Origin: Idiomarina fontislapidosi
Lineage (GTDB): Bacteria; Pseudomonadota; Gammaproteobacteria; Enterobacterales; Alteromonadaceae
DNA: 64,000 nt
Reading direction: 5' to 3'
NCBI RefSeq assembly: GCF_003226255.1
Contig: NZ_QJST01000001.1
Coordinates: forward strand, 1-64,000
Made by a program: the position numbers and the translations under genes. The notes under the pieces were generated by a model. That model saw only the letters and a list, made by a program, of their open reading frames with translations, did not search any database and was not told the DNA's origin. Below, piece after piece: positions 1 to 64,000 of this stretch (position 1 is the stretch's first letter; every line of letters starts with the position of its first letter).

Positions 1-24
1 GAATTTAGCTGTTTGATCGACCAT
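1..24 (-). CDS. 5' end of a gene running off the left edge
   Basis: An ATG on the minus strand at position 24 opens a reading frame (MVDQTAKF) that leaves the window. A run of G (GGGGG) lies about 8 nt upstream of the ATG, well placed as a ribosome-binding site. Only eight codons are visible, so the product cannot be identified. Confidence 0.45.
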
Positions 25-487
25 GACGTCCCCCTAACTTTAAGTTCGCTATGTATCTTTACTCTGCGAAATAAATATAGACAGTCGTGTAAAGCAAGCC
101 CTGAGTATTCGTTGTAGAGTAAAGGTGCTTGCTGCTTCGAAGGAAAAGCGGAGATCATTAAAATGATGCTGGCACATTAGTCGTAAACAGCAAGCACATA
201 CCTGAACACTATTGAGTATAAGTGACCAGGGTCGAATGACTATACCTGGCACAAAGCTGAAGGTCAGCCATGTGCCAAGAACGCACCTCTCAGCTTTATC
301 TCCTCTTCGCTCTTAGCCAACTAACCGAAAAATGTGGCTAGCGAAAAGTTTCAACTTTACGTTCAACCGATCATGGCGGTTTAACCAAATTGTCCGACTA
401 CCAAGCCATGATTTGTTGCTAATTTCGTGTTATTTGTAGTTGTTATCAAGTCAGTGGTCTTGGACCAACTATTAAATGTGATAGGCA
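25..487. other. Intergenic region, nothing recognised
   Basis: About 460 bases without a convincing gene. The only open frame of any length (minus strand, 49-252) has no ribosome-binding site and unremarkable composition. I see no tRNA, REP element, clear terminator or clear promoter. It probably holds the promoters of the genes on either side. Confidence 0.4.
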
Positions 488-775
488 ATGAAGCGAAGAT
501 CGTATAGCGAAACTATTCACTACATCCTTGGCGTTAGCGGCTGTTTGACAGCCATTGCTTTACTTAAATCTATTACACAGTCAAAGCCGCTAGCGGTTAT
601 CGTTGTTGTGAGCACTGCATTGATTTTGATCGTTGCGGCACTTTTAATACCATTGGGTGAACCCAACGCCTCGGAAGTGGATGGTCAGCCGATATATTCA
701 GCGGAGCAAACCAGTCAAACTATTGCCAGAGTTGACAGCAAATGGCGGTTCGATAAACGACCAAGATACTATTAA
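488..775 (+). CDS. Small membrane protein, unknown function
   Basis: A 95-residue product with two hydrophobic stretches (about residues 12-30 and 35-57) and a charged C-terminus, so probably an inner-membrane protein. A weak AGG lies just upstream of the ATG. The downstream DNA (781-1024) is a decayed ClpP-like coding sequence. This ORF could therefore be the membrane-anchor remnant of the same broken gene rather than an intact gene; the reading frames do not connect directly. I do not recognise a family. Confidence 0.4.
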   Translation: MKRRSYSETIHYILGVSGCLTAIALLKSITQSKPLAVIVVVSTALILIVAALLIPLGEPNASEVDGQPIYSAEQTSQTIARVDSKWRFDKRPRYY

Positions 776-780
776 GCTTG

Positions 781-1024
781 GTCACTATATATGTAGCCAA
801 CGGCGTTGCCGCTTCGGGGGGCGTCAGTTTGTATCTGGCCGGTGTAAATCGATCGGTAGGTGAGGGTGCTCACGTCGGCGTCACATAACTCAATTTACTG
901 GCTATCTGAGCGCGATCTCGAACGCTTCAAAATCACCAACAAGCATTTATCGACCAACTTGCGTATACCTTTTCCCGAGCAGTTCAAGGATGAATACGAA
1001 TCGACTTGCCATAACTGCCCTTAA
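781..1024 (+). pseudogene. Decayed ClpP-like periplasmic protease-type gene
   Basis: Reading 781-888 gives VANGVAASGGVSLYLAG followed by VGEGAHVGVT and a stop. This matches the serine-bearing motif and following strand of ClpP-like/COG3904-type proteins (normally A-S-x-G near the active serine, then G-A-x-x-G-V-H). After a frame change, 896-1024 reads YWLSERDLERFKITNKHL and ends after a Cys-x-x-Cys (CHNC), resembling the C-terminal part of such proteins. No start codon or single open frame joins the pieces. The family assignment is by eye and moderate; that this is broken coding DNA is more secure. Confidence 0.45.
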
Positions 1025-1121
1025 TGGATGAGAGTTTGGGTTCAAGTTTATCGTTTAGCTAATACGTGCCTGTTTAAAAGGGCGAGTACACTCACGCTCT
1101 CATTCAGGCATCATGGTTAGG

Positions 1122-1601
1122 CTACCGGTCTGTGAACTCGTACTCGAACTCGTAAAAATGCTTGCCGCCTTCTATTTTAATAAGCATCGTTCCTGAGAGG
1201 CCCGTTAATTCACCAGAACCAGAGTCTGGAACAACTTCAAGTACTAAACGATTCTTACCTCTATTCATGGTGCCAAAATGCTGAAGTACAAAGCTGCCTT
1301 TTTTCCCCGACAACGACCCGGTGACTTGTTCAATCGCAACATAGCCTGCTGAACCTTCGGTTGGCGTCATGGCACTTAGCATCTCGCCTTTGCTTGTTGC
1401 GTCTAAAGCGCCTGAAAATGTTTTGTCGATGGACATTCTTCCAAGAGTAATCCCCTCTGCGCCTTGCGCAGAGAAATCCATTGGTTCTAATTTAACTTGA
1501 AACTCTCCAGAGACTTTCATTTTGTTTCCTATTTCAGAAGAATATGTGGCAGTCGAAATAATAAGTAAGATAGCCGAGATGAGAAATTGAATCTTGCGCA
1601 T
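1122..1601 (-). CDS. Secreted DUF3224-family protein
   Basis: The product has a signal peptide (MRKIQFLISAILLI, cleavage near residue 20) and then the compact beta-barrel-like DUF3224 fold. Recognisable parts are MKVSGEFQVKLEP at the start, SIDKTFSGALDATSKGEML, a central GYVAIEQVTGSLSGKKGSF and a C-terminal GELTGLSGTMLIKIE. The family has no established function. I chose the internal ATG at 1601 because it starts exactly at a signal peptide with GGA about 8 nt upstream; the longer frame from 1661 adds 20 residues with no signal-peptide logic. The gene stands alone on the minus strand. Confidence 0.75.
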   Translation of the reverse strand: MRKIQFLISAILLIISTATYSSEIGNKMKVSGEFQVKLEPMDFSAQGAEGITLGRMSIDKTFSGALDATSKGEMLSAMTPTEGSAGYVAIEQVTGSLSGKKGSFVLQHFGTMNRGKNRLVLEVVPDSGSGELTGLSGTMLIKIEGGKHFYEFEYEFTDR

Positions 1602-1773
1602 GATGGATTCCGTGTATCGAGCTAATGGCGAACTTAGGACTCTGTCTATAAACCTATGCATTGATTCTATACTAACTCATAAAGACAAAAACAATGTATA
1701 AATATTGTTTAAATGTTAAAAAATCTGATAGGTTATCACTTCGTCAAACTTAAGCAAGTTGAGCGATTCGATA

Positions 1774-2946
1774 ATGTCAAAAACAAACTTTATTCGTTCT
1801 TTTTCTATCGGCGCTATAGGGCTTGGAGCTCTCTTTTTTGCCACCAATAGTTATGCACAAACGCAACCCGAAAAGAACGTGCAGGCTCATACTTGCGAAG
1901 ACTGTAGCTTTAATGAAGCAAAAAGGCTCGTAGAAACTAAGAGTTATCCACCTTTGCGGTGCGAACCGACAGATGGTAGCCAGGTTGTCTCCATTAGTAA
2001 TCAAGCTTGTTATAGTACGCCGGTTTACGCTGCTGTATTAAATGAGTCGAGCGGCGTGCTTTGGGGATTCAGGATTAGTCATTCTAATCAAGGCATGTAT
2101 CCCCCTTTAATGCAGTTACAAATCAACACATATAACCATCCGCAATTCGTCCAAGAGGCGATCCGAGATGGAGTCGATTACACCAATAGCCTAATCGCAC
2201 ATTTAGAACGTATGGCCAATACCATAAGTGAGACTTTCGAGACCTCGCAAGAGTTCTATGATTGGATTGATGGTCGAGCACAGCAAACAGCCAGTGCACA
2301 ATTAATTAATGCTCAAAAAGGCAACTCAGGCGAGTTTTCATGCGCTGAAGACAGCTCAGAGTATAATGCCGTGCAAGCTGCACTAGGCGCAGAATTTAGA
2401 TTCAAATTACGAGAGCTCATTAATGAGCAATTTGCTGAGTGGGACGGTATACCAGGAGAGTCTTTTGACGAAGTCGAGTTGACTGACCTAGGTTTAGGCA
2501 TACAAGTACGCGGATTTTATGTATTTCTGACTTGGGATAATAAACAGACAAAGAAAAATCTCATTTTCGACTTTCCTTTTCCAGACCAGTTAGCGGTGGA
2601 GGGCAATGGCAGACCCTCAAGGGTCACTTATACTCTAGATCCGTCGCCAGGAGCTCATGTTGACGTTTCGTTAAACCAGAGCTTGACTAATATTGGCAAC
2701 AACTACTGGAAGGATTTAACCGATCCTGCGGTGGGTAAATCGGAGGTGTCACCGTGTGTAGAAGTTGCGTTCAAAGAAATTTTTGGAGCAGACAGAGTGA
2801 ATAAGATCTCTACCAGCACTAGCTCTGGAGGAGGTTATAAACCGCTTACTGGAACAGGCGGAGGCGGCCGGGATAGCCAGGTGTGTGAACTCCACATTTA
2901 CGATTATAATGACAAGCCTATGATGACACTAAAAGTTCGCTGCTAA
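1774..2946 (+). CDS. Secreted protein, unknown function
   Basis: A 390-residue product that begins with a clear signal peptide (hydrophobic core IGAIGLGALFFA, cleavage after NSYAQ). The mature part has six or more cysteines, including CEDC near the N-terminus and a C-terminal VKVRC-like end, which suggests a periplasmic or secreted disulfide-bonded protein. A Gly/Ser-rich linker (about residues 352-368) precedes the last 25 residues. I do not recognise a domain. The ATG at 1774 is preferred to a TTG five codons upstream because it begins the signal peptide directly. No operon partner is evident. Confidence 0.6.
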   Translation: MSKTNFIRSFSIGAIGLGALFFATNSYAQTQPEKNVQAHTCEDCSFNEAKRLVETKSYPPLRCEPTDGSQVVSISNQACYSTPVYAAVLNESSGVLWGFRISHSNQGMYPPLMQLQINTYNHPQFVQEAIRDGVDYTNSLIAHLERMANTISETFETSQEFYDWIDGRAQQTASAQLINAQKGNSGEFSCAEDSSEYNAVQAALGAEFRFKLRELINEQFAEWDGIPGESFDEVELTDLGLGIQVRGFYVFLTWDNKQTKKNLIFDFPFPDQLAVEGNGRPSRVTYTLDPSPGAHVDVSLNQSLTNIGNNYWKDLTDPAVGKSEVSPCVEVAFKEIFGADRVNKISTSTSSGGGYKPLTGTGGGGRDSQVCELHIYDYNDKPMMTLKVRC

Positions 2947-3205
2947 ATTGTAGTCCCAGCAACCTTCTCATGTGTATTAGCCTCATTTTAAAACGGACAC
3001 TCATTAGTCACGCGATAGGCATAAGCCTACTTAAAAGGAGCGTCTACCGAGCTCCATAATATTGCAAATTTACATTATTGTGTCTGAATATTGACGGTAC
3101 AGTGCTTTTTCCCACTATTGTATGCGTACTCTTGTAGAAACCTGAGTGTCTGCCAAGGCATTAACCTGCAGAACCTAATTATAAACACGTTTTTAAGGAA
3201 GAATA

Positions 3206-4006
3206 ATGAAGTTAGTTGGCTTGTGTTTTGGTCTGATATTTTCCGTAGCGGCTTTAGCCAGCCCCGATTTTGTGAAGGTTAAAGGGTACGATCTCGAGTA
3301 TGAGGTAGCCGGAAAGGGCAGTGAGGTTATTCTGCTGGAGGCGGGGGGCGGATCGGGCATGTCGGATTGGGATCCGGTGTTTAAAAAAATGTCGGAGCAC
3401 GCCAAAGTGATTCGTTATTCGCGGGTGGGTAATGGTCATTCAACAGCTATTAAACAGCACTTTACGTCTCGGGATTATGCCGACCATGCGAGCATTCTGC
3501 TGACCGAGCTCGGGGTTCAACAGCCGGTTATATTTATCGCGCACTCATACGGCGGGAGTGTTGCCCGAGATTTTGCGGCGGCTTATCCCGAGCAGATAAA
3601 AGCGTTGATGATGCTCGATCCTTCGTCTGAGCATGATGTGGATATTTTACGCGCCATCGATTTAGAAAAGGGCAATCAAGAAATTGCTGAAATAAAGCTC
3701 GCCGACATGAAAGAGGGCATGTCTAATCAATACTTGGATTTTTGGAGTAAGCGTCCGTTACCCGACTACCCCGAAATTAAGGATATGCCTGTCACGGTGA
3801 TTGCTTCGGTGAGAACAATGGAGAACCCGCCTAACTTGTTCTTTACCGATCAAGGACGAAAAATGTGGGGTGAGTTATGGCAAGCGTGGGCGAATGCTTT
3901 TCCGCAGGGCAAGTCGGTTTTGACCGAAAAAAGTGGCCACTTTGTGCAATTTGATGAGCCTGAATTAGTCATGAGCGAGCTTTTGGCGTTGATGCAGCGG
4001 CTTTAG
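3206..4006 (+). CDS. Exported alpha/beta hydrolase
   Basis: A 266-residue protein with a short signal peptide (cleavage near residue 19) and an alpha/beta-hydrolase fold. The nucleophile elbow is HSYGG (Ser114). The oxyanion region EAGGGSG lies near residue 45, an acidic residue in LDPSS lies near 138, and the C-terminal SGHF supplies the likely catalytic His245. The substrate cannot be told; small esterases and lipases of this type act in the periplasm. GGA lies about 8 nt upstream of the ATG. Its 3' end overlaps the convergent HD-domain gene by 38 bp. Confidence 0.8.
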   Translation: MKLVGLCFGLIFSVAALASPDFVKVKGYDLEYEVAGKGSEVILLEAGGGSGMSDWDPVFKKMSEHAKVIRYSRVGNGHSTAIKQHFTSRDYADHASILLTELGVQQPVIFIAHSYGGSVARDFAAAYPEQIKALMMLDPSSEHDVDILRAIDLEKGNQEIAEIKLADMKEGMSNQYLDFWSKRPLPDYPEIKDMPVTVIASVRTMENPPNLFFTDQGRKMWGELWQAWANAFPQGKSVLTEKSGHFVQFDEPELVMSELLALMQRL

Positions 4007-4580
4007 GTGTCGCGCTAAGTTCTGCTAAGGCTTTTGTATCTTTATCAATTAACGCTCGCATGGCGGAGGTCAGTGCATCGTAATCGGTGTACTTTTTGCC
4101 GTATGTAAGATTGAAGTTATAGTCGAAGTCGTCTGGGTTTTTGCCCTGTGTGTGCTGCAACATGGTTTCAATTTTATCAAACGCCTTTGCCAGCTTGGCT
4201 TCCTCGGATGATGCGTTCTCATAGTCGTCCCACAGCGCGAGGATTTCTGAGCGGAGATCTTCTGGCAGTGGCTGTATAAGTTTTTGAAGATCGCTTCGCT
4301 CCTGAGCGCCCTTATCCATGCCTTCTACTTGGTCAACGGCGGCGATATCTCCACTTATTGCCTCGCCTAGATCATGAATAATGCATATCTTGATAAGTTT
4401 TAGAATATCGAGCTCGGGGTACTGCTTTTCAAACAATAATACCATTAGGCATAAGCGCCAGGTGTGCTCAGCCGTGCTTTCCTGTCGACCATTTGATGTT
4501 CTTGATGAACGAAGTGTATTTTTTAGATCTTCTGCGGCCCGAAGAAAATTTAGGATGCCTTCTAAGTCTTTATCTTTCAT
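3969..4580 (-). CDS. HD-domain phosphohydrolase (YfbR/HDDC2-like)
   Basis: A 203-residue cytoplasmic protein. Metal ligands of the HD superfamily are visible: AEHTWR (His39), then IIHDLGE (His69-Asp70), and a later AFDKIE aspartate. This arrangement is that of YfbR-type 5'-deoxynucleotidases and human HDDC2, which remove phosphate from dNMPs, so a nucleotide-pool role is likely but not proven. Start ATG at 4580 is backed by a strong AAGGAG 9 nt upstream. The C-terminus is Ala/Pro/Ser/Lys-rich, lies in the 38-bp overlap with the hydrolase gene on the other strand, and is probably unstructured. Confidence 0.75.
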   Translation of the reverse strand: MKDKDLEGILNFLRAAEDLKNTLRSSRTSNGRQESTAEHTWRLCLMVLLFEKQYPELDILKLIKICIIHDLGEAISGDIAAVDQVEGMDKGAQERSDLQKLIQPLPEDLRSEILALWDDYENASSEEAKLAKAFDKIETMLQHTQGKNPDDFDYNFNLTYGKKYTDYDALTSAMRALIDKDTKALAELSATPKAAASTPKARS

Positions 4581-4699
4581 CTTGGGTTCTCCTTTGAGCG
4601 CGTGATTATTTGTTATTCTTTTTATCAATTAAACTTATTTCAGCGGCTATAATCGCATAATTCTGTCGTTTGTTGATATGGATTTAATGAGGGCGGGTT

Positions 4700-5290
4700 A
4701 TGGAAAACGGGTTAAGTGAAGTTGAGTTAAAGGGTGAGCGTGTGACGTTGTTGCCGATGCGGGCTGAGCACGCGGCTTCGTTGGCTGAGGCGGCTGCAGA
4801 TGGTGCGTTGTGGAATTTGTGGTACACATCGGTGCCTGATCCGAGCTCGGTTGATAAGTATATTGAAGATGCTTTGGCAGAAAAGCAAAAGGGTACGGCG
4901 CTACCTTTTGTTGTGTTTCACAATCACGCTCAGAAAATTATTGGTACAACGCGCTTTTGTGCGATTGAAGCCGCCCATAAACGGGTCGAGATTGGATACA
5001 CCTGGTATAGCGAGTCTTTTCAGGGCACTGGGGTGAATACCGAATGCAAATTGTTGTTACTGTCGCATGCTTTTGAGCATTTAGATGCGATTGCGGTGGA
5101 GTTTAGAACGCACTGGCACAATCAGAAGTCGCGCGCGGCTATTGCTAAATTAGGTGCCAAGCAAGACGGTGTGCTGCGGAATCACCGTCTTGCGGCGGAT
5201 GGTAGTTATCGCGACACGGTTGTGTTTTCTATCATTGAACACGAATGGCCGGCTGTGAAGGTCGCGTTACGTCACAAACTGAATCGATAG
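4700..5290 (+). CDS. GNAT acetyltransferase, RimJ/RimL-like
   Basis: A 196-residue GNAT protein. The N-terminal LKGERVTLLPMRAEHA is typical of RimJ/RimL-type N-acetyltransferases. The acetyl-CoA loop is SFQGTGVNTE (about residues 108-117), followed by the helix CKLLLLSHAFE and the C-terminal NQKSRAAIAKLGAKQDG motif. It would transfer acetyl from acetyl-CoA to an amine on a protein, ribosomal protein or small molecule; the substrate is unknown. It is divergent from the HD-domain gene and convergent with the SDR gene. Confidence 0.8.
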   Translation: MENGLSEVELKGERVTLLPMRAEHAASLAEAAADGALWNLWYTSVPDPSSVDKYIEDALAEKQKGTALPFVVFHNHAQKIIGTTRFCAIEAAHKRVEIGYTWYSESFQGTGVNTECKLLLLSHAFEHLDAIAVEFRTHWHNQKSRAAIAKLGAKQDGVLRNHRLAADGSYRDTVVFSIIEHEWPAVKVALRHKLNR

Positions 5291-5307
5291 CGTGACCGGC
5301 ATTGGCT

Positions 5308-6087
5308 TTACGCGGTAGGCACGGTGCCGCCATCAATGACAAACTCGGCACCAGTAATGGATGCCGCGCGTGGCGATGAGAGAAATGCGATAAGATTTGC
5401 CACTTCGATGGGTTTTGACGGTCGTCCGAGCGGAATACCGCCCAGTGATTCCATGATGATCTGCTTGCCGCCTTCGTAGTCTGTGTCTGCTTGTTCGGCA
5501 AGGCGTTCGGCGAGGGCGACAGAGGCTTCGGTTTCGACCCATCCGGGTGATACGCGTAAAACGCGTACGCCATTTGGCGCTACTTCTTTAGACAAGCTTT
5601 TGCTATACGTGGATAGTGCGGCTTTCGCGGCTGCATAGGCGGTCGTTGATTCGGGGAGCGGTAATTCGCGTTGAATTGATGTCACATGAATAATGACGCC
5701 GTCACCCCGTGCCTGCATATCGGGAAGCAACGCGCGGTCTAAACGAACGGCGGGGAGTAGGTTTAGGTTGAGCTCGTGTTGCCAGATGTCCTCGCTGAGT
5801 GCTGCGAAGCCGCCTGCTGGCGCGCTTGAACCGCCCAATACGTGAACAATAATATCGACGCCACCGAGACGTTCATTCACTGCGTCCACCACGGTATTGC
5901 AGCCTTTAATTGTGGTAAGGTCTGCCTCGACAAACAGCTCTTCGGGGAGTGAAGCGGGGCGGCTACGTGCTGTGGTTAGCACCTTTGCTCCGTGCTCCCG
6001 AAACAAGGTGACAACGGCGTGACCTATACCTTTGGTGCCGGCAGTGACCAAAATTCGTTTGTCTTTTAGCGTTAAATCCATAACCAT
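5308..6087 (-). CDS. Short-chain dehydrogenase/reductase
   Basis: A 259-residue classical SDR. The NAD(P)-binding motif TAGTKGIG is near residue 16, VLGG replaces the usual NNAG, the catalytic pair YAAAK follows a conserved Ser in HVTSIQ, and the C-terminal [11 protein letters not shown] is canonical. It should reduce a carbonyl or oxidise an alcohol in the cytoplasm; the substrate is unknown. The start at 6087 has GGAGG 8 nt upstream, so the longer frame is rejected. It is divergent from the HxlR regulator gene, and such SDR/HxlR pairs usually mean local control by the regulator. Confidence 0.85.
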
Positions 6088-6211
6088 TGTGAAACCTCCA
6101 GAGTTCGCGTTTTTTGCTTTAATCATGCACAGATGCTGTGTTGCTGTGTTGGAAGTTTCCGATTAAGCTTTCTAATAATCAAGAACGCACAAAAAAGTAA
6201 GTGGCTTACCG

Positions 6212-6538
6212 ATGAGAAAGATTTATACGCCTGCTAGCGCAGCGGCTGAAACGCTTGAAGCAATTAAATTACTCGAAGGTCGATGGAAGTTAATTATTTT
6301 GTTTCATTTGTTTGATGGAAAAGTGCAGCGTTATTCTGATTTTGAAAAACTTATACCAGGTATTTCGCAAAAGATGCTGGCACAGCAGCTACGAAAATTA
6401 GAGGCTGACGGTATTGTCCACCGCAAGGTTTATCCGCAAGTACCACCGAAGGTTGAGTATAGATTAACTGAATGGGGCCAGGCGTTGTGCCCCGCGCTGG
6501 ATGCTTTGTTAAATTGGGCGGAACAGAAAGATGTTTAG
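6212..6538 (+). CDS. HxlR-family transcriptional regulator
   Basis: A 108-residue winged-helix protein with the HxlR signature: LLEGRWKLIILFHLFDG at the start, then FSELEK-like FEKLIPGISQKMLAQQL and KVEYRLTEWG in the wing. HxlR proteins often sense electrophiles or oxidants through a cysteine, but here the usual N-terminal Cys of HypR-type members is absent, leaving one Cys near the C-terminus (LCPAL). It is divergent from the SDR gene; the 124-bp gap between them is the likely operator and target. Confidence 0.85.
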   Translation: MRKIYTPASAAAETLEAIKLLEGRWKLIILFHLFDGKVQRYSDFEKLIPGISQKMLAQQLRKLEADGIVHRKVYPQVPPKVEYRLTEWGQALCPALDALLNWAEQKDV

Positions 6539-6545
6539 GTAGGTA

Positions 6546-6568
6546 CGTGCGCAAAATGCGCACGTTAT
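6546..6568 (-). repeat. Single REP-B element
   Basis: A CGTGCGC/GCGCACG palindrome with loop AAAAT, just after the HxlR stop codon. Its head on the minus strand reads ATAA instead of GTAG, so it is slightly degenerate. Confidence 0.8.
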
Positions 6569-6583
6569 CGTGATTTTGGATGC

Positions 6584-6832
6584 TTATTCTGATTTATTGG
6601 CGACTTTTTGCAGATTTTCGTGAATTTTAAATAATACGATAAGCAATTCGCACCAGATCCTCGCACCAACAGCGCCAAAAATAATAATACCTAACCCGGC
6701 AAAAAAGCCCCCGCCAAATTCGCTGAACATTGTCGTTAACCCTGAAACTAAGCAGCCTAAAAGCATAAGCCAATAAACAAAGGTGATGATCTTAGGTGTC
6801 AGCATTGAGTCAAATACGAAAATACTTTTCAT
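6584..6832 (-). CDS. DUF4282 membrane protein
   Basis: An 82-residue protein matching DUF4282: N-terminal FDSMLTPKIITFVYWL, a Gly-rich centre, and the conserved RIWCELLIVLFKIHENL at the C-terminus. Two transmembrane helices are expected (about residues 14-33 and 42-64). The family is widespread in proteobacteria and has no known function. AAAGGAACG precedes the ATG. Both sides are flanked by REP elements. Confidence 0.8.
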   Translation of the reverse strand: MKSIFVFDSMLTPKIITFVYWLMLLGCLVSGLTTMFSEFGGGFFAGLGIIIFGAVGARIWCELLIVLFKIHENLQKVANKSE

Positions 6833-6873
6833 AGCGCGTTCCTTTCATCGTTATTGTTGTAATTAGCGTGGTG

Positions 6874-7027
6874 GTAGGTCGCGCCTTTGGCGCGACGTTG
6901 GATTTGCCCGTGCGCAAGATGCGCACGATACGGCTTGGTGATACGCGCCTTGGGCGCGACATTGGATTTGCCCGTGCGCAAAATGCGCACGTTATGTCGA
7001 TGTGGTAGGTCGCGCATTTTGCGCGAC
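6874..7027. repeat. REP cluster: A-B-(A)-B-A
   Basis: Two intact REP-A palindromes on the plus strand (6874-6896 and 7005-7027), two REP-B palindromes on the minus strand, and a degenerate A copy near 6940. Neighbouring A and B copies face outward, the usual BIME arrangement. It fills the whole divergent gap between the DUF4282 gene and the next gene. Confidence 0.9.
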
Positions 7028-7056
7028 ATCGAAAGCTGTATTAAAAAGGATTTGTT

Positions 7057-7656
7057 GTGTTAAAAAATAATCGCTACATAATTATTGTTGTTTTATGTGT
7101 TGTTATTCCTCTTTTGGAAAGCTTGAGTCCAGGAACGCTTTGGGGATTAAATTTTGAGTCGCCTTTGGTGATGGCGAATCTTGGGAATATTATTCTTTTT
7201 ATTAAAATTGTGAGCGTTGCTGCGGCGGCTTATTTATTGTTTTATCAGCAGCGGGCTATTGCTGATGCGTTTAACCGCACTGCTTTTAAAGTCGCCTTTT
7301 TTAGTACGTTTTATATACTCGCAGCGCTGCAATTAGCGGTACTTTTTATGGGGCTGGTTTCATTTTTAATATCACCCGCTAATGATTTTTTTCACTACGA
7401 AAAAACGATAGCGGATCAAACATTTTACGTTCACAACGATGACGCTGGCGCGTTGGGTGGCGAGCTGCATGTTTATTTGAAGTGTCCACTTGCGCTGAAC
7501 CGCTACGAATTAGAGCCAATAGGCTCGGTTGAGTGGCTCAAAAACTTTGAGCTGACGGTCGTCGACAACAATGTTGTGCTACGCTCGAGCGATACCCATG
7601 ACGGAGCCGAGCAGGTTCAAAAGCTGCCAATTGGCGGCGCATTGTGCGCGAAATAG
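7057..7656 (+). CDS. Membrane protein, unknown function
   Basis: A 199-residue protein with three hydrophobic segments (about residues 5-21, 45-63 and 78-105) and a soluble C-terminal domain of about 90 residues, presumably periplasmic. The GTG start at 7057 has AAGGA 8 nt upstream. The overall shape recalls DUF2975-type membrane proteins, but I cannot support a family. The DNA directly after its TAG stop looks like a degenerate REP. Confidence 0.6.
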   Translation: MLKNNRYIIIVVLCVVIPLLESLSPGTLWGLNFESPLVMANLGNIILFIKIVSVAAAAYLLFYQQRAIADAFNRTAFKVAFFSTFYILAALQLAVLFMGLVSFLISPANDFFHYEKTIADQTFYVHNDDAGALGGELHVYLKCPLALNRYELEPIGSVEWLKNFELTVVDNNVVLRSSDTHDGAEQVQKLPIGGALCAK

Positions 7657-7679
7657 GATGCCGCGCGTGCGATGTGGCC

Positions 7680-7702
7680 CGTGCGCAAAATGCGCACGAT
7701 AC
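7680..7702 (-). repeat. Single REP-B element
   Basis: A perfect 7-bp CGTGCGC/GCGCACG stem with loop AAAAT; the head reads GTAT on the minus strand. It lies 20 nt before the GFA-family start codon, inside the likely promoter or leader. Confidence 0.8.
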
Positions 7703-7721
7703 GGCGAGGGTGGAGATATAA

Positions 7722-8123
7722 ATGGATAAATATGAAGGTTCTTGTTTGTGTGGTGCTGTGACGTTTGAGGTGCAGGGGCGGTTTGATAGCTTTTATTTGT
7801 GCCATTGTCAGCATTGCCAAAAAGACAGCGGCTCGGCGCATGCTGCTAATTTGTTTTCTCAATCGGCTCAGTTAGTTTGGCATTCGGGAGCTGATGCGGT
7901 GACTTCTTTTACGTTGCCCGGCACGCGGCATCATAAAAGCTTTTGTAAGCACTGCGGATCGGCCGTACCGAACACACAAATCGCTGGTTTGCTCGTGGTC
8001 CCAGCCGGTAGCCTAGACACAGATCTCGATATATCGCCGACGGCTCATATTTTTTCATCCAGCCGCGCGCAATGGGATAACCCCAACATCGAAACCCCCG
8101 TGTTCGACCGATTACCCCGGTAG
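7722..8123 (+). CDS. GFA/CENP-V-family zinc protein
   Basis: A 133-residue protein of the GFA (DUF636/CENP-V) fold. Zinc ligands are visible: CLCG near residue 7, CHCQHC near residue 26 and CKHCG near residue 72. The family is named for glutathione-dependent formaldehyde-activating enzyme, but most members, including this one, have no tested activity. GGAG lies 8 nt upstream of the ATG. The stop codon TAG (8121-8123) belongs to a REP-A head, so the coding sequence runs directly into the repeat. Confidence 0.85.
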   Translation: MDKYEGSCLCGAVTFEVQGRFDSFYLCHCQHCQKDSGSAHAANLFSQSAQLVWHSGADAVTSFTLPGTRHHKSFCKHCGSAVPNTQIAGLLVVPAGSLDTDLDISPTAHIFSSSRAQWDNPNIETPVFDRLPR

Positions 8124-8178
8124 GTCGCGCCTTGGGCGCGACGATCGATACCGCCCGTGCGCAAAATGCGCACGCTAC
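8120..8178. repeat. BIME: REP-A then inverted REP-B
   Basis: REP-A 8120-8142 (loop CTTGG) and REP-B ending at 8178 (loop AAAAT), facing outward with a 13-nt spacer. The GTAG of the A copy contains the stop codon of the GFA gene. Confidence 0.95.
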
Positions 8179-8264
8179 TGCTTGAAACTTTTTTACAGAC
8201 TCACAGTCAGAATTTTCCCGAATACATTTAGTTAACATTGTTATTTGATAATTTAGGATGCACT

Positions 8265-8834
8265 GTGAATAAATTAAAAATGCTTTTGGCTGTGAGCTTG
8301 ATAGCACTTGTATCTGCGTGCGGCAGTATTCCGCTAACGACCATGGTCAAATTGATGGATATGAATCCTTTAGAGGCGGACCCGAACCAGATTATCGTGG
8401 CTGTGAAATCTCCGAATGGAGTCAGTGTCAATGACGGTGATGTAGTGCTAGATTTTAGTTTTAGAACAGGGGAACCTGAGAGCAGCTTTAATCATACCTT
8501 TCCGGTTATAGTTGATTCCGATTACGCGTTACCCGCGGAGCTGAAAGACGAGCTTGAGAACGACGAACAGTTTACCGTAATGCGTTTATCTGAAGCTGAC
8601 GCGAAAACCATGAGCGCTGGGCAGGAAACGATTCGTGAGTATCGCCGCCAGCACGAGGAAGGTGGCGCAGGAAGTATTAACGTTAGATTGGTCTCGGCAT
8701 GCCAAAGCGACGAATTTACTTGGCATGACTCTGAATTAGACGTGTATTTAAAAATCGATCAAACCAATGAGTTTTTATTGTTTTTGGACGATATTGACCT
8801 CAACGAACTAGCGCTCAAAAACGGTTGTTCGTAG
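8265..8834 (+). CDS. Lipoprotein, unknown function
   Basis: A 189-residue lipoprotein with lipobox ALVSAC at about residues 13-18. The mature protein is acidic, with two further cysteines late in the chain (SACQSDE and the C-terminal NGCS). The GTG start at 8265 is chosen because it directly begins the signal peptide and has AGGA 8 nt upstream; an in-frame ATG at 8238 would put nine odd residues before it. The stop TAG is the head of a REP-A. I recognise no family. Confidence 0.65.
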   Translation: MNKLKMLLAVSLIALVSACGSIPLTTMVKLMDMNPLEADPNQIIVAVKSPNGVSVNDGDVVLDFSFRTGEPESSFNHTFPVIVDSDYALPAELKDELENDEQFTVMRLSEADAKTMSAGQETIREYRRQHEEGGAGSINVRLVSACQSDEFTWHDSELDVYLKIDQTNEFLLFLDDIDLNELALKNGCS

Positions 8835-8890
8835 GTCGCGCCTTGAACGCGACATCAGATCTCCCCCCGTGCGCTCAAGGCGCACGGTAT
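8831..8890. repeat. BIME: REP-A then inverted REP-B, both diverged
   Basis: REP-A 8831-8853 has an imperfect stem (GTCGCGC/ACGCGAC), and the REP-B copy with loop TCAAG ends near 8890. The GTAG head gives the lipoprotein stop codon. Confidence 0.85.
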
Positions 8891-8913
8891 CTAAACCAAA
8901 AAATTACGAAAAA

Positions 8914-8942
8914 TTGACGCCCTTCGACTATTCCATTCTAGA
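8914..8942 (+). promoter_or_regulatory. Possible kdp promoter
   Basis: TTGACG, a 17-nt spacer, then TCTAGA, about 60 nt before kdpF. The -35 is good and the -10 is weak. A weak core promoter would fit activation by KdpE, but no KdpE operator can be assigned by eye. Confidence 0.3.
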
Positions 8943-9001
8943 GATTTTACGCTGCTAAACACTAAATTCATGTGGTCTGCTCATTTAACGAGGATACTCA
9001 C

Positions 9002-9082
9002 ATGACTTGGTTTTTATTGTTTATCGGCACTGCGCTACTTGCTTATTTGGCTGTAGCGATGTTTGTCCCTGATAAGTTTTAA
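9002..9082 (+). CDS. kdpF: KdpF, small subunit of the Kdp potassium ATPase
   Basis: A 26-residue single-span membrane peptide (MTWFLLFIGTALLAYLAV, ending VPDKF), 9 nt before kdpA. Sequence and position match KdpF, which stabilises the KdpABC complex in the inner membrane. GAGG lies 9 nt upstream of the ATG. It is easily missed because of its length. Confidence 0.88.
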   Translation: MTWFLLFIGTALLAYLAVAMFVPDKF

Positions 9083-9091
9083 GGGGGGCAT

Positions 9092-10816
9092 ATGTTTGAA
9101 ATTATTTTAATTATGACGATGGCTATCGCGCTAGCGTACCCCCTGGGTCGTTATATGATCGGTGTGTTTTCGAGCGAAGCGCACTTTTCTGATCGTATAT
9201 TTAATCCGATAGAACGTATTATTTATCGCTGCATTGGGGTGAATCCACATACTTCAATGAACTGGAAAAGTTATGGGCTCGCATTTCTGCTCAGTAATTT
9301 AATGCTGGGTATTATCGCCTTTTTGATACTCAAGTTTCAGCACGTCCTGCCGCTGAACCCGGACAACATTGGCCCATTAAGCTGGGATTTGGCACTCCAT
9401 ACTGCTGTCTCTTTTCTTACCAACACCAACCAACAGCATTACTCGGGACAAGCACAGCTTTCCTACTTATCACAAGGCACACTTATCGTGACGTTGCAGT
9501 TTGTTACGCCCGCGATGGCGCTTGCGGTTTGTGTGGCGATACTTCGTGGCATGATGGGTGGACGTAACGAAAAATTAGCGAAAGAGGGCGCCGAGCGTGA
9601 TTTAGGTAACTATTACGTGGATACCGTGCGAGGTATTGTGCGCGTGCTGATTCCGCTCGCTGCTGTTGTCGCATTGATACTGTCTTCGCAAGGTGTACCT
9701 AGCACGTTTAAAGAGGCCCAAACCGTCACAACGCTTGACCAAAGTAGCGCTGTTATCGAGCAAACCATTCCCGTTGGTCCTGTTGCTTCTATGGTCGCAA
9801 TAAAACAACTCGGAACCAATGGTGGGGGCTGGTACGGTCCCAACAGTAGCAACCCTCTTGAGAATCCAACGCCGTTTTCAAATGCGATAGAGACCATTGC
9901 TATCGTGCTAATACCAATCGCCATTGTTTTTATGGCGGGCGGAATGCTTCGACGCAAGGGCTTCACTGCGATGTCGTTTGCGGTGATGGCGCTGTTTAGT
10001 GCCAGCTTTATTGGGTTTACTGTCTACAGCGAACTGCAGCCTAATGCAGCCTTTAACGAGCTCGCCGCATCTGGACCCAATATGGAGGGTAAAGAGACTC
10101 GTTTTGGTCCGGAATTATCAGCACTCTGGGGAACACTCACTACACAAACCTCAAATGGCTCAGTTAATGCCATGCACGACTCGTTTAACCCGGTTGGCGG
10201 TTTAATAACGCGTTCTGGAATGTTGATTAACGGCATTTGGGGGGGCGTTGGCTGTGGTTTTGTGAACTTTATTGTTTATATCTGGATTGCTGTGTTCCTC
10301 TCTGGGCTCATGATAGGTCGCACCCCCGAGTTGTTTGGCAAAAAAATAGAAACCCGCGAGATTACATTGTTAGGGACACTCATCGTTTTACCTACGCTTG
10401 TGATTTTAGGGTTTACAGCGATTACCGTAGCTTTACCGTCGCTCACAGGCAACAGTAATCCAGGTTTCCATGCTATTTCGCAAGTGTTCTATGAATACAC
10501 GTCCGCGTTTGCCAATAACGGCTCGGGTTTTGAGGGCTTGGGTGATAACACCGTGTGGTGGAATGTGAGTTGCGTAATCACTTTATTGTTGGGTCGTTAC
10601 TTACCCTTGGTTATTCCCCTCGCCATTGCCGGAATGATGGCAAAGAAAAGAACCGTTCCTACAGGTGTCGGCAGCCTGAGTGTGGGTAACGTCACATTCG
10701 CTGTAACGCTAATTGCCGTAATTTTAATTCTCAATTTCCTTTCTTTTCTTCCTGCTGCAGTAATTGGCCCGATTGGTGAGGCATTACAGTTGGCAACTAC
10801 TGGAGTGGAGGGCTAA
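9092..10816 (+). CDS. kdpA: KdpA, potassium-binding channel subunit
   Basis: A 574-residue polytopic inner-membrane protein (E. coli KdpA is 557). The four selectivity-filter regions typical of the SKT superfamily can be seen: NTNQQHYSG, GTNGGGWYGPNSSNPLENP, NGIWGGVGCGFVN and AFANNGSGFEGLGDN. KdpA binds K+ and passes it to KdpB during ATP-driven high-affinity uptake under K+ limitation. A GGGGGG run directly precedes the ATG. kdpB follows after 2 nt, so the two are translationally close-coupled. Confidence 0.97.
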   Translation: MFEIILIMTMAIALAYPLGRYMIGVFSSEAHFSDRIFNPIERIIYRCIGVNPHTSMNWKSYGLAFLLSNLMLGIIAFLILKFQHVLPLNPDNIGPLSWDLALHTAVSFLTNTNQQHYSGQAQLSYLSQGTLIVTLQFVTPAMALAVCVAILRGMMGGRNEKLAKEGAERDLGNYYVDTVRGIVRVLIPLAAVVALILSSQGVPSTFKEAQTVTTLDQSSAVIEQTIPVGPVASMVAIKQLGTNGGGWYGPNSSNPLENPTPFSNAIETIAIVLIPIAIVFMAGGMLRRKGFTAMSFAVMALFSASFIGFTVYSELQPNAAFNELAASGPNMEGKETRFGPELSALWGTLTTQTSNGSVNAMHDSFNPVGGLITRSGMLINGIWGGVGCGFVNFIVYIWIAVFLSGLMIGRTPELFGKKIETREITLLGTLIVLPTLVILGFTAITVALPSLTGNSNPGFHAISQVFYEYTSAFANNGSGFEGLGDNTVWWNVSCVITLLLGRYLPLVIPLAIAGMMAKKRTVPTGVGSLSVGNVTFAVTLIAVILILNFLSFLPAAVIGPIGEALQLATTGVEG

Positions 10817-10818
10817 TC

Positions 10819-12837
10819 ATGACTAAGCAAGTAAAAACGCTCACCGCAGATACTGTGAAAGATTCACTCATTGATGCATTGAAAAAAATGACGCCAACCA
10901 ACATGGCTAAGAATCCTGTCATGTTTGTCGTTTGGGTGGGTACGGTTATTAGTATTTTGCTCACTGTTTTTCATATCAGTGCTGGCGAACCTTTTGGCTT
11001 TGAACTTTGCACAAGCTTTATTCTATTTATCACACTTTGGTTTGCTAACTTTTCCGAATCAATTGCTGAGGCGCGAGGTCGTGGACAAGCTTCTAGTCTG
11101 CGAGCCACAAAAGCATCACTTGTCGCCTTTAAGAAGAACGGAGAAGACTTTGTCGAAACCGATGCGGCGAACCTTAAAAAGGATGATGTCGTAAGCGTAC
11201 GACAAGGCCAGTACATCCCCGCAGATGGAGAAATCATTAAAGGTGTTGCAACCGTGAATGAGTCTGCAGTAACGGGCGAATCGGCAGCGGTTTTGCGTGA
11301 AGCCAATACTGATCACTCGGGTGTCATTGGTGGTACAAAGCTGCTTACTGGCGAAGTACTTGTGCGTGTATCCGATGATCCCGGTAATAGCTTTCTGGAT
11401 AAAATGATTGGTTTGGTAGAAGGTGCTGAGCGTAAAAAAACACCTAACGAAGTTGCTTTAACGGTGCTTTTGGCTGCACTCACTGCGGTATTCTTGCTCG
11501 TTGTAATGACGCTACCGGCGTTGGCATCCTTTGTTAATGTTGAGCTCAATTATGTGATGCTTATTGCATTACTCGTGTGCTTAATACCCACTACCATCGG
11601 GGGCTTATTGCCGGCTATTGGCATTGCTGGCATGAACCGTGCGCTCAGTGCGAATATTATCGCTAAATCGGGTAAAGCCGTTGAGGTTGCGGGTGATATC
11701 GACATCCTTCTACTCGATAAAACGGGCACGATTACCTATGGCGATAGGCAAGCGACTGATTTTATCCCGGCTCATGGGGTGAGCAAAGACACGCTGGTTC
11801 AAGCCGCTTATTGGGCCTCAGTCGAAGATCCAACCCCGGAAGGCAAATCTATTGTTGAGCTTGCTCGAGAAACTGGAGGGCTTGACGAGACCTATCCTGA
11901 GAACGCTGAATTTATTCCTTTTTCACCTTCGACACGACTTTCGGGGCTTAAAATCAGCGAGAGCAAATACTATGTAAAAGGCTCCGGTGACGCGGTTCGA
12001 CTCCTTGAAGAGGAGCGTGGCGTTGCTTGGTCTGATGGGATGAATGCTCATATTGGCGCGGTCGCAAAGCAAGGTGGAACACCACTGGTGGTTGCCGATC
12101 ACGAGCGCGTACTGGGTGTTGTCGCGTTGACTGACGTTATAAAGCCCGGCGTTGCCGAGCGTTTCGCTCGCTTGCGTTCACTGGGTGTAAAAACTGTGAT
12201 GGTAACGGGTGATAACAAAATTACCGCAGGTGCCATCGCGGCTGAAGCCGGGGTTGATGATTTTATCGCTGAAGCTAAGCCTGAGGACAAACTGAGTCTG
12301 ATCCGCGAAGAGCAAGCAAAAGGGCATTTAGTCGCTATGGTCGGTGATGGTACCAACGATGCTCCGGCACTTGCGCAGGCGGATGTTGGATTGGCAATGA
12401 ACTCGGGCACTCAAGCGGCAAAAGAGGCCGGCAACATGGTCGACTTAGACTCCGACCCGACAAAACTTTTACAAGTCGTTGAAGTGGGTAAGCAACTGTT
12501 GATTACCCGTGGTGCTATGACCACATTCTCGTTAGCCAACGATGTCGCTAAATACTTCGCTATTATCCCTGCTGTTTTTGCTAGCGCACTACCGTTTATG
12601 TCGGTCCTTGATGTGATGCGACTTGGAAGCCCTCAGTCTGCTGTGATTTCGGCTCTTATTTTTAACGCCTTGATTATCCCTGCGTTGGTACCGCTGGCTT
12701 TACGTGGAGTGAAGTTAAAAGCCGAGCGTGCAGAGAAGATCTTACGTAACAATATGCTGATTTTTGGGTTAGGCGGTGTGGTACTACCGTTCGTCATTAT
12801 CAAGCTGATTGACATGCTCGTCAGTGCGTTTATTTAA
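10819..12837 (+). CDS. kdpB: KdpB, catalytic P-type ATPase subunit
   Basis: A 672-residue class IA P-type ATPase. Diagnostic motifs: TGES (dephosphorylation loop), DKTGTITYGD with the phosphorylated Asp300, a nucleotide-binding domain with KGSGDAV, and MVGDGTNDAPAL at the hinge. It hydrolyses ATP to drive K+ transport through KdpA. Length matches E. coli KdpB (682). All catalytic residues are present. Confidence 0.97.
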   Translation: MTKQVKTLTADTVKDSLIDALKKMTPTNMAKNPVMFVVWVGTVISILLTVFHISAGEPFGFELCTSFILFITLWFANFSESIAEARGRGQASSLRATKASLVAFKKNGEDFVETDAANLKKDDVVSVRQGQYIPADGEIIKGVATVNESAVTGESAAVLREANTDHSGVIGGTKLLTGEVLVRVSDDPGNSFLDKMIGLVEGAERKKTPNEVALTVLLAALTAVFLLVVMTLPALASFVNVELNYVMLIALLVCLIPTTIGGLLPAIGIAGMNRALSANIIAKSGKAVEVAGDIDILLLDKTGTITYGDRQATDFIPAHGVSKDTLVQAAYWASVEDPTPEGKSIVELARETGGLDETYPENAEFIPFSPSTRLSGLKISESKYYVKGSGDAVRLLEEERGVAWSDGMNAHIGAVAKQGGTPLVVADHERVLGVVALTDVIKPGVAERFARLRSLGVKTVMVTGDNKITAGAIAAEAGVDDFIAEAKPEDKLSLIREEQAKGHLVAMVGDGTNDAPALAQADVGLAMNSGTQAAKEAGNMVDLDSDPTKLLQVVEVGKQLLITRGAMTTFSLANDVAKYFAIIPAVFASALPFMSVLDVMRLGSPQSAVISALIFNALIIPALVPLALRGVKLKAERAEKILRNNMLIFGLGGVVLPFVIIKLIDMLVSAFI

Positions 12838-12849
12838 AAGGGGATCGTC

Positions 12850-13437
12850 ATGGGTATTAACGAATCTGTAACTAAAAACATATGGATTGGACTGCGTTTT
12901 GGCATTGGCTTTTTAGTACTGTGTGGTGGGCTTTATACCGCTGTGATTACGTTCGTCGGAGAACAACTATTTCCTCACCAAGCACGAGGGAGTGTCATTG
13001 TCCATGATGGCCAAGCGGTTGGTTCGACTTTGGTGGCACAAGCGTTTGCCGATCCTCGCTATTTCTATGCTCGACCCAGTGCGGCTGGTTATGATCCGAC
13101 GGCCACCGGAGGCAGTAACCTTGCGCCTTCAAATCCTGAACTGCGTGTTCAAGCACGCGCTCGCAGTGAGCAAATCCAAAGCAAGGAGCAAGTTATCGCG
13201 GCTGCGATACCTGTTGAATTAATTGCGGCTTCTGGAGCAGGGCTTGATCCTCATATTAGCCCCGACGCTGCGCTATTTCAGGCAGAACGTGTTGCTGCGC
13301 AACGAAACCTGACAAACGAATCTGTCACCGCTTTGATCGCGCAGTACACAGAGAAAAAGCAATTTGGTGTTTTTGGTCAAGCCCGAGTCAATGTGCTCAA
13401 GCTCAATTTAGCACTTGACCAAATGAAAGATAAATAA
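12850..13437 (+). CDS. kdpC: KdpC, accessory subunit of the Kdp ATPase
   Basis: A 195-residue protein with one N-terminal membrane span (about residues 15-32) and the KdpC periplasmic domain, including QAFADPRYFYARPSAAGYDP and a C-terminal region with DPHISPDAA. KdpC raises the ATP affinity of KdpB and assembles with KdpFAB. AAGGGGATC precedes the ATG, 12 nt after kdpB. Confidence 0.96.
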   Translation: MGINESVTKNIWIGLRFGIGFLVLCGGLYTAVITFVGEQLFPHQARGSVIVHDGQAVGSTLVAQAFADPRYFYARPSAAGYDPTATGGSNLAPSNPELRVQARARSEQIQSKEQVIAAAIPVELIAASGAGLDPHISPDAALFQAERVAAQRNLTNESVTALIAQYTEKKQFGVFGQARVNVLKLNLALDQMKDK

Positions 13438-13444
13438 GGAATTT

Positions 13445-14176
13445 GTGATGAAACATTTAATTCGAAGCGGTGTAGTGGTCTGTGTGGCATTGTCAGTACA
13501 AAGTACGGTTGTTGCTGCCGAAATTGAAACCTCGAGTAACGTAACACTGGTTAGCGATTATATATTCCGAGGTATCTCCCAAACAAATGAAGACCCTGCT
13601 ATTCAAGGAGGCATCGATTTAACGAGTAACGCGGGTTGGTATGCTGGTGTGTGGGGATCCAATATCGGGTTTGGAGACGGTAGCCTTGAAGCGGATATCT
13701 ATGGCGGCTGGCGCTACATAAGCGATGCCTCTTGGTCGTTTGATGTAGGCGCGATACGCTATATCTATCCAGGCGGCAATAACGCAGATAGCGAGTTCAA
13801 TTACAATGAGGTTTATACTCACCTTAGCTACCAGGACGCCACACTCTCGGTCGTTTATTCTGATGATTATTTTGGTGCGGGAGTCAATCAATTTGTCTAT
13901 GTTGCAGTCGCCTACAGTTATCCGATAGCCGAACAACTGAGTCTTGAACTGAGTACTGGTTTTAATAAATTTGAATCAGGCGCAGAGTTAACTCGATTTT
14001 TAGGCGGTGAGCCCACATCAGATGACTCGTATTGGGATGGCTCTTTAGGAATTAATTATCAACTCAGTGATAAGTTAAGCGTTAATTTAACGTATATTGC
14101 TACAGATATGAGTGATTCAGCATGCAGCGAAGTCTGCGATAATCGACTGGTGTTTGGCGTGCGTTCAAGTTTCTAA
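13445..14176 (+). CDS. TorF-like outer-membrane porin inside the kdp operon
   Basis: A 243-residue outer-membrane beta-barrel with a signal peptide (cleavage near residue 24) and a C-terminal Phe (VRSSF), the usual signal for barrel insertion. The N-terminal block TSSNVTLVSDYIFRGISQT followed by PAIQGG and WYAGVWGSN is the mark of the TIGR02001/TorF-like putative porins. It sits 7 nt after kdpC and 18 nt before kdpD with an AAGGA ribosome site, so it is co-transcribed. Placement suggests it lets K+ or another solute across the outer membrane under K+ limitation; that is inference. Confidence 0.85.
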   Translation: MMKHLIRSGVVVCVALSVQSTVVAAEIETSSNVTLVSDYIFRGISQTNEDPAIQGGIDLTSNAGWYAGVWGSNIGFGDGSLEADIYGGWRYISDASWSFDVGAIRYIYPGGNNADSEFNYNEVYTHLSYQDATLSVVYSDDYFGAGVNQFVYVAVAYSYPIAEQLSLELSTGFNKFESGAELTRFLGGEPTSDDSYWDGSLGINYQLSDKLSVNLTYIATDMSDSACSEVCDNRLVFGVRSSF

Positions 14177-14194
14177 TCTGAGTAGGACCGATAG

Positions 14195-16876
14195 ATGATG
14201 GATTCCCAGCGCGATAAAAAAGCAGATGCCATTTTACGGCAAGTTGCTGAGTCACACAGTGGTAAACTGACTGTGTTTTTAGGGGCTGCGCCAGGTGTGG
14301 GTAAGACCTATGCAATGTTAGCTGCTGCTAAGGAACGACAACAGGCCGGTGTTGATGTCGCTATCGGTCTTTTAGAAACCCATGGGCGCTCTGATACGCA
14401 GGCGATGGCAGATGGCTTTGAACAGCTGTCGTTGCAGCACATCGAGTATCATGGAACTCAACTCAATGAATTTGATATTGATGGCGCATTGAATCGACAG
14501 CCTCAACTTCTATTGGTCGATGAGCTAGCTCATACCAATACGCCGGGGAGTCGTAACAAGCGGCGTTACCAAGATATCGAAGAGCTGTTAAAAGCGGGTA
14601 TTGATGTTTATACAACAGTAAATATTCAGCACATGGAAAGCGTCAATGATCTCGTACTGCAAATGACCGGTGTGAGAGTTAAAGAGACCGTGCCAGATCA
14701 CTTCGTTGATAATGCGTTTGAAATTCGTTTTATTGATTTACCGCCCGCAACGTTAATTGAGCGCCTGCAACAAGGCAAAGTGTATCTACCGGAGTACGCG
14801 CGTTCGGCGTTGTCTTCGTTCTTTTCTTCCTCGAACTTGACTGCACTGCGTGAGCTAGCGATGAAAAAGGCGCTCGAGCGTGTTGATGCCTCGATGCTTA
14901 AAGAATGCTCTATAGAGCAAACGTCGGGCCTGGGTGTTTACATGGATAAGTTGCTAGTGCTGGTTAGTGCTAATAGTGACCACCGTTATTTGGTTCGAGT
15001 CGGCCGACAGATTGCCGAGCGGCGTCAGATACCCTGGGTGGTTGTATGGGTCGATACAGGTAAAACACGAAGCCCTGAAAAGTCACAACGGCTTGATGCA
15101 ACGTTGTCGCTGGCAAAGGAGTTGGGTGCTGAAACCAAGGTTTTAAATGGACCGACGACCTTTAGTGTTGTCGCGGACTTTATAGAGAGCAATGCGGTTT
15201 GCACGGTACTAGTGGGGGCAGGTAGTCGAGGACGTTTTACGTGGCGACGTAAGCGGTTGTATCAGCAATTAATAGAGCTTGAACTACCTTTTGAGGTTAC
15301 GGTATTCCCCGAGCGAGAGCGATCCTCTGAGTCGAGCCTTTTTTCTTTTGACTTGAAGGGTCTTAAGGGCTTGGGTTACTGGCATGGGTACTTCGGTGGG
15401 ATTATCGGAGTTACTATCGCTTCGTTGGTTGCGGTCGCGTTGGAAAACTTTTTGGATGTTGGCAACTTAGTCTTAGTTTACACCTTGGCGATTATTACGG
15501 TGGGACTTAAATTTGGATCCCGCTCAGCGCTGTTCACTGCGTTAATCTCATTCTTAAGCTTTAACTTTTTTCTGACTGAGCCTCTCTATACATTTACAGT
15601 TTACAGTCAAAACGATGTGACGACACTGATGTTTTTGTCAGTGATAGGCTTGATCTGCGGCCCCGCAGCCTCGCGCATACGGCATCAATTTATTCTTCTT
15701 AAGCAAGCAAATAGCTATGCCGAAACGTTACGCGAGCTAGCACAAGAACTGGCTACCGTGAACGAAGAAAGAGCGATGTGGGAGCGGTTAATACGGCTAT
15801 TGAGTCGCCTAACTCATACAGAATGCACAATAGCGGTGAGAGGTGATGGGACGGAACTGGATTTTATCAATGAGGTCGCTGCGATTAAGCACAAACTGAC
15901 TGAAGCCACGGTACGTTGGAGTTTCAAGAACAAGGCGCAAGCGGGGGCTCATACAGAGACGCTCTCGAGTGCACTGGTAACCACGTTTCCTATTATTGTT
16001 GATGGTGATGTGGTGGCAGTGGCCGGCGTCCCAAACGTATTTGATAACACCGAGAGTGAGCCTTACAACGTCAGCCTTATATTGGCAATGCTGAATCAAG
16101 CTTCGGGAGCCTGGCGGCGCATTAAACTTGCTGCCGATTTAGAAAGCGCGCGCGTTAAGACAGAAATGGAGCAGTTACGATCGGCATTGTTATCCTCAGT
16201 GTCTCATGACTTAAAATCGCCACTATCAGCGATGATGGGCGCGGCGGAAAGTTTAAAGCTACTTGATGATAAGTTATCGGCGGATGATCGAGTAGAGTTG
16301 ATGGATACTATTATTTCTGAAAGCCGTCGGCTCGATAGCTATATTCAAAACCTGCTTGATATGACGCGGCTTGGTCATGGCACTCTAAAAATAGAGCGTG
16401 ATTGGGTGTCGATCGAAGATATCGTGGGGAGTGCACTGAGGCGTTTAAGGCGTTATTGGCCTAACACGCACGTGCAGATCGAGCACACTAACGCCGTGCC
16501 TTTGCTTTACGCGCATGCAGCCCTTGTTGAGCAGGCTATTTTTAATATTCTTGAAAACGCAGCAAAATATAGTCCGGAGACGGCGCCTATCTTTGTTGAA
16601 ATGCAGGTGCAGCAAGGTGACTGCGTTATAGCAATTGAAGACCGTGGTCCGGGTATTCCCGAGGACCAACGTGACAAAATTTTTGATATGTTTTACATCG
16701 TCGCAGATGGTGATAAGAAGAAGCAAAACACAGGCATGGGCTTGGCGATTTGCAAAGGCATGATTGGCGCGCACGGTGGTAATGTGGTTGCGCGAGCTGG
16801 ACTCGGCGGCGTGGGTACGCGCTTCGAAATTAGCTTGCCGATTGAACAGGGCAATGACCAGAAGAAGGATAATTAG
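14195..16876 (+). CDS. kdpD: KdpD, sensor histidine kinase for potassium limitation
   Basis: An 893-residue sensor kinase with the full KdpD order: N-terminal KdpD domain with Walker A GAAPGVGKTY (about residue 30), a Usp-like domain (about 250-370), four transmembrane helices (about 390-500, DUF4118), a GAF-like region, HisKA with phospho-acceptor His671 in SHDLKSP, and HATPase_c (N box ILENAAKYSP, G boxes DRGPGIPE and NTGMGLAI). It senses low K+ or turgor and phosphorylates KdpE. kdpE starts 4 nt after its stop. Confidence 0.96.
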   Translation: MMDSQRDKKADAILRQVAESHSGKLTVFLGAAPGVGKTYAMLAAAKERQQAGVDVAIGLLETHGRSDTQAMADGFEQLSLQHIEYHGTQLNEFDIDGALNRQPQLLLVDELAHTNTPGSRNKRRYQDIEELLKAGIDVYTTVNIQHMESVNDLVLQMTGVRVKETVPDHFVDNAFEIRFIDLPPATLIERLQQGKVYLPEYARSALSSFFSSSNLTALRELAMKKALERVDASMLKECSIEQTSGLGVYMDKLLVLVSANSDHRYLVRVGRQIAERRQIPWVVVWVDTGKTRSPEKSQRLDATLSLAKELGAETKVLNGPTTFSVVADFIESNAVCTVLVGAGSRGRFTWRRKRLYQQLIELELPFEVTVFPERERSSESSLFSFDLKGLKGLGYWHGYFGGIIGVTIASLVAVALENFLDVGNLVLVYTLAIITVGLKFGSRSALFTALISFLSFNFFLTEPLYTFTVYSQNDVTTLMFLSVIGLICGPAASRIRHQFILLKQANSYAETLRELAQELATVNEERAMWERLIRLLSRLTHTECTIAVRGDGTELDFINEVAAIKHKLTEATVRWSFKNKAQAGAHTETLSSALVTTFPIIVDGDVVAVAGVPNVFDNTESEPYNVSLILAMLNQASGAWRRIKLAADLESARVKTEMEQLRSALLSSVSHDLKSPLSAMMGAAESLKLLDDKLSADDRVELMDTIISESRRLDSYIQNLLDMTRLGHGTLKIERDWVSIEDIVGSALRRLRRYWPNTHVQIEHTNAVPLLYAHAALVEQAIFNILENAAKYSPETAPIFVEMQVQQGDCVIAIEDRGPGIPEDQRDKIFDMFYIVADGDKKKQNTGMGLAICKGMIGAHGGNVVARAGLGGVGTRFEISLPIEQGNDQKKDN

Positions 16877-16880
16877 GGTT

Positions 16881-17561
16881 GTGGCAACACGCATTGTGGT
16901 AATTGACGATGAAAAACAGATTCGACGGATGCTTAAAATCGCACTGTCGAGTGCGGGTCATGAGGTGACTGAGGCAGAGAATGGTGAACAAGGACTAAAT
17001 AGTGTAGCTCGCCAGCAGCCTGATTTAGTGATCTTGGATTTAGGCTTACCCGATATGGACGGCAAAGAGGTACTTCAGCAGTTGCGCGAATGGTCGTCTG
17101 TACCGGTAATCGTGCTATCAGTGCGAAGCCAAGATCGGGAGAAGGTTATTGCGTTGGATTATGGTGCGCAGGACTACGTCACTAAGCCCTTTAGCGTTGA
17201 AGAATTACTGGCGCGGGTACGAGCTAACTTACGCGATCGTCTCAAGACGACCAGCAATCCGATTATTGAAGTGGACGATTTGGTATTTGATTTATCACGC
17301 CGACTTGTAAAAAAGGCAGGCAAAGTGATTGAACTGACCCCGAAAGAGTATGCTGTTGTTTCAACATTAGTGAAGCAACCCAACTGTGTGATTACTCAAA
17401 GCCAGCTTTTGCTCGAAATATGGGGGCCTAGTCACAAAGAGGATACTCATTATCTTCGTAATGTGATTAGCCATCTCCGCCAAAAGTTGGGTGATAACCC
17501 CACCGAACCCAAATACCTTCGCACCGAACCCGGCATCGGCTATCGCTTTTGCATCGAGTAG
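16881..17561 (+). CDS. kdpE: KdpE, OmpR-type response regulator
   Basis: A 226-residue response regulator: receiver domain with DD at residues 9-10, phospho-acceptor Asp53 (VILDLGLPDMDG) and Lys in YVTKPFS, then an OmpR/PhoB winged helix ending with EPGIGYRF. It activates the kdp operon. I start it at the GTG at 16881, four bases after the kdpD stop, which gives the family length (E. coli 225); the open frame extends upstream but only into kdpD. The stop TAG comes from a REP-A head and the protein is full length. Confidence 0.96.
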   Translation: MATRIVVIDDEKQIRRMLKIALSSAGHEVTEAENGEQGLNSVARQQPDLVILDLGLPDMDGKEVLQQLREWSSVPVIVLSVRSQDREKVIALDYGAQDYVTKPFSVEELLARVRANLRDRLKTTSNPIIEVDDLVFDLSRRLVKKAGKVIELTPKEYAVVSTLVKQPNCVITQSQLLLEIWGPSHKEDTHYLRNVISHLRQKLGDNPTEPKYLRTEPGIGYRFCIE

Positions 17562-17616
17562 GTCGCGCCTGTGGCGCGACATCGGGTTTGGTCCGTGCGC
17601 AAAATGCGCACGTTAC
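17558..17616. repeat. BIME: REP-A then inverted REP-B
   Basis: REP-A 17558-17580 (loop CTGTG) supplies the kdpE stop; REP-B (loop AAAAT) ends at 17616, ten bases before the end of the convergent receptor gene. It occupies most of the gap between the two genes. Confidence 0.95.
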
Positions 17617-17626
17617 GGTGAAACGG

Positions 17627-19717
17627 TTAAAATTTATACCGGAAATTCGCCATGATGGTGCGTTGTTGACCGTAGAAACAGTCGCCGCGACTTAAGCATG
17701 ACGTAAGCACCGTTTTGTCGGTCAGGTTATCGATGTCGACACTGACCGAATATTGGTCCCAGTCGTAGCCGATCATCGCATCGACAAGCGTGTAGGTTGG
17801 GGTCTCGAGTAACACGTTGTTGCCGTTGTAAACGCCATAGCCACCGGAGGTATGTCCCACATACCGTGCGCCTGCGCCGATTTTAAAGCCACCCCAGCTA
17901 TCTGGGCGGTATGTTGCCCAAACAGATGCCTGATGGTCGGGCGTGGCTGTCAGAATATCGGCGGCATCGTTATAAGCGTAGCTCGCATAAACATCCATAA
18001 AGTCCCACGCTAACTGCGCTTCGAGCTCGACACCTTCAATCTCGACTTCGCCCATTTGCACTTGACCACTTGGATTAGGTGCCTCGGGATCGTTGACTTG
18101 TACCTGTAGGTTTTCTTGCTTGATACGATAGACCGATGCGGTAATTAAATGCTCCGTGCCTTGCGGCTGGTATTTCACTCCCGCCTCCCATTGCTTACCT
18201 TCGATAGGTACGAATGGGTTGTTATACGCATCGCGACCGAACACTGGTTGAAAGGATTCGCTGTAGCTTACGTACGGCGAAATACCACCGTCAAACAGGT
18301 ACATTAATCCTAAACGACCCGTCGTAGCATATTGCTCATTGGCGGCGCTGTTTTCGGGATTGGTGGTTGCGCGATCACGACGTAACGCGGCTGAAACGAG
18401 CCATTTGTCGTCAATGCGCATGTTGTCTTGTACGTATAAGCCAAGTTGGTAATTCTTAGTTGACGCAAAATCAGTGATATCCGCCTCGGTGGGTAAGCCC
18501 GTGGCTTCACCGTAGACCGGGTCGTACACGTCAAGCGTGTTATTAGCACCGTAAGCGTAGTCGTTATCGGTGTAGGCATCTTGGAAATCGAGACCAAACA
18601 CTAAATCGTGCTCGATGAAGCCCGTTGTGATGGAGCCGTGAAGTTGAAGATCCGATGTCCAGGCACGCGCATTGGCTCGTGAGAGGTACGAGACTCGGTC
18701 GACAGTACGGTTATCTTCTGCAAATTTAGGGGGCCAGCCGTACATTGTGTTGTATTCGGCGTTGCTCTCGCTGTAACGACTGGCTAATCGAATATGCCAG
18801 TTCAAGTTGATGTCATGTTCGATGATTGCAGTCAATGCGTCTTGTTCGGTGTCGTATTTGTCGAAACCCGGCTCTGAAACAAAGGTTGAGCTATCAATTT
18901 GACCAAACTCATTGGGAAACAGGGTGCCTTGCCAAGGGAAGAACTGCGTGCTTGAGCCTGATTCATTACGTTGAATATTGGCAATTAAAGTGACTTTAGT
19001 CTCGTCTGATGCGTGCCAAGTCAGCGATGGATTCAATACGAGGCTATTATCCGGAACATAGTCGGTTTGTGTGTCGCTGTCACGATAAAGTCCAACTAAA
19101 CGGCCTGTGAGTGAGGCATCGGAATTAAGTGCGCCTGTAATGTCTCCAGCGACTTGCTTGCGAGAGTAATTACCGAGTTGACCCCAGAGCTCGCCTTGAG
19201 TCTCGGCTTGGGGACGTTTACTGACCAGGTTGATAATACCACCGGTTGAGCCCTGACCGTAGAGTACAGAGCTCGGGCCTTTTAAAATTTCAATCTGGCT
19301 GAGTGAATAAGGATTAATGCGGACGTTGTTGTAGTAGCCAAAGAGTGATTTTAAGCCATCTAAGTATTGTACCGGCGAGACACCACGTATTTGTGCCCAG
19401 TCGCCTCGTGTATCAACGCCGTATGGGCCATTGTAAAGTCCTGCCACATAACCAATGGCGTCCTGAACGGTGACAGCGCCTAAGTCTTCAATACGCGCCT
19501 CCGTCAATACGGAAACTGAGAGGGGAGTTTCGATGATAGGTGTATCGGACTTGGATCCGGTCGCACTGACGTATGAAATCAGCCCGCGTGAGCTTACTTC
19601 AATCGTCTCCATCATGTCTTCTTTTTCTTTTTTTGTTTGCTGCTCTTCAGCTACAGCATAGCTGCTTGCTAATGCAATGAGAATGCTTGATGCCAATACT
19701 GTTTTTTGAATCGTCAT
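17627..19717 (-). CDS. TonB-dependent siderophore receptor (FhuA/FoxA-like)
   Basis: A 696-residue outer-membrane receptor. After the signal peptide (cleavage near AVAEE) comes a plug domain with TPIIETPLSVSVLTE, then VQDAIGYVAGLY, RGVSPVQYLDGL and the plug-barrel joint LKGPSSVLYGQGSTGGIINLVSKRP. The 22-strand barrel ends in a terminal Phe. The C-terminal TSCLSRGDCFYGQQR, with its Cys pair, is typical of ferrichrome and ferrioxamine-type hydroxamate receptors. It imports ferric siderophore using TonB-ExbBD. Start 19717 has AGGG just upstream. A candidate Fur box lies upstream. Confidence 0.9.
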   Translation of the reverse strand: MTIQKTVLASSILIALASSYAVAEEQQTKKEKEDMMETIEVSSRGLISYVSATGSKSDTPIIETPLSVSVLTEARIEDLGAVTVQDAIGYVAGLYNGPYGVDTRGDWAQIRGVSPVQYLDGLKSLFGYYNNVRINPYSLSQIEILKGPSSVLYGQGSTGGIINLVSKRPQAETQGELWGQLGNYSRKQVAGDITGALNSDASLTGRLVGLYRDSDTQTDYVPDNSLVLNPSLTWHASDETKVTLIANIQRNESGSSTQFFPWQGTLFPNEFGQIDSSTFVSEPGFDKYDTEQDALTAIIEHDINLNWHIRLASRYSESNAEYNTMYGWPPKFAEDNRTVDRVSYLSRANARAWTSDLQLHGSITTGFIEHDLVFGLDFQDAYTDNDYAYGANNTLDVYDPVYGEATGLPTEADITDFASTKNYQLGLYVQDNMRIDDKWLVSAALRRDRATTNPENSAANEQYATTGRLGLMYLFDGGISPYVSYSESFQPVFGRDAYNNPFVPIEGKQWEAGVKYQPQGTEHLITASVYRIKQENLQVQVNDPEAPNPSGQVQMGEVEIEGVELEAQLAWDFMDVYASYAYNDAADILTATPDHQASVWATYRPDSWGGFKIGAGARYVGHTSGGYGVYNGNNVLLETPTYTLVDAMIGYDWDQYSVSVDIDNLTDKTVLTSCLSRGDCFYGQQRTIMANFRYKF

Positions 19718-19759
19718 ATCCCTGTCCACTCCTGAATGTGTATTCACGAGTGAATCATA

Positions 19760-19778
19760 AATGAAAACAATTCGCATT
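19760..19778. promoter_or_regulatory. Candidate Fur box upstream of the siderophore receptor
   Basis: A 19-bp imperfect palindrome (AATG...CATT arms around AAAACAATTCG) 43 nt upstream of the receptor start. It resembles Fur sites, which are AT-rich inverted repeats, and is in the right place to give iron repression. Confidence 0.5.
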
Positions 19779-19802
19779 TAAACAAAAGTTTTTATTTCGT
19801 CC

Positions 19803-19947
19803 GTAGGTTGCGCATTGTGCGCGACATCAGATCTCGGCCCGTGCGGTAGGTCGCGCATTGTGCGCGACATCAGATATCGCCCCATGGCGTAGGTCGCGCC
19901 TTTGGCGCGACAATCAATCCCACCCGTGCGCCAAAGGCGCACGCTAC
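19803..19947. repeat. REP cluster A-A-A-B
   Basis: Three plus-strand REP-A copies (19803, 19846 and 19889; spacing 43 bp each) followed by an inverted REP-B ending at 19947. The first A has one change (GTTGCGC arm). The B head contains the stop codon of the RAYT gene. Confidence 0.95.
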
Positions 19948-20498
19948 CACATGTCGTAATCGGCGAAATTGTCGTCCACCCATGCGTCGGTGATGTGCCG
20001 CCACGATTCTGGATAACGACCTTGTTTTAAATAGGCATTGAGGGTGGAGTACGGCCATTCCAATGCATTGTTAACGTAACCGTGTTTGACAGGGTTAAAG
20101 CAGCAATACAGGGTATACATGTAGAGCTCTTGTTCATTACGAATGATGCGATCGTAGAATCGATTGTGCCAAAGGCTGCCTTGACGTCGACGGCGTTTGG
20201 AAAAGTTAGGCTGTGAGTTCTTATAAGAGAACTCGGGTAAGGCACGTGTGGTAAGGGCTTTAATCTTTCTAACGCGCAGATCGACTTTTTGGTCGGCAAC
20301 GCCAATCAAAAGATGCATATGATCGGGCAATACAACCCACGCCTGGATATCAAACGGATGCGACGCCATGGTCGTGCGCACAGCATTGCGCAGCGCCTGA
20401 ATAACCGGCTGGCGCGTCAGGTGGGGCTTACGACCTTGAGTAGCGACGGTAATAAAAAAATAATAACCGTCTTCGAAATAGCGGCGAACATTTTTCAT
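19944..20498 (-). CDS. REP-associated tyrosine transposase (RAYT)
   Basis: A 184-residue Y1-type transposase of the RAYT/TnpA-REP family: RRYFEDGYYFFITVAT at the start, the metal-binding DHMHLLI (HxH motif), then GSLWHNRFYDRIIRNEQE and YCCFNPVKHGYV, the hallmark C-terminal block. RAYTs bind and nick REP hairpins and are thought to spread them. The gene lies between two REP clusters, and its TAG stop is itself a REP-B head. All key motifs look intact, so it may be active. I see no second RAYT in the window, so one enzyme may serve both REP families, or a second lies elsewhere. Confidence 0.92.
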   Translation of the reverse strand: MKNVRRYFEDGYYFFITVATQGRKPHLTRQPVIQALRNAVRTTMASHPFDIQAWVVLPDHMHLLIGVADQKVDLRVRKIKALTTRALPEFSYKNSQPNFSKRRRRQGSLWHNRFYDRIIRNEQELYMYTLYCCFNPVKHGYVNNALEWPYSTLNAYLKQGRYPESWRHITDAWVDDNFADYDMW

Positions 20499-20549
20499 GC
20501 CGGCTATTTAAGACCAAAAACCGCATTACAGCATTTTAAAATCGTGTAC

Positions 20550-20676
20550 GTAGGTCGCGCATTGTGCGCGACGATGGGGTTGGCCGCGTGCGCCCAAGGC
20601 GCACGTTACGTCGGTGCGTAGGTCGCGCATTGTGCGCGACGTGGGGTTGGCCCCGTGCGCCCAAGGCGCATGTTAC
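20550..20676. repeat. Two tandem BIMEs
   Basis: A-B-A-B arrangement: REP-A at 20550 and 20618 (68 bp apart), each followed by an inverted REP-B with loop CCAAG. The last B has one stem change (GCGCATG) and its head, GTAA, gives the TAA stop of the neighbouring lipoprotein gene. Confidence 0.95.
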
Positions 20677-21044
20677 GGATAGGCTTTATATTGGTAATCG
20701 GTTTTGTCCATGTGTTTTGTGAAAATGTCACGTGAGATGGCGATTATTTCGGCGCCTTTTTTGTCGCTTATTTCGTCCGGAAGCTTCATAACCACCGCGC
20801 CTAAGCCACTACCACAGTCGTTGTCGTTGGTGTTAAAGCTTACACCAAAGCCTGGACGACTATCTGTTCTTACCCGATATTCGCGCAGCATATCGTTCAC
20901 GACTTTTGAACCTGCGGCGACGGCAGCTTGCTCTGTTGCATAACAATAGGTTGCCACAACATTTTCTTTAGTTGTTGTGCAAGCTACTAAATTGGTTAAT
21001 AGTAAACTGATAATAAAAATACGTAGTTTGAATTGATTAATCAT
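20673..21044 (-). CDS. Small lipoprotein, unknown function
   Basis: A 123-residue protein with a lipobox (NLVAC at about residues 18-22). The mature part has three further cysteines (TYCYA, DNDCGSG) and no recognised domain. Its stop TAA is the GTAA head of a diverged REP-B. It is divergent from the SIMPL gene. Confidence 0.6.
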   Translation of the reverse strand: MINQFKLRIFIISLLLTNLVACTTTKENVVATYCYATEQAAVAAGSKVVNDMLREYRVRTDSRPGFGVSFNTNDNDCGSGLGAVVMKLPDEISDKKGAEIIAISRDIFTKHMDKTDYQYKAYP

Positions 21045-21125
21045 TATATTGGGTCACTTATATAACAAATATAATTTTTAACATAGCAACTTTGTGTGGC
21101 TATTAAAATAAGTGGAGTTTATACA

Positions 21126-21860
21126 TTGAAAAAATATTTACTGTTTTTTTTCTTGGTGAGTTATTCGGCATGGAGTGACGTAATTCCAGAGGCTCCACAT
21201 ATATACGTAGAGGGCTATGCTGAACAAAGTGTTAAACCAGAAATTATCGTATTAAGCGCTTATTTAGCGCATACCGACAAAGACGCTTCAATTGCCAAAA
21301 ATGAAATCGATCGACGGTCAGTTGAACTGTTTGAAGTGGTCAAAAATATGGGGATTGCCCGAGAGGATATTCGAGCGACGCCACTTCGAATTTCGCCTCA
21401 CACTGAGTATAAGAATGGTGAGGAAGTTAATTTAGGCACGCGCGTCGTGCGCAGTATTGATATTACGTTACGCGATCTTTCCTTATATAGCGAACTCAAT
21501 CAATCGCTGGTTGATGCAGGGGTGTCAGAGACTTTAGATGCAGAAGTTAAGGTTGAGAACCCGCGCGAGATTAAGAAACAAGTACTGTTTGAGGCACTAA
21601 AAAACGCGCGCGAGAAAGCCGAACAACTTGCCGAGCTTAATGGTAAAAAGATAAAGGATGTGTACTCAATCTCAGAGTTTAAAACACGTGATGAAAGTGC
21701 TTACGATTTAATACCTTCTCAAGAAATTTATGGTCAATCGTCTAGCGAGCTCGCTGGTTTATCGGTACGACGTCGTGTTCCACCCCCGCAAAGTGGGCTG
21801 TTAGAAATAGGTGAAATGACCGCATCCGCCACGGTATATGTTGTCTTCACCATACAGTAG
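21126..21860 (+). CDS. SIMPL-domain (DUF541) exported protein
   Basis: A 244-residue protein with a signal peptide (YLLFFFLVSYSAWS) and the SIMPL domain (DUF541): IYVEGYAEQSVKPE at the start, ALKNAREKAEQLAELNGKKIKDV in the middle and MTASATVYVVF at the end. Family members such as YggE/OmpA-associated proteins form large periplasmic oligomers and are linked to oxidative-stress tolerance, without an agreed activity. The start is probably the TTG at 21126, which has GGAG 8 nt upstream and opens the signal peptide; a GTG at 21096 is the alternative. The TAG stop is a REP-A head. Confidence 0.8.
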   Translation: MKKYLLFFFLVSYSAWSDVIPEAPHIYVEGYAEQSVKPEIIVLSAYLAHTDKDASIAKNEIDRRSVELFEVVKNMGIAREDIRATPLRISPHTEYKNGEEVNLGTRVVRSIDITLRDLSLYSELNQSLVDAGVSETLDAEVKVENPREIKKQVLFEALKNAREKAEQLAELNGKKIKDVYSISEFKTRDESAYDLIPSQEIYGQSSSELAGLSVRRRVPPPQSGLLEIGEMTASATVYVVFTIQ

Positions 21861-21879
21861 GTCGCGCATTGTGCGCGAC
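21857..21879 (+). repeat. Single REP-A element
   Basis: An intact REP-A (loop ATTGT) without a B partner. Its head gives the SIMPL-gene stop and its body lies in the 48-nt gap before the next gene. Confidence 0.95.
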
Positions 21880-21908
21880 ACCAAATGCATTAGGGGGCAG
21901 ATAAGCTT

Positions 21909-22334
21909 ATGTTTCGAAAATTGACTTTGATTTGCTGTGTTTTAGTGTCTTCAATTGGTTTAGCCCAAACTCAGGCTGAAAGCCAATTGAATGCTCTAAA
22001 TGAGTTTATAACTGCTTTTAACAATCACGATGCCACACTGATGGCTCAGTATGTCTCTGACGATGTTCAGTGGCTGTCGGTGAGTGGTGATGAGCTGTCT
22101 GTAGAAGTAGAGGGTAAGCAGGCGCTCATTGATTCGATGCAAGGCTACTTCAAGTCATGTTCTTCCTGCCAAAGCCAAATTGGTTCTCCTATCATCACCG
22201 GAAGCCGGATCAGCGTTGTTGAACACGCGCACTGGCAACAGAATGGGAAGAAGCAATCGCAACAGAGCCTCGCTGTTTACGAATTTGACAACCACCTCAT
22301 TTCGCGAGTTTATTATTTTCCCACAACAAAGTAG
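21909..22334 (+). CDS. Exported NTF2-like (SnoaL-type) protein
   Basis: A 141-residue protein with a signal peptide (cleavage near LAQTQA) and an NTF2-like cone fold: LNEFITAFNNHDATLMAQYVSDDVQWLS, then EGKQALIDSMQGYF, then a last strand with HLISRVYYFP. Two cysteines (SCSSCQ) are close together in the middle. NTF2-like folds serve many functions, so no activity can be assigned. It may be co-transcribed with the SIMPL gene 48 nt upstream. The TAG stop belongs to a REP-A. Confidence 0.7.
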   Translation: MFRKLTLICCVLVSSIGLAQTQAESQLNALNEFITAFNNHDATLMAQYVSDDVQWLSVSGDELSVEVEGKQALIDSMQGYFKSCSSCQSQIGSPIITGSRISVVEHAHWQQNGKKQSQQSLAVYEFDNHLISRVYYFPTTK

Positions 22335-22376
22335 GTCGCGCATTGTGCGCGACGTTGGGGTTTGCCCCGTGCGCCT
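22331..22376. repeat. REP-A with truncated REP-B
   Basis: An intact REP-A (22331-22353), then the first half of a REP-B (CGTGCGCC at 22368) that breaks off into unrelated sequence. The breakpoint shows loss of half an element. Confidence 0.85.
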
Positions 22377-22456
22377 GTGTTGGCTATATGCTCGCACGTC
22401 GAACTTTTTATGTTGGGTATGCGTATTTAGTTGAGGTTCCTGATTCGAGGTGTGCG

Positions 22457-22627
22457 ATGTTCGGTCTATTTAAATCAAATCCAACTAAAAAAATGCGCAA
22501 AGAGCTGCAGCAGTTACAGCAAAAGGCGATGGAAATGCAGCGTAATGGCAATATCCGAGATAGTTCGCATATTAGCCAGCAAGCCGATGAATTGTGGAAG
22601 AAGATCCAAGAAATGGAGAAGAAGTAG
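22457..22627 (+). CDS. DUF6435-family small protein
   Basis: A 56-residue protein, MFGLFKSNPTKKMRKEL followed by an amphipathic, probably coiled-coil helix, matching the small DUF6435 family; function unknown. The ATG at 22457 has GAGG 7 nt upstream. A longer frame from 22343 is artificial because its first part translates REP DNA. The TAG stop is a REP-A head. Confidence 0.8.
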   Translation: MFGLFKSNPTKKMRKELQQLQQKAMEMQRNGNIRDSSHISQQADELWKKIQEMEKK

Positions 22628-22648
22628 GTCGCGCCTTTGTGCGCGAGG
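22624..22648 (+). repeat. Single REP-A element, slightly diverged
   Basis: GTAG head and GTCGCGC arm intact; the 3' arm is GCGCGAG. It lies between two convergent genes that are 24 nt apart. Confidence 0.8.
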
Positions 22649-22651
22649 TGG

Positions 22652-23125
22652 CTATTTAATCGGTTTTTCCATGATGAAGTTTTGTAGTTCTTCGCCGCGC
22701 ACTTTGACGTGTTTTGATGTGGTTATAATAAAACCGAAGCGCTCGAAAAATGGGCGCGCGGTGATGCTAACGTGTGAGTAAATCTTAATGAGTCCTCGTG
22801 TCTGCGCGTTAACTATTATGTGCTGCATGAGCGCGCCGCCTAAGCCCTTTCCCTGATATTTGTGGTGACAGAAGAAATGGTCGATAAGGCCGTCTTGCTG
22901 AAGATCTGCGTAACCTGCGATATCGTCGTTTAACTCTGCAACGTATGGCGCGATTTTATTCATCTTGTGTTCCCACTCTTGTGAATCGTAATCGCTTGGT
23001 GCCCATGCTTCGACTTGTGCTTGTGAGTAGTCTCTGATGTTGATGTTTCTCACGGTGCAGAAAAATATATCTCGTAGTGCTGCCGCATCGGTCGGTTTAT
23101 AGCTTCGTATTTTGATGTCATACAT
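22652..23125 (-). CDS. GNAT acetyltransferase (YafP/PhnO-like)
   Basis: A 157-residue GNAT protein: N-terminal IRSYKPTDAAALRDIFF, acetyl-CoA loop YQGKGLGGALM at about residue 92, and PFFERFGFI near the C-terminus. It resembles small YafP-type GNATs in general; the substrate is unknown. The start at 23125 is chosen because the open frame upstream only translates REP repeats. Confidence 0.8.
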   Translation of the reverse strand: MYDIKIRSYKPTDAAALRDIFFCTVRNINIRDYSQAQVEAWAPSDYDSQEWEHKMNKIAPYVAELNDDIAGYADLQQDGLIDHFFCHHKYQGKGLGGALMQHIIVNAQTRGLIKIYSHVSITARPFFERFGFIITTSKHVKVRGEELQNFIMEKPIK

Positions 23126-23163
23126 GTGTGTGTTGTCCGTTTTCAATGGATACCGCCGCCGTG

Positions 23164-23646
23164 GTAGGTCGCGCATTGTGCGCGACACTAGATATCGCCC
23201 CGTGCGCCCAAGGCGCACGTTACGCCGGTGGTTGATACCGCCGCCGTGGTAGGTCGCGCATTGTGCGCGACGTCAGATGCCGCCCGTGCGCCAAAGGCGC
23301 ACGCTACGCCGGTGCTCGATACCGCCGGTGTGTAGGTCGCGCATTGTGCGCGACGTTGGGGATTGTCCCGTGCGCCCAAGGCGCACGTTACGCCGGTGGT
23401 TGATACCGCCGCCGTGGTAGGTCGCGCATGGTGCGCGACGGCCGATTTCGCCCCGTGCGCCAAAGGCGCACGTTACACCGGTGGTCGGTACGGCCGTCAT
23501 ACGTAGGTCGCGCATGGTGCGCGACGTCAGATATCGCCCCGTGCGCAAAATGCGCACGTTACGCCGGTGTTCGATACCGCCGCCGTGGTAGGTCGCGCAT
23601 GGTGCGCGACGTCAGATATCGCCCGTGCGCCCAAGGCGCACGCTAC
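23164..23646. repeat. Tandem array of six BIMEs
   Basis: Six REP-A copies on the plus strand start at 23164, 23249, 23332, 23417, 23503 and 23588, that is every 83-86 bp. Each is followed by an inverted REP-B. The first three A copies have loop ATTGT, the last three ATGGT. B loops vary (CCAAG, CAAAG, AAAAT). Unit-to-unit joints carry a GCCGGTG-type sequence followed by GATACCGCCG. The array fills the divergent gap between the GNAT gene and dps. Confidence 0.97.
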
Positions 23647-23713
23647 GCGATCGATCCAATCGGTGGATGGTGCCGTAGGAATATGTGTACGAAATTTAAA
23701 GGAAGGAGGAATC

Positions 23714-24235
23714 ATGAGCAATACTGAGAATGCAAAAGTCGCTGGATTTACTGCACCTGGTTTAAAAGAGGATGCTGCTCAAAAGGCTATCGCTCTACTC
23801 GATGACCGCTTAGTTGCGCTTATCGATCTTCAGCTTACTTTAAAGCATGTTCACTGGAACGTGGTGGGTCCGAACTTTATCGGCGTGCATGAGATGCTCG
23901 ACCCGCAGGTCGATGCGGTACGCGAGATGACGGATACGATCGCGGAGCGGATCGCGACCTTAGGTGGTGTGCCAGAAGGAACACCCGAAGCGATTGTTAA
24001 AAAGCGTTCGTGGAAAGATTATTCTATCGGTAAGGGCTTGGTCGCTGAGCATTTATCGGAACTCGATAAGGTTTACAACGGCGTAAATGGCGATCACCGC
24101 AAAGCGATTGAAGCGCTGAGCGAAATTGATCCTGTATCGGAAGATGTGCTGACTGGCCAACTTGGTGATTTAGAGCAGTTCCAATGGTTCGTACGTGCGC
24201 ACATCGAATCGTCTTCGGGTGAGTTGAAGCGGTAA
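23714..24235 (+). CDS. dps: Dps ferritin-like DNA-protection protein
   Basis: A 173-residue Dps/bacterioferritin-fold protein. The ferroxidase-site block LKHVHWNVVGPNFIGVHEM and DAVREMTDTIAERI is intact. Dps dodecamers bind DNA and oxidise Fe2+ with H2O2, protecting cells in starvation and oxidative stress. A near-perfect GGAAGGAGG lies 4-12 nt upstream of the ATG. The open frame upstream of 23714 is REP sequence. Confidence 0.93.
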   Translation: MSNTENAKVAGFTAPGLKEDAAQKAIALLDDRLVALIDLQLTLKHVHWNVVGPNFIGVHEMLDPQVDAVREMTDTIAERIATLGGVPEGTPEAIVKKRSWKDYSIGKGLVAEHLSELDKVYNGVNGDHRKAIEALSEIDPVSEDVLTGQLGDLEQFQWFVRAHIESSSGELKR

Positions 24236-24239
24236 CGCA

Positions 24240-24316
24240 GCGTGCGCATTTTGCGCACGGGGCAATCCGCGTGTCGCGCCAAAGGCGCGACGTACGTCGA
24301 CGGGCGGCGCGACCTA
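24240..24316. repeat. REP-B, REP-A and a truncated REP-A
   Basis: Plus-strand REP-B (24240-24259), a minus-strand REP-A variant with head GTAC (24273-24295), and the head plus part of the arm of a third, truncated REP-A at 24304-24316. That truncated head still provides the queH stop codon. Confidence 0.85.
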
Positions 24317-24958
24317 CTCGTAATATTGGACGCCGATTTCGATGCGCTTGCGGTCGTTTTTCACGCGCCAACGATTGGTGTCGCGTAGTGAATATATGCA
24401 ACCGCAGTATTCTTGCTGGTAAAAGCGTTCGCGCTTTGCCAGCTCTACCATTCTGCTCGAACCGCCTTGCTTGCGCCAGTTGAAAGTCCAGTAAGTGACG
24501 TCGTCATAACGGGCTGCCGCGCGCTCGCCGCAGTCGTTGATTTGTTGCATGTTTTTCCAGCGCGAGATACCTAAGCAACTAGTGATCACATCAAAACCAT
24601 GTTCATGAGCGTACAAGGCTGTACGTTCAAATCGCATGTCAAAACAGACGGTGCAACGCTCCCCACGCTCTGGCTCCCACTCTAATCCACGCACGCGCTC
24701 AAACCAGTTTTGGCTATCATAGTCGGCGTCAATAAATGGAATGCCAAGCTTTTCGGCAAAGCGAATGTTTTCTTCTTTACGAATTAAATACTCTTTCTCT
24801 GGATGAATATTGGGGTTGTAGAAGAAGATCGTGATGTCGATACCGGCATCAACCATGCGTTGCATGACGTCGCCGGCGCAAGGTGCGCAGCATGAATGTA
24901 GCAATACTTTATTGGATTCGGTGGGTGCTTCGAGCACGATGCTTTCTTGCTTTGCCAT
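24314..24958 (-). CDS. queH: QueH-type epoxyqueuosine reductase
   Basis: A 214-residue DUF208 protein. Metal and cluster cysteines are in place: [10 protein letters not shown] near residue 22, [13 protein letters not shown] near residue 100, [10 protein letters not shown], and the C-terminal YCGC. QueH carries out the last step of queuosine synthesis (epoxyqueuosine to queuosine in tRNA) and replaces QueG in many bacteria. The ATG at 24958 is chosen because the longer frame translates non-coding leader. The TAG stop belongs to a truncated REP-A. Confidence 0.9.
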
Positions 24959-25026
24959 GAGGGCTTCCGTTATTTTGAGCAGATGCCCTGTATTGTGCAT
25001 TTTTTTGCGAAAAAAGAAAGTTTGGG

Positions 25027-25120
25027 CTGTCGCGCCGAAGATGGGCTGTCGCGCCAAAGGCGCGACTTACGCCGGGCGGTGATATGGAGCATGGGCTGTC
25101 GCGCCAAAGGCGCGACCTAC
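25027..25120 (-). repeat. Minus-strand REP-A cluster
   Basis: Two full REP-A copies on the minus strand (25048-25070 with head GTAA, 25098-25120 with head GTAG) and a half copy at 25029-25036. Each is preceded on the plus strand by the same ATGGGCT tag. The second head gives the stop of the LPP20-like gene. Confidence 0.9.
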
Positions 25121-25728
25121 AGTTCTGCTTCGAGTTCTTTCATTGCTTTTTGGGCGCGGAACTCTTCGTAGAGTGCTTCTTTTGATTGGGGATCGATGGT
25201 GCGTTTTGAGGCGTCGATAATTGCATCAAAGGTATCGCGTGTTTCGTCGAGTACGACTAAGGCACAGAGGTATTTTTTGCCATCAATGCGCGCCATTGAC
25301 ATCTCTTCGGGTGTGCTACCAACAAGCGTCTCGCTGGCGACTTGTTTTGAGACCTGCTCAAACGTAGCGCCTACTGAACTGCCATCTTCGGCTTGCACTT
25401 TACGGTTGTAGAGCTTATCCAATACGCTGGCTTTAACTTGAATCTGTTGTGTCAGATCGGCACGTGCAGCGGCGATCGCCTGCGGTTTATCAACGGCCAT
25501 ATTGCCCGACCAATCAACACATGAAGAAGCGGCGAGCCCTTTATCCGATTGAGGGTTGAAAACCCAGCCTGGCGCAGTGTCATTGACGTTGCCTGTAACT
25601 TTTTGCACATCGCGATTGGTTTGCTGTTGTGCTTGTTGCTGCATTTGCTGCTCGGTGGGTTGTTGCGGTTGTGATGAACAGGCTGCTAATAGTCCTGTTA
25701 CGCTAAGTACAAGTAGAGTCTTTTTCAT
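25117..25728 (-). CDS. LPP20-like lipoprotein, last gene of the envelope operon
   Basis: A 203-residue lipoprotein: lipobox LLAAC (Cys17), a Gln-rich linker (about residues 20-40), then an LPP20-type domain (PGWVFNPQSDKGLAASSC, then QAIAAARADLTQQIQVK). LPP20 proteins are outer-membrane or secreted lipoproteins of Helicobacter and many gammaproteobacteria with no agreed biochemical role. The start overlaps the stop of the lytic transglycosylase gene (TAATG). The stop TAG comes from a REP-A. It closes an eight-gene operon that begins at 33066. Confidence 0.75.
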   Translation of the reverse strand: MKKTLLVLSVTGLLAACSSQPQQPTEQQMQQQAQQQTNRDVQKVTGNVNDTAPGWVFNPQSDKGLAASSCVDWSGNMAVDKPQAIAAARADLTQQIQVKASVLDKLYNRKVQAEDGSSVGATFEQVSKQVASETLVGSTPEEMSMARIDGKKYLCALVVLDETRDTFDAIIDASKRTIDPQSKEALYEEFRAQKAMKELEAEL

Positions 25729-26882
25729 TAGAAGGCTTCCATCATTTGTTGATAATTGATTTGGCGCTGCGTAATTTTACGCAGATAATTTTTAGTTTCT
25801 TGTGCGGGCAAGTATGTCATTAAATGTTGATAAGCTTGCTCGCGCGTCATTTGATTAGCGGCTGCACTCGCCTCAGCAAGAGAATAGTCGCTGCCAAAAG
25901 TGCGGGCGACGTTGCCCGGGCCTGTATTGTAGGCGGCAATAGATAAGAGTTCTCGCACTTCGTCGTTGCGCACGGCTTTAAAATAACGGCGACTGAGCAA
26001 ATAATAATACACACTACCCGCTTGGATATTATTATCGGGATCAAACAAATAGGCAGGGCTGAACAGCTGCTGCTCGCCGTATAAAAAGTCACTGATATCC
26101 TTACCTGCTGAGGTTGGCACAATTTGCATCAGACCAAACGCCGGAATATGCGAGCGGGCCATTGGATTAAAGCTCGATTCGGTATGAATAATCGCCAAAA
26201 TTAACGCAGGTGATAAGCCATGCTTTTGTGCGTAGACCTCGACTGTTGGCAATACGCGCTTGATGCGTGCTTGTTGACTCGTGGGTGGCAACTGAACAGT
26301 GATTTTGCTGGTGCTAGCCGTGGTCTCGAGTTGGTCTTGAGCGGGTTCTTCGCGACTCGCTTCGGCTTCGGTTTCGGTTTCGATGATTGGCGTACTGTTT
26401 TCGACTGTGATCTGTTGTTGTACGGGCTTTGGTAACTGTTTAATCACCGGGTCTGACTTAAGCGCGCTGCTCACGGTGGTACGCGCGAGTTTAGTGAGCT
26501 GCTGTTGCAGTTTTTGGCGAAGTTGTGCCTGAGTTAGGCGACCTTGCACCTCGACGGTTACCGTGTTGGCTTCATAATCGACGACTGTGCGTTCTGAGAC
26601 GTCGTCGCTGTACTGAATATAACGCGTTCTATCGCTGAGTTCGGGATCTTCCCAAACTTCCGCAAGTTGCTCTTTGTAGGCTGCCTCAGCCTCACGCCAC
26701 TCGTTGACGAACTGTTCAAAGGCTTGCCAATGCTCACGCTCAAATTGCTCGAACTCGGCTTGCTGCTGTGCGGCAAATTGTGCGAATGCATCCTCTTCAG
26801 CCGCCGTGTCTTGTGCTAACGCGGAGAGTGCAAGCGGATTAAGGATTAAAATAGCTGTCCAAGTCGAACGCTTTATCGGCAT
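25728..26882 (-). CDS. MltC-like lytic transglycosylase without a lipobox
   Basis: A 384-residue murein-degrading enzyme. It has a signal peptide (cleavage near ALAQD), a coiled-coil-prone Gln/Glu-rich segment (about residues 28-75), an MltC-type N-terminal domain (DYEANTVTVEV, then LRQKLQQQLTKL), a Pro/Glu/Thr linker, and a C-terminal SLT domain with the catalytic Glu in IIHTESSFNP and the motifs GLMQIVP and AAYNTGPGNV. It cleaves the glycan strand to 1,6-anhydro products. E. coli MltC is a lipoprotein; here no Cys follows the signal, so it is probably soluble in the periplasm. The ATG at 26882 has AAGGA and overlaps the upstream gene by 44 bp. Confidence 0.85.
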   Translation of the reverse strand: MPIKRSTWTAILILNPLALSALAQDTAAEEDAFAQFAAQQQAEFEQFEREHWQAFEQFVNEWREAEAAYKEQLAEVWEDPELSDRTRYIQYSDDVSERTVVDYEANTVTVEVQGRLTQAQLRQKLQQQLTKLARTTVSSALKSDPVIKQLPKPVQQQITVENSTPIIETETEAEASREEPAQDQLETTASTSKITVQLPPTSQQARIKRVLPTVEVYAQKHGLSPALILAIIHTESSFNPMARSHIPAFGLMQIVPTSAGKDISDFLYGEQQLFSPAYLFDPDNNIQAGSVYYYLLSRRYFKAVRNDEVRELLSIAAYNTGPGNVARTFGSDYSLAEASAAANQMTREQAYQHLMTYLPAQETKNYLRKITQRQINYQQMMEAF

Positions 26883-27585
26883 CTTGTTGTTCCTTCTTTT
26901 GCTCTGCTTGCACGCGTAACCGCTGACAGTCGATACTTTCGCAGGTCGATGCGATAGTGATACTTTGCCCGTAGTCTTGCTGATTAAAATATAATCGTGC
27001 GGCACTGTATTTGGCAGTATCCAAGGTAAGCTGCTCGGGCTGTAAGTTCTGTTGTAGATAAGCAAACTGACGCGGCTCGGGGGCGAGGTGTGCAATCAGA
27101 GCCACGGCATCGGCACTGCTGTACGACTCACTTAAACTTAATTGTAATAGCTGCTTTAATTGCGTCTGATCCAATTGACCTTGCATTTGCCAGGCGGCGC
27201 GCACGGCGAGTGCAGCTAAGTTAAGTGCCTTATTTTCAACCACCACGTTGCCACTGCAATGTTGCCAGCCATCGGCTGTCCAGAGCTTTTCGTTATCGAT
27301 ACGACCGGCAAAAAAACTTACATTGTCGGCAATTTCAAAGCCCAGCGTCTCGCTGAGTTCGGCTTTTAACTGAAGGCGTTGAGGTTTACTTAACAGCAAA
27401 CGGCAGGCTTTTTGGTCAACTTGTGCCGGAAGATCTTGTTCAGCCTTGACTGCCACGCCATCCGATGTCGTTTGTTGTTGATAACGGTTTAAAAGGGTTA
27501 GCTCATTGGCAGTGGCGGATGAGCTGCTAAGCGCAACCCACCCGCAAACCGCAAATATCGCTGGTTTTATCAAACAATTCGCCAT
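26839..27585 (-). CDS. Exported protein of the envelope operon, unknown function
   Basis: A 248-residue protein with a signal peptide (cleavage near SSATANE). The mature part is Gln/Leu-rich and largely helical, with paired helices (LDQTQLKQLLQLSL, then SADAVALIAHLAP) and two late cysteines (TCESIDC). I recognise no family. Its ATG overlaps the stop of the upstream gene (TAATG) and its end overlaps the start of the transglycosylase gene by 44 bp, which implies strict co-expression. Confidence 0.6.
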   Translation of the reverse strand: MANCLIKPAIFAVCGWVALSSSSATANELTLLNRYQQQTTSDGVAVKAEQDLPAQVDQKACRLLLSKPQRLQLKAELSETLGFEIADNVSFFAGRIDNEKLWTADGWQHCSGNVVVENKALNLAALAVRAAWQMQGQLDQTQLKQLLQLSLSESYSSADAVALIAHLAPEPRQFAYLQQNLQPEQLTLDTAKYSAARLYFNQQDYGQSITIASTCESIDCQRLRVQAEQKKEQQDADKAFDLDSYFNP

Positions 27586-28871
27586 TACAAGTTATCGTCG
27601 TCAGAAACTTTACCTGACGCGCCTTGTGGGTTGGCTGCTTTGTCGTTATCACCACCATAAACGTTGATAGCGCGACCTGAACTGTCCTTCTGCGCACTAC
27701 CGCGTCCTTGCATTTCGCGTTGTGCTTCTTTTGCGATCGCTTCAAAGGTGGGTGAGTGCACCGCAACGGTGTATTGCCAATGACCGTCGGCGCTGACAAA
27801 GTTACGTGTTTGCACGCCAGCAGGGAGAGTACCTCGAGCAATCGCTTGGTATTCATCACTTGCTTTTAATTGGTTCATGAATTGTGTGCGATCATTGTCG
27901 AGCTTTTTCACACGTGTTGGATCGTCTAAGTTGGGATCGGTATACTCAAATTGTTGAGTGCTTTCGAGCTGCTCCTCGTTAAAGCCACCTTGCCAATAGA
28001 CTTCTTCACCTTTCATGGTGCCGAGTAAGGCCGCACGTGCGCGGGTTTCCGATTGACGCTTAGCAACATCTTTAAGACGTTTTGCAACACGAGGGTTATC
28101 GTTGTTGCGAACGATCGCTGAGCCGTAGCCCATCAAAATGACTTCGCCCGTGTCAGCGTGCGTCAGGATCTTTGCGCCCATGGGGGGCAACACACCGGTG
28201 TTAATATCGGTAACGATCTGCTTGAACAGTTCGTTAGGATCACTGGTCACAATCGCTGCGCCTGCATTTTCACGCACTTGCGAACGCGTTTTGGGTGTTG
28301 AAATTAAGCTAATGCGTACTTGGTTGCTCTCGACATCATCGTATACGTCATATGTCACGTAGCCTGCCAATGAACCGTTGACTGATTCGACACATCGTTC
28401 TTTCATCGCGGATGTTTCGTTCGCCACTGAATCGGTGCCGGTATCGATAGCGTCCATGGTCAGTTCAGCTAAGTTATTACAGGTTACGTCGACGCCTTTA
28501 CCGTTAGATACGAGCTGACGTTTCGCAATGAGTGCCGCTTGGTTGTATGCTGCTCGCTTAGACAACAAGGTGGCGTTCATATTGTCGTACGTTTGGTAAA
28601 ACGCGCTACCAATCGACAAAATGCCTGTGCCACTACCGACTTGGATTAGACGGATACCATCTTCGCTATTATCGACTAATTGTTGGTGTGCGACAGCAAC
28701 GGCTTCTTTTTCGTCACTCCCCACCACGACATTGCCTTCGGTGACTGTTGATGTGCTCTCAACTTCTTGCCCAGGGCGTGCTGGCGTTAAGTCGGTTAAG
28801 TCAAAATCTTGTGCTTGGGCGGCGCCGCTGATGCCTGCGATAATCGCGAGGCCAAGTAAGGTGCGTTTCAT
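27585..28871 (-). CDS. Exported protein of the envelope operon, unknown function
   Basis: A 428-residue protein with a signal peptide (cleavage after AAQAQ). The central part (about residues 100-260) has the helix-strand pattern SKRAAYNQAALIAKRQL and later RVSLIS-like strands seen in LPP20/FlgT-like proteins, followed by KRQSETRARAALLG. The C-terminus is Gly/Asp-rich and probably disordered. The sequence resembles no enzyme I know. It lies 21 nt after the upstream gene and shares one base with the next. Confidence 0.55.
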   Translation of the reverse strand: MKRTLLGLAIIAGISGAAQAQDFDLTDLTPARPGQEVESTSTVTEGNVVVGSDEKEAVAVAHQQLVDNSEDGIRLIQVGSGTGILSIGSAFYQTYDNMNATLLSKRAAYNQAALIAKRQLVSNGKGVDVTCNNLAELTMDAIDTGTDSVANETSAMKERCVESVNGSLAGYVTYDVYDDVESNQVRISLISTPKTRSQVRENAGAAIVTSDPNELFKQIVTDINTGVLPPMGAKILTHADTGEVILMGYGSAIVRNNDNPRVAKRLKDVAKRQSETRARAALLGTMKGEEVYWQGGFNEEQLESTQQFEYTDPNLDDPTRVKKLDNDRTQFMNQLKASDEYQAIARGTLPAGVQTRNFVSADGHWQYTVAVHSPTFEAIAKEAQREMQGRGSAQKDSSGRAINVYGGDNDKAANPQGASGKVSDDDNL

Positions 28872-28892
28872 ATATTGTCCTTTATGGTCTTA

Positions 28893-30287
28893 CTAATTAA
28901 ATCGTATGGTGAATTCATTGGCGATAACCGCCTTGGGCAATTCTGTCGCGGTGATAGGCTGCAAAGATTGCTGTAAGGCAGCAACCAGGTCACCCGTTTT
29001 ACCGCTAAAACGCAGTTGCGCTTTATAGAATTCACCGTTGTTGGAGATGCTGACATCCTGCGCGCCTCCAAGTGTTGATAGCACGCCAGATAAACGTTCG
29101 GGCTGAGCTAAATAGCGACTGTTGATGTACACATCATGTACGAGTCCGCCTTCTTGTACGACACGCATGAATGCATCACCTAGTTGTTTGCTCAGAGCTT
29201 GTTGTTGTGGCTCTAAAGCGAGATGAACATCGATGAGGTCGTACAAAGCGTTCGGTCCGTTTGGCAGTGACAATAAAGCGGGGTCATTTTGCCACTCACC
29301 GTAAACATTTCCTGCTTGGTCGGTTACTTGCACACGCAGATCAAGACGCGCTGTTCCGGCACGCTCTATCAAGCGAGGCTTGGCACGCAGTATGAGGTTG
29401 GCATTGTCGCTCAACTCCACTCCTTGCTGCGACAACCAGCGCTTGAGTTCACTGTCGAGCGGCGCCGGGGCTGCTACAGCGACACGCGGAGAGCCGATTT
29501 GCTGCATGATATGGGACGTGGCGAGTTCAACTTTTTGTTTTTCGACATCGGCACGGATGGTGACCTCAATGCCGTTATTGGCGAGTTGTTTTGAATCGAT
29601 TAACTGCCATTGTTTGACCATTCCGGCGGATTTTGTTTGCAACTGACGGGCTACAAAATCATTCATGGCGAAGTTGTCACTGGTATTGTTCGTGTGACTC
29701 ACGGTATTTGAGTACTGTGTGCGTTGCTCTGTAAGCCATACGCCGACAACCTGTGAGATGGCACGACGCAGTGCGTCTAGCTCAGCGACTTCGCGTGCGC
29801 TCATACCTTGTTTATCATCGCGCCAGCCCTCACCAACGACAGTCACTGAGACGGTGGTTTGCGCATCATCCCAGCTACCGCTGTCGGTGCTTGCGGTGCC
29901 CAGTGGTTGCTTGTTGAGGCTCACGGTTACACACGTATCTGAACCTTCTAAGCGGGGCTTTGAGGTATTGGTTCGCAGACCGCGCATATCATAGCCTGCT
30001 TGTGCCATGTCGCTTAACTGTTGAAGCCAAGTTGAGCTTGCCGTATCCATTTGTTCATAGGTATTAGCAATGCTAAGCACTTTACCTGACTGAACTGCGC
30101 GAGCAATTTCAGCCAGCGCTTCGGTTTTTGCTTGCTCAATGGCACTCGCACCGCGCCCGTAGGCACAGTGCTCTGCCTCAATGGCGCCGTTGAGCAGCAC
30201 ATTTAGATCTTGCGCCTGTACACTCACCGCAGGCAAGCCAACGGCGAGTGTCAGCAACGCGGATTTAACTCCGGTTGCTTTAATCAT
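28893..30287 (-). CDS. Exported LPP20/FlgT-like protein of the envelope operon
   Basis: A 464-residue periplasmic protein with a signal peptide (cleavage near SVQAQ). It holds two copies of the alanine-rich helix found in LPP20/FlgT N-domains: QAKTEALAEIARAV near residue 52 and AREVAELDALRRAISQVVG near residue 170. A later region (about 280-460) has repeated alpha/beta units. FlgT-like domains occur in flagellar-ring and outer-membrane assembly factors, but the resemblance is at fold level and the function is open. Start overlaps the upstream stop by 4 nt (ATGA). Confidence 0.55.
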   Translation of the reverse strand: MIKATGVKSALLTLAVGLPAVSVQAQDLNVLLNGAIEAEHCAYGRGASAIEQAKTEALAEIARAVQSGKVLSIANTYEQMDTASSTWLQQLSDMAQAGYDMRGLRTNTSKPRLEGSDTCVTVSLNKQPLGTASTDSGSWDDAQTTVSVTVVGEGWRDDKQGMSAREVAELDALRRAISQVVGVWLTEQRTQYSNTVSHTNNTSDNFAMNDFVARQLQTKSAGMVKQWQLIDSKQLANNGIEVTIRADVEKQKVELATSHIMQQIGSPRVAVAAPAPLDSELKRWLSQQGVELSDNANLILRAKPRLIERAGTARLDLRVQVTDQAGNVYGEWQNDPALLSLPNGPNALYDLIDVHLALEPQQQALSKQLGDAFMRVVQEGGLVHDVYINSRYLAQPERLSGVLSTLGGAQDVSISNNGEFYKAQLRFSGKTGDLVAALQQSLQPITATELPKAVIANEFTIRFN

Positions 30288-31414
30288 GTACGGTTCTCCA
30301 AGAAGTTCGCTGGCGTACCGACGGATACAGCAAAAATCTTAGCACTATTGGAGGGGCGATAAATGCCGGCTTCTGCCTGCGCAGAAATCGTGTCGGCGAG
30401 CGAGGAGTCCTTCCATAATGTCATTTCGCCCATTGCACTGTTGCGTGATGGGTTAACGTTGGCAACCCCGATAGGCTCAACAAACCCGGCGCTGTATTGA
30501 AAGATGATCATGGTTTCATTAGGGAGCACACCCGCGTTTTGACCGCGATCGAGGCTGATTTGATTGCCCTTGATCCCGAGTACTTGGGCGGTTGCCGGCA
30601 TTTCTGACAGCATACGTGTGAGCAAAATATCGATGCCGCGAGATGCCATATCGTTGATCACCGCGTTGACATGTGCGCTATCGAAGTAGCGGTAACCACT
30701 GACATAGCGGTTGTTTGCCATGACATACTTGAGCTCGCTGCGGTCACGCACATCCTCGGATTTAACGCGGATTTTGCCAAGGTTCGGGTAAGACAACATT
30801 TCACGTGTGTAGGGGTCGATGGTTGCTGCCGTTAATTCGAGGGTGTAGTCCATCCAACCTGTGATGCTGCCCTCATTTTTTACCGTACGAAGGGTATCGA
30901 GTTTAACCACATAGTCAGGTTGTAAAACACGACGTTCAGCAGCTCTGTTCGCCACCGACGTAGCGCCTTGCTGCTCAAGTTGAAGTTGTTTTTCTTCGCT
31001 TATAACGCTGTCATCTCGAGTCACGATGCGGAAGCGGTTGATGCCTGCGAATTGGTTTTCGAGCATTTTGAGTAGCTGACTGTCATCGTATTCGCGCAGG
31101 GCATCAACGCCTTGACCTTCGCCGCCAACATCGGTGCCGCTAAAGTACATGCGTACGATGGGTTTTTTTAGCGGGCAATTGTCGTTTTCGTTGCTGCGAT
31201 CAAACGTACAGTTCGCTAATCCTTGAGTATCAAAGTAAGCGGGTACTTTGATGTCGTCATCTTCAAACCGATAAGCACTTTTTGCGATGATCGCGTTGGA
31301 AGCACGATTACTGACTTGACCTGTTTGCGTTTGTTGCGCGGGTTGGGTGGTTTGGCAGGCCGATAACACCGCGACAGCTGCAAGGGATAAGGCAATTTTT
31401 AACGTGTTCTTCAT
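30284..31414 (-). CDS. Lipoprotein with CsgG/FlgT-like architecture
   Basis: A 376-residue lipoprotein: lipobox VLSAC (Cys20), a short Gln/Thr linker, then a domain with LREYDDSQLLKMLENQFAG and later YVVKLDTLRTV, of the kind seen in CsgG-like periplasmic domains. The C-terminal part has QISLDRGQNAGV, resembling the FlgT C-terminal barrel motif. The protein is probably anchored in the outer membrane facing the periplasm. No pore-forming evidence is visible. It is tightly packed with its neighbours (9-nt gap upstream, 4-nt overlap downstream). Confidence 0.6.
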   Translation of the reverse strand: MKNTLKIALSLAAVAVLSACQTTQPAQQTQTGQVSNRASNAIIAKSAYRFEDDDIKVPAYFDTQGLANCTFDRSNENDNCPLKKPIVRMYFSGTDVGGEGQGVDALREYDDSQLLKMLENQFAGINRFRIVTRDDSVISEEKQLQLEQQGATSVANRAAERRVLQPDYVVKLDTLRTVKNEGSITGWMDYTLELTAATIDPYTREMLSYPNLGKIRVKSEDVRDRSELKYVMANNRYVSGYRYFDSAHVNAVINDMASRGIDILLTRMLSEMPATAQVLGIKGNQISLDRGQNAGVLPNETMIIFQYSAGFVEPIGVANVNPSRNSAMGEMTLWKDSSLADTISAQAEAGIYRPSNSAKIFAVSVGTPANFLENRT

Positions 31415-31423
31415 GAGGTTTTC

Positions 31424-32362
31424 CTATTCTATACTGGCGTCGAACAACCAGTTTGAAACGGGTTGTGCGACCATTGCTTTAAGTTGATTCTGAGCATCGG
31501 TAGCCGCGTCTTCGGGAGTCGCTCCGGTGCCGATGACTTCGATAATTTGTTGGTGTAACTGACGAAAGGGCGACTGTGGCTCGGTAACCGACGCAATTAA
31601 CTGTTGGCGGTGTAAATAACCCGTATTGCTTTGGCGTTGTTGTGCCTGTTGCTCAAGTTGCAGCCATAAGTCAGGTTGACTCTGCGATGGGGTGTTTCGC
31701 TGAATCACGCCCGCTATGACGTTTAAATCTCGGCTCGCTATCACTCGCAGTCCCAGTGATTGTTCAACGCGTGTTAACTCAACCAGCTGCTGGTTAAATG
31801 GGTTATCTGTTTGCGAGGGGTCGAGCTGTGCTAACGCAAGGGCGTAAGCGTTGGCCGTCTGCAACGGCTGCTTGTAGCGAAGCAACCATAATAACTGTTG
31901 TTGCGAATCGGCTTGTGTCGGGAATCGTAATTCGCTGTATTGATCAATTTGGTTCTTCAGGAAATCGTGAACAGCGGCTTTTTTAACTGCCACTTTGACA
32001 CTGACTGTGCCGTCGGCGTGGCGGTAGCTTTGTTCGGGCGCTATATTACTGAACTGCAGCGGCACTGATTGTCCAGCCACCGTCAGGCTGAATTGGCTTT
32101 GCGTATCCGTGCCCTGTGCGCTGGTTTGCTTGTCGTATACACTCAATGACTCGCTGCGCAAGGACACGGCAACCTGCTCTGCAATTGCAGCGAGCGCGGT
32201 TTGTGTTGCTTGCGCATGAGTTTCAGCGGTCGCCACAGCCCGATAAGTGTCACGATCAGAAGAAGGCAGCTCAGTGACCCACTGCGGTTGATCTTGCGCA
32301 TGCAGTGGCGTACTGAACGCTAACAGTGACACCACTGCTAGCGTTAACGCAGATATACGCAC
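31424..32362 (-). CDS. Exported LPP20-like protein of the envelope operon
   Basis: A 312-residue protein with a signal peptide (cleavage near LHAQD). The LPP20-type domain is clear: QPQWVTELPSSDRDTYRAVATAET followed by AALAAIAEQVAVSLRS-like helix and YRHADGTVSVKVAVKKA. The C-terminal half is helical and Gln-rich with a second short alanine-rich helix (TPEDAATDAQNQLKAMV). Its start is 2 nt from the stop of the operon's first gene. Confidence 0.65.
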   Translation of the reverse strand: MRISALTLAVVSLLAFSTPLHAQDQPQWVTELPSSDRDTYRAVATAETHAQATQTALAAIAEQVAVSLRSESLSVYDKQTSAQGTDTQSQFSLTVAGQSVPLQFSNIAPEQSYRHADGTVSVKVAVKKAAVHDFLKNQIDQYSELRFPTQADSQQQLLWLLRYKQPLQTANAYALALAQLDPSQTDNPFNQQLVELTRVEQSLGLRVIASRDLNVIAGVIQRNTPSQSQPDLWLQLEQQAQQRQSNTGYLHRQQLIASVTEPQSPFRQLHQQIIEVIGTGATPEDAATDAQNQLKAMVAQPVSNWLFDASIE

Positions 32363-32364
32363 GT

Positions 32365-33066
32365 TTAGCCTTTGGCTTCGAGTTCTTCTTGCAAGCCATC
32401 GATAGCCTCGATGGTTTCTTGCTCTAACGAAATTAATTCGTTTGCATCCGAAGCCAGCTCTAACTGGTCTTTAGCACGCAATATCGCCAAGGCAACATCA
32501 TTGTCAGCGGTGCGCTCGTCATCTGCTTTCATCATACCGCCAAGCCAATTGGCCGCGGTCGCTTTAGCAATTTCACCACCGTACTGACTGGTTAGATAAC
32601 CCAATTTGATTAGCTGTGCAGTAAGCTCGATACCTAATTGGGTATTACGCTGAGTGACCTCATCAATCGAGGCTTGATATGCCACAATTTTAGGACCAAT
32701 TTTGTCTTCCTCTGAAGTCGCTCCCGCATCGAACTCGGTGATAGCTAATTGCAGCTGTTCGGGGGTTTTGCCTTGGTGAGCATACAAAAAGGCTTGTACA
32801 TCAGCGTGATTTTCTGCTTGTGTGCGGTATTCATCCATCACACTGTATTGGCGCTCTAAAATTGACGCGCAAATATTTAGCACTTCATCGACACCAGGAC
32901 TGACCTCGACCCGATTGAAGCCAACTTTCTCAATGTTTTCAGATAATGTAGCGATAGCATCAACACGGTTCATTGTTGCTGCCTGTTCGTTACCTGACCC
33001 GTTAGACATACAGCCGGAAGTTGCAAGAATTGCGGCAAGCGTAGGCGCCAAGATCCATTTGTTCAT
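32365..33066 (-). CDS. Lipoprotein, first gene of the envelope operon
   Basis: A 233-residue lipoprotein with lipobox ATSGC (Cys19), a short linker and an all-helical mature part (long helices about residues 60-170 and 195-230). No family recognised. It is the first of eight minus-strand genes spaced from -44 to +21 nt, so its promoter in the 33067-33270 region should drive the set. Confidence 0.6.
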   Translation of the reverse strand: MNKWILAPTLAAILATSGCMSNGSGNEQAATMNRVDAIATLSENIEKVGFNRVEVSPGVDEVLNICASILERQYSVMDEYRTQAENHADVQAFLYAHQGKTPEQLQLAITEFDAGATSEEDKIGPKIVAYQASIDEVTQRNTQLGIELTAQLIKLGYLTSQYGGEIAKATAANWLGGMMKADDERTADNDVALAILRAKDQLELASDANELISLEQETIEAIDGLQEELEAKG

Positions 33067-33271
33067 AATTAATCCCTCGGGGTTAAAGAAACTAGCAATA
33101 GGTGTTTATTAATAAGTTGTTATCTAATATTTTTGGCTAATGTAAATTTTATGTAAAGATAGTTCAACAGTTTTTTATGAACTTTTTGATACATTAAAAA
33201 GACAGATTGGTTGTTGTGCTCGCCTGTAAGCTTTGATAAAAGTTACGTTGTTGACATAGGTCAATCATTTT
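33067..33271. other. Divergent intergenic region between the envelope operon and a diguanylate cyclase gene
   Basis: The AT-rich left half should hold the promoter of the eight-gene operon; no single -35/-10 pair on the minus strand stands out. A TTGACA at 33251-33256 has no -10 at normal spacing on the plus strand. No gene is present. Confidence 0.4.
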
Positions 33272-33300
33272 TTGGCAACTTTAGATTTTGCTTGTATACT
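33272..33300 (+). promoter_or_regulatory. Sigma-70 promoter of the diguanylate cyclase gene
   Basis: TTGGCA (33272-33277), an exact 17-nt spacer, and TATACT (33295-33300). The predicted start of transcription, about 7 nt later, coincides with the base of a perfect hairpin (33307-33324). Confidence 0.6.
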
Positions 33301-33306
33301 TCTCGA

Positions 33307-33393
33307 TCCCAAAAGGATTTGGGAATTAGCGATATGTTGATAGATGTATCTGCTGACCTCGGGAAATAGCAACGGACTGGACGTTGGAGTTGG
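33307..33393 (+). promoter_or_regulatory. Candidate CsrA-controlled leader of the diguanylate cyclase mRNA
   Basis: At 33307-33324 a perfect 7-bp stem (TCCCAAA/TTTGGGA) carries the loop AGGA, which is how CsrA sites are displayed. Five more GGA motifs follow at 33362, 33374, 33379, 33386 and 33392, the last overlapping the ATG and one forming the Shine-Dalgarno. Several GGA sites around the start are typical of mRNAs repressed by CsrA. csrA itself lies 9 kb away at 42536. Confidence 0.5.
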
Positions 33394-34758
33394 ATGAGTT
33401 ACGAGAAAAAATTATTGGATATTGCTGACGAATTTGTCGCTTACATTGATAAAGACAAAATTTATCGCTATATCAACCCCGCTTATGAAAAGTTTTTAGA
33501 CCTCGAAGAGCCTATCGAAGGAAAACACGTCGCTGATATTTTTAGTGAGGACTCACTTGGCGATGTATTTGAATTTCAGAATCGAGCCTTAGCCGGCGAT
33601 AAATGCCATTTTTCTAAGCACATTCGTTTGCGTGATGGGCGTGTACGCTATTGGAGTGCCCGATATATTCCTTATATTGATCACGACGCGGGTGTGGTCA
33701 ACGGTTTTTTTGTACTCATCTCTGACGAGACGGCTAATAATGCGGTGCTGCATTTATTGAAGCGAGTGTATACCGCAGCAACCCACGAAAACCGAGGGCC
33801 CGATCGCAGCGAGGCGATCAATATGGTACTGCAAGAAGGTTGCGACTATTTGGGGCTGGATGTTGGTTTGGTCAGCAAGGCGATCGACGACTGCTATATC
33901 ATTAAATGGGTCCACTCTCGCTTAGCTCCGATTGACCCCGAAACAGAATTAAGCTTGGGGCAAACCTATTGTTCAGTGACGCTAAATAACAAGGCAACTA
34001 CCTACACGGTAAAAGCCTCTGAGTGCCCAGTGTATCGTAACCACCCGAGCTATCAGCAGTTTAATTTTGAAACTTACATTGGTGCACCCTTGTATTTAAA
34101 TGGTCATTTATGGGGCACCTTGAGTTTTTCGAGCCCATCGGCTCGCGAAAATGAGTTTAGTTCGCTCGAGTTAGAAACGTTTCAGATCCTGACTAAGTCG
34201 ATACAAATGCTGTTGAATGAACATAAGCTCGTGAAGTCGTTGCACGCGGAAAAGTCGGAATTGGAGGTTTTTGCTCAAACCGATGAGTTAACAGGTTTAG
34301 CGAACCGTTCGTTTATTACCCGTTACGTAACGAAGCAGCTGTTTATCATGCAACCTGGTGAGTTTGTATTTGCGCTTATCGATATTGATTATTTTAAGCG
34401 TGTTAATGACAGTTACGGCCATGAGGCGGGTGATGAAGTGTTAATGCAGCTGGCGCAACGTGTAAAAGAGGGCTTGCGTAAAACGGACATTATTGCGCGG
34501 CTGGGTGGGGAGGAGTTCGTGGTTATTTTGAACGAGAGTAACACCACCCGTGCTCATGCTACGCTTAATCGTCTCCGTCAGTTGGTTCAACAAAAGCCGT
34601 TTAAGCTCTGCCAAACAGAAATAACCACCACGGTGAGTATTGGTGCTACATTCAACGTCGAGGGCGATGATTTTCGTGCCATTTACAACCGCGCCGACGA
34701 ACAGCTTTACAAAGCAAAATATCGCGGCCGTGATTGTTTAAGCAGCGATTTCGCGTAG
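33394..34758 (+). CDS. PAS-GAF-GGDEF diguanylate cyclase
   Basis: A 454-residue cytoplasmic protein with no membrane span. A PAS domain (about residues 5-118, with YINPAYEKFLDLEEPIEGKH), a GAF domain (about 135-275) and a GGDEF domain (about 290-450) follow in order. The active-site loop is GGEEF (371-375), preceded by the inhibitory I-site RKTD, so the enzyme should make c-di-GMP from GTP with product inhibition. The GAF domain has CSVT and CPVY cysteines. The TAG stop is the head of a REP-A. Both expression (leader with GGA motifs) and output point to a motile-sessile switch. Confidence 0.9.
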   Translation: MSYEKKLLDIADEFVAYIDKDKIYRYINPAYEKFLDLEEPIEGKHVADIFSEDSLGDVFEFQNRALAGDKCHFSKHIRLRDGRVRYWSARYIPYIDHDAGVVNGFFVLISDETANNAVLHLLKRVYTAATHENRGPDRSEAINMVLQEGCDYLGLDVGLVSKAIDDCYIIKWVHSRLAPIDPETELSLGQTYCSVTLNNKATTYTVKASECPVYRNHPSYQQFNFETYIGAPLYLNGHLWGTLSFSSPSARENEFSSLELETFQILTKSIQMLLNEHKLVKSLHAEKSELEVFAQTDELTGLANRSFITRYVTKQLFIMQPGEFVFALIDIDYFKRVNDSYGHEAGDEVLMQLAQRVKEGLRKTDIIARLGGEEFVVILNESNTTRAHATLNRLRQLVQQKPFKLCQTEITTTVSIGATFNVEGDDFRAIYNRADEQLYKAKYRGRDCLSSDFA

Positions 34759-35035
34759 GTCGCGCATTGTGCGCGACGTGGGGCTCTTTTCGTGCGCAGG
34801 ATGCGCACGCTACGTCGGTGTGGTAGGTCGCGCATTGTGCGCGACGTGCAGATCTTTTCGTGCGCAAAATGCGCACGTTACGTCGGTGTGGTAGGTCGCG
34901 CATTGTGCGCGACGTGGGGATCGGACCGTGCGCAAAATGCGCACGCTACGCGCGACGTGCAGATTGGACCGTGCGCAAAATGCGCACGTTACGCGCGACG
35001 TGCGTATCTTTTCGTGCGCAAAATGCGCACGCTAC
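34755..35035. repeat. REP array bounded by the stop codons of two convergent genes
   Basis: REP-A at 34755, 34823 and 34891; inverted REP-B copies at about 34791, 34859, 34927, 34970 and 35013. The A+B unit repeats every 68 bp and the last three B copies every 43 bp. The first A head is the diguanylate cyclase stop; the last B head, on the other strand, is the stop of the EAL gene. The array is the entire intergenic region. Confidence 0.97.
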
Positions 35036-37092
35036 GCGATGTTGAGGTCTGCCAGGGGCATGGGTTTGTAGAATTTAAAGCCTTGTAAATAATGGCATCC
35101 TCGGGCACTAAAATAATCGTGCTGCACTGCATCCTCTATGCCTTCCACAACAATTGTTTTGTTGAGCTGTTGCGCCATATAAATTATCGAGTCAACTAGC
35201 GGATACTCGGTATTTGCCTGTGTGACTTGGTCTGTGAACGATTTATCGATTTTGAGAATGTCGATAGGTAAATCGCTCAGGTAGGACAAACTGCTATACC
35301 CCGTACCGAAATCATCAATCGCAATTTGAATACCCGCCTCATTTAAGGTTGTGAGCTTCTGTTTTACAAGTTTGATGTCTTTGGCGACTACACTTTCGGT
35401 GAGCTCAGCGCACAGATCTGACGGATTGAAGTGATATGTTTTGCACAGATTAATCAGGTCTTGTGCTATATCGGTCTGATGAAACTGCTGCACAGACAGG
35501 TTGAGTGACAGACGGATACCGTGCTTTCGGCACATAGGTGCCATATCGCGAATGGCTTTTGACATCACGAATTGACTCAGTTGTGTGATCTGTCCTGTTT
35601 GCTCGGCAACCGGTATAAACTTACCTGGCGAGATAAAGCTGCCGTCTTGTTGCGGCCAACGCGCCAGTGCCTCAACGGCTTTAATTCCTCCCGACTGGGC
35701 ATCGATAATGGGCTGATAGTGCACATCTAACTGGTTGTTATCGAGAGCTATCTGCAAGCGATTACGTAAACAGAGGGCTTCGTGGTAGTGCTTCGCCATT
35801 TTATCCTGATAGAGCACAAAGTTATTGCCACCTAATTTTTTAGCTGAACTCATCGCAACATCGGCGCGTTGAATGGCGTCTTCGGCACTGGTTTCACGGT
35901 TTTCGATGCGATAAACACCCAAACTTGCGGTGACATGCAGGTAAAACTCATCGATGGCGATTTTTTCACGGATGAGGTTTATTAACTGTTGGCAGTAGTC
36001 TTCAACTTTAAAGTCTTTAACGGTTTTTACGAAGATGATGAACTCATCACTGCTAAAACGAGCGACTTTGGCAAAATGAGGTTTGTCGTCGAGCAGCCGC
36101 TTTGCGATGGTTGTAAGAACAATGTTTCCGGTGCTTTGCCCGAGGCTATCATTGATTGGTTTGAAGCCATCTAAGTCGATAAATATTACCCAGCCGGAGT
36201 GACCGTGATTATCTAAGTGGTTTTGAATGTACTGTTCGAGATAGGAGCGTCGGTACAGGCCTGTAGTGCTGTCATGTTGCGCGATATAACTAATTTTGTC
36301 TTTTTCTACGCGAAGACGTGTGTTGGTAAAAAATGCGAAGGTGAGCACGATAGAAAACACGAAGCCGACGAAGTAAACCATTAAGCTGGTTTGCGCGGCA
36401 ATCAGAATCGGGTCGCTCATGGTGATGAAGTCGCCGACCTCTAAAATCTTGTTGATTTGGCTCGTTGATACGTAAGTCCAAAGACATGCGACGGTGAACT
36501 GTGTCAGTGAGATGGTCAGCCAACTGGTCGGTGAAAGCATGGTGTAGTTATATTCGTCTGACCATTCCATCGCCAGCAGTGTCGCGGATACGACCGTGAT
36601 GACAAACGCACATAAGGAGACCTCGAACACATTTAGCTGGCTGGCGAGGGTGGCGTCCATGGTGAACAGACAGTACAAGTCGAATACACCGACGACAAGA
36701 CCGTAGATACTGGTTGCCAGACCGAGCGCGCGATAAAGTCCGGCGACTTTAAATACGCAAAACGTGGCGCCCGCCATTAACACAAATAACCGCATGGTGA
36801 GCGGCGGCATACCGTTGGATAGGGCGAGGGTGATGGGCTCAACGAACAGTAGAATTATCCCAAAGACAAACAGCGCGGCGCCTGCCAGTCGGGTAAGCCA
36901 ATATTTTTGCAATACATAACCGAAGTAAATGGCGCTGACCATAAAGCCTGCAATAACGCACGTGGCGGATAGCAGTGGAAGTTGGCTGGGGGGCAGGAAG
37001 TAGGGTTGCACCAGCGTTGCTATTGCGCCGAATAACGTCGCTACCGCAACGTTAATAATGACCGAAGCTGAAATCGTCCGTTTTAGTTGCAT
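35032..37092 (-). CDS. Membrane GGDEF-EAL protein, probable c-di-GMP phosphodiesterase
   Basis: A 686-residue protein with about eight membrane helices (residues 1-265, a MASE-like sensor), a GGDEF domain and an EAL domain. The GGDEF active site is SSDEF (in ARFSSDEFIIF), so it should not make c-di-GMP. The EAL domain has the catalytic motifs: EALARW, NLSVQQF, ELTES, DDFGTGYSSL and KIDKSF, so it should hydrolyse c-di-GMP to pGpG. The degenerate GGDEF may bind GTP as a regulator. ATG at 37092 is used; a GTG two codons upstream is possible. The stop TAG is a REP-B head. Confidence 0.88.
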   Translation of the reverse strand: MQLKRTISASVIINVAVATLFGAIATLVQPYFLPPSQLPLLSATCVIAGFMVSAIYFGYVLQKYWLTRLAGAALFVFGIILLFVEPITLALSNGMPPLTMRLFVLMAGATFCVFKVAGLYRALGLATSIYGLVVGVFDLYCLFTMDATLASQLNVFEVSLCAFVITVVSATLLAMEWSDEYNYTMLSPTSWLTISLTQFTVACLWTYVSTSQINKILEVGDFITMSDPILIAAQTSLMVYFVGFVFSIVLTFAFFTNTRLRVEKDKISYIAQHDSTTGLYRRSYLEQYIQNHLDNHGHSGWVIFIDLDGFKPINDSLGQSTGNIVLTTIAKRLLDDKPHFAKVARFSSDEFIIFVKTVKDFKVEDYCQQLINLIREKIAIDEFYLHVTASLGVYRIENRETSAEDAIQRADVAMSSAKKLGGNNFVLYQDKMAKHYHEALCLRNRLQIALDNNQLDVHYQPIIDAQSGGIKAVEALARWPQQDGSFISPGKFIPVAEQTGQITQLSQFVMSKAIRDMAPMCRKHGIRLSLNLSVQQFHQTDIAQDLINLCKTYHFNPSDLCAELTESVVAKDIKLVKQKLTTLNEAGIQIAIDDFGTGYSSLSYLSDLPIDILKIDKSFTDQVTQANTEYPLVDSIIYMAQQLNKTIVVEGIEDAVQHDYFSARGCHYLQGFKFYKPMPLADLNIA

Positions 37093-37180
37093 AGTCACAT
37101 CAAATTAACGCCAAACCTAAATGCTAATCGATTTTATCCAATATGACTATACAAATGTTATCGCAACGTGCAGATTGGAT

Positions 37181-37529
37181 CGTGCGCAGGATGCGCACGT
37201 TACGTCGGTGTGGTAGGTCGCGCATTGTGCGCGACATGCAGATTGGACCGTGCGCAGGATGCGCACGCTACGTCGGTGCCGGATATCGTCCCATGGGCGT
37301 AGGTCGCGCATTGTGCGCGACATGCAGATTGGACCGTGCGCAGGATGCGCACGCTACGTCGGTGCCGGATATCGTCCCATGGGCGTAAGTCGCGCATTGT
37401 GCGCGACGTGCAGATCGGACCGTGCGCAAAATGCGCACGTTACGCGCGACGTGCAGATTGGACCGTGCGCAAAATGCGCACGTTACGCGCGACATGCAGA
37501 TCGGACCGTGCGCACAATGCGCACGCTAC
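37181..37529. repeat. REP array with 86-bp and 43-bp tandem units
   Basis: REP-A at 37213, 37299 and 37385 (the last with GTAAG), spaced exactly 86 bp. REP-B copies lie at 37181, 37250, 37337, 37421, 37464 and 37507, the last three spaced 43 bp. The order and the GTGCAGAT(T/C)GGACCG spacers match the array at 34755-35035. The final B head provides the stop codon of the HupE-like gene. Confidence 0.97.
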
Positions 37530-38032
37530 CGGGTGAATTGTGGGGTGTTTTGGTCTAGCACGTGGCGGGGGGCTTTGCCGAGCACATCGCCTTCGACGAT
37601 AATTTTGTGGTCGGGGAGTTCTTGCCACACGCCATCAATTGCGAGTTGTGAAAAGGCATCCGCTTGGCAGTTGCCGTTTAGCGACAGGACAATATACTGT
37701 TCGCGGGCAAAGGTTATGGTCGACCAAGGTGATTCATCACTGAGCTCAAGTTGACACCGATCGGAACCCGCTTGTAACACCAACATTTGCTGCGCAAAGC
37801 GTTGTAGCTGATCGAGATTATTGTTGAGTAGCTCGCCACTGATTCCGGCTTCGGGCATCCACGCCTGATTCAATGCGACGAGATCGTGAAAGGTCAGTTG
37901 CCAGCGAATAGTGAGGCCTTCGGCTTGCGCTCTAATGTTAATAAACGACGTGCTGAAGGTGTGCGCTTGCGTTGTCGGTAGTGCGCCAGTGAGCAATACC
38001 AGTGCAAAGAAAACCCTGCGAACAGCATTCAT
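37526..38032 (-). CDS. HupE/UreJ N-domain-like exported protein, ending at a REP
   Basis: A 168-residue protein with a signal peptide (cleavage near TTQAH). The mature start HTFSTSFINIRAQAEGLTIRWQL and HDLVALNQA, followed by CQLEL and the C-terminal DHKIIVEGDVLG, resembles the extracytoplasmic N-domain of the longer HupE/UreJ_2 membrane proteins. The membrane half of that family is missing here. The frame is closed by a REP-B head, so the gene may have been cut short by the repeat, or this may be a natural stand-alone domain. It overlaps the TPR gene by 4 nt, so it is in the same operon. Confidence 0.6.
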   Translation of the reverse strand: MNAVRRVFFALVLLTGALPTTQAHTFSTSFINIRAQAEGLTIRWQLTFHDLVALNQAWMPEAGISGELLNNNLDQLQRFAQQMLVLQAGSDRCQLELSDESPWSTITFAREQYIVLSLNGNCQADAFSQLAIDGVWQELPDHKIIVEGDVLGKAPRHVLDQNTPQFTR

Positions 38033-39081
38033 GGTGCGGACTCCTGGTTGGGTTGCAGCGCTTCGGCCGCTGAGAGTAGACGATAATCGAAGGGCTCCTG
38101 TGCCACATCGATGTTTTGTTGCGCCCAGTACATTGCTTGTTCAGCGTCGGGCTCAACATACGTAAAGTAGTAAGCAATGTCGGCGCTGTGCAGTTTTTCG
38201 CCGCGCATTACACGCAATTGCATACGCTCGCGCGCATAATCTTGCCAACACTCACCGTGTTGGTTGCGTTTTTCAGCCCAGGCTAAACGGATAGTAATGC
38301 TATCTACCGGAGTGTGTTGGCAATCGGCGATGAGCGATTGAGGCACCTGCGCATCGGCGTCCCAGAGGTAACTGTCTAAGCGGCGTTTTTGATCCACCAC
38401 ATGCAAGGGTGCCGGCATCGCTGCTGTCCATTGTTGTGCCGCCTCGTAGTCACCTAATAATAAGGCTTGCTCGGTTAAAATCTGTAAACGCCAGTGAGCG
38501 ATCGCTGATTGAGCCGCCTTCGGTTGTTGCTGATGTAATTGTTTGAGTTGCGTGTAGGCACGTTCAAGATCGCCAGCGCGTCCTTGAACCTCAAGCAAGC
38601 AGGTCGAAACAATCCCTAACGCCGTGCTACCTAGCAATGCGGTACAGTGTTGTTGAGCGACATCGGTTTCGTTAAGGGTGAGTGCGATGCGTGCCAGCAT
38701 CAGGTGTGCACGGGTATCGCGGGGCGTCTCGCTCAGCACGCGATCCAGCACGTTACGCGCCTGTGCGAAATTATGTTGGTACTGCAACGTATCGGCGACG
38801 GCAATCAACCAATCGCGATCCGTGTGTGTTGAACCGACGTCAGTAATCAATTCATTGGCACGATTAAGAAAATAGTGCCCTTGTTCTATCCGCGCCTCGC
38901 GCAAGTATTTATCAAGCAAATCGGCCGCCAAATCGATATTATCGGGTTGTTGCTGGTAGGCCGTTTCAGCCTGCGAGATATCGGTAGGCACTGTGGCAGC
39001 CTCAGGCTGCCACAGTAATTCGCTTTGATCCGATGGTGCGCTGATAAGGCCCGTCATCAAAATCAAGGCACTTAACATCAT
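38029..39081 (-). CDS. Exported TPR-repeat protein
   Basis: A 350-residue protein with a short signal peptide and several TPR-like helical pairs. The clearest are DRDWLIAVADTLQYQHNFAQARNVLDRVLSETPRD-type (about residues 88-122) and AHLMLARIALTLNETDVAQQHC. TPR proteins are scaffolds. It overlaps both neighbours by 4 nt and belongs to the DUF4331 cluster. Confidence 0.75.
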   Translation of the reverse strand: MMLSALILMTGLISAPSDQSELLWQPEAATVPTDISQAETAYQQQPDNIDLAADLLDKYLREARIEQGHYFLNRANELITDVGSTHTDRDWLIAVADTLQYQHNFAQARNVLDRVLSETPRDTRAHLMLARIALTLNETDVAQQHCTALLGSTALGIVSTCLLEVQGRAGDLERAYTQLKQLHQQQPKAAQSAIAHWRLQILTEQALLLGDYEAAQQWTAAMPAPLHVVDQKRRLDSYLWDADAQVPQSLIADCQHTPVDSITIRLAWAEKRNQHGECWQDYARERMQLRVMRGEKLHSADIAYYFTYVEPDAEQAMYWAQQNIDVAQEPFDYRLLSAAEALQPNQESAP

Positions 39082-39566
39082 TGCTGACCCTCCGACACCA
39101 GATCGGCAAACTCAGCGGTATCGGCGACATCATCGGTAAACTCACGTCCGTTAACGGATAATGGTTCATCACGAGGATCTTGGGTAAACGCATCACGCAC
39201 ATAGTTGGCGGTTGATACAGTTTGTGCTTCAACCGTGATGGTGACATTACCGGTATCACTAAACTCACCGTCGGTTACGCTGTAACTAAACATCGCCGCG
39301 CCAGTGTATTCAAGCGGCGGAGTGTAGCTAAACGAACCGTCTTGGCTCACCGTTAATTCGCCAACATCAACATCGGAAGCGACAGAGTAGGTCAGTTCAT
39401 CGTCATTACCGTCAAAGCCATTCAACTGCTCCATCAATGTGGTGTCGGCTTCGACCGTATAGTTAGCGTCGCGTGCTGCCGGTGGCAGGTTATCGTCGCT
39501 ATCGCCGCCGCAGCTGGCAAGAAGCACAGCTGCAGCCGCGAGAGAGAGCGTATATAACGTTTTCAT
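39078..39566 (-). CDS. Lipoprotein with an Ig-like (cadherin-like) domain
   Basis: A 162-residue lipoprotein: lipobox LLASC (Cys19), an acidic linker (GGDSDDNLPPAA), then one bacterial Ig/cadherin-like domain of the tandem-95 type (LNGFDGNDDELTYSV, then DGSFSYTPP and MFSYSVTDGEFSDTG). The C-terminal tail is acidic. It is probably a surface or periplasmic binding module. It lies 18 nt downstream of the DUF4331 gene and overlaps the TPR gene by 4 nt. Confidence 0.75.
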   Translation of the reverse strand: MKTLYTLSLAAAAVLLASCGGDSDDNLPPAARDANYTVEADTTLMEQLNGFDGNDDELTYSVASDVDVGELTVSQDGSFSYTPPLEYTGAAMFSYSVTDGEFSDTGNVTITVEAQTVSTANYVRDAFTQDPRDEPLSVNGREFTDDVADTAEFADLVSEGQQ

Positions 39567-39584
39567 AATTTATCCCTCCTCAGC

Positions 39585-41159
39585 TTACTGGTTAGGTGAG
39601 CCAGCAATCGGGGTTTTTAAGTACGGGAACTGCGTATCGATATAGCTCGCATCAATCGGGGCACCATCGGTAAAGGGTACGTTGCCGACAGGCGCTTGAT
39701 CCGGTGTACAGAAGCCTAGATTGGTTGGTTCGCCGTTAACCGGGATGTCGTGACACAAGGCACCCATAACCACACGTAAGGCGATATCCACCACGTCATC
39801 ACCCGGGCGACGACCATTTGGGAAGCCTGCTAAGTCATCACCAGCAACACCGAACGCGGATTGTTGATCGGCCGGTGTGGCTGGAATCGCGGTGTTTAAG
39901 CGCAACATCTCTGATGCCGTGACCGATGCTTGTTGGTTCACACCTTCAAAGCCGGTTAAAAACGCCGCCACTAGATCGGTACGTGGGTAATTGCTAGGTG
40001 CAAGCGACTCAATACTGGTTCCCAATGTGGCGTTCACTGGCTCGTTGAACAGCACATCTAAAATAACCGGTAAGGTAGGATGGGTGACGTAATCGGCAAA
40101 TTGACCGTCTTCGCTCGGATGTGCAGAGTTGAATGTGTCTTTATCATCAATGCCGATGACGAGTTCGTTGACCAACGGCGAGCTCAAGCGTGAAACTTGC
40201 ACCAGTGCACCCCCGTTTACTTCGGGTTTTTCGAAGTTGGCATTTGGGTTTTGTAAACGTGCTTGTGGAACATGAGCGGTGGTCCACGCACCGACAACAC
40301 CGTTGCCGTCGCCTGTCACACAGCTTTTAGGCAGTTCAAGTGCAATGGTATTGACGTTTTTGTCGGCGAGGTCGTCGTTGGCGTCACTTTGCTCGATACC
40401 ACCCGGGAAGGCGCCCGCTTCGATTGGAACATAGTTGACCAAGTCGAAGGTTTCACCCAAGTTAACCACAAAGGGGTCTTTGCGTTGACCAACAAATAGA
40501 CGGCCCGGAGCTGAACAGTTAGGCACGTTAATTTCATACACGTACTGGTTCGCGTAATCTGCGTAACCGGCTGCACTGCCAAAGGTTTTCTCACCGACAA
40601 AGGCAATCGGCTTAGTGAATGATTCTGCGCCGCCGGTGGTCGTTACCGGTGCTGAGGTACCCGACATTTGGCCACCACTGATGACATTAACCTGATACTG
40701 CTCATTAAAGTTCAGTGCGCTTTGGTCCATCGCCGATACTTGACCGATTAATTTGAGTGGAACGCTGACGGTTTTATCACCGACAGGCAATTTGACGCCG
40801 CCATTAGGTAAGGTGTGGTCAAATCGGAACTCAAACGTGAGGTCTTCTTGTGCGTCGCCATCACTGTCAAAGTGGATCGCATAAACCGCAGCAGGATCCA
40901 TCGCGAAGTAGTTAGGACCGCCATAGGCGTCTTGCAAAGGGACATAGTTGGCGATCGCTGTGATGTAGTCCTCGCGTCCAGGTTCATAGCTGTTGAATAA
41001 ATAGAAGTCGGTTGAATCGAGTGCTGGAAAGCGCGAAATGTTAGGTGCTTCGCGGTGACTGGATGCATTTACGTTAAAAGTAGCAACAACGCCCACGGCG
41101 GATACGGTCAGTGCGATAGCGCCGGCGAGTGCAGACTGTTTAAATACTGTGTTTTTCAT
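39585..41159 (-). CDS. Exported DUF4331-family protein
   Basis: A 524-residue protein with a signal peptide (cleavage near NVNAS) and the DUF4331 hallmark SSHREAPNISRFPALDSTDFY right after it, then repeated DGDAQEDLTFEFRFD-type segments and LPKSC. The family is secreted, has no known biochemical role, and often neighbours ECF sigma and anti-sigma genes. The mRNA leader forms a strong hairpin over the ribosome-binding site (see 41165-41213). It heads the group DUF4331, Ig lipoprotein, TPR, HupE-like. Confidence 0.9.
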   Translation of the reverse strand: MKNTVFKQSALAGAIALTVSAVGVVATFNVNASSHREAPNISRFPALDSTDFYLFNSYEPGREDYITAIANYVPLQDAYGGPNYFAMDPAAVYAIHFDSDGDAQEDLTFEFRFDHTLPNGGVKLPVGDKTVSVPLKLIGQVSAMDQSALNFNEQYQVNVISGGQMSGTSAPVTTTGGAESFTKPIAFVGEKTFGSAAGYADYANQYVYEINVPNCSAPGRLFVGQRKDPFVVNLGETFDLVNYVPIEAGAFPGGIEQSDANDDLADKNVNTIALELPKSCVTGDGNGVVGAWTTAHVPQARLQNPNANFEKPEVNGGALVQVSRLSSPLVNELVIGIDDKDTFNSAHPSEDGQFADYVTHPTLPVILDVLFNEPVNATLGTSIESLAPSNYPRTDLVAAFLTGFEGVNQQASVTASEMLRLNTAIPATPADQQSAFGVAGDDLAGFPNGRRPGDDVVDIALRVVMGALCHDIPVNGEPTNLGFCTPDQAPVGNVPFTDGAPIDASYIDTQFPYLKTPIAGSPNQ

Positions 41160-41164
41160 AACAA

Positions 41165-41213
41165 CCCTCTCTGATTTTTATAGGTATTCATTACCTATCC
41201 GAACCAGAGAGGG
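41165..41213 (-). promoter_or_regulatory. Long hairpin hiding the DUF4331 ribosome-binding site
   Basis: On the minus strand a 9-bp arm CCCTCTCTG (41213-41205) pairs perfectly with CAGAGAGGG (41173-41165). Between them a second perfect 7-bp stem ATAGGTA/TACCTAT has a 5-nt loop. The distal arm is the GAGAGGG Shine-Dalgarno itself, 5 nt before the ATG at 41159. Such a fold would block translation unless melted or remodelled. It could also act as a DNA operator. Confidence 0.65.
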
Positions 41214-41241
41214 CTTTGGATGCAAAAAATCTAAATTATTT

Positions 41242-41922
41242 TTACAAAGTTATGATATCTGTTGTGTAGAGCACGGGTCCCGTGGGTGCGCCGGTGGTCG
41301 AGCCGCCGGTAGGCTCAAGACTGACCGCTAAAGCGCCCACTTGTGCTAGCTGAAATTCCGCTGGTGGGTCCAACGCCTTTGCCGTCGACGATTCGGGTAG
41401 TAGCCCCAGTGAAACGGGGGCGCTGCCGTCTTTAGGCAACATCCATAGCTCGTAATCTTTATCGTTACGTGCCTCGACATTGGGCTGCGGGGTTACCTTG
41501 ATGCTGTCGGGCTTTACGTTGAGTACCCATAATGTGAGCTGCTGCTCGTCTTTGATCAGGGCAATGCGATCAACTACTGGTACTTCTGGGATTTGCGTTT
41601 GTAGCTGAATCACTACAATTAATAAAACAGCAGCGGTGACGGCGGCGAGACCGCCAAAGATACGCCAAAACGGATTACTTGTGCGCGTTGTAGTAAACAA
41701 CCGTTGCTGAATGTTTTGCCAAACCTTCGGTTGTGGCTGCATTGGTTTGAGCTGATCGGCAAGCCCATTGAGGTGCTGTTCCCAGAGGGTGACTTGCTGT
41801 GCGATACGCGGGTACTCGCTGACTAGACTACGAAAGCGTGCGCGTGCTTGACCACGCATCAATCCGGTCACGTAGCGCTGAGCGAGCCCTTCGATGAGTT
41901 CATCATTATGGTGATAGTTCAT
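41242..41922 (-). CDS. RskA-type anti-sigma factor
   Basis: A 226-residue single-span membrane protein. The N-terminal cytoplasmic part (about residues 1-82) should hold the sigma factor; a transmembrane helix runs about 85-105; the periplasmic part has the RskA (anti-sigma-K) core LWVLNVKPDSIKVT, YELWMLPKDGSAPVSLG and the C-terminal AVSLEPTGGSTTGAPTGPVLY. It keeps the ECF sigma inactive until cleaved or altered by a redox or envelope signal. Its ATG overlaps the sigma stop (ATGA), the usual coupling that fixes their ratio. Confidence 0.88.
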   Translation of the reverse strand: MNYHHNDELIEGLAQRYVTGLMRGQARARFRSLVSEYPRIAQQVTLWEQHLNGLADQLKPMQPQPKVWQNIQQRLFTTTRTSNPFWRIFGGLAAVTAAVLLIVVIQLQTQIPEVPVVDRIALIKDEQQLTLWVLNVKPDSIKVTPQPNVEARNDKDYELWMLPKDGSAPVSLGLLPESSTAKALDPPAEFQLAQVGALAVSLEPTGGSTTGAPTGPVLYTTDIITL

Positions 41923-42455
41923 GATTGCAGGCACCTCTTTAAACTCTCGAGACCTCGGCGTATCCAACTTTTTATCGAGCCCAGCGCTTCACCTAAGTAA
42001 TCACTGACTTCGCGATGACTGAGTCCATACAAAAATGCCAGATGAATGGACTGGCGTTGCGTGCCATCAAGGTCGGACATGCAATGTTCCAGTTTATCGG
42101 TGTCAGCGGCGGTTACTGGCAGCGCGTCGCCACCCTGTTGATCGAGCAGTTGCTCGATATCCTGACTGGTTAACGGCTGGCGGCGGGCGTGTCTGAGCAT
42201 ATCAATGGCGCGGTAACGCACCATGCTGGTGATCCAACACATCACTGAACCGGCATCACTGCGGTAATCGGATGCGGCATGCCAGATTTTTAAGTAGGTA
42301 TCTTGTAACGCTTCTTCTGCTAATGTGCGCTCGCGCAATATTGCATAACTGACGCTCATGAGCCGCGGAGACGTTGCTTGATAAAATCGTTCGAACGCTG
42401 AATTATCACCGAGCGCGATGCGGTGTAAATCCTTTGAAAGCTGATATTCAGTCAT
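41919..42455 (-). CDS. ECF RNA polymerase sigma factor (SigK-like)
   Basis: A 178-residue sigma factor: region 2 (AFERFYQATSPRLMSVSYAIL, then EEALQDTYLKIWHAASDYR and ITSMVRYRAIDMLR) and region 4 (QRQSIHLAFLYGLSHREVSDYLGEALGSIKSWIRRGL). It should direct RNA polymerase to a small regulon, likely including this locus. Start 42455 has GGA 7 nt upstream; a longer frame lacks support. Pairing with an RskA-like protein points to the ECF19/SigK type. Confidence 0.9.
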   Translation of the reverse strand: MTEYQLSKDLHRIALGDNSAFERFYQATSPRLMSVSYAILRERTLAEEALQDTYLKIWHAASDYRSDAGSVMCWITSMVRYRAIDMLRHARRQPLTSQDIEQLLDQQGGDALPVTAADTDKLEHCMSDLDGTQRQSIHLAFLYGLSHREVSDYLGEALGSIKSWIRRGLESLKRCLQS

Positions 42456-42535
42456 AACAATCCAAATGAAGTTAACATTCAAATAACAACATAGCAGATA
42501 ATTATGTATAGATCGCGTTTTTTACGCGCTAGCCG

Positions 42536-42715
42536 TTATGGCTCGTTGTTTTTCTCAACTTGTATACGTTGATAGACTTCTTCGCGGTGAACTCGGACCT
42601 CTTTGGGGGCTTCAATACCCAAGCTTACTTGAGAGTCTGTGGCATTCACAACGGTGATTTTTACATTATCGTTTATGATTAAGGTTTCGCCAGCACGTCT
42701 ACTTAAAATTAGCAT
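42536..42715 (-). CDS. csrA: CsrA, global RNA-binding regulator
   Basis: A 59-residue protein, [18 protein letters not shown] at the N-terminus and [19 protein letters not shown] later: unmistakably CsrA/RsmA. The RNA-contact residues Leu4 and Arg44 (VHREE) are present. CsrA dimers bind GGA loops in mRNA leaders, usually blocking translation, and control carbon flow, biofilm, motility and c-di-GMP genes. It is easily missed because of its length. It lies 80 nt upstream of the ECF sigma gene on the same strand. A candidate target leader is at 33307-33393. Confidence 0.95.
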
Positions 42716-42914
42716 GATCGAGTCAGTCTTCTGAATGATTGTGAAAATGTACTATAAAGAAAAACTAAACAAAACATGATGAATAACTGCTATAAAAATG
42801 ACTAACGTGTCAATTAACGTCACAAAATGTTCATAAAGTGTTATTAAGACTTCTATTTGACTATGACGGCTGGTAATGTAATCACTACTATATGTTTATT
42901 TTTTTGGGGCTCTC

Positions 42915-43262
42915 ATGACCGATGATTGTCGGGATGTAACTGTTATTGCAGGTAAAGTGGCAAAACGCCAATTGATTATCTTTCTCCTACGCAGCGTAGG
43001 TGTGGGCATCTTCTCGCTGTTCCTTTTGGTCGGATTTTTCTCGCTATTTGGGTTTGGATATATTGATTTCTTTGGTACTCGCTATAGGGGATTCAGTGGG
43101 TTTCTAATGTCACTACCCGCGGGATTAATCGCCGGTGTCGGACTCACTCTTTTCTTCGGTTGCGTGGGGTTACTCGGGCTTTGGGTGACAACGCGGTTAA
43201 AGCCGCTAAAACTGTCGTTTAGAGATGTGGTGCGATCAACCAGTGATAACTCATCTAATTAA
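42915..43262 (+). CDS. Small membrane protein, unknown function
   Basis: A 115-residue protein with two hydrophobic segments (about residues 25-48 and 65-90) and a basic C-terminal tail. GGGG lies 6-10 nt before the ATG. No family recognised. Confidence 0.55.
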   Translation: MTDDCRDVTVIAGKVAKRQLIIFLLRSVGVGIFSLFLLVGFFSLFGFGYIDFFGTRYRGFSGFLMSLPAGLIAGVGLTLFFGCVGLLGLWVTTRLKPLKLSFRDVVRSTSDNSSN

Positions 43263-43379
43263 GGCGTCGCGGGCGCTGGATGCATCATTATAAGTATTTT
43301 TACGTATAGTGCTTGGCTGATATTTTTTTTATCCTTTATCAATATTGAATGTTTATACTTTTAGATAAAGGAATATGCA

Positions 43380-43580
43380 GTGCGGTATTACGTTTTGGGC
43401 ATTGGCCAATTAGATAATGGACAAGTGATGCGGTTGGTGCACCAGCAGGGTTGTGCTAAAACCAAAGATAAGGTCGGAGTCGTTTCGTTGGGCAAGCAAA
43501 TGACGATTCAGCACGCAATGATTGAAGCGCAAAAGCTTTACCGCGACATAGAAAAGTGCGATCAATGTGCGTTTAAGTGA
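43380..43580 (+). CDS. Small protein with a C-terminal CxxC, unknown function
   Basis: A 66-residue soluble protein with a GTG start and AAAGGA 8 nt upstream. It ends KCDQCAFK, a possible metal or redox pair. No family recognised. A weak terminator-like hairpin follows. Confidence 0.5.
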   Translation: MRYYVLGIGQLDNGQVMRLVHQQGCAKTKDKVGVVSLGKQMTIQHAMIEAQKLYRDIEKCDQCAFK

Positions 43581-43584
43581 GCAT

Positions 43585-43600
43585 AAAACAGCCTGTTTTT
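43585..43600 (+). terminator. Weak terminator-like hairpin
   Basis: AAAACA, loop GCC, TGTTTT, then T and a short T-rich stretch, five bases after the stop of the preceding small gene. The stem is AT-rich and short, so efficiency would be low. Confidence 0.3.
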
Positions 43601-43645
43601 ATTCTAGCCATTGGGCTATGATGCTGAATAGGTTGTTTTAACGCC

Positions 43646-45724
43646 ATGGAAACGATTGACGGGATGTCTAAAATTTATAAGCATCAGCAGCGAATGATTT
43701 CGTCTCAGCTGATTATTGTCGCTATCGGCTTCTCAATATTCGTGTTGTTGTTGGTCGGGCTTCACGTCAATAAAGAACGCGAAGTGGCCTATCGCATTCA
43801 AACGCTTGAGCTTCTTGATGTAGCCGCAGATGACTTTGGCAGCGGTTTGCTTGGGTTGTCGATGACGCCTGATTCTAATCCCCTTCGGCAAGCGTATTAT
43901 GTCGATCGTATTCAATCTGCGCTTTATAGCTTCACCACGGTAAGCGAGCGGCTCAACAACATTGACCTAAGAGATAAATTTCGTGCCTTGTTGCGTGACT
44001 TTCAGTCAGAACTGAATGATGAAGATGACTCCCTCCACCTAAACGACGAAGCGTATAGCTTCCAAGCGCAAGTTCATCTCCTCGAACGTCAACTCATGCG
44101 CAACCTGATAAAAGACCGTGAAAACCAGCAGCTTTGGTTTTTCGTATCATTGCTCGGTACGATTTTGGTCATGTCCTTTATTATTCTTGCCATGCTGCGC
44201 TCAGAGTACCGACGTAATCGCGTGGAATTACAACTGCGGCAAAGCGAAGGTCGGTTCTTGGAGCTCGCTGAGCGAATTAATGAGATCTTTTGGTTGGAAG
44301 ATTTGCAGCTAAAGAAGCTCATTTATCTCTCACCTGCGTTTGAGCGTGTGTATGGGCGTCCTGTTGCTGACGTTGTTAAAAATACCAATAGTTGGTTTGA
44401 CAGTGTGCATCCTGATGATAAAGACACTGTATCGGCGTTACGCGAGCAGAGTTTATACAAGCCTGTCGTCATGGAGTACCGAATTGTTCGTCCCGATGGC
44501 TCGGTGCGGTGGATCAGTGATCGCGTGTTTCCGATTCACCTTGAGAGAGATGACCCGAATGGTAAAGCAAGCCGTTTGGCTGCCGTGGCGTCCGATATCA
44601 CCGAGCATAAAGAACTGACTCAGCAGTTATTTGTATCACAAAAGATGGAGGCATTAGGTCAATTAACGGGCGGTATTTCGCACGACTTTAATAATCTGTT
44701 AACGGTGATAATGAATAATGCGGAGCTGCTAGCTTGGCAACTCGCGGATGATGATCGTTTAAAGCGTACAGCTCAGCTCATAATAAAGGCCTCAGAGCGA
44801 GGCGCGCGGCTTAACCAACAACTGCTGGCCTTTGCCCGAAAACAAGATCTGCACCCAGAAATAATCGAAATGCGAGGGTTGTTAGAAGAAACGGTTGAGT
44901 TACTTGAGCGTACCCTGCCTGCGCGTATTTTGGTTAATGTCGACATTGATTACGATACGGCCTATCTATACGTTGATGCAGCACAATTTCAGTCAGCGCT
45001 GATGAACTTATGTTTTAATAGTCGAGATGCGATGTCCGAAGGTGGTGAGCTCACGATTTCGAGCACAATCCTGACAAACTCACATTGTGTAGAATATTTA
45101 TCTATTTCAGTTTCTGACACCGGTCACGGCATCGATGAGACCGAGATAAATAAGGTTGTCGAGCCATTTTATACCACCAAATGTTCGGATAAAGGCACTG
45201 GACTCGGCTTAAGTATGGTGTACGGCTTTGTTACTCAATCTGGCGGGTCTCTTGATATTAAGAGCGAGTTGGGAGCCGGAACACGAGTCCATTTGACGTT
45301 TCCCTTATCTGCGAACACACATCAATTATTGCAGGCAACCGAGCCTGATGAACAGCTGCTAAGCGTTGACTTGCGCGGAAAACGCATCCTCGTTGTTGAA
45401 GATGAAGAACTGTTACTTGAGACCACGGCTAAAACATTGTTGCGCTATGGCTATGACGTTGCGACCGCATCTACTGGAGCAGAGGCGCTGCAGCTGTTGC
45501 AGACCGATAATCAGTTTGACTTAGTCTTTTCAGATGTCGTGATGCCAGGCGGTGTTTCTGGGTTTGACTTAAAACGCCACTGTGATCAATTTTATCCGCA
45601 CCTTAAAGTTGTATTGACCAGTGGTTACAATGACTTCAATAACCCTGAGGCAATAGATGTGCTGCAAAAACCGTACACGCAAGAACAATTGAGCCAAGTG
45701 GTGCATCAACAACTAGCGAGTTGA
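43646..45724 (+). CDS. Membrane PAS hybrid histidine kinase
   Basis: A 692-residue sensor kinase: two membrane helices (about residues 20-40 and 162-184) around a periplasmic domain, a PAS domain with PAC tail (about 200-325, ending VASDITEHKEL), HisKA with His346 in GGISHDFNNLL, HATPase_c (N box NLCFNSRDAM, then DTGHGID and GTGLGLSM), and a C-terminal receiver with phospho-acceptor Asp630 (SDVVMPGG). The HDFNNLL type is common in hybrid kinases that feed an unlinked or neighbouring regulator. Its last 12 bp overlap the convergent receiver-EAL gene. Confidence 0.9.
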   Translation: METIDGMSKIYKHQQRMISSQLIIVAIGFSIFVLLLVGLHVNKEREVAYRIQTLELLDVAADDFGSGLLGLSMTPDSNPLRQAYYVDRIQSALYSFTTVSERLNNIDLRDKFRALLRDFQSELNDEDDSLHLNDEAYSFQAQVHLLERQLMRNLIKDRENQQLWFFVSLLGTILVMSFIILAMLRSEYRRNRVELQLRQSEGRFLELAERINEIFWLEDLQLKKLIYLSPAFERVYGRPVADVVKNTNSWFDSVHPDDKDTVSALREQSLYKPVVMEYRIVRPDGSVRWISDRVFPIHLERDDPNGKASRLAAVASDITEHKELTQQLFVSQKMEALGQLTGGISHDFNNLLTVIMNNAELLAWQLADDDRLKRTAQLIIKASERGARLNQQLLAFARKQDLHPEIIEMRGLLEETVELLERTLPARILVNVDIDYDTAYLYVDAAQFQSALMNLCFNSRDAMSEGGELTISSTILTNSHCVEYLSISVSDTGHGIDETEINKVVEPFYTTKCSDKGTGLGLSMVYGFVTQSGGSLDIKSELGAGTRVHLTFPLSANTHQLLQATEPDEQLLSVDLRGKRILVVEDEELLLETTAKTLLRYGYDVATASTGAEALQLLQTDNQFDLVFSDVVMPGGVSGFDLKRHCDQFYPHLKVVLTSGYNDFNNPEAIDVLQKPYTQEQLSQVVHQQLAS

Positions 45725-47593
45725 GGCATTTATTGGGTGCGGCTTTAACGCTGTTAACTGGGTTTGGATATTGGTCAGCTCAATGCCGCTAAAGGTTGCA
45801 TACTCGGTCTGCTCCAGCTTTTCTGCTAGTTCAGTATGGGCGAAAAGACGTTCGCATAGGGCGTTAATTTCTGGCGCCATGACTCGATGTTGAAGCGTAA
45901 CCAGTAACGTGGTTTCCGATAGCGGTGTGATAATGTCCCACGGTCGTATTTGCTGGTTAAGTACCTTACTATTGAGCTGATTCGCCTCGGATGTGGCGAA
46001 GGTCAGGCGGATCATTGTTAAATGAAGCCTCAGTTGCTTGGCAATATCTATGATTTTGTTAAGTCGCTTAACAGCGATCGCAAGCTGTGCTGGCTGTCCT
46101 GCTGTGGATAGTGTTCTATGCGCTACATCAAACTCAACTAATCGTGCCAAGCTATCGAGTACGCTGAGCTCCCGTTGAGTGAGTTGATAAGGCTCAGAGC
46201 CCATGACGCAGACCGAACCAATAAACAATCTATTGTCGCCCCAGAACGGAAAGCCCGCGTAGAATTTAACTTTATCACGCATCGAGGAAAGCATACTCTG
46301 GGTGACATCAGGGCGTTGCGTTAGGTCCTCGAATACGGTCACCGCATTATTGTTCATCACATGAAGGCAAAGGCTGTTTTCCACTGCGACACACTGATGA
46401 TCCAGCCCGACAGGCGCTTTGATATATACGCTATTCTGCTCGAGCAACGACACTAGGGCGATTTCAAAGCCCATAAATTGATGAATAAACGCGGTAATAT
46501 AGTTAAACTGAATGGTTTGGTTTTCGGTGATCTCACTGAAAATATCACTGCGGCGTGCTGATTCGCTACCGAGCTTCTTACTGAACCAATCTTCGGCTTG
46601 CGCTGGCTGCATCGGCTTGGCGTAGTAAAAATCCTGTAGCAACTCGCAACCGAGTGCTTTTAACTGCTGTATGGTCTGATGATGCTCCGTCTCATCGCTC
46701 ACCTTCGGTAGGTCAAGAGCAACTTGAAACCCGTTTTGACGCAATCTGGTCAGGTGTTCTAGTGCCGATACATGGTTGGCGATAGTTATCGGCGCCTCGA
46801 TGACAATTTGTTCGGGTTTAAGTTTATGTCGAACGCAGGTTGAGTGTAATACGTTACCTAGTTCAGCCTTGGCGAGTACATGAATGGAGATACTAATAGC
46901 CATGGTCATTGACGTGTTGGCGATGCGAGACTGCAGGTTAGCCAACCATGCGAGTGACTCGTTGATTTCATAATAGGTTAACGAATCGACGACTGCGAGC
47001 GTTTCGGCGATAGCAAGAAAGTCCTCTGAATGCAGCACGCCATTGTCCGGACGCTGCCATCGTAGCAGGCTCTTAAAGCCGATCGTTTTATCGGTCAAAA
47101 GACATATCTTAGGTTGATATACGCAATAAAACTGCCGTGCTGATAAAGCAAATTTAATATCCACTGCATCAAAACTCAGGGTATTTGATGAACTTAATGT
47201 TGGCGCTAAATTGGGGCGAGATTTGTGCTTAATGATCGCCAACAATGCCTCTTTTGAAAACGGCTTGCTCAGTGTTCCTAGTACCTGTAAACCTTGTTCT
47301 TGGGCGTTGACGGCAGCCGTTTGCAGAATAGAGGCATCGCCACCGCTCATAATAATAATTGGTAACTTACAGCGCATCCGTGTGAGCATCATGATGACTT
47401 GTTCGCTCGCCATATCAGGCATTAACAGGTCGATCAGCAAATGAGTAAACTGTCCACTGGCGATGAGACCAAAAAACTTACACGGTTTAGTGGTGAACTC
47501 ACACTCGCATTCACAGCCCGATAAAATATGCTTGATCGCTTGACCAATGAAAGCCTGGTCGTCGAGGACTAAGAGGCGAGGGGGCTGGGACAT
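45713..47593 (-). CDS. Receiver protein with inactive EAL, GAF and cryptic GGDEF-like domains
   Basis: A 626-residue protein. The receiver (about residues 1-120) keeps the phospho-acceptor in LLIDLLMPDM and a Lys in SKPFS. An EAL-type domain follows (about 135-345) but key residues are lost: the EAL position reads KSL (IGFKSLLRW), ELTES reads IEAPITI and DDFG reads LDLP. It cannot be a normal phosphodiesterase and may bind c-di-GMP or a partner. A GAF domain (about 360-500) with SLCLHVM comes next, then a GGDEF-like C-terminus without its motif. It is convergent with the hybrid kinase and co-oriented with the LuxR-type regulator. Confidence 0.8.
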   Translation of the reverse strand: MSQPPRLLVLDDQAFIGQAIKHILSGCECECEFTTKPCKFFGLIASGQFTHLLIDLLMPDMASEQVIMMLTRMRCKLPIIIMSGGDASILQTAAVNAQEQGLQVLGTLSKPFSKEALLAIIKHKSRPNLAPTLSSSNTLSFDAVDIKFALSARQFYCVYQPKICLLTDKTIGFKSLLRWQRPDNGVLHSEDFLAIAETLAVVDSLTYYEINESLAWLANLQSRIANTSMTMAISISIHVLAKAELGNVLHSTCVRHKLKPEQIVIEAPITIANHVSALEHLTRLRQNGFQVALDLPKVSDETEHHQTIQQLKALGCELLQDFYYAKPMQPAQAEDWFSKKLGSESARRSDIFSEITENQTIQFNYITAFIHQFMGFEIALVSLLEQNSVYIKAPVGLDHQCVAVENSLCLHVMNNNAVTVFEDLTQRPDVTQSMLSSMRDKVKFYAGFPFWGDNRLFIGSVCVMGSEPYQLTQRELSVLDSLARLVEFDVAHRTLSTAGQPAQLAIAVKRLNKIIDIAKQLRLHLTMIRLTFATSEANQLNSKVLNQQIRPWDIITPLSETTLLVTLQHRVMAPEINALCERLFAHTELAEKLEQTEYATFSGIELTNIQTQLTALKPHPINASTR

Positions 47594-47671
47594 AACATGC
47601 AAACTCCATTTGTTAACCCCTCTATATTACCTGTAAAAATGATTTTCGGATATTCGTGAAAATACCGAATT

Positions 47672-48289
47672 TTAGTGGTGGGTGTCTGCTAACGCAAAGT
47701 ACTGAGCCAAGGAAGCGACGGAGTTGATGCCAAGTTTATTAAAAATATTTGATTTGTGAGCCTCGGCAGTACGCGGACTTATAAACAATGTTTCGGCTAT
47801 TTTTTGTGCTGACAACCCTTGAGCGGCAAGCCTAGCCACATCACACTCACGCTTTGAAAGTTTATTGATCTGCTCTTGTGCCTGTTTGACGCGTTGACGT
47901 TGCCGCTGTGCTGTCGAAAACTCGGCGACCGCTTTTTGTACTGTTTTAACCAGCGTCGTTATTGATACCGGCTTTTGTAGCAAGGTGTAGGCACCTTGAG
48001 TCAGCGCTTTGACGGTATGGGGAACATCCGCGGTTCCTGAGTAAATAATAATGGGTATCGCCACGCCGAGCTGAGTTAACTGAGTTTGGACTTCTAGCCC
48101 ATGCATATCCGGTAGGCTTAAATCTAATACCAGAGCCGCTTGGTCGGGCAGTTCGTGATGTTGTGAGTGTGATAAAAAATCTTGAGCGGTAGAGAAGCAA
48201 GCGACTGCAAAGTCGTGTTGTTCAAATGCCAGACTGAGAGATTCTTGAATAAGCTCGTCGTCGTCCACGACGTACACGGTCTGCTGCAT
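47672..48289 (-). CDS. FixJ/NarL-type response regulator
   Basis: A 205-residue two-domain regulator. The receiver has VYVVDDDELIQESL, the phospho-acceptor in LVLDLSLPDMHG and Lys in LLQKPVS; the LuxR-type helix-turn-helix is LSKRECDVARLAAQGLSAQ followed by ISPRTAEAHKSNIF. It binds DNA as a dimer when phosphorylated. I use the second ATG (48289), which has GGA 7 nt upstream; the first ATG, four codons earlier, is possible. The gene lies 78 nt upstream of the receiver-EAL gene on the same strand and probably pairs with the neighbouring hybrid kinase. Confidence 0.85.
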   Translation of the reverse strand: MQQTVYVVDDDELIQESLSLAFEQHDFAVACFSTAQDFLSHSQHHELPDQAALVLDLSLPDMHGLEVQTQLTQLGVAIPIIIYSGTADVPHTVKALTQGAYTLLQKPVSITTLVKTVQKAVAEFSTAQRQRQRVKQAQEQINKLSKRECDVARLAAQGLSAQKIAETLFISPRTAEAHKSNIFNKLGINSVASLAQYFALADTHH

Positions 48290-48444
48290 AGTTTCGTCCA
48301 TTGGTTATGCGTTAACGTCCTTTTTAGCAAGTATACAACACCTGTGCAACATTCGATAAAGTTTTAAAAATAGGTATTTTCACGAGTAGGACAACTGCGC
48401 TGCGCTGGGTACTATTTGCCAAGCTTCTAAGACAGGGCATTGCT

Positions 48445-49614
48445 ATGGTAATTAGACGTTTTCTTTTTTTATTTGTACTCAGCGCAGGTATTTGCGCGCT
48501 GCTGATCGAAGCGCCATTGAGTTCAGCACTGGTGCTTGCATTAGCGGGTGTTGCGCTTGTATCGCTATTCTGGTTAATGGAGCTGGATCATTTGACGGCG
48601 CAGAGTCATGTCTCAACGCTTTGCGAATTGCGTGAAGAAAACCAAACGCTGCGCGCGGCGCAAATTAACGAAGATGAGTTTAAAGCCTATGAGACAGGTT
48701 TGGTCGATTCGCTGAGCTATATCCTTAAAACGCTGGAAGCCTGTCAAACAGATATTGATAAGTCGGGTAACTCGTTGAGTGTCAACTTCTCGCAGATGCA
48801 CCAGATGTTATCAGACGTCTCCGAGTCAATCGATGAATCGTCGGTCAACGCAAGACATAACAGCATCACTCAGGTGCTACGCGGGCTGTCTACTGCATTT
48901 AGTGACCTTTGGCAAAAGCTCGAGGAAGCCTCGCGGCATGAACATCAGGTGATAGGCGCTTTGGAGAGCATTGATAACCGCCTCAGTTCATTGTCCAGTT
49001 CATCTGCTGAAGTAACAAAGATTGCCGAACAAATTAACCTACTGGCACTCAATGCGGCTATCGAGGCTGCCAGAGCTGGCGAGGCGGGACGCGGCTTCTC
49101 AGTTGTTGCTGATGAGGTGCGCGTGTTAGCGAACCGTTCGGCGCAAGTAGGGGACAGTATTGATCGGTCGGTCGCGCAGTTCTCAGATACGATTGATAAC
49201 CTCAGCTCGATGGTTAAAGCCGAGTTTGCCGCTGCGCGAGACAGTCGTGAAGCGTTAAAAAGCGAGCTCGATAGCCTTTTGGCGGATGTGAAAGGCGGCT
49301 TGACGAGTATGGAAAACGATACGCAAGTACTTTTGCAGACCCAGAGCCAAGTTGATCACGCTATCGCCGACGTGACTTATCACCTGCAATTTCAAGACCG
49401 TGTGAGTCAGATTCTTGATCATCTGATGTTAACGCAACGCGATTTAATCGGCGTGATACGGCGGTCACATAGTTTTGTCGACGGTGCTGTGCCGGATGTT
49501 CGGTATATCCGTCAACGCTGTATTGAGCGCGCGACAACAGATATTGAGCGCGAGTTACTCGGTGTGCGTGCTACAGCAGGTAACCCATCATCTAATGAAG
49601 TTGAATTTTTTTAG
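48445..49614 (+). CDS. Methyl-accepting chemotaxis-type signalling protein
   Basis: A 389-residue protein with two closely spaced N-terminal membrane helices (about residues 5-20 and 28-45), almost no periplasmic part, and no HAMP domain. The MCP signalling tip is [34 protein letters not shown]-terminal extension has [14 protein letters not shown]. With no periplasmic sensor it probably senses a cytoplasmic or membrane signal. It is the first gene of the chemotaxis operon, with cheY 12 nt downstream. Confidence 0.88.
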
Positions 49615-49626
49615 GAGTGAGTCGTT

Positions 49627-49989
49627 ATGAGTAAATCAATTTTGGTAGTTGATGATTCTCCTTCAGTTCGTCAAGTTGTTGGTCTATCGCTTAAAAATGC
49701 GGGCTATCAAGTGGTCGAAGCCGAAGATGGTATGAAGGCTTTAGAGGCGCTTGATGGTCGTCGGTTTCATTTGATTATCTCCGACGTCAATATGCCAATC
49801 ATGGATGGTTTGAGCTTTGTAAAGCAGCTTAAGCAAAAAGATGCCTACCGTTTTACCCCAGTGTTAATGCTAACCACTGAATCGGGCGACGACATGAAGC
49901 AAGCAGGCAAAGCGGCCGGTGTAAAAGCCTGGCTAGTCAAGCCTTTCAAGCCTGATGTATTGCTAAGTGCCGTGAGCAAGCTGGCTTAG
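49627..49989 (+). CDS. cheY: CheY-like single-domain response regulator
   Basis: A 120-residue receiver: acidic pair Asp9-Asp10, phospho-acceptor Asp53 (IISDVNMPIMDG), Thr83 and Lys105 (VKPFKP) all present. It should accept phosphate from the CheA encoded downstream and either act on the motor or serve as a phosphate sink. It lies within the operon, and a GGAG Shine-Dalgarno sits 10 nt before the ATG. Confidence 0.92.
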   Translation: MSKSILVVDDSPSVRQVVGLSLKNAGYQVVEAEDGMKALEALDGRRFHLIISDVNMPIMDGLSFVKQLKQKDAYRFTPVLMLTTESGDDMKQAGKAAGVKAWLVKPFKPDVLLSAVSKLA

Positions 49990-49998
49990 GGGTTGTCT

Positions 49999-50280
49999 AT
50001 GAAACATTGGGTCGCGCCTCTACAACTGACCATTTTTGATGTTCGTCGTGTGCAAACAGAGCTTGAAGAGCACCAGCTACTCGTGGCTGATTGTGCTGTT
50101 GATTTGAGCACTATCGAAGAACTTGATACCAGCGGTGCACAACTGCTGTTGTACTGGATACAAACAGCTGCTCGATTACAAAAGCGGTGGAAGCTAATCG
50201 GTCACAACACCTTGGTGGATAGTACCTTTGAACTACTGGGTGGTTATCCCGCCAATATGGAGCATGCGACTCATGTCTGA
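49999..50280 (+). CDS. STAS-domain protein of the chemotaxis operon
   Basis: A 93-residue STAS-domain protein like the anti-sigma-factor antagonist SpoIIAA. The strand-loop LLVADCAVDLSTIEELDTSGAQLL holds the usual Asp-x-Ser-Gly site, where Ser is the phosphorylatable residue. STAS proteins next to cheA occur in some non-flagellar or alternative Che systems; their partner there is poorly defined. ATG at 49999 has AGGGG 7 nt upstream. It overlaps cheA by 8 nt. Confidence 0.8.
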   Translation: MKHWVAPLQLTIFDVRRVQTELEEHQLLVADCAVDLSTIEELDTSGAQLLLYWIQTAARLQKRWKLIGHNTLVDSTFELLGGYPANMEHATHV

Positions 50281-52210
50281 TGCTGGTCAAGACATCTTTC
50301 AGCTCGAGGCGCGAGAGCACCTACAACAGATAGAGCGTTCATTGCTTGAGTTGGAGCGTGATCCATCGCAACGCGATGAGCTTGACGCGCTGTTTCGGTC
50401 GATGCACACCATCAAGGGTTCGGGGGGCATGATGGGTTATCAGCACTTAGCTGACTTTTCCCATCATTTTGAGTCGGTACTCGATAAAGCGCGCAAAGGG
50501 ACAGTGAAATTTACGGAGTCGCTTGCTTCTGTGCTTTTGCTGGCGAGCGACCATATCAACCACTTACTCGACGATCCGCAGCCAAGCGCGGATATCCGGC
50601 AGCACAGCGATAAGTTGTTAGCAGAGCTTAATCGGTTAGTGGGGGATAGTAGTCACTCCCATGCGTGTGACGATAGCGATACTGAGCATCCGACTGCGCG
50701 ACTGTGGCATATCGGTATTAAACCCAGTGAGTCTAGCTTTCGAGATGGCTTTGATTGTGTACCGGTGTTGCGCGAGTTAGCGAGCTTAGGGCACTTGTCT
50801 GTTACTCGAACCTTAACAGCGCCGGAGCACGGCTTTGATGCTGAATCCTGTTATTTGCAATTTGTTTGTGTGCTGAGCGCGGAAACGACTGAGGCAGCGA
50901 TACGGGATGCGTTTATTTTTGTAGCTGATGACTGGCAAATCGACATATCGGCGGCTGCTCCTGAAAGCGCGAGTGAAGTGGCAGCACCGTCAGCTGGACA
51001 GAGCGAGTTACCGCAATCAAGCAGCACCCGTAAAACTAAAAAAGTTGAAGATCAACTGATCCGCGTGCCTTCAACTAAGCTCGACTATTTAATGTCGTTA
51101 GTTGGTGAATTAGTGATCGTGAAGGCTCGACTAGAGCAACTGGCGAGTCAGTCTCATGATGAACACCTAACGGAGGTTTCAGAAGAGCTTACACGGTTGA
51201 GTTTAGAGTTACGCGATAACGCCTTTGATATTCGCATGCTGCCGATAGGTTCAATTTTTGGTCGGTTTCAGCGCTTGGTGCGCGACTTATCAAAGAGTTT
51301 AGGTAAGCAGGTTGAGTTTATCACCGAAGGTGAGGAGACCGAGTTGGATAAAGTGGTACTCGATAAGTTGAGTGACCCTTTAATTCACTTGATCCGAAAT
51401 AGTCTTGATCACGGACTTGAAACACCGCAGCAGCGGCTATCTGCAGGTAAACCAGAAGCGGGCACAATAAAGCTGAAAGCGAGCCACTTAAATGGCCAAA
51501 TTTTGCTTGAAGTGAGCGATGACGGTGCAGGCATCAATACTCAACGAGTGCTTGAAAAGGCACGTGCGAATGGCCTTTTAAGTGAGGGCAATGAGCTTAC
51601 TAATGAACAAATTTATGGCTTGATATTTGAGCCAGGGTTCTCTACCGCTGCGACGGTCTCTGACGTTTCAGGGCGTGGTGTCGGTATGGATGTTGTGAAA
51701 CGGTCAATTGAAAGTTTACAAGGACGCCTCTCGGTACATAGCGAGAGTGGTCAAGGAACGACCATCCGTATTCTTTTGCCAATGACCTTAGCAATCATCG
51801 AAGGCTTGATGGTGAAGGTTTCAGACAGCCAGTTTGTCATTCCTTTGGTTGCTGTCGAGGAGTGCATAGAGACTTCCTCTACCCAAGATTCAGGGCAAGA
51901 TGGTGCACGATTAGTGGAGTATCGTGAGCGCTTAACACCGTGCTTACGGCTCAGAGACACGTTTGCGATTGCGGGCGCACGTCCAAAATATGAGCAAACT
52001 ATTGTTATCAAGACTGACGATAAACCTTTTGGCATTACCGTTGATGAGGTTGTCGGACAGTACCAAACGGTTATTAAAAACTTAGGTCCACTTTACCAAA
52101 TGACGCCTGGGGTGATGGGGGCGACCATTACTGGTGACGGTGGAGTCGCAATGATTTTAGATGTTAACCAACTCGCAGAAGACGCACGTCCGATGCAATT
52201 CGAGGCATAA
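50273..52210 (+). CDS. cheA: CheA, chemotaxis histidine kinase
   Basis: A 645-residue kinase: HPt (P1) domain with phosphorylated His45 in SMHTIKGSGG, a second domain about residues 140-225 with LWHIGIKP and VPVLRELASLGHL (common in CheA of alternative systems in place of the E. coli P2), the P3 dimerisation helices (IRVPSTKLDYLMSLVGELV), HATPase (NSLDHGLE, DDGAGIN, GRGVGMDVV) and a C-terminal CheW-like domain. It phosphorylates CheY and CheB under MCP control. The ATG is embedded in the end of the STAS gene. Confidence 0.95.
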   Translation: MSDAGQDIFQLEAREHLQQIERSLLELERDPSQRDELDALFRSMHTIKGSGGMMGYQHLADFSHHFESVLDKARKGTVKFTESLASVLLLASDHINHLLDDPQPSADIRQHSDKLLAELNRLVGDSSHSHACDDSDTEHPTARLWHIGIKPSESSFRDGFDCVPVLRELASLGHLSVTRTLTAPEHGFDAESCYLQFVCVLSAETTEAAIRDAFIFVADDWQIDISAAAPESASEVAAPSAGQSELPQSSSTRKTKKVEDQLIRVPSTKLDYLMSLVGELVIVKARLEQLASQSHDEHLTEVSEELTRLSLELRDNAFDIRMLPIGSIFGRFQRLVRDLSKSLGKQVEFITEGEETELDKVVLDKLSDPLIHLIRNSLDHGLETPQQRLSAGKPEAGTIKLKASHLNGQILLEVSDDGAGINTQRVLEKARANGLLSEGNELTNEQIYGLIFEPGFSTAATVSDVSGRGVGMDVVKRSIESLQGRLSVHSESGQGTTIRILLPMTLAIIEGLMVKVSDSQFVIPLVAVEECIETSSTQDSGQDGARLVEYRERLTPCLRLRDTFAIAGARPKYEQTIVIKTDDKPFGITVDEVVGQYQTVIKNLGPLYQMTPGVMGATITGDGGVAMILDVNQLAEDARPMQFEA

Positions 52211-52225
52211 CCCAGTAGGTATACT

Positions 52226-54196
52226 ATGTTAAAACGAATTAACCTTAAAACCATGGTGATCGCGGCGTTCTTCGTGTTGATCGCCTCGCTCATATTGACC
52301 AGCTTTCAAGGGCTTCGAGCAACGGACAATATTAACAGCTCGATGACTCGTCTTGTGAACGGACCTGCCGAGCAAGCGCGTAAATCGGCTCGCCTAGAAC
52401 GCGATATGCAAGAGCTTTCGAGTCTTGCTAAAAGTTTCATCTTGGAACGCGATTTATATGCCATGCAGCAGCTTAAAAGCGATATCGCGACTAAAGCGGA
52501 TAGTATGCAGGAACGTGCGGCAAGCATTAAACCCTTGCTATCAACTGAAGAGCTGAATCAATTTAGCTTGACTGAGCAGAGCATTGCACGGTATCGCGAG
52601 GTGGTTGAACAAGTCATATCGTTATCGTTATTGAACTCTAATGTCCGTGCGAGAGCCATTTCTAACGAGCAAATCGAACCGCTTATGGCGTTTTTTAAAC
52701 GCAACATCGGTACGCTTGATCTGAATCTAGAACAGCAGCGGTTAATGTTGGTGGCGTTAGGTGATATTCAGGCGTTACAAAAAGAAGTGATTCTAGCGCA
52801 ACAGCAGTCCACCATGCGGGCGTTACAAGAGCGAATTAATGAAAACCTACAACGTATCAGCGATTTAATGCGCGAGTTACCAGCGTCAACTTCAGTCACG
52901 CAATACAACGAGCAGCTCGGCGTGTTGGCAGAGCAACTCGAACTGTTGGCAGCAGCGAGTCAAGAGAACGGCAACAATCGTGCATTTGATATGTTAACCG
53001 GTGAAGGCGCTCAACTACTAAACGAAGCTCAGGCCCAGTTGGCGCAATTAGTCGAGCGCAGTAACGGGAAAATGAGCCAAGCGGTTGCTCAGACCGACGC
53101 AGATTATCAACAAACGCGAGCAGTTCTGCTTACTTCGGTGATTACAGCCATCAGTTTGGGCATATTCGCAGCCATTATTGTGATCGTGCGCGTCAATGAG
53201 GTCAGTCGAATCGCGCAGGTTATTGGCAGCGGTAATTTGAACCAAACGTTTTCTAGCGCGGCGGGGGATGCGGATATATATGGTGTGTTACGCAATATGA
53301 ACCAACGTTTGCGCGGTATTGTTGGCGAAGTAAAAGAGTCGGCAGGTAATGTTTCGTCTGGCTCGATTCAGCTATCCAGTACGAGCCAGCAGGTGGCACA
53401 AGGCGCAACCGAACAAGCGGCATCACTCGAGGAAATTTCTTCATCGATGGAGCAAATGACTGCCAACATTGGGCACAGTGCTGATAATGCTAAGCAAACG
53501 GAACAAATTGCGCGTCAGGCAGCACTTGATGCTCAAAAAACGGGTGACGCGGTTAAGCAGTCTGTCACTGCGATGCAAAATATTGCTGAAAAAATTGGCA
53601 TTATTGAAGAAATAGCACGGCAAACCAATTTGTTAGCGCTTAACGCCGCTATTGAAGCGGCACGAGCTGGTGAGCATGGTAAAGGCTTTACTGTTGTCGC
53701 AGCCGAAGTCAGAAAACTGGCAGAGCGCAGTCAGATCGCCGCGGGTGAAATTGTGGAAGAGTCACGTAATAGCTTAGCGATCTCAGAACGAGCCGGCGAA
53801 ATGCTATCCGCTTTAGTACCCAATATCACTCGGACGTCGGATCTGATTCAAGATATCAGCGCGTCAGCACTTGAGCAGGACAAAGGCGCTAGCGAGATTA
53901 ACAAAGCCTTACAACAACTCGATGAAGTCGTGCAACAGTCGGCTGCTGCCGCAGAGGAGCTAGCAGCGACGGCAGAGGAACTCTCAGCGCAAGCGGAGCA
54001 AATGAATACAGCGATGGAGTTCTTTACCGTTGATGAGCGCTCACAAGGCGCAAACTCTGGCACCCGCACGTCATCAAGTCATGCCAAAAAGGCGATGCAA
54101 ACGCGTCGGGTTCAAGCAAAGCCTGAGTCGCACGCTCAACAAGCCCCTGGCTTTGCTATCGACTTGAGCGATGATACTGAGTTCGTGCGTTACTAA
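52226..54196 (+). CDS. Methyl-accepting chemotaxis protein
   Basis: A 656-residue transmembrane receptor: membrane helix about residues 8-28, a helical periplasmic sensor (about 29-295), a second membrane helix (about 298-320), a short HAMP-like segment, and a long signalling domain with the tip [36 protein letters not shown]. Glu/Gln-rich methylation helices are present. The C-terminus (DDTEFVRY) is not the NWETF-type pentapeptide that tethers CheR and CheB. The ligand is unknown. It is flanked by cheA and cheW. Confidence 0.92.
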
Positions 54197-54207
54197 GGAG
54201 AGATGCA

Positions 54208-54720
54208 ATGTCTGCAACAAAACAGATTCTCTCGTTTATTTTACACGATGAGCACTTTGGTTTGGCGATAAGTCATATCCAAGAGGTGTTGGAGTACCGC
54301 CGTGTGACGGCGGTACCGCGCACCCCCCAGTTCTTAATCGGTGTTACCAACTTACGGGGTCAAGTTGTACCTGTGGTTGATTTGCGTGCTTTATTCGGGC
54401 TGACTCAAAACCCGCTCACCATTAATAGTTGCATCATTATTGTTGATATTACGATAGGCGATGATCAGGTTGCGGTCGGATTGCTCGCCGACCGCGTGTG
54501 TGAGGTGATAGAAATCGATGTCGCGTGTCTCAATCAACCGCCGCGACTCGGTAATCAAATTAATACCGACTATATCGAGGCGATTGCTCGACACGAAGAT
54601 GATTTTATTATCTTACTCGATCTTGCACGTGTTTTTTCAGGGGATGAAATTAGTTCGGTTACACAGGCGATGGAGCTTATGGGAGTGGACATGGATGAAT
54701 CTAGCGAAGTCAGCAGCTGA
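54208..54720 (+). CDS. cheW: CheW adaptor protein
   Basis: A 170-residue CheW: two SH3-like subdomains with FILHDEHFGLAISHIQEVLEY, the conserved PFLIGVTNLRGQVVPVVDLR-type block at about residues 40-60, and LLADRVCEVIEI. It links receptors to CheA. A GGAGAG ribosome site lies 8 nt before the ATG. The last 26 bp overlap cheR. Confidence 0.93.
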   Translation: MSATKQILSFILHDEHFGLAISHIQEVLEYRRVTAVPRTPQFLIGVTNLRGQVVPVVDLRALFGLTQNPLTINSCIIIVDITIGDDQVAVGLLADRVCEVIEIDVACLNQPPRLGNQINTDYIEAIARHEDDFIILLDLARVFSGDEISSVTQAMELMGVDMDESSEVSS

Positions 54721-55531
54721 TAAGCTCACTACCGCAACGCATGAAAAGTTAGCCCGCTTTATTGACGCTCAGGTAGGTATTCAACTGCCTGCGCATAAAA
54801 AGAGTTTGATCGAAGCTCGGCTGAGAAAACTCCAATCACAGAGCGACTTTGGTAGCTTAGGTGAATACATCGATTATGTGACTCAGCGGGGCAGTAACGC
54901 TGAGGTGCTAACGATGATTGATGCACTCACCACCAATAAAACTGATTTCTTTCGGGAGCCAGCGCATTTTAAGGTACTCACGGATGAGTTACCGCGTCTG
55001 ATTCAAAAGGGCAGACCACTTAGAATTTGGAGTGCCGGATGCTCTTCGGGGGAGGAGCCGTATACCATTGCCATGGTGATGGAAGAGTTTTGTCGTAACC
55101 ATAGCAGCGTGGATTTCGAAATTGTTGCTACGGATATCTCTGCGCAGTGTCTGGCGACTGCACAGCGTGGTATTTACCCGAGTGCACGTATTGAGCCGGT
55201 GTCAGAAAGCTTACGCAAGCGATACTTGTTGCGCAGCCGTGACCCAAGCAAGTCATTGATAAAAATGTCAGAGACACTTCAGCAACGGATTACCTTTAGC
55301 TCGTTTAACTTTATTACTGGGGATTTTAGTCAGTTTAAAGCCTTTGATGTGATTTTTTGTCGAAATGTGATGATTTACTTTGATGCCGCGCAGCGTGCAC
55401 GGCTACTCAATTTGTTTCGTCAGCAATTAGTGATGGGAGGCGTGTTTTTTCTTGGCCTATCAGAAGGTATTTCTGCTGAACGTAATCAGTTTGAGCAACT
55501 CAGCCCAAGTGCTTATAAGCGAGTGATCTAA
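54695..55531 (+). CDS. cheR: CheR, chemoreceptor methyltransferase
   Basis: A 278-residue SAM-dependent glutamate methyltransferase: N-terminal helical domain, the core [17 protein letters not shown] (SAM loop), [11 protein letters not shown] and [12 protein letters not shown]. It adds methyl groups to MCP glutamates for adaptation. The ATG at 54695 lies inside the end of cheW; the frame is open further upstream but that part only reads the cheW gene in another frame. Confidence 0.95.
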
Positions 55532-56580
55532 TGAGTTCAATAATCAAAGTACTTATCGTTGATGACTCTGCACTCGTGCGACGCACGTTGGTGGAGATTT
55601 TATCTGAGCACTCGGATATTGAAATCGTTGGTGCCGCGACAGAACCGTTTGCCGCGGTCGAGATCATAAGACGCTGCGTACCGGATGTCATTATTTTAGA
55701 TGTCGAAATGCCGAAAATGGATGGTCTGACGTTTCTACGTAAGATAATGGCACAGCGTCCGATTCCGGTGGTGATATGTTCAACGCTTGTGGGCGATAAC
55801 AATGAAACTCATATGCGCGCGTTGGAGTACGGTGCGGTTGAGATCATACAAAAGCCAGCACTCAACACACAGCAGTTTTTACGTGATGGCGCAGTTAGAT
55901 TTATTGATGCGGTTAGGGCAGCAGCACATGCCGATTTAAGAAAATTGAAGCGCCAGTTTGCCGCCCCTGCCATACGTGCAACATTTAAACCTCGTAGCGC
56001 CGCGATGGCACGTACCACGGAAAAAGTCATTGTGGTGGGGGCTTCTACGGGTGGCACCGAGGCTATTAAGCGATTTTTAGAGGCGATGCCATTAGATTGC
56101 CCCGCGATTGTGATCGTTCAACACATGCCGGAGAACTTCACGCGGAGCTTCGCACAGCGCATGAATCAGGTCTGCGGTATTGCGGTAAAAGAGGCTGAGC
56201 ATGGCGACTCGTTGCTCCGAGGCCACGCACTTATTGCTCCGGGTAACTTCCACATGATGGTTGCACGGAGTGGAGCCCGCTACCATGTGGACGTAAAGCA
56301 AGGACCCTTGGTATCTCGACACCGTCCCTCGGTCGATGTGTTGTTTCGCTCGGCTGCTCAATATTTGGGTGCTAATGGGGTGGGGGTTATTTTGACAGGA
56401 ATGGGTAATGATGGGGCATCAGGATTACTCGCCATGCGCCAAGCTGGCGCCACGACGTTTGGGCAGGACGAGGCGACGAGCGTTGTATACGGAATGCCTA
56501 AAGCAGCGAATGAGTTAGGGGCGGTGATGAATGAGTTGCCGCTAACACAGTTGCCGCAGGCCGTATTGAATGTCTGTTAA
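55531..56580 (+). CDS. cheB: CheB, receptor methylesterase/deamidase
   Basis: A 349-residue CheB: receiver domain with phospho-acceptor Asp57 ([12 protein letters not shown]), a linker (about residues 130-160), and the C-terminal methylesterase with Ser172 (GASTGGTEA), His198 (VQHMPENF) and the late Asp in GMGNDG. Phosphorylation by CheA activates demethylation of MCPs. Its ATG overlaps the cheR stop (TAATG). Confidence 0.95.
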
Positions 56581-56595
56581 GTGAGGATGTAGGCT

Positions 56596-57084
56596 ATGAA
56601 CATAAAGCAAGAAGTTATTCATAGTGGTGAACTCGTTTTTGGGCGTGGACCGCGAAAAATTTCGACCCTGCTTGGCTCTTGTGTCGCGATTGTATTGTGG
56701 CACCCGCAATCGGGATACGGTGGTATGTGTCATTTCGTGCTGCCGACGCAACCAACCACTGAACCCGATAATGCACCGGCTCGTTATTGCGATAAAGCCA
56801 TGGCGTTGTTTGCCAAGTTAGCCGAGGAGCGTAACTTATCATTAAGCCAGTTTGACGGGCGTATTTTTGGTGGTGGTCAATTGACAGCGGCCGAACGCAT
56901 GCGGAGCGTTCTAGGTGCCGAGCAGTTGCGGCCGGTGGGACAAAAGAATGCGACCGCGGCGTTTCAAGCGCTGCTGCAGTACGGAGTTAACATAAAAGAG
57001 GCCGATGTCGGTGAGTTTGGCTACCGAAAAGTCCGTCTAAACTTATTAAATGGTGAATGTGACGTCCAGTTTGAGGCGTGTTAA
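56596..57084 (+). CDS. cheD: CheD, chemoreceptor glutamine deamidase
   Basis: A 162-residue CheD with catalytic Cys29 (LLGSCVAI) and His46 (GGMCHFVLP), then FGGGQL and VGQKNA. It deamidates specific MCP glutamines and, in some bacteria, links to CheC or phosphatases; no cheC is visible. It ends the operon, 15 nt after cheB. GAGGA lies about 10 nt upstream. Confidence 0.93.
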   Translation: MNIKQEVIHSGELVFGRGPRKISTLLGSCVAIVLWHPQSGYGGMCHFVLPTQPTTEPDNAPARYCDKAMALFAKLAEERNLSLSQFDGRIFGGGQLTAAERMRSVLGAEQLRPVGQKNATAAFQALLQYGVNIKEADVGEFGYRKVRLNLLNGECDVQFEAC

Positions 57085-57112
57085 GTCATTCGTTGATTTG
57101 TATAGTCTCTGT

Positions 57113-57172
57113 AAAGGCAAAGCCCGTGGCTTGTAGCGGGTTCGCAATGATGGTATTTTGTTGCGCCTTTTT
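57113..57172 (+). terminator. Three-way-junction RNA fold, probable terminator after cheD
   Basis: AAAGG (57113-57117) pairs with CCTTT (57166-57170), enclosing two hairpins: one with CCCG/CGGG stem and one with CGCAA/TTGCG stem. A run of five T ends it. It could terminate the chemotaxis operon. The branched form is unusual for a terminator, so a structured leader of the next gene is also possible. Confidence 0.4.
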
Positions 57173-57219
57173 ATAGCTGTAGGTAAATAGGATGAATCAA
57201 GACTCACGGGGCTTCGCCT

Positions 57220-58488
57220 TTGAATCGTAAATTGATCATACTCGTAGTATTTATTACGGTGGTGGGCATATGGCTTCTCGACGATCCGAGCCAATCAACT
57301 CAATCCACATTAATACCTCAGCCTGTTCAGCCTTTCTCGGCTGAGTTAGATGCGCGCTACGGTGAGCTCAGCGCATTAGAGCGTCGATATATCCGGCCGG
57401 CGCGTACGGGGCGCATCATAAAACTCAATAATGGCCAGAACCTCACTTCCTTGTTAGGTAATCAAGGTATCTCGCAGCGCCAAGTCGCATTATTGGCGAT
57501 GGCGGCGGAGCCTATTATTGACCTTGGGCAGTTACAAACAGGCGTTAACATCGAAATCAGTCATCCTCAGCCAGGTCAGCACCGTGTGCGCTTGGCGCGA
57601 GAGTACGGCGAATTAGTGCAAGCGACCTACAAAGAAGGTAGTTGGCATGTAGAATTATTGCATGTGCCTACTGAACAGCTTGCCGAAGAGCATGATTTAG
57701 TGATTCATAACAGCTTGTACCAAGATGCCGACCAAAACGGTATTCCCAATGGTGTCATTAATAGCTCGGTGATGGCACTGTCGCATTTTGTTGACTTTCA
57801 ACGCCAAGTACAACCGGGTGACATTATGGAAGTGCGCTTTGAGCGTAGCGAAGTGACCTCGTTTAAATCACTGTTTAACCATCTGCAAAACCCACTGTTA
57901 CTGACGTACCTACGCTTTACTAATTCGGGCGAAGATTATCGCTTAATTCGCTACAAAGGCGCGTTTTACTTTCCCGATGGGCGGTTAGCGCAGAGCTTCT
58001 TACTTAAAACCCCACTCAATGGGGCGCGGCTTTCGTCTTATTATGGCAACCGTCATCACCCCGTTTTAGGCTACGACCGTATGCATAAGGGGATCGACTT
58101 TAGTGCGCCGATTGGTACGCCGATTATGGCTGCTGGACGCGGTGTTGTGAAGCGTGCCAGTCGTTACGGTAGCTTTGGTAACGCGGTGGTGATTGATCAT
58201 GGCGATGGCTATGAAACCCTCTATGCGCATTTGAATGACTTTGCCAGCGGACTCAAGCCGGGTGACCACGTGAAGCAGGGTGACGTGATTGGTTACTTGG
58301 GCAAAACCGGTTTATCGGCGGGCCGGCATTTGCATTACGAAGTGCACCATCACGGGCGCGCGATTAACCCGTTAGATATCAAAGCGCCCGCCCAAGCGCG
58401 GCTGCAAGGCGCGGCACTGGACGGGTTTAAACAGCAATTAGCGCAACTGAAGTCGATGGACAGTCAGTTGGCGAGTTTATCACCTTAG
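57220..58488 (+). CDS. Membrane-anchored M23-family peptidase
   Basis: A 422-residue murein hydrolase-like protein. An N-terminal hydrophobic anchor (about residues 4-20) is followed by a LysM/OapA-like region (GRIIKLNNGQNLTSLLGNQGI, about 65-85), a coil-beta region, and the C-terminal LytM domain with Zn ligands HKGID (about residue 289) and HLHYE (about 371). It should cut peptide cross-links in peptidoglycan or activate amidases. The TTG at 57220 is the only reasonable start; GGGG lies 8 nt upstream. The last 4 nt overlap the convergent VOC gene. Confidence 0.85.
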   Translation: MNRKLIILVVFITVVGIWLLDDPSQSTQSTLIPQPVQPFSAELDARYGELSALERRYIRPARTGRIIKLNNGQNLTSLLGNQGISQRQVALLAMAAEPIIDLGQLQTGVNIEISHPQPGQHRVRLAREYGELVQATYKEGSWHVELLHVPTEQLAEEHDLVIHNSLYQDADQNGIPNGVINSSVMALSHFVDFQRQVQPGDIMEVRFERSEVTSFKSLFNHLQNPLLLTYLRFTNSGEDYRLIRYKGAFYFPDGRLAQSFLLKTPLNGARLSSYYGNRHHPVLGYDRMHKGIDFSAPIGTPIMAAGRGVVKRASRYGSFGNAVVIDHGDGYETLYAHLNDFASGLKPGDHVKQGDVIGYLGKTGLSAGRHLHYEVHHHGRAINPLDIKAPAQARLQGAALDGFKQQLAQLKSMDSQLASLSP

Positions 58489-58985
58489 TAAGCCCCCTCG
58501 CTGTACGTTAATTCGTAGCTGTGGCTGTAAATCTCTAGGATATTACCGAACGGGTCTTCCATGTAGATCATACGGTAAGGCTTTTCACCTGGGTAATAAT
58601 AGCGTGGTTTTGCCATCCGCTTCTTGCCGCCAGCTTGTACGATTCGTTCGGCTAACTCTTCGACGTTGGGGTCTTGCACACAAAAGTGGAAGATGCCTGT
58701 TTTCCAGTACTCAAAGTTATCCTCTGGATCTTGCTGGTTGTCGAACTCAAAGATCTCGACACCGATACGATCGCCAGTCGACAAGTGGGCGATTCGGAAG
58801 CGCTTCCATCCTTTGCCAAAGACGTCAGTGCACATTTCACCGATCGGGCTATCGTCTTCAGTAATTTCGGTAGGTTTCATAATTAAATACCAACCGAGCA
58901 CTTCGGTGTAAAACTTCACGGCTTTATCAAGATCCGGTACGGATAAACCGATGTGAGAAAATGTTCTGGGAAATACGTGACTCAT
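58485..58985 (-). CDS. VOC/glyoxalase-family protein
   Basis: A 166-residue vicinal-oxygen-chelate protein. Likely metal ligands are the His in FSHIGLSVPDLDKAV, Glu in GVEIFEF, His in GIFHFCVQD and Glu in GNILEIYSHSYE. The family includes glyoxalases, dioxygenases and resistance proteins, so the reaction is not defined. ATG 58985 has GGAGG 6 nt upstream. It is divergent from a LysR regulator gene, a pairing that suggests regulation by it. Confidence 0.8.
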   Translation of the reverse strand: MSHVFPRTFSHIGLSVPDLDKAVKFYTEVLGWYLIMKPTEITEDDSPIGEMCTDVFGKGWKRFRIAHLSTGDRIGVEIFEFDNQQDPEDNFEYWKTGIFHFCVQDPNVEELAERIVQAGGKKRMAKPRYYYPGEKPYRMIYMEDPFGNILEIYSHSYELTYSEGAY

Positions 58986-59078
58986 AGTGACCTCCGTTGT
59001 TTGTGACGCTTGTAGATTACAAAACAACCTGACATCATGTGAAATTATTACTTTTTATGTTTTCAAGTACAAAACATT

Positions 59079-59978
59079 ATGGTTAATCCGGTTTGGTTAC
59101 GTACCTTTGTTAGTTTGGCACGGACACAGCACTTTACCCGCACTGCCGAACAGTTATTTATGACACAGTCGGGTGTCAGCCAGCATATTAAGAAGCTTGA
59201 GCAGCAGCTCGGCGTGACATTGATTGCTCGAAATTCGTCGGCATTTGAGCTCACCGAGGCTGGACAACGGCTGTTGCAAACCGCTGAGGATCTGGTTGAG
59301 ACACTGGATTCGTTAGCGACCTGGGTGGCGGACGACCCGGATGATTGTGGCGAAGTGCGCGTGATGTCACCGGGTAGCGTCGGATTAAAACTGTATGATG
59401 CGCTGCTGGGTTTACAGCTTGAGCACCCTGGGTTGGTGATTGATTATCGGTTTGCACCGAATGTTGATGTCGAAACGCGTGTTGCTGATAAACAGGTTGA
59501 TATTGGGCTGATGACGCAAGCGCCTCAGCGCGAGGGTTTGCAGTTTCATCAATTGAGTCAAGAGCAGTTATTGCTGATAACACCGGCGGCCTATCCAACC
59601 GTGGATTTCATGACGTTGCGTGAACTTGGCTTTATTGATCACCCAGATGGCTATCATCATGGTAACTTACTGCTGAGTCGAAACTTTGTCGAGTTCTCGC
59701 ATATGAGCGAATTTAACAAACGCGGCTTTTCTAACCAAATTAACTTGATTCTGGAGCCGGTAAAACGTGGCTTAGGCTTTACGGTATTGCCCGAGTTTGT
59801 TGTTGAGCAATCGCAACAACGCGACGCACTGCAGGTTCATCCGCTCTCCCATCCTGCGTATGAACCTGTGTATTGTGTGACACGAAAAGCGCCACAACAG
59901 CCTCGTCGAGTGGCGCGTGTTAAACACTTTATTGAGACTAGCATACAGCGACGCGTGGCTGGAGATTGGTTGGCTTGA
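59079..59978 (+). CDS. LysR-family transcriptional regulator
   Basis: A 299-residue LysR protein: N-terminal winged helix (LRTFVSLARTQHFTRTAEQLFMTQSGVSQHIKKLE) and a ligand-binding domain from about residue 90 (VRVMSPGSVGL). It probably regulates the divergent VOC gene; the 93-bp gap is the likely operator. The effector is unknown. The ATG sits close after a GTACAAAACATT region with no clear Shine-Dalgarno. Confidence 0.88.
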   Translation: MVNPVWLRTFVSLARTQHFTRTAEQLFMTQSGVSQHIKKLEQQLGVTLIARNSSAFELTEAGQRLLQTAEDLVETLDSLATWVADDPDDCGEVRVMSPGSVGLKLYDALLGLQLEHPGLVIDYRFAPNVDVETRVADKQVDIGLMTQAPQREGLQFHQLSQEQLLLITPAAYPTVDFMTLRELGFIDHPDGYHHGNLLLSRNFVEFSHMSEFNKRGFSNQINLILEPVKRGLGFTVLPEFVVEQSQQRDALQVHPLSHPAYEPVYCVTRKAPQQPRRVARVKHFIETSIQRRVAGDWLA

Positions 59979-59999
59979 TACGCTAGACCCATGTGTCGG

Positions 60000-61487
60000 T
60001 TAATCAATCACGCGCAGCGAACGGTATTCATCGTATGCAAATTGGTCGGTCATACCGCTGATGTAATCTTGAATGAGACGGCAGCGGTGATAGCGCTCCC
60101 ATAACGGCGAGCACCCGTTATCAGTGGCTTTAATGTAGGCGCGAATGTGCTTGCCTGATAGCTTGTGGCATAAGCGGCTTGCCAGCGGGTGAGCCCGTTG
60201 TATCTTTGGTTGCTCTAAGACAAGTCCTCGAAAGTCAGTCAATGATAGTTTAAGTAATGGCGCATAAATATCGAGCAAGCCAAGAATAATCGTATGTCCA
60301 CGTAGCTCCTGTTGCTCGACTTCGGGCTGGTTAAAGACGCGTGTTAATGCCAGTTTTTGCAACGCTTCACTGAGCTGATGGGCGGGGCTGTCATCCTCGA
60401 GTAGTGCTGCATTAAAGTGGCCATCGACCACCGCATCAAAGTTATCAATAAAGCGTTGTGCTGCATGGTTGACCAAAATGTTGTGGACATAGACGCGCAG
60501 CCAAATGAAAAACTGATTGTTGCTATCAATGCTGTTTTTGTCTGCGTAATCGTTGGCTATTTCGAGGATGCGGTTGACTGAGATATCGTCACCGTTGTAG
60601 CACAGGTTGGCGATCGCAGGATCGCCACCGAGTGCGCTGAATTGTTCACGAATGCCTTGCGTGACTTGTTCACGGCTGAGTATATGCTTTTCTACCGCGT
60701 CTTCTAAATCTGCTATGCCGTATGAGGTATCGTCCGCTGCTTCCATGATATAGCTAAGAAAGTGGCGGTGACCTGGCTTTAAATCGAGTTTTTTATACAG
60801 ATCATCGATCAGTGATTGTTCGGCTAAGTAGTAGCCCGGCTTTTTGCCTAGATAGCTCAGTGGTTGGTCTTTACTGGGCTTGGGGTCACTGGCTAATCGT
60901 GTGTATTTTAATACCGCCGCGATCTGTGTGTAGGTTAGGTTGAGACTCATCAACGAGTGAATTAAGCGTATCGCTTGGGCGTTACCTTCAAAGCTTTGCA
61001 GTTCATTCTTAATTGCCACCGCTTCGGGTTCGTCAAAGTCGTTAAATAGTGATTCATTATGCGTTGCAAACCAGCTACTTATCGCCGCTTCACCAAAGTG
61101 TCCAAATGGTGGATTACCGATGTCGTGCATGATGCACGCCATTTCGACGCAGCTTTCGATGACGCGGAATAACTCGTGAGGGGAGGTGCCGGTTGCCTCA
61201 AGTGTTTTGAAATGACCTTTGCGTTTTAGTCGTTCGCCGATTTCACGGACAATGTAGCGCCCGTTTTGCTGCACTTCGAGTGAATGTGTGAGACGACTGC
61301 GTACCGCCGCATTGCGCTCAAGTGGGAATACCTGAGTTTTTTGTTGGAGACGTCGTACCGCCGCGGAGTTGATGATCCGTCCGCGGTCACTCTCAGCGGC
61401 GATTATCCAATTACTGGTGTTACGAGAATAGGGGCGATCGGCTCTCATTCGGTTAACAAGACGACGTAAATCCACACGCGGCTCCAT
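60000..61487 (-). CDS. dgt: dGTP triphosphohydrolase
   Basis: A 495-residue HD-domain dNTPase (E. coli Dgt is 505). Motifs: RRLQQKTQVFPLE, RSRLTHSLEVQQ (first His), CIMHDIGNPPFGHFGE (HD pair) and the C-terminal region with YIMEAADDTSYGIADLED. It hydrolyses dGTP to deoxyguanosine and triphosphate, with roles in dNTP balance and phage or mutation control. It lies 62 nt downstream of a small lipoprotein gene on the same strand, possibly the same transcript. Confidence 0.93.
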   Translation of the reverse strand: MEPRVDLRRLVNRMRADRPYSRNTSNWIIAAESDRGRIINSAAVRRLQQKTQVFPLERNAAVRSRLTHSLEVQQNGRYIVREIGERLKRKGHFKTLEATGTSPHELFRVIESCVEMACIMHDIGNPPFGHFGEAAISSWFATHNESLFNDFDEPEAVAIKNELQSFEGNAQAIRLIHSLMSLNLTYTQIAAVLKYTRLASDPKPSKDQPLSYLGKKPGYYLAEQSLIDDLYKKLDLKPGHRHFLSYIMEAADDTSYGIADLEDAVEKHILSREQVTQGIREQFSALGGDPAIANLCYNGDDISVNRILEIANDYADKNSIDSNNQFFIWLRVYVHNILVNHAAQRFIDNFDAVVDGHFNAALLEDDSPAHQLSEALQKLALTRVFNQPEVEQQELRGHTIILGLLDIYAPLLKLSLTDFRGLVLEQPKIQRAHPLASRLCHKLSGKHIRAYIKATDNGCSPLWERYHRCRLIQDYISGMTDQFAYDEYRSLRVID

Positions 61488-61549
61488 TGGTCTTTAAGTA
61501 GAGCCCTGTTTTATCAGCCTGTTAAGCCTGAGGCAAGTGCCTTATTACG

Positions 61550-61831
61550 TTAGTTACATACATCGTCAACCAGTGCTTTTAGACGCTTAATGCGCTTTGC
61601 ATCACCTGCGCTTTCGGCTTTAGCGAGGTCGATTTGTGCCTGCTGGCATGCTTCTGATTTATCCGTCTTCATGCGTTCAAGCTCGTCTTTTTGATACTGC
61701 TCCATGCCTTCTAAGCCTTTATACTCATCTCGCGATTCTTCTGTGCGATCCTTTTGATATGGCTCAGTTTGATGGCTCTCACAAGCTGATAAGCTAGCGG
61801 CTAGTGCTAATACGAACAGGATCTTTTTCAT
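61550..61831 (-). CDS. Small lipoprotein, unknown function
   Basis: A 93-residue lipoprotein (lipobox SLSAC, Cys17) whose mature part is highly charged, helical and probably a coiled coil (LEGMEQYQKDELERMKTDK). Two further cysteines are near the end. ATG 61831 directly begins the signal peptide; the longer frame is not supported. Confidence 0.65.
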   Translation of the reverse strand: MKKILFVLALAASLSACESHQTEPYQKDRTEESRDEYKGLEGMEQYQKDELERMKTDKSEACQQAQIDLAKAESAGDAKRIKRLKALVDDVCN

Positions 61832-61970
61832 GGAGCGTCCTTGATTTTGTAATCTCGTTCGTACAATATGGATGATTGTTATTTTAATGTAAATGTCGGG
61901 TGAGGGATTCACTCAACTATTTTCCAAGTGTTTACATATTCATTTAAAAAACAAACAACAATAGTGTCGT

Positions 61971-62261
61971 ATGTTGAACTTAAAAGTATTGCTGGTGGCG
62001 CTCAATGCCATTAGATGGGAAATCAGCTTAGTTTCAGGTGTGGTATTATTGGCACTTGCGGTCAGTGCATCACACTTGCCCCTTGTTATGTTTGTTGCAT
62101 TACTGGTTGGCGTAACAGGATTTACGCTTGCTGCTTATATTTTTATCAGTTTGCTCTTGCTTCGACATAAGCTCATCAAACATAATCTCTATCAATTATT
62201 TTTGGCGCAAAGCGAACATGCCCGCGGGCAAGAGATTGCTGGCTTTTTTAAAGGCTATTAA
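61971..62261 (+). CDS. Small membrane protein, unknown function
   Basis: A 96-residue protein with two hydrophobic helices (about residues 15-35 and 38-64) and a short cytoplasmic tail. No family recognised. The next gene follows after 25 nt, so they may be co-transcribed. Confidence 0.5.
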   Translation: MLNLKVLLVALNAIRWEISLVSGVVLLALAVSASHLPLVMFVALLVGVTGFTLAAYIFISLLLLRHKLIKHNLYQLFLAQSEHARGQEIAGFFKGY

Positions 62262-62286
62262 TCGCGCTTAATTGACTGGAGAATTT

Positions 62287-62481
62287 ATGGCTGAATCGAC
62301 CAAAGGTGCATGGCTTAAGCGTGCGCTGTTTGAATTATTTATTGTCTGCTTTCCGCTGATCATTTTTGGTATGGTGGTACTTGCTGATGGCTCGTTTCCG
62401 ACCATGGCGGGCTACATCGTCGTGCAGCTTCTCACGTTGATGGGCTATATCGTCTTTAAAAATAAAGCGGTTAGTCGCTGA
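62287..62481 (+). CDS. Small membrane protein, unknown function
   Basis: A 64-residue protein with two helices (about residues 15-33 and 40-57). The ATG at 62287 has GGAG 6 nt upstream. A TTG five codons earlier is the alternative. No family recognised. Confidence 0.5.
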   Translation: MAESTKGAWLKRALFELFIVCFPLIIFGMVVLADGSFPTMAGYIVVQLLTLMGYIVFKNKAVSR

Positions 62482-62604
62482 TTAAACAACAACATATAAC
62501 ATTCTGCTGAGTATTATTATTTGTCTTTAATGAGACCTTTCGCTATTTTTGAACGTATGATTCAATATTATTGAAATATCTTACAGTCAGCGATTGGTGT
62601 CGAT

Positions 62605-63945
62605 GTGAAGAAAAAGCAGTATGTTTTTGGTTTCATTCTTTTTTTAATTTATTCCGTTGTTGCCGTTCAGGCGACCAATCTGATCGTTGGACTGTTGCAC
62701 GAGCGCGAGCTGAATAAACAAAACGATCGCTTGCGCGAAGTGATTACACTTGCCAAATCAAAACTTGAAGCTGAACTGTATCGTGATGTTTTTTTAGCGG
62801 ACAGTTTGGCGACCGTTATTACCATCGATCCCCCGTTAGCGCTTCAAAATTGGACCAACCTGGGTAAAACCTTAATGGAGAAGTCGACCCATGTGCGCAA
62901 TGTGGGTGTGGCACCGGATGATATTATCCGTCTGAATTACCCCCCTGAAGGTAATGAACGCGCGATTGGTCTGGATTTTAGAACGGTACCTCAACAGTAT
63001 CGTACGGTGATCAAAGCGCGTGAGCTGCAGGATGTATATCTATCGGGACCGCTTGAGCTGGTGCAGGGCGGCATGGCGGTGATCGCACGGTTTCCGGTGT
63101 TTAATGACTTTCCTACCAATAATGATTACTGGGGCAGCATCAGTATCGTGATTGACTATGATTCACTGATGCAGGCATCGGGTTTTAATGCACTTATTGA
63201 TTCGCCTGTCGCTATCCGAGGGGTTGATGGCGCCGGTATGAACGGTGACGTGTTCTTTGGTGATGCGGTGATTTTTGAGCAGCCCGATTTTACCAGTGTG
63301 ATCACGATTCCCAATGGCGAGTGGGTGGTGAGTGCACAATTTGATAAAACGGTGCCGAGCGGCTTAGCACGGCAGCTTTTGGCACTACGTATTAGCTTGA
63401 TAACGGTCGCCCTGCTTATCTTTACCGCCGTGTTTGCTCTATGGCGCTCTTATCGGGTCGTCCGACGTTTTGCGCATGAGGACGAATTAACGGGGTTATA
63501 TAACCGCAGATACGTGATGTCACACTTGGATAAACTCGCCGACACGCCGAATGGTCAGCAAATGTTTGCCGTTATCAATATCGACTTAAACGGCTTTAAG
63601 GGAGTCAACGATGATTATGGGCACGAAGCGGGCGATCAGTTATTAAAATTGGTGGCGACTGAAATCGTCAGTAGTGTGAGAATGACCGATATCGTAGCGC
63701 GTTTAGGCGGTGATGAGTTTATCGTGATTATGCACCGCATTGACAGTGAAGCACATGCCGCTCAACTGGCTGATTCATTGCGAAACAAAATAGAGAAGCA
63801 AACGCTGTTGTGGGGCAAAGCGAAAATCAGACCGTCGTTAAGTATCGGCACTGCGGTGTTTAGCACCCAAGCGCATACAGTTAAGGATGTGTTGATTCGA
63901 GCGGATCAGGCGATGTATCGGGATAAGGCGCGTTACCGAAATTAA
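62605..63945 (+). CDS. CHASE-GGDEF diguanylate cyclase
   Basis: A 446-residue inner-membrane cyclase: membrane helix about residues 7-28, a periplasmic CHASE domain (about 50-240, with VRNVGVAPDDIIRLNYPP and GLDFRTVPQQY), a second membrane helix (about 262-282), and a GGDEF domain with intact GGDEF (368-372) and I-site RMTD. It should make c-di-GMP in response to an external ligand. GTG start; no good Shine-Dalgarno. No neighbour indicates its signal. Confidence 0.9.
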   Translation: MKKKQYVFGFILFLIYSVVAVQATNLIVGLLHERELNKQNDRLREVITLAKSKLEAELYRDVFLADSLATVITIDPPLALQNWTNLGKTLMEKSTHVRNVGVAPDDIIRLNYPPEGNERAIGLDFRTVPQQYRTVIKARELQDVYLSGPLELVQGGMAVIARFPVFNDFPTNNDYWGSISIVIDYDSLMQASGFNALIDSPVAIRGVDGAGMNGDVFFGDAVIFEQPDFTSVITIPNGEWVVSAQFDKTVPSGLARQLLALRISLITVALLIFTAVFALWRSYRVVRRFAHEDELTGLYNRRYVMSHLDKLADTPNGQQMFAVINIDLNGFKGVNDDYGHEAGDQLLKLVATEIVSSVRMTDIVARLGGDEFIVIMHRIDSEAHAAQLADSLRNKIEKQTLLWGKAKIRPSLSIGTAVFSTQAHTVKDVLIRADQAMYRDKARYRN

Positions 63946-64000
63946 TCGCTGCGCTGAATTGACGCTGTTGCTGATTGTCGACCCATTCATTGATGTGATA

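Follow-up and report, generated by a model that had tools for sequence, protein, structure and literature searches.

REP heads as stop codons of unrelated genes in Idiomarina

A general question about REPs is how they can spread through compact genomes without doing harm, and why gene ends are where they sit. It is posed in a particular form by the 64-kb stretch of Idiomarina fontislapidosi DNA analysed here (the window), in which an initial annotation had listed 13 genes, each stopped by the head of a REP on the same strand. We ask whether the head comes to form the stop by chance, by insertion at the stop codon, by loss of insertions elsewhere or for the sake of regulation.

REPs, hairpins and the RAYT in the window

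The REPs have GTAG, or a variant of it, directly 5′ of a short stem; the genome holds 114 pattern matches, which within the window mostly form alternating pairs. All 13 stops are present where they had been placed, with the TAG or TAA inside a REP head and the REP stem or a close variant directly after it in every case, Table 1. The array said to have a convergent stop on each side is likewise confirmed. Eighteen gene 3′ ends between 6.5 and 37.6 kb touch REPs; by hand count, drawing in part on a gene-end scan (coding score ≥ 8, also used for the stem types below), the head is the stop in 13, and in the remaining five (6538, 7656, 17627, 22652 and 24235) it is not.

Table 1. Genes stopped by REP heads and associated features of the window.
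Feature	Position	Strand	Relation to REPs	Relatives
GFA-family gene	7722..8123	+	TAG stop is head of REP 8120-8142	likewise in 4/4 clade genomes
Lipoprotein-like gene (by eye; without Pfam match)	8238..8834	+	stop is head of REP 8831-8853, with partly disrupted stem	G004 orthologue shorter by one codon, stop TAA
kdpE (response regulator)	16884..17561	+	stop is head of REP 17558-17580	no orthologue at the same place among loci compared
RAYT (REP-associated tyrosine transposase)	19944..20498	-	own stop is REP head	stop-REP in 4/4 clade genomes
Lipoprotein-like gene (by eye; without Pfam match)	20673..21044	-	TAA stop is GTAA head	in G012, separate TAG two codons ahead of head
SIMPL-family gene	21096..21860	+	stop is head of REP 21857-21879	likewise in 3/3
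SnoaL-like gene	21909..22334	+	stop is head of REP 22331-22353	present in own genome only, among loci searched
56-codon gene	22457..22627	+	stop is head of imperfect REP at 22624	likewise in 3/3
queH	24314..25057	-	stop is GTAG head with poor hairpin	
Lipoprotein-like gene (by eye; without Pfam match)	25117..25728	-	stop is head of REP 25098-25120	head at stop in 3/3; GTAA in G011
PAS/GAF/GGDEF protein gene	33394..34758	+	stop is first head of array 34755-35035	
REP array	34755..35035		fills whole interval separating the stops of two convergent genes	
GGDEF/EAL protein gene, 688 codons	35032..37098	-	stop is last head of array 34755-35035	G011 and G012 orthologues six codons longer, through REP-like stretch
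Uncharacterised gene	37526..38032	-	stop is REP head	likewise in 3/3
REP cluster around RAYT	6539..37529		~31 kb with 47 of all 114 pattern matches in genome	

The RAYT is the sole Y1_Tnp match in the genome (NF047646, 151 bits against a cut-off of 80). It lies among the REPs, with inverted copies on either side whose heads are at 19947 (minus strand) and 20550 (plus strand), and it also belongs to the 13 REP-stopped genes. RAYTs from other genomes of the genus were above the Y1_Tnp/REP_Tyr_transpos cut-off in all four cases tested. The resident RAYT is the putative maker of these insertions. We also noticed a candidate exchange of gene cassettes between REPs.

Predicted folds of 41 nt (MFE -9.3 to -20.9 kcal/mol) place the start of the hairpin at the base after the stop in 10/13 genes, and no more than 15 nt from it in all 13. 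In anatomical terms, the proposed tie between translation end and hairpin is present in most of these genes. An Rfam search of the window returned no family at its threshold. Four of the stop REPs have imperfect stems: that at 8834 is cut to 6 bp, that at 20673 has one mismatch and a GTAA head, that at 22627 pairs in a shifted register, and at 24314 there is only a weak, mixed hairpin. The hairpins at stops could be kept for regulation, slowing termination or protecting or ending the message directly after the stop and so tuning each gene. Their position agrees with this model, and a paper of 2025, on the authority of an earlier study, describes ribosome stalling at E. coli REPs that lie no further than 15 nt from a stop. 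However, the genes are functionally unrelated to one another, the stems at 8834, 22627 and 24314 are poor, the hairpin z-score (relative to shuffled versions of each 41-nt sequence) falls below -1.5 in 5/13, and a mobile-element origin would account for the sequence without any function. We consider a regulatory reason for the joint improbable.

In-register heads across the genus

Same-strand REP heads near gene ends were counted in the REP-bearing stretches of eleven congeneric genomes, stretches chosen because REPs were present, for genes with a coding score ≥ 12. In 36 of the 74 gene families the head lies exactly at the stop (modal distance d = 0); the other 38 are scattered from -31 to +69, with at most three families per value. 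For the 71 families with d ≥ 0, a uniform null over 0-80 gives p = 3e-49, and within d = 0-6 alone, 36/40 families are at d = 0 (p = 2e-26). The count contains at least two reading frames that are doubtful, of 42 and 182 codons, and leaves out decayed heads, which lowers both the in-register and the read-through totals. It includes 11 of the 13 listed window genes, because the caller missed the GFA gene and the imperfect hairpin of queH does not qualify as a head.

The excess of heads at stops foreseen in the initial annotation is therefore real: only 31 of 567 genes without a head (5.5%) end in GTAG. Chance is excluded as the origin of the coincidence. TAG stops are fairly common (130/567 genes without a head), and GTAG might be thought a frequent gene end or a product of gene calling, but the spike is confined to one position and many of the gene ends are backed by products and orthologues. 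The 74-family distance count refutes both chance and artefact, and we give such explanations practically no weight.

Five REP stem types form stops, the joint being found also with CCTGAC and CCTGCC stems, and a 283-codon gene has one stem at its stop in G005 and a different one in G014. The ratio of GTAG to GTAA is 57:3 at stops as against 324:121, figures that include orthologues and some heads scored twice and are descriptive only.

C-termini and retention among relatives

Alignment with REP-free orthologues had been proposed as a check, and its outcome is divided. Thirteen informative families were selected manually from the listed orthologue ends; in seven the C-terminus falls on the same residue as in a relative that lacks the REP at this stop, whereas in the other six it differs. 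A YicC-like gene has the same last residue in 19/19 genomes, three of which have a REP at the stop. The sensor-kinase gene, scored as exact, shares its last residue with just 3/15 relatives without the REP, the closest ones. The suggestion that the proteins are full length holds for KdpE, in which the output domain matches its profile throughout (positions 1-77 of 77). It does not hold for QueH, which lacks two residues by comparison with 11/12 relatives without the REP, and one by comparison with the twelfth.

Several genes were set aside. The 261-codon gene is exact against G007, but it carries TTAG or half a REP at its stop and no full GTAG head, and other relatives differ; relatives of the 20673 gene have their own stop just ahead of the head; those of the 1184-, 224- and 353-codon genes have changed or half REPs; the 303-codon gene shows only 47% identity; and some frames are short or doubtful. 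A gene ending in Phe was treated separately, since the head follows its stop. Here (own genome and G004) the stop is retained with the head directly after it, Phe having no codon that ends in G, and all six listed relatives without the REP share the last residue.

The likeliest account, to which we give about an even chance, is in-register insertion at or beside the stop followed by lock-in. Ordinary GTAG-headed REPs, as singles, pairs or arrays, would be moved, now or formerly, by the resident RAYT. Where one landed at a gene 3′ end in register, the TAG of its head would coincide with the stop codon and take over termination, often leaving the last residue unaltered. The REP would then be locked in, because without an intact head the gene would have no stop there and the protein would be extended. 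The seven exact C-termini and the recurrence of the joint with unrelated stems fit insertion at stops, and the in-register excess and the Phe-ending gene likewise count in favour of this account. Between close relatives, heads at stops are shared at the same d in 68/79 comparisons versus 19/46 for heads beyond stops, comparisons that are mutually non-independent and come from selected REP-holding stretches; this fits selection keeping them, and lock-in may be the cause. The initial annotation had offered RAYT-driven insertion at stops or selection for the head; the data fit both and prove neither, and replaced C-termini, which that annotation had named as a refuting outcome, are found in six of the 13 families.

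Alternatively, insertion may be unaimed, with REPs inside genes purged unless the TAG of the head is in frame near the end, so that the pattern would reflect pure filtering and survivorship, in-frame insertions lasting longest once the head has become the stop. The six altered C-termini, read-through of a decayed REP-like stretch in relatives, the greater sharing of stop-forming heads and the 36 in-frame against three read-through families by modal d all agree with this. However, sites just past the stop should then be equally harmless or more so, yet d = 1-6 holds four families in total compared with 36 at d = 0. In our judgement the exact C-termini also exceed the expectation from random in-frame truncation. 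As for sharing, heads at stops lead by a factor of only about two, and if any head within 90 bases is counted, 74/79 comparisons retain one at stops and 33/46 beyond them. We regard filtering alone as possible rather than probable, and think that insertion may be aimed at the stop beyond mere later filtering.

In-register insertion could go further still, the RAYT systems of the genus aiming REPs at translation stop codons as a built-in safe site. If so, the element would supply its own stop, the protein would stay intact and later loss would be difficult. We put this forward tentatively and consider it doubtful. Some findings count against the main account as well: besides the six families with different C-termini, four families have a member ending out of register (d < 0), decayed ones apart. 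Cleavage sites of TnpA-REP are described as dinucleotides, CT or CA, which are too short to specify stop codons.

Two variants were not retained. Insertion beside a pre-existing GTAG was not adopted, GTAG being present in just 1/16 orthologues of the YicC-like gene without the REP; GTAG without a REP does occur at the stop in G013 (325-, 462- and 963-codon genes) and G018 (283-codon gene). A displaced original stop behind single REPs, seen as a TAA following the tail at C17 of this genome, at G011 C2c and at G003b, was found in too few cases.

Comparison with known REP and RAYT systems

The REP/BIME elements of E. coli K-12 share the GTAG head and the location at gene 3′ ends. Nevertheless, the head was the stop in 0/17 E. 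coli genes with a head in range (nine 50-kb stretches; own head pattern, range -60 to +100, score ≥ 15), so the head alone is insufficient as an explanation. IS200/IS605 elements use the same HUH single-strand chemistry as the RAYT, and the GTAG of the REP is placed where their guide tetranucleotide lies. We know of no IS200/IS605 element that targets stop codons; the REP joints described here are, for their part, known from standing insertions only. A head that is also the host stop would offer both a safe way in and lasting retention, by a simple route open to testing, and REPs that form stops should not be treated as free-floating intergenic DNA when their function is judged.

REPtron and RAYT (TnpA-REP) systems (Nunvar et al., 2010, PMC2817692) and REPINs (Bertels and Rainey, 2011, PMC3116915) resemble the present locus in a RAYT flanked by inverted REPs and in REPs near the RAYT, around which they are concentrated in Thauera (PMC2817692). 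REPs that directly adjoin the rayt stop appear in this literature, in remarks limited to rayt genes, and the term 'stop codon' does not occur in the text of PMC3116915; in the present case many unrelated genes show the joint. The basic observation is already in print: Di Nocera et al. (2013, PMC3733652) state that GTAG REP ends "often provide" a TAG stop, for elements that are alike in GTAG head, short stem, inverted pairs and position at gene 3′ ends. The section containing that statement gives no count, null model, orthologue test or mechanism, and the text does not mention Idiomarina. What is new here is that the habit of the head serving as stop has been measured, and that the protein is often unchanged.

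REP heads at gene ends of the window

The initial annotation had placed the TAG or TAA stop of 13 window genes inside a REP head, and all 13 positions were confirmed; the genes include kdpE, queH and the RAYT gene itself. Four of the 13 stop REPs are imperfect hairpins. By hand count, 18 gene ends touch a REP between 6.5 and 37.6 kb, and the head is the stop in 13 of them. The array described between two convergent genes occupies the entire gap between their stops. The gene with its stop at 20673 ends on the head's TAA in I. fontislapidosi; its orthologue in the close relative G012 stops at a separate TAG, two codons ahead of the head's TAG, and this earlier stop is gone in our genome. In the 1184-codon gene of I. 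fontislapidosi the head appears duplicated (TAGCG TAGCG) and the first copy is the stop.

The genome (2.86 Mb, 45 contigs; contig 1 starts with the 64-kb window) gave a single match to the Y1_Tnp profile. The gene is a REP-associated tyrosine transposase by NCBIfam (score 151 bits, threshold 80) and is surrounded by 47 of the 114 genome-wide matches to GTAR-N3-GCGC-N5-GCGC. The stems GTCGCGC and CGTGCGC correspond to the two families described initially; a third, CTTGCGC, is seen elsewhere. Since two of the contigs open with REP arrays, the assembly may be interrupted at such sites and could lack further ones. The REP-dense region doubles as a gene-content hotspot: kdpE (kdp operon) and a SnoaL gene have no same-place counterpart among the fetched loci, a GNAT gene is located differently in G012, and the TonB-type gene was not found in the stretch from G004.

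Coordinates of REP-associated features (window positions unless a contig or fetched stretch is named)
Feature	Position	Strand	Remark
REP-dense region with RAYT	6539-37529		gene-content hotspot
Cluster of REP pattern matches	6.8-37.6 kb		47 of 114
Y1_Tnp match	20139-20456	minus	RAYT
REP array between convergent stops	34755-35035		GGDEF gene and GGDEF/EAL gene
Tail of membrane-protein gene before 7656	7600-7656; L008 ~1150-1210		GGALCAK
REP pair at 226-codon gene locus, G005	L112 12338/12387		convergent stops
REP arrays opening contigs C3 and C7	bases 1-800 (L022, L023)

Register of heads and stops

Heads were counted with a purpose-written simple gene caller and REP finder on REP-bearing stretches of I. 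fontislapidosi and its close relatives G004, G011 and G012, and on ∼40-60 kb around the Y1_Tnp genes of G003, G005, G008, G009, G010, G013 and G016. The latter genes were RAYTs by NCBIfam in 4/4 genomes tested (G009, G010, G013, G016); the G003 matches are short. We define d as the distance from the gene stop to the TAR of a same-strand head (range -60 to +80) and clustered genes into families at 45% identity. Heads in range were found for 122 genes in 74 families, from 10 of 11 genomes. The commonest d was 0 in 36/74 families, and 39/74 had at least one member at d = 0; families with another commonest value were dispersed, with at most three at any single one. The 71 families with d ≥ 0 depart from a uniform 0-80 null with p = 3e-49, an excess far above chance. 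The commonest d was negative, the head being read through in another frame, in three families (four with any such member; decayed repeats left out), and a frame test including these three gave p = 2e-14. Among 567 headless genes, 31 (5.5%) end in GTAG and 130 (22.9%) in TAG.

Between d = 0 and 6 alone, 36/40 families lie at d = 0 (p = 2e-26). This surplus at a single base relative to the six that follow is one of the best arguments for a RAYT that may aim insertion at stops. One of the best against such aiming comes from E. coli MG1655, where nine stretches of 50 kb hold 48 REP heads and 0/17 genes with a head in range have d = 0. The stems of G005, G008, G009 and G016 are very different (CCTGAC, CCTGTT, CCTGCC), and the head is the stop there too, in 3/7, 2/7, 4/10 and 1/6 genes with a head in range respectively. 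The stretch around the Y1_Tnp gene of G010 (CCTTCG stems) holds eight heads and no gene in range. In stretches from G016 (L123) and G009 (L116) some stops are followed by a head and half stem only, then by a full REP; these half-stem heads resemble remnants of recombination or excision.

C-termini and retention among relatives

Stop-REP genes were compared with orthologues in the fetched stretches, a family being informative where an orthologue lacked a REP head as its stop; the 13 informative families were hand-picked from printed protein ends. The initial view that REPs join genes exactly at their ends held in 7/13, where the protein end falls on an unchanged residue, and did not in 6/13, where the end differs. 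The exact C-termini agree with aimed insertion and the altered ones speak against it.

The YicC-like gene ends identically in 19/19 genomes, with a REP at the stop in three. The 963-codon sensor kinase shares its end with G003, G010 and G013, which are the nearest among 15 genomes lacking the REP at this gene (the other 12 are longer), and the 226-codon EAL-domain gene shares its last residue with G001, G002 and G008, none with a REP head as that stop; three further orthologues are equal in length with a different last residue. At the latter locus one REP pair spans exactly between two convergent stops in G005 and likewise in G009. The end is also the same in the 757-codon gene (1/1 informative orthologue) and in the 283- (3/3), 325- (2/3) and 462-codon genes (1/1). 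Among altered C-termini, the lipoprotein-like protein of gene 8834 is one residue longer than that of G004, QueH is two residues shorter than in 11/12 relatives and one shorter than in G017, and the 688-codon product of gene 35032 is six shorter than in two relatives, both reading through a REP-like stretch; the 220-, 673- and 153-codon genes are altered too. In a further family the protein ends in Phe, an amino acid that has no G-ending codon; I. fontislapidosi and G004 retain the original stop there, directly followed by the head (TAG TAG), and the last residue is the same in 6/6 listed relatives without the REP.

Decayed REPs seem to code for the tail of the membrane protein before 7656 and, in G011 and G012, for that of the 688-codon gene's orthologues. 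Behind the stop of the YicC-like gene, nearly identical sequence (TAGGGTCATGTTAAG...; L089, L101) follows in G004 and in G015, a more distant relative, possibly through recombination or another repeat; a REP takes this place in I. fontislapidosi, G011 and G012.

Among the four close genomes, the orthologue kept the same d in 68/79 comparisons for d = 0 heads (17 families) versus 19/46 for d > 0 heads (15 families), and any head within 90 bases in 74/79 versus 33/46; these comparisons are non-independent and come from stretches selected for their REPs. The greater sharing of d = 0 heads is what lock-in predicts.

Proposed mechanism and relation to published systems

According to two papers (PMC6006769, PMC8266576), GTAG is a guide tetranucleotide at the hairpin foot that is read by RAYT and, for one tested enzyme, takes part in choosing CT or CA cleavage sites. 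The cleavage dinucleotide alone cannot specify stop codons. We suggest that REPs would insert in register, at or beside a stop, that in-register insertions would be those tolerated, and that a tolerated REP would then be locked in because its head now serves as the stop. A regulatory role of the adjoining hairpin is also possible: the predicted hairpin begins at the first base after the stop in 10/13 window genes, and ribosomes are stated to stall at E. coli REPs that lie no more than 15 nt from a stop (PMC12306157, published in 2025, with reference to an earlier study).

In a search of mostly open-access literature, we found no count and no targeting test, and the accessible parts of other REP and RAYT papers do not mention heads as host-gene stops. 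Since stop-forming heads as such were already in print, what is new here is limited to the evidence on register, C-termini and retention. Di Nocera et al. (2013; PMC3733652) say that GTAG REP ends "often provide" the TAG stop, and the 2010 RAYT paper already remarks on REPs directly behind rayt stops.
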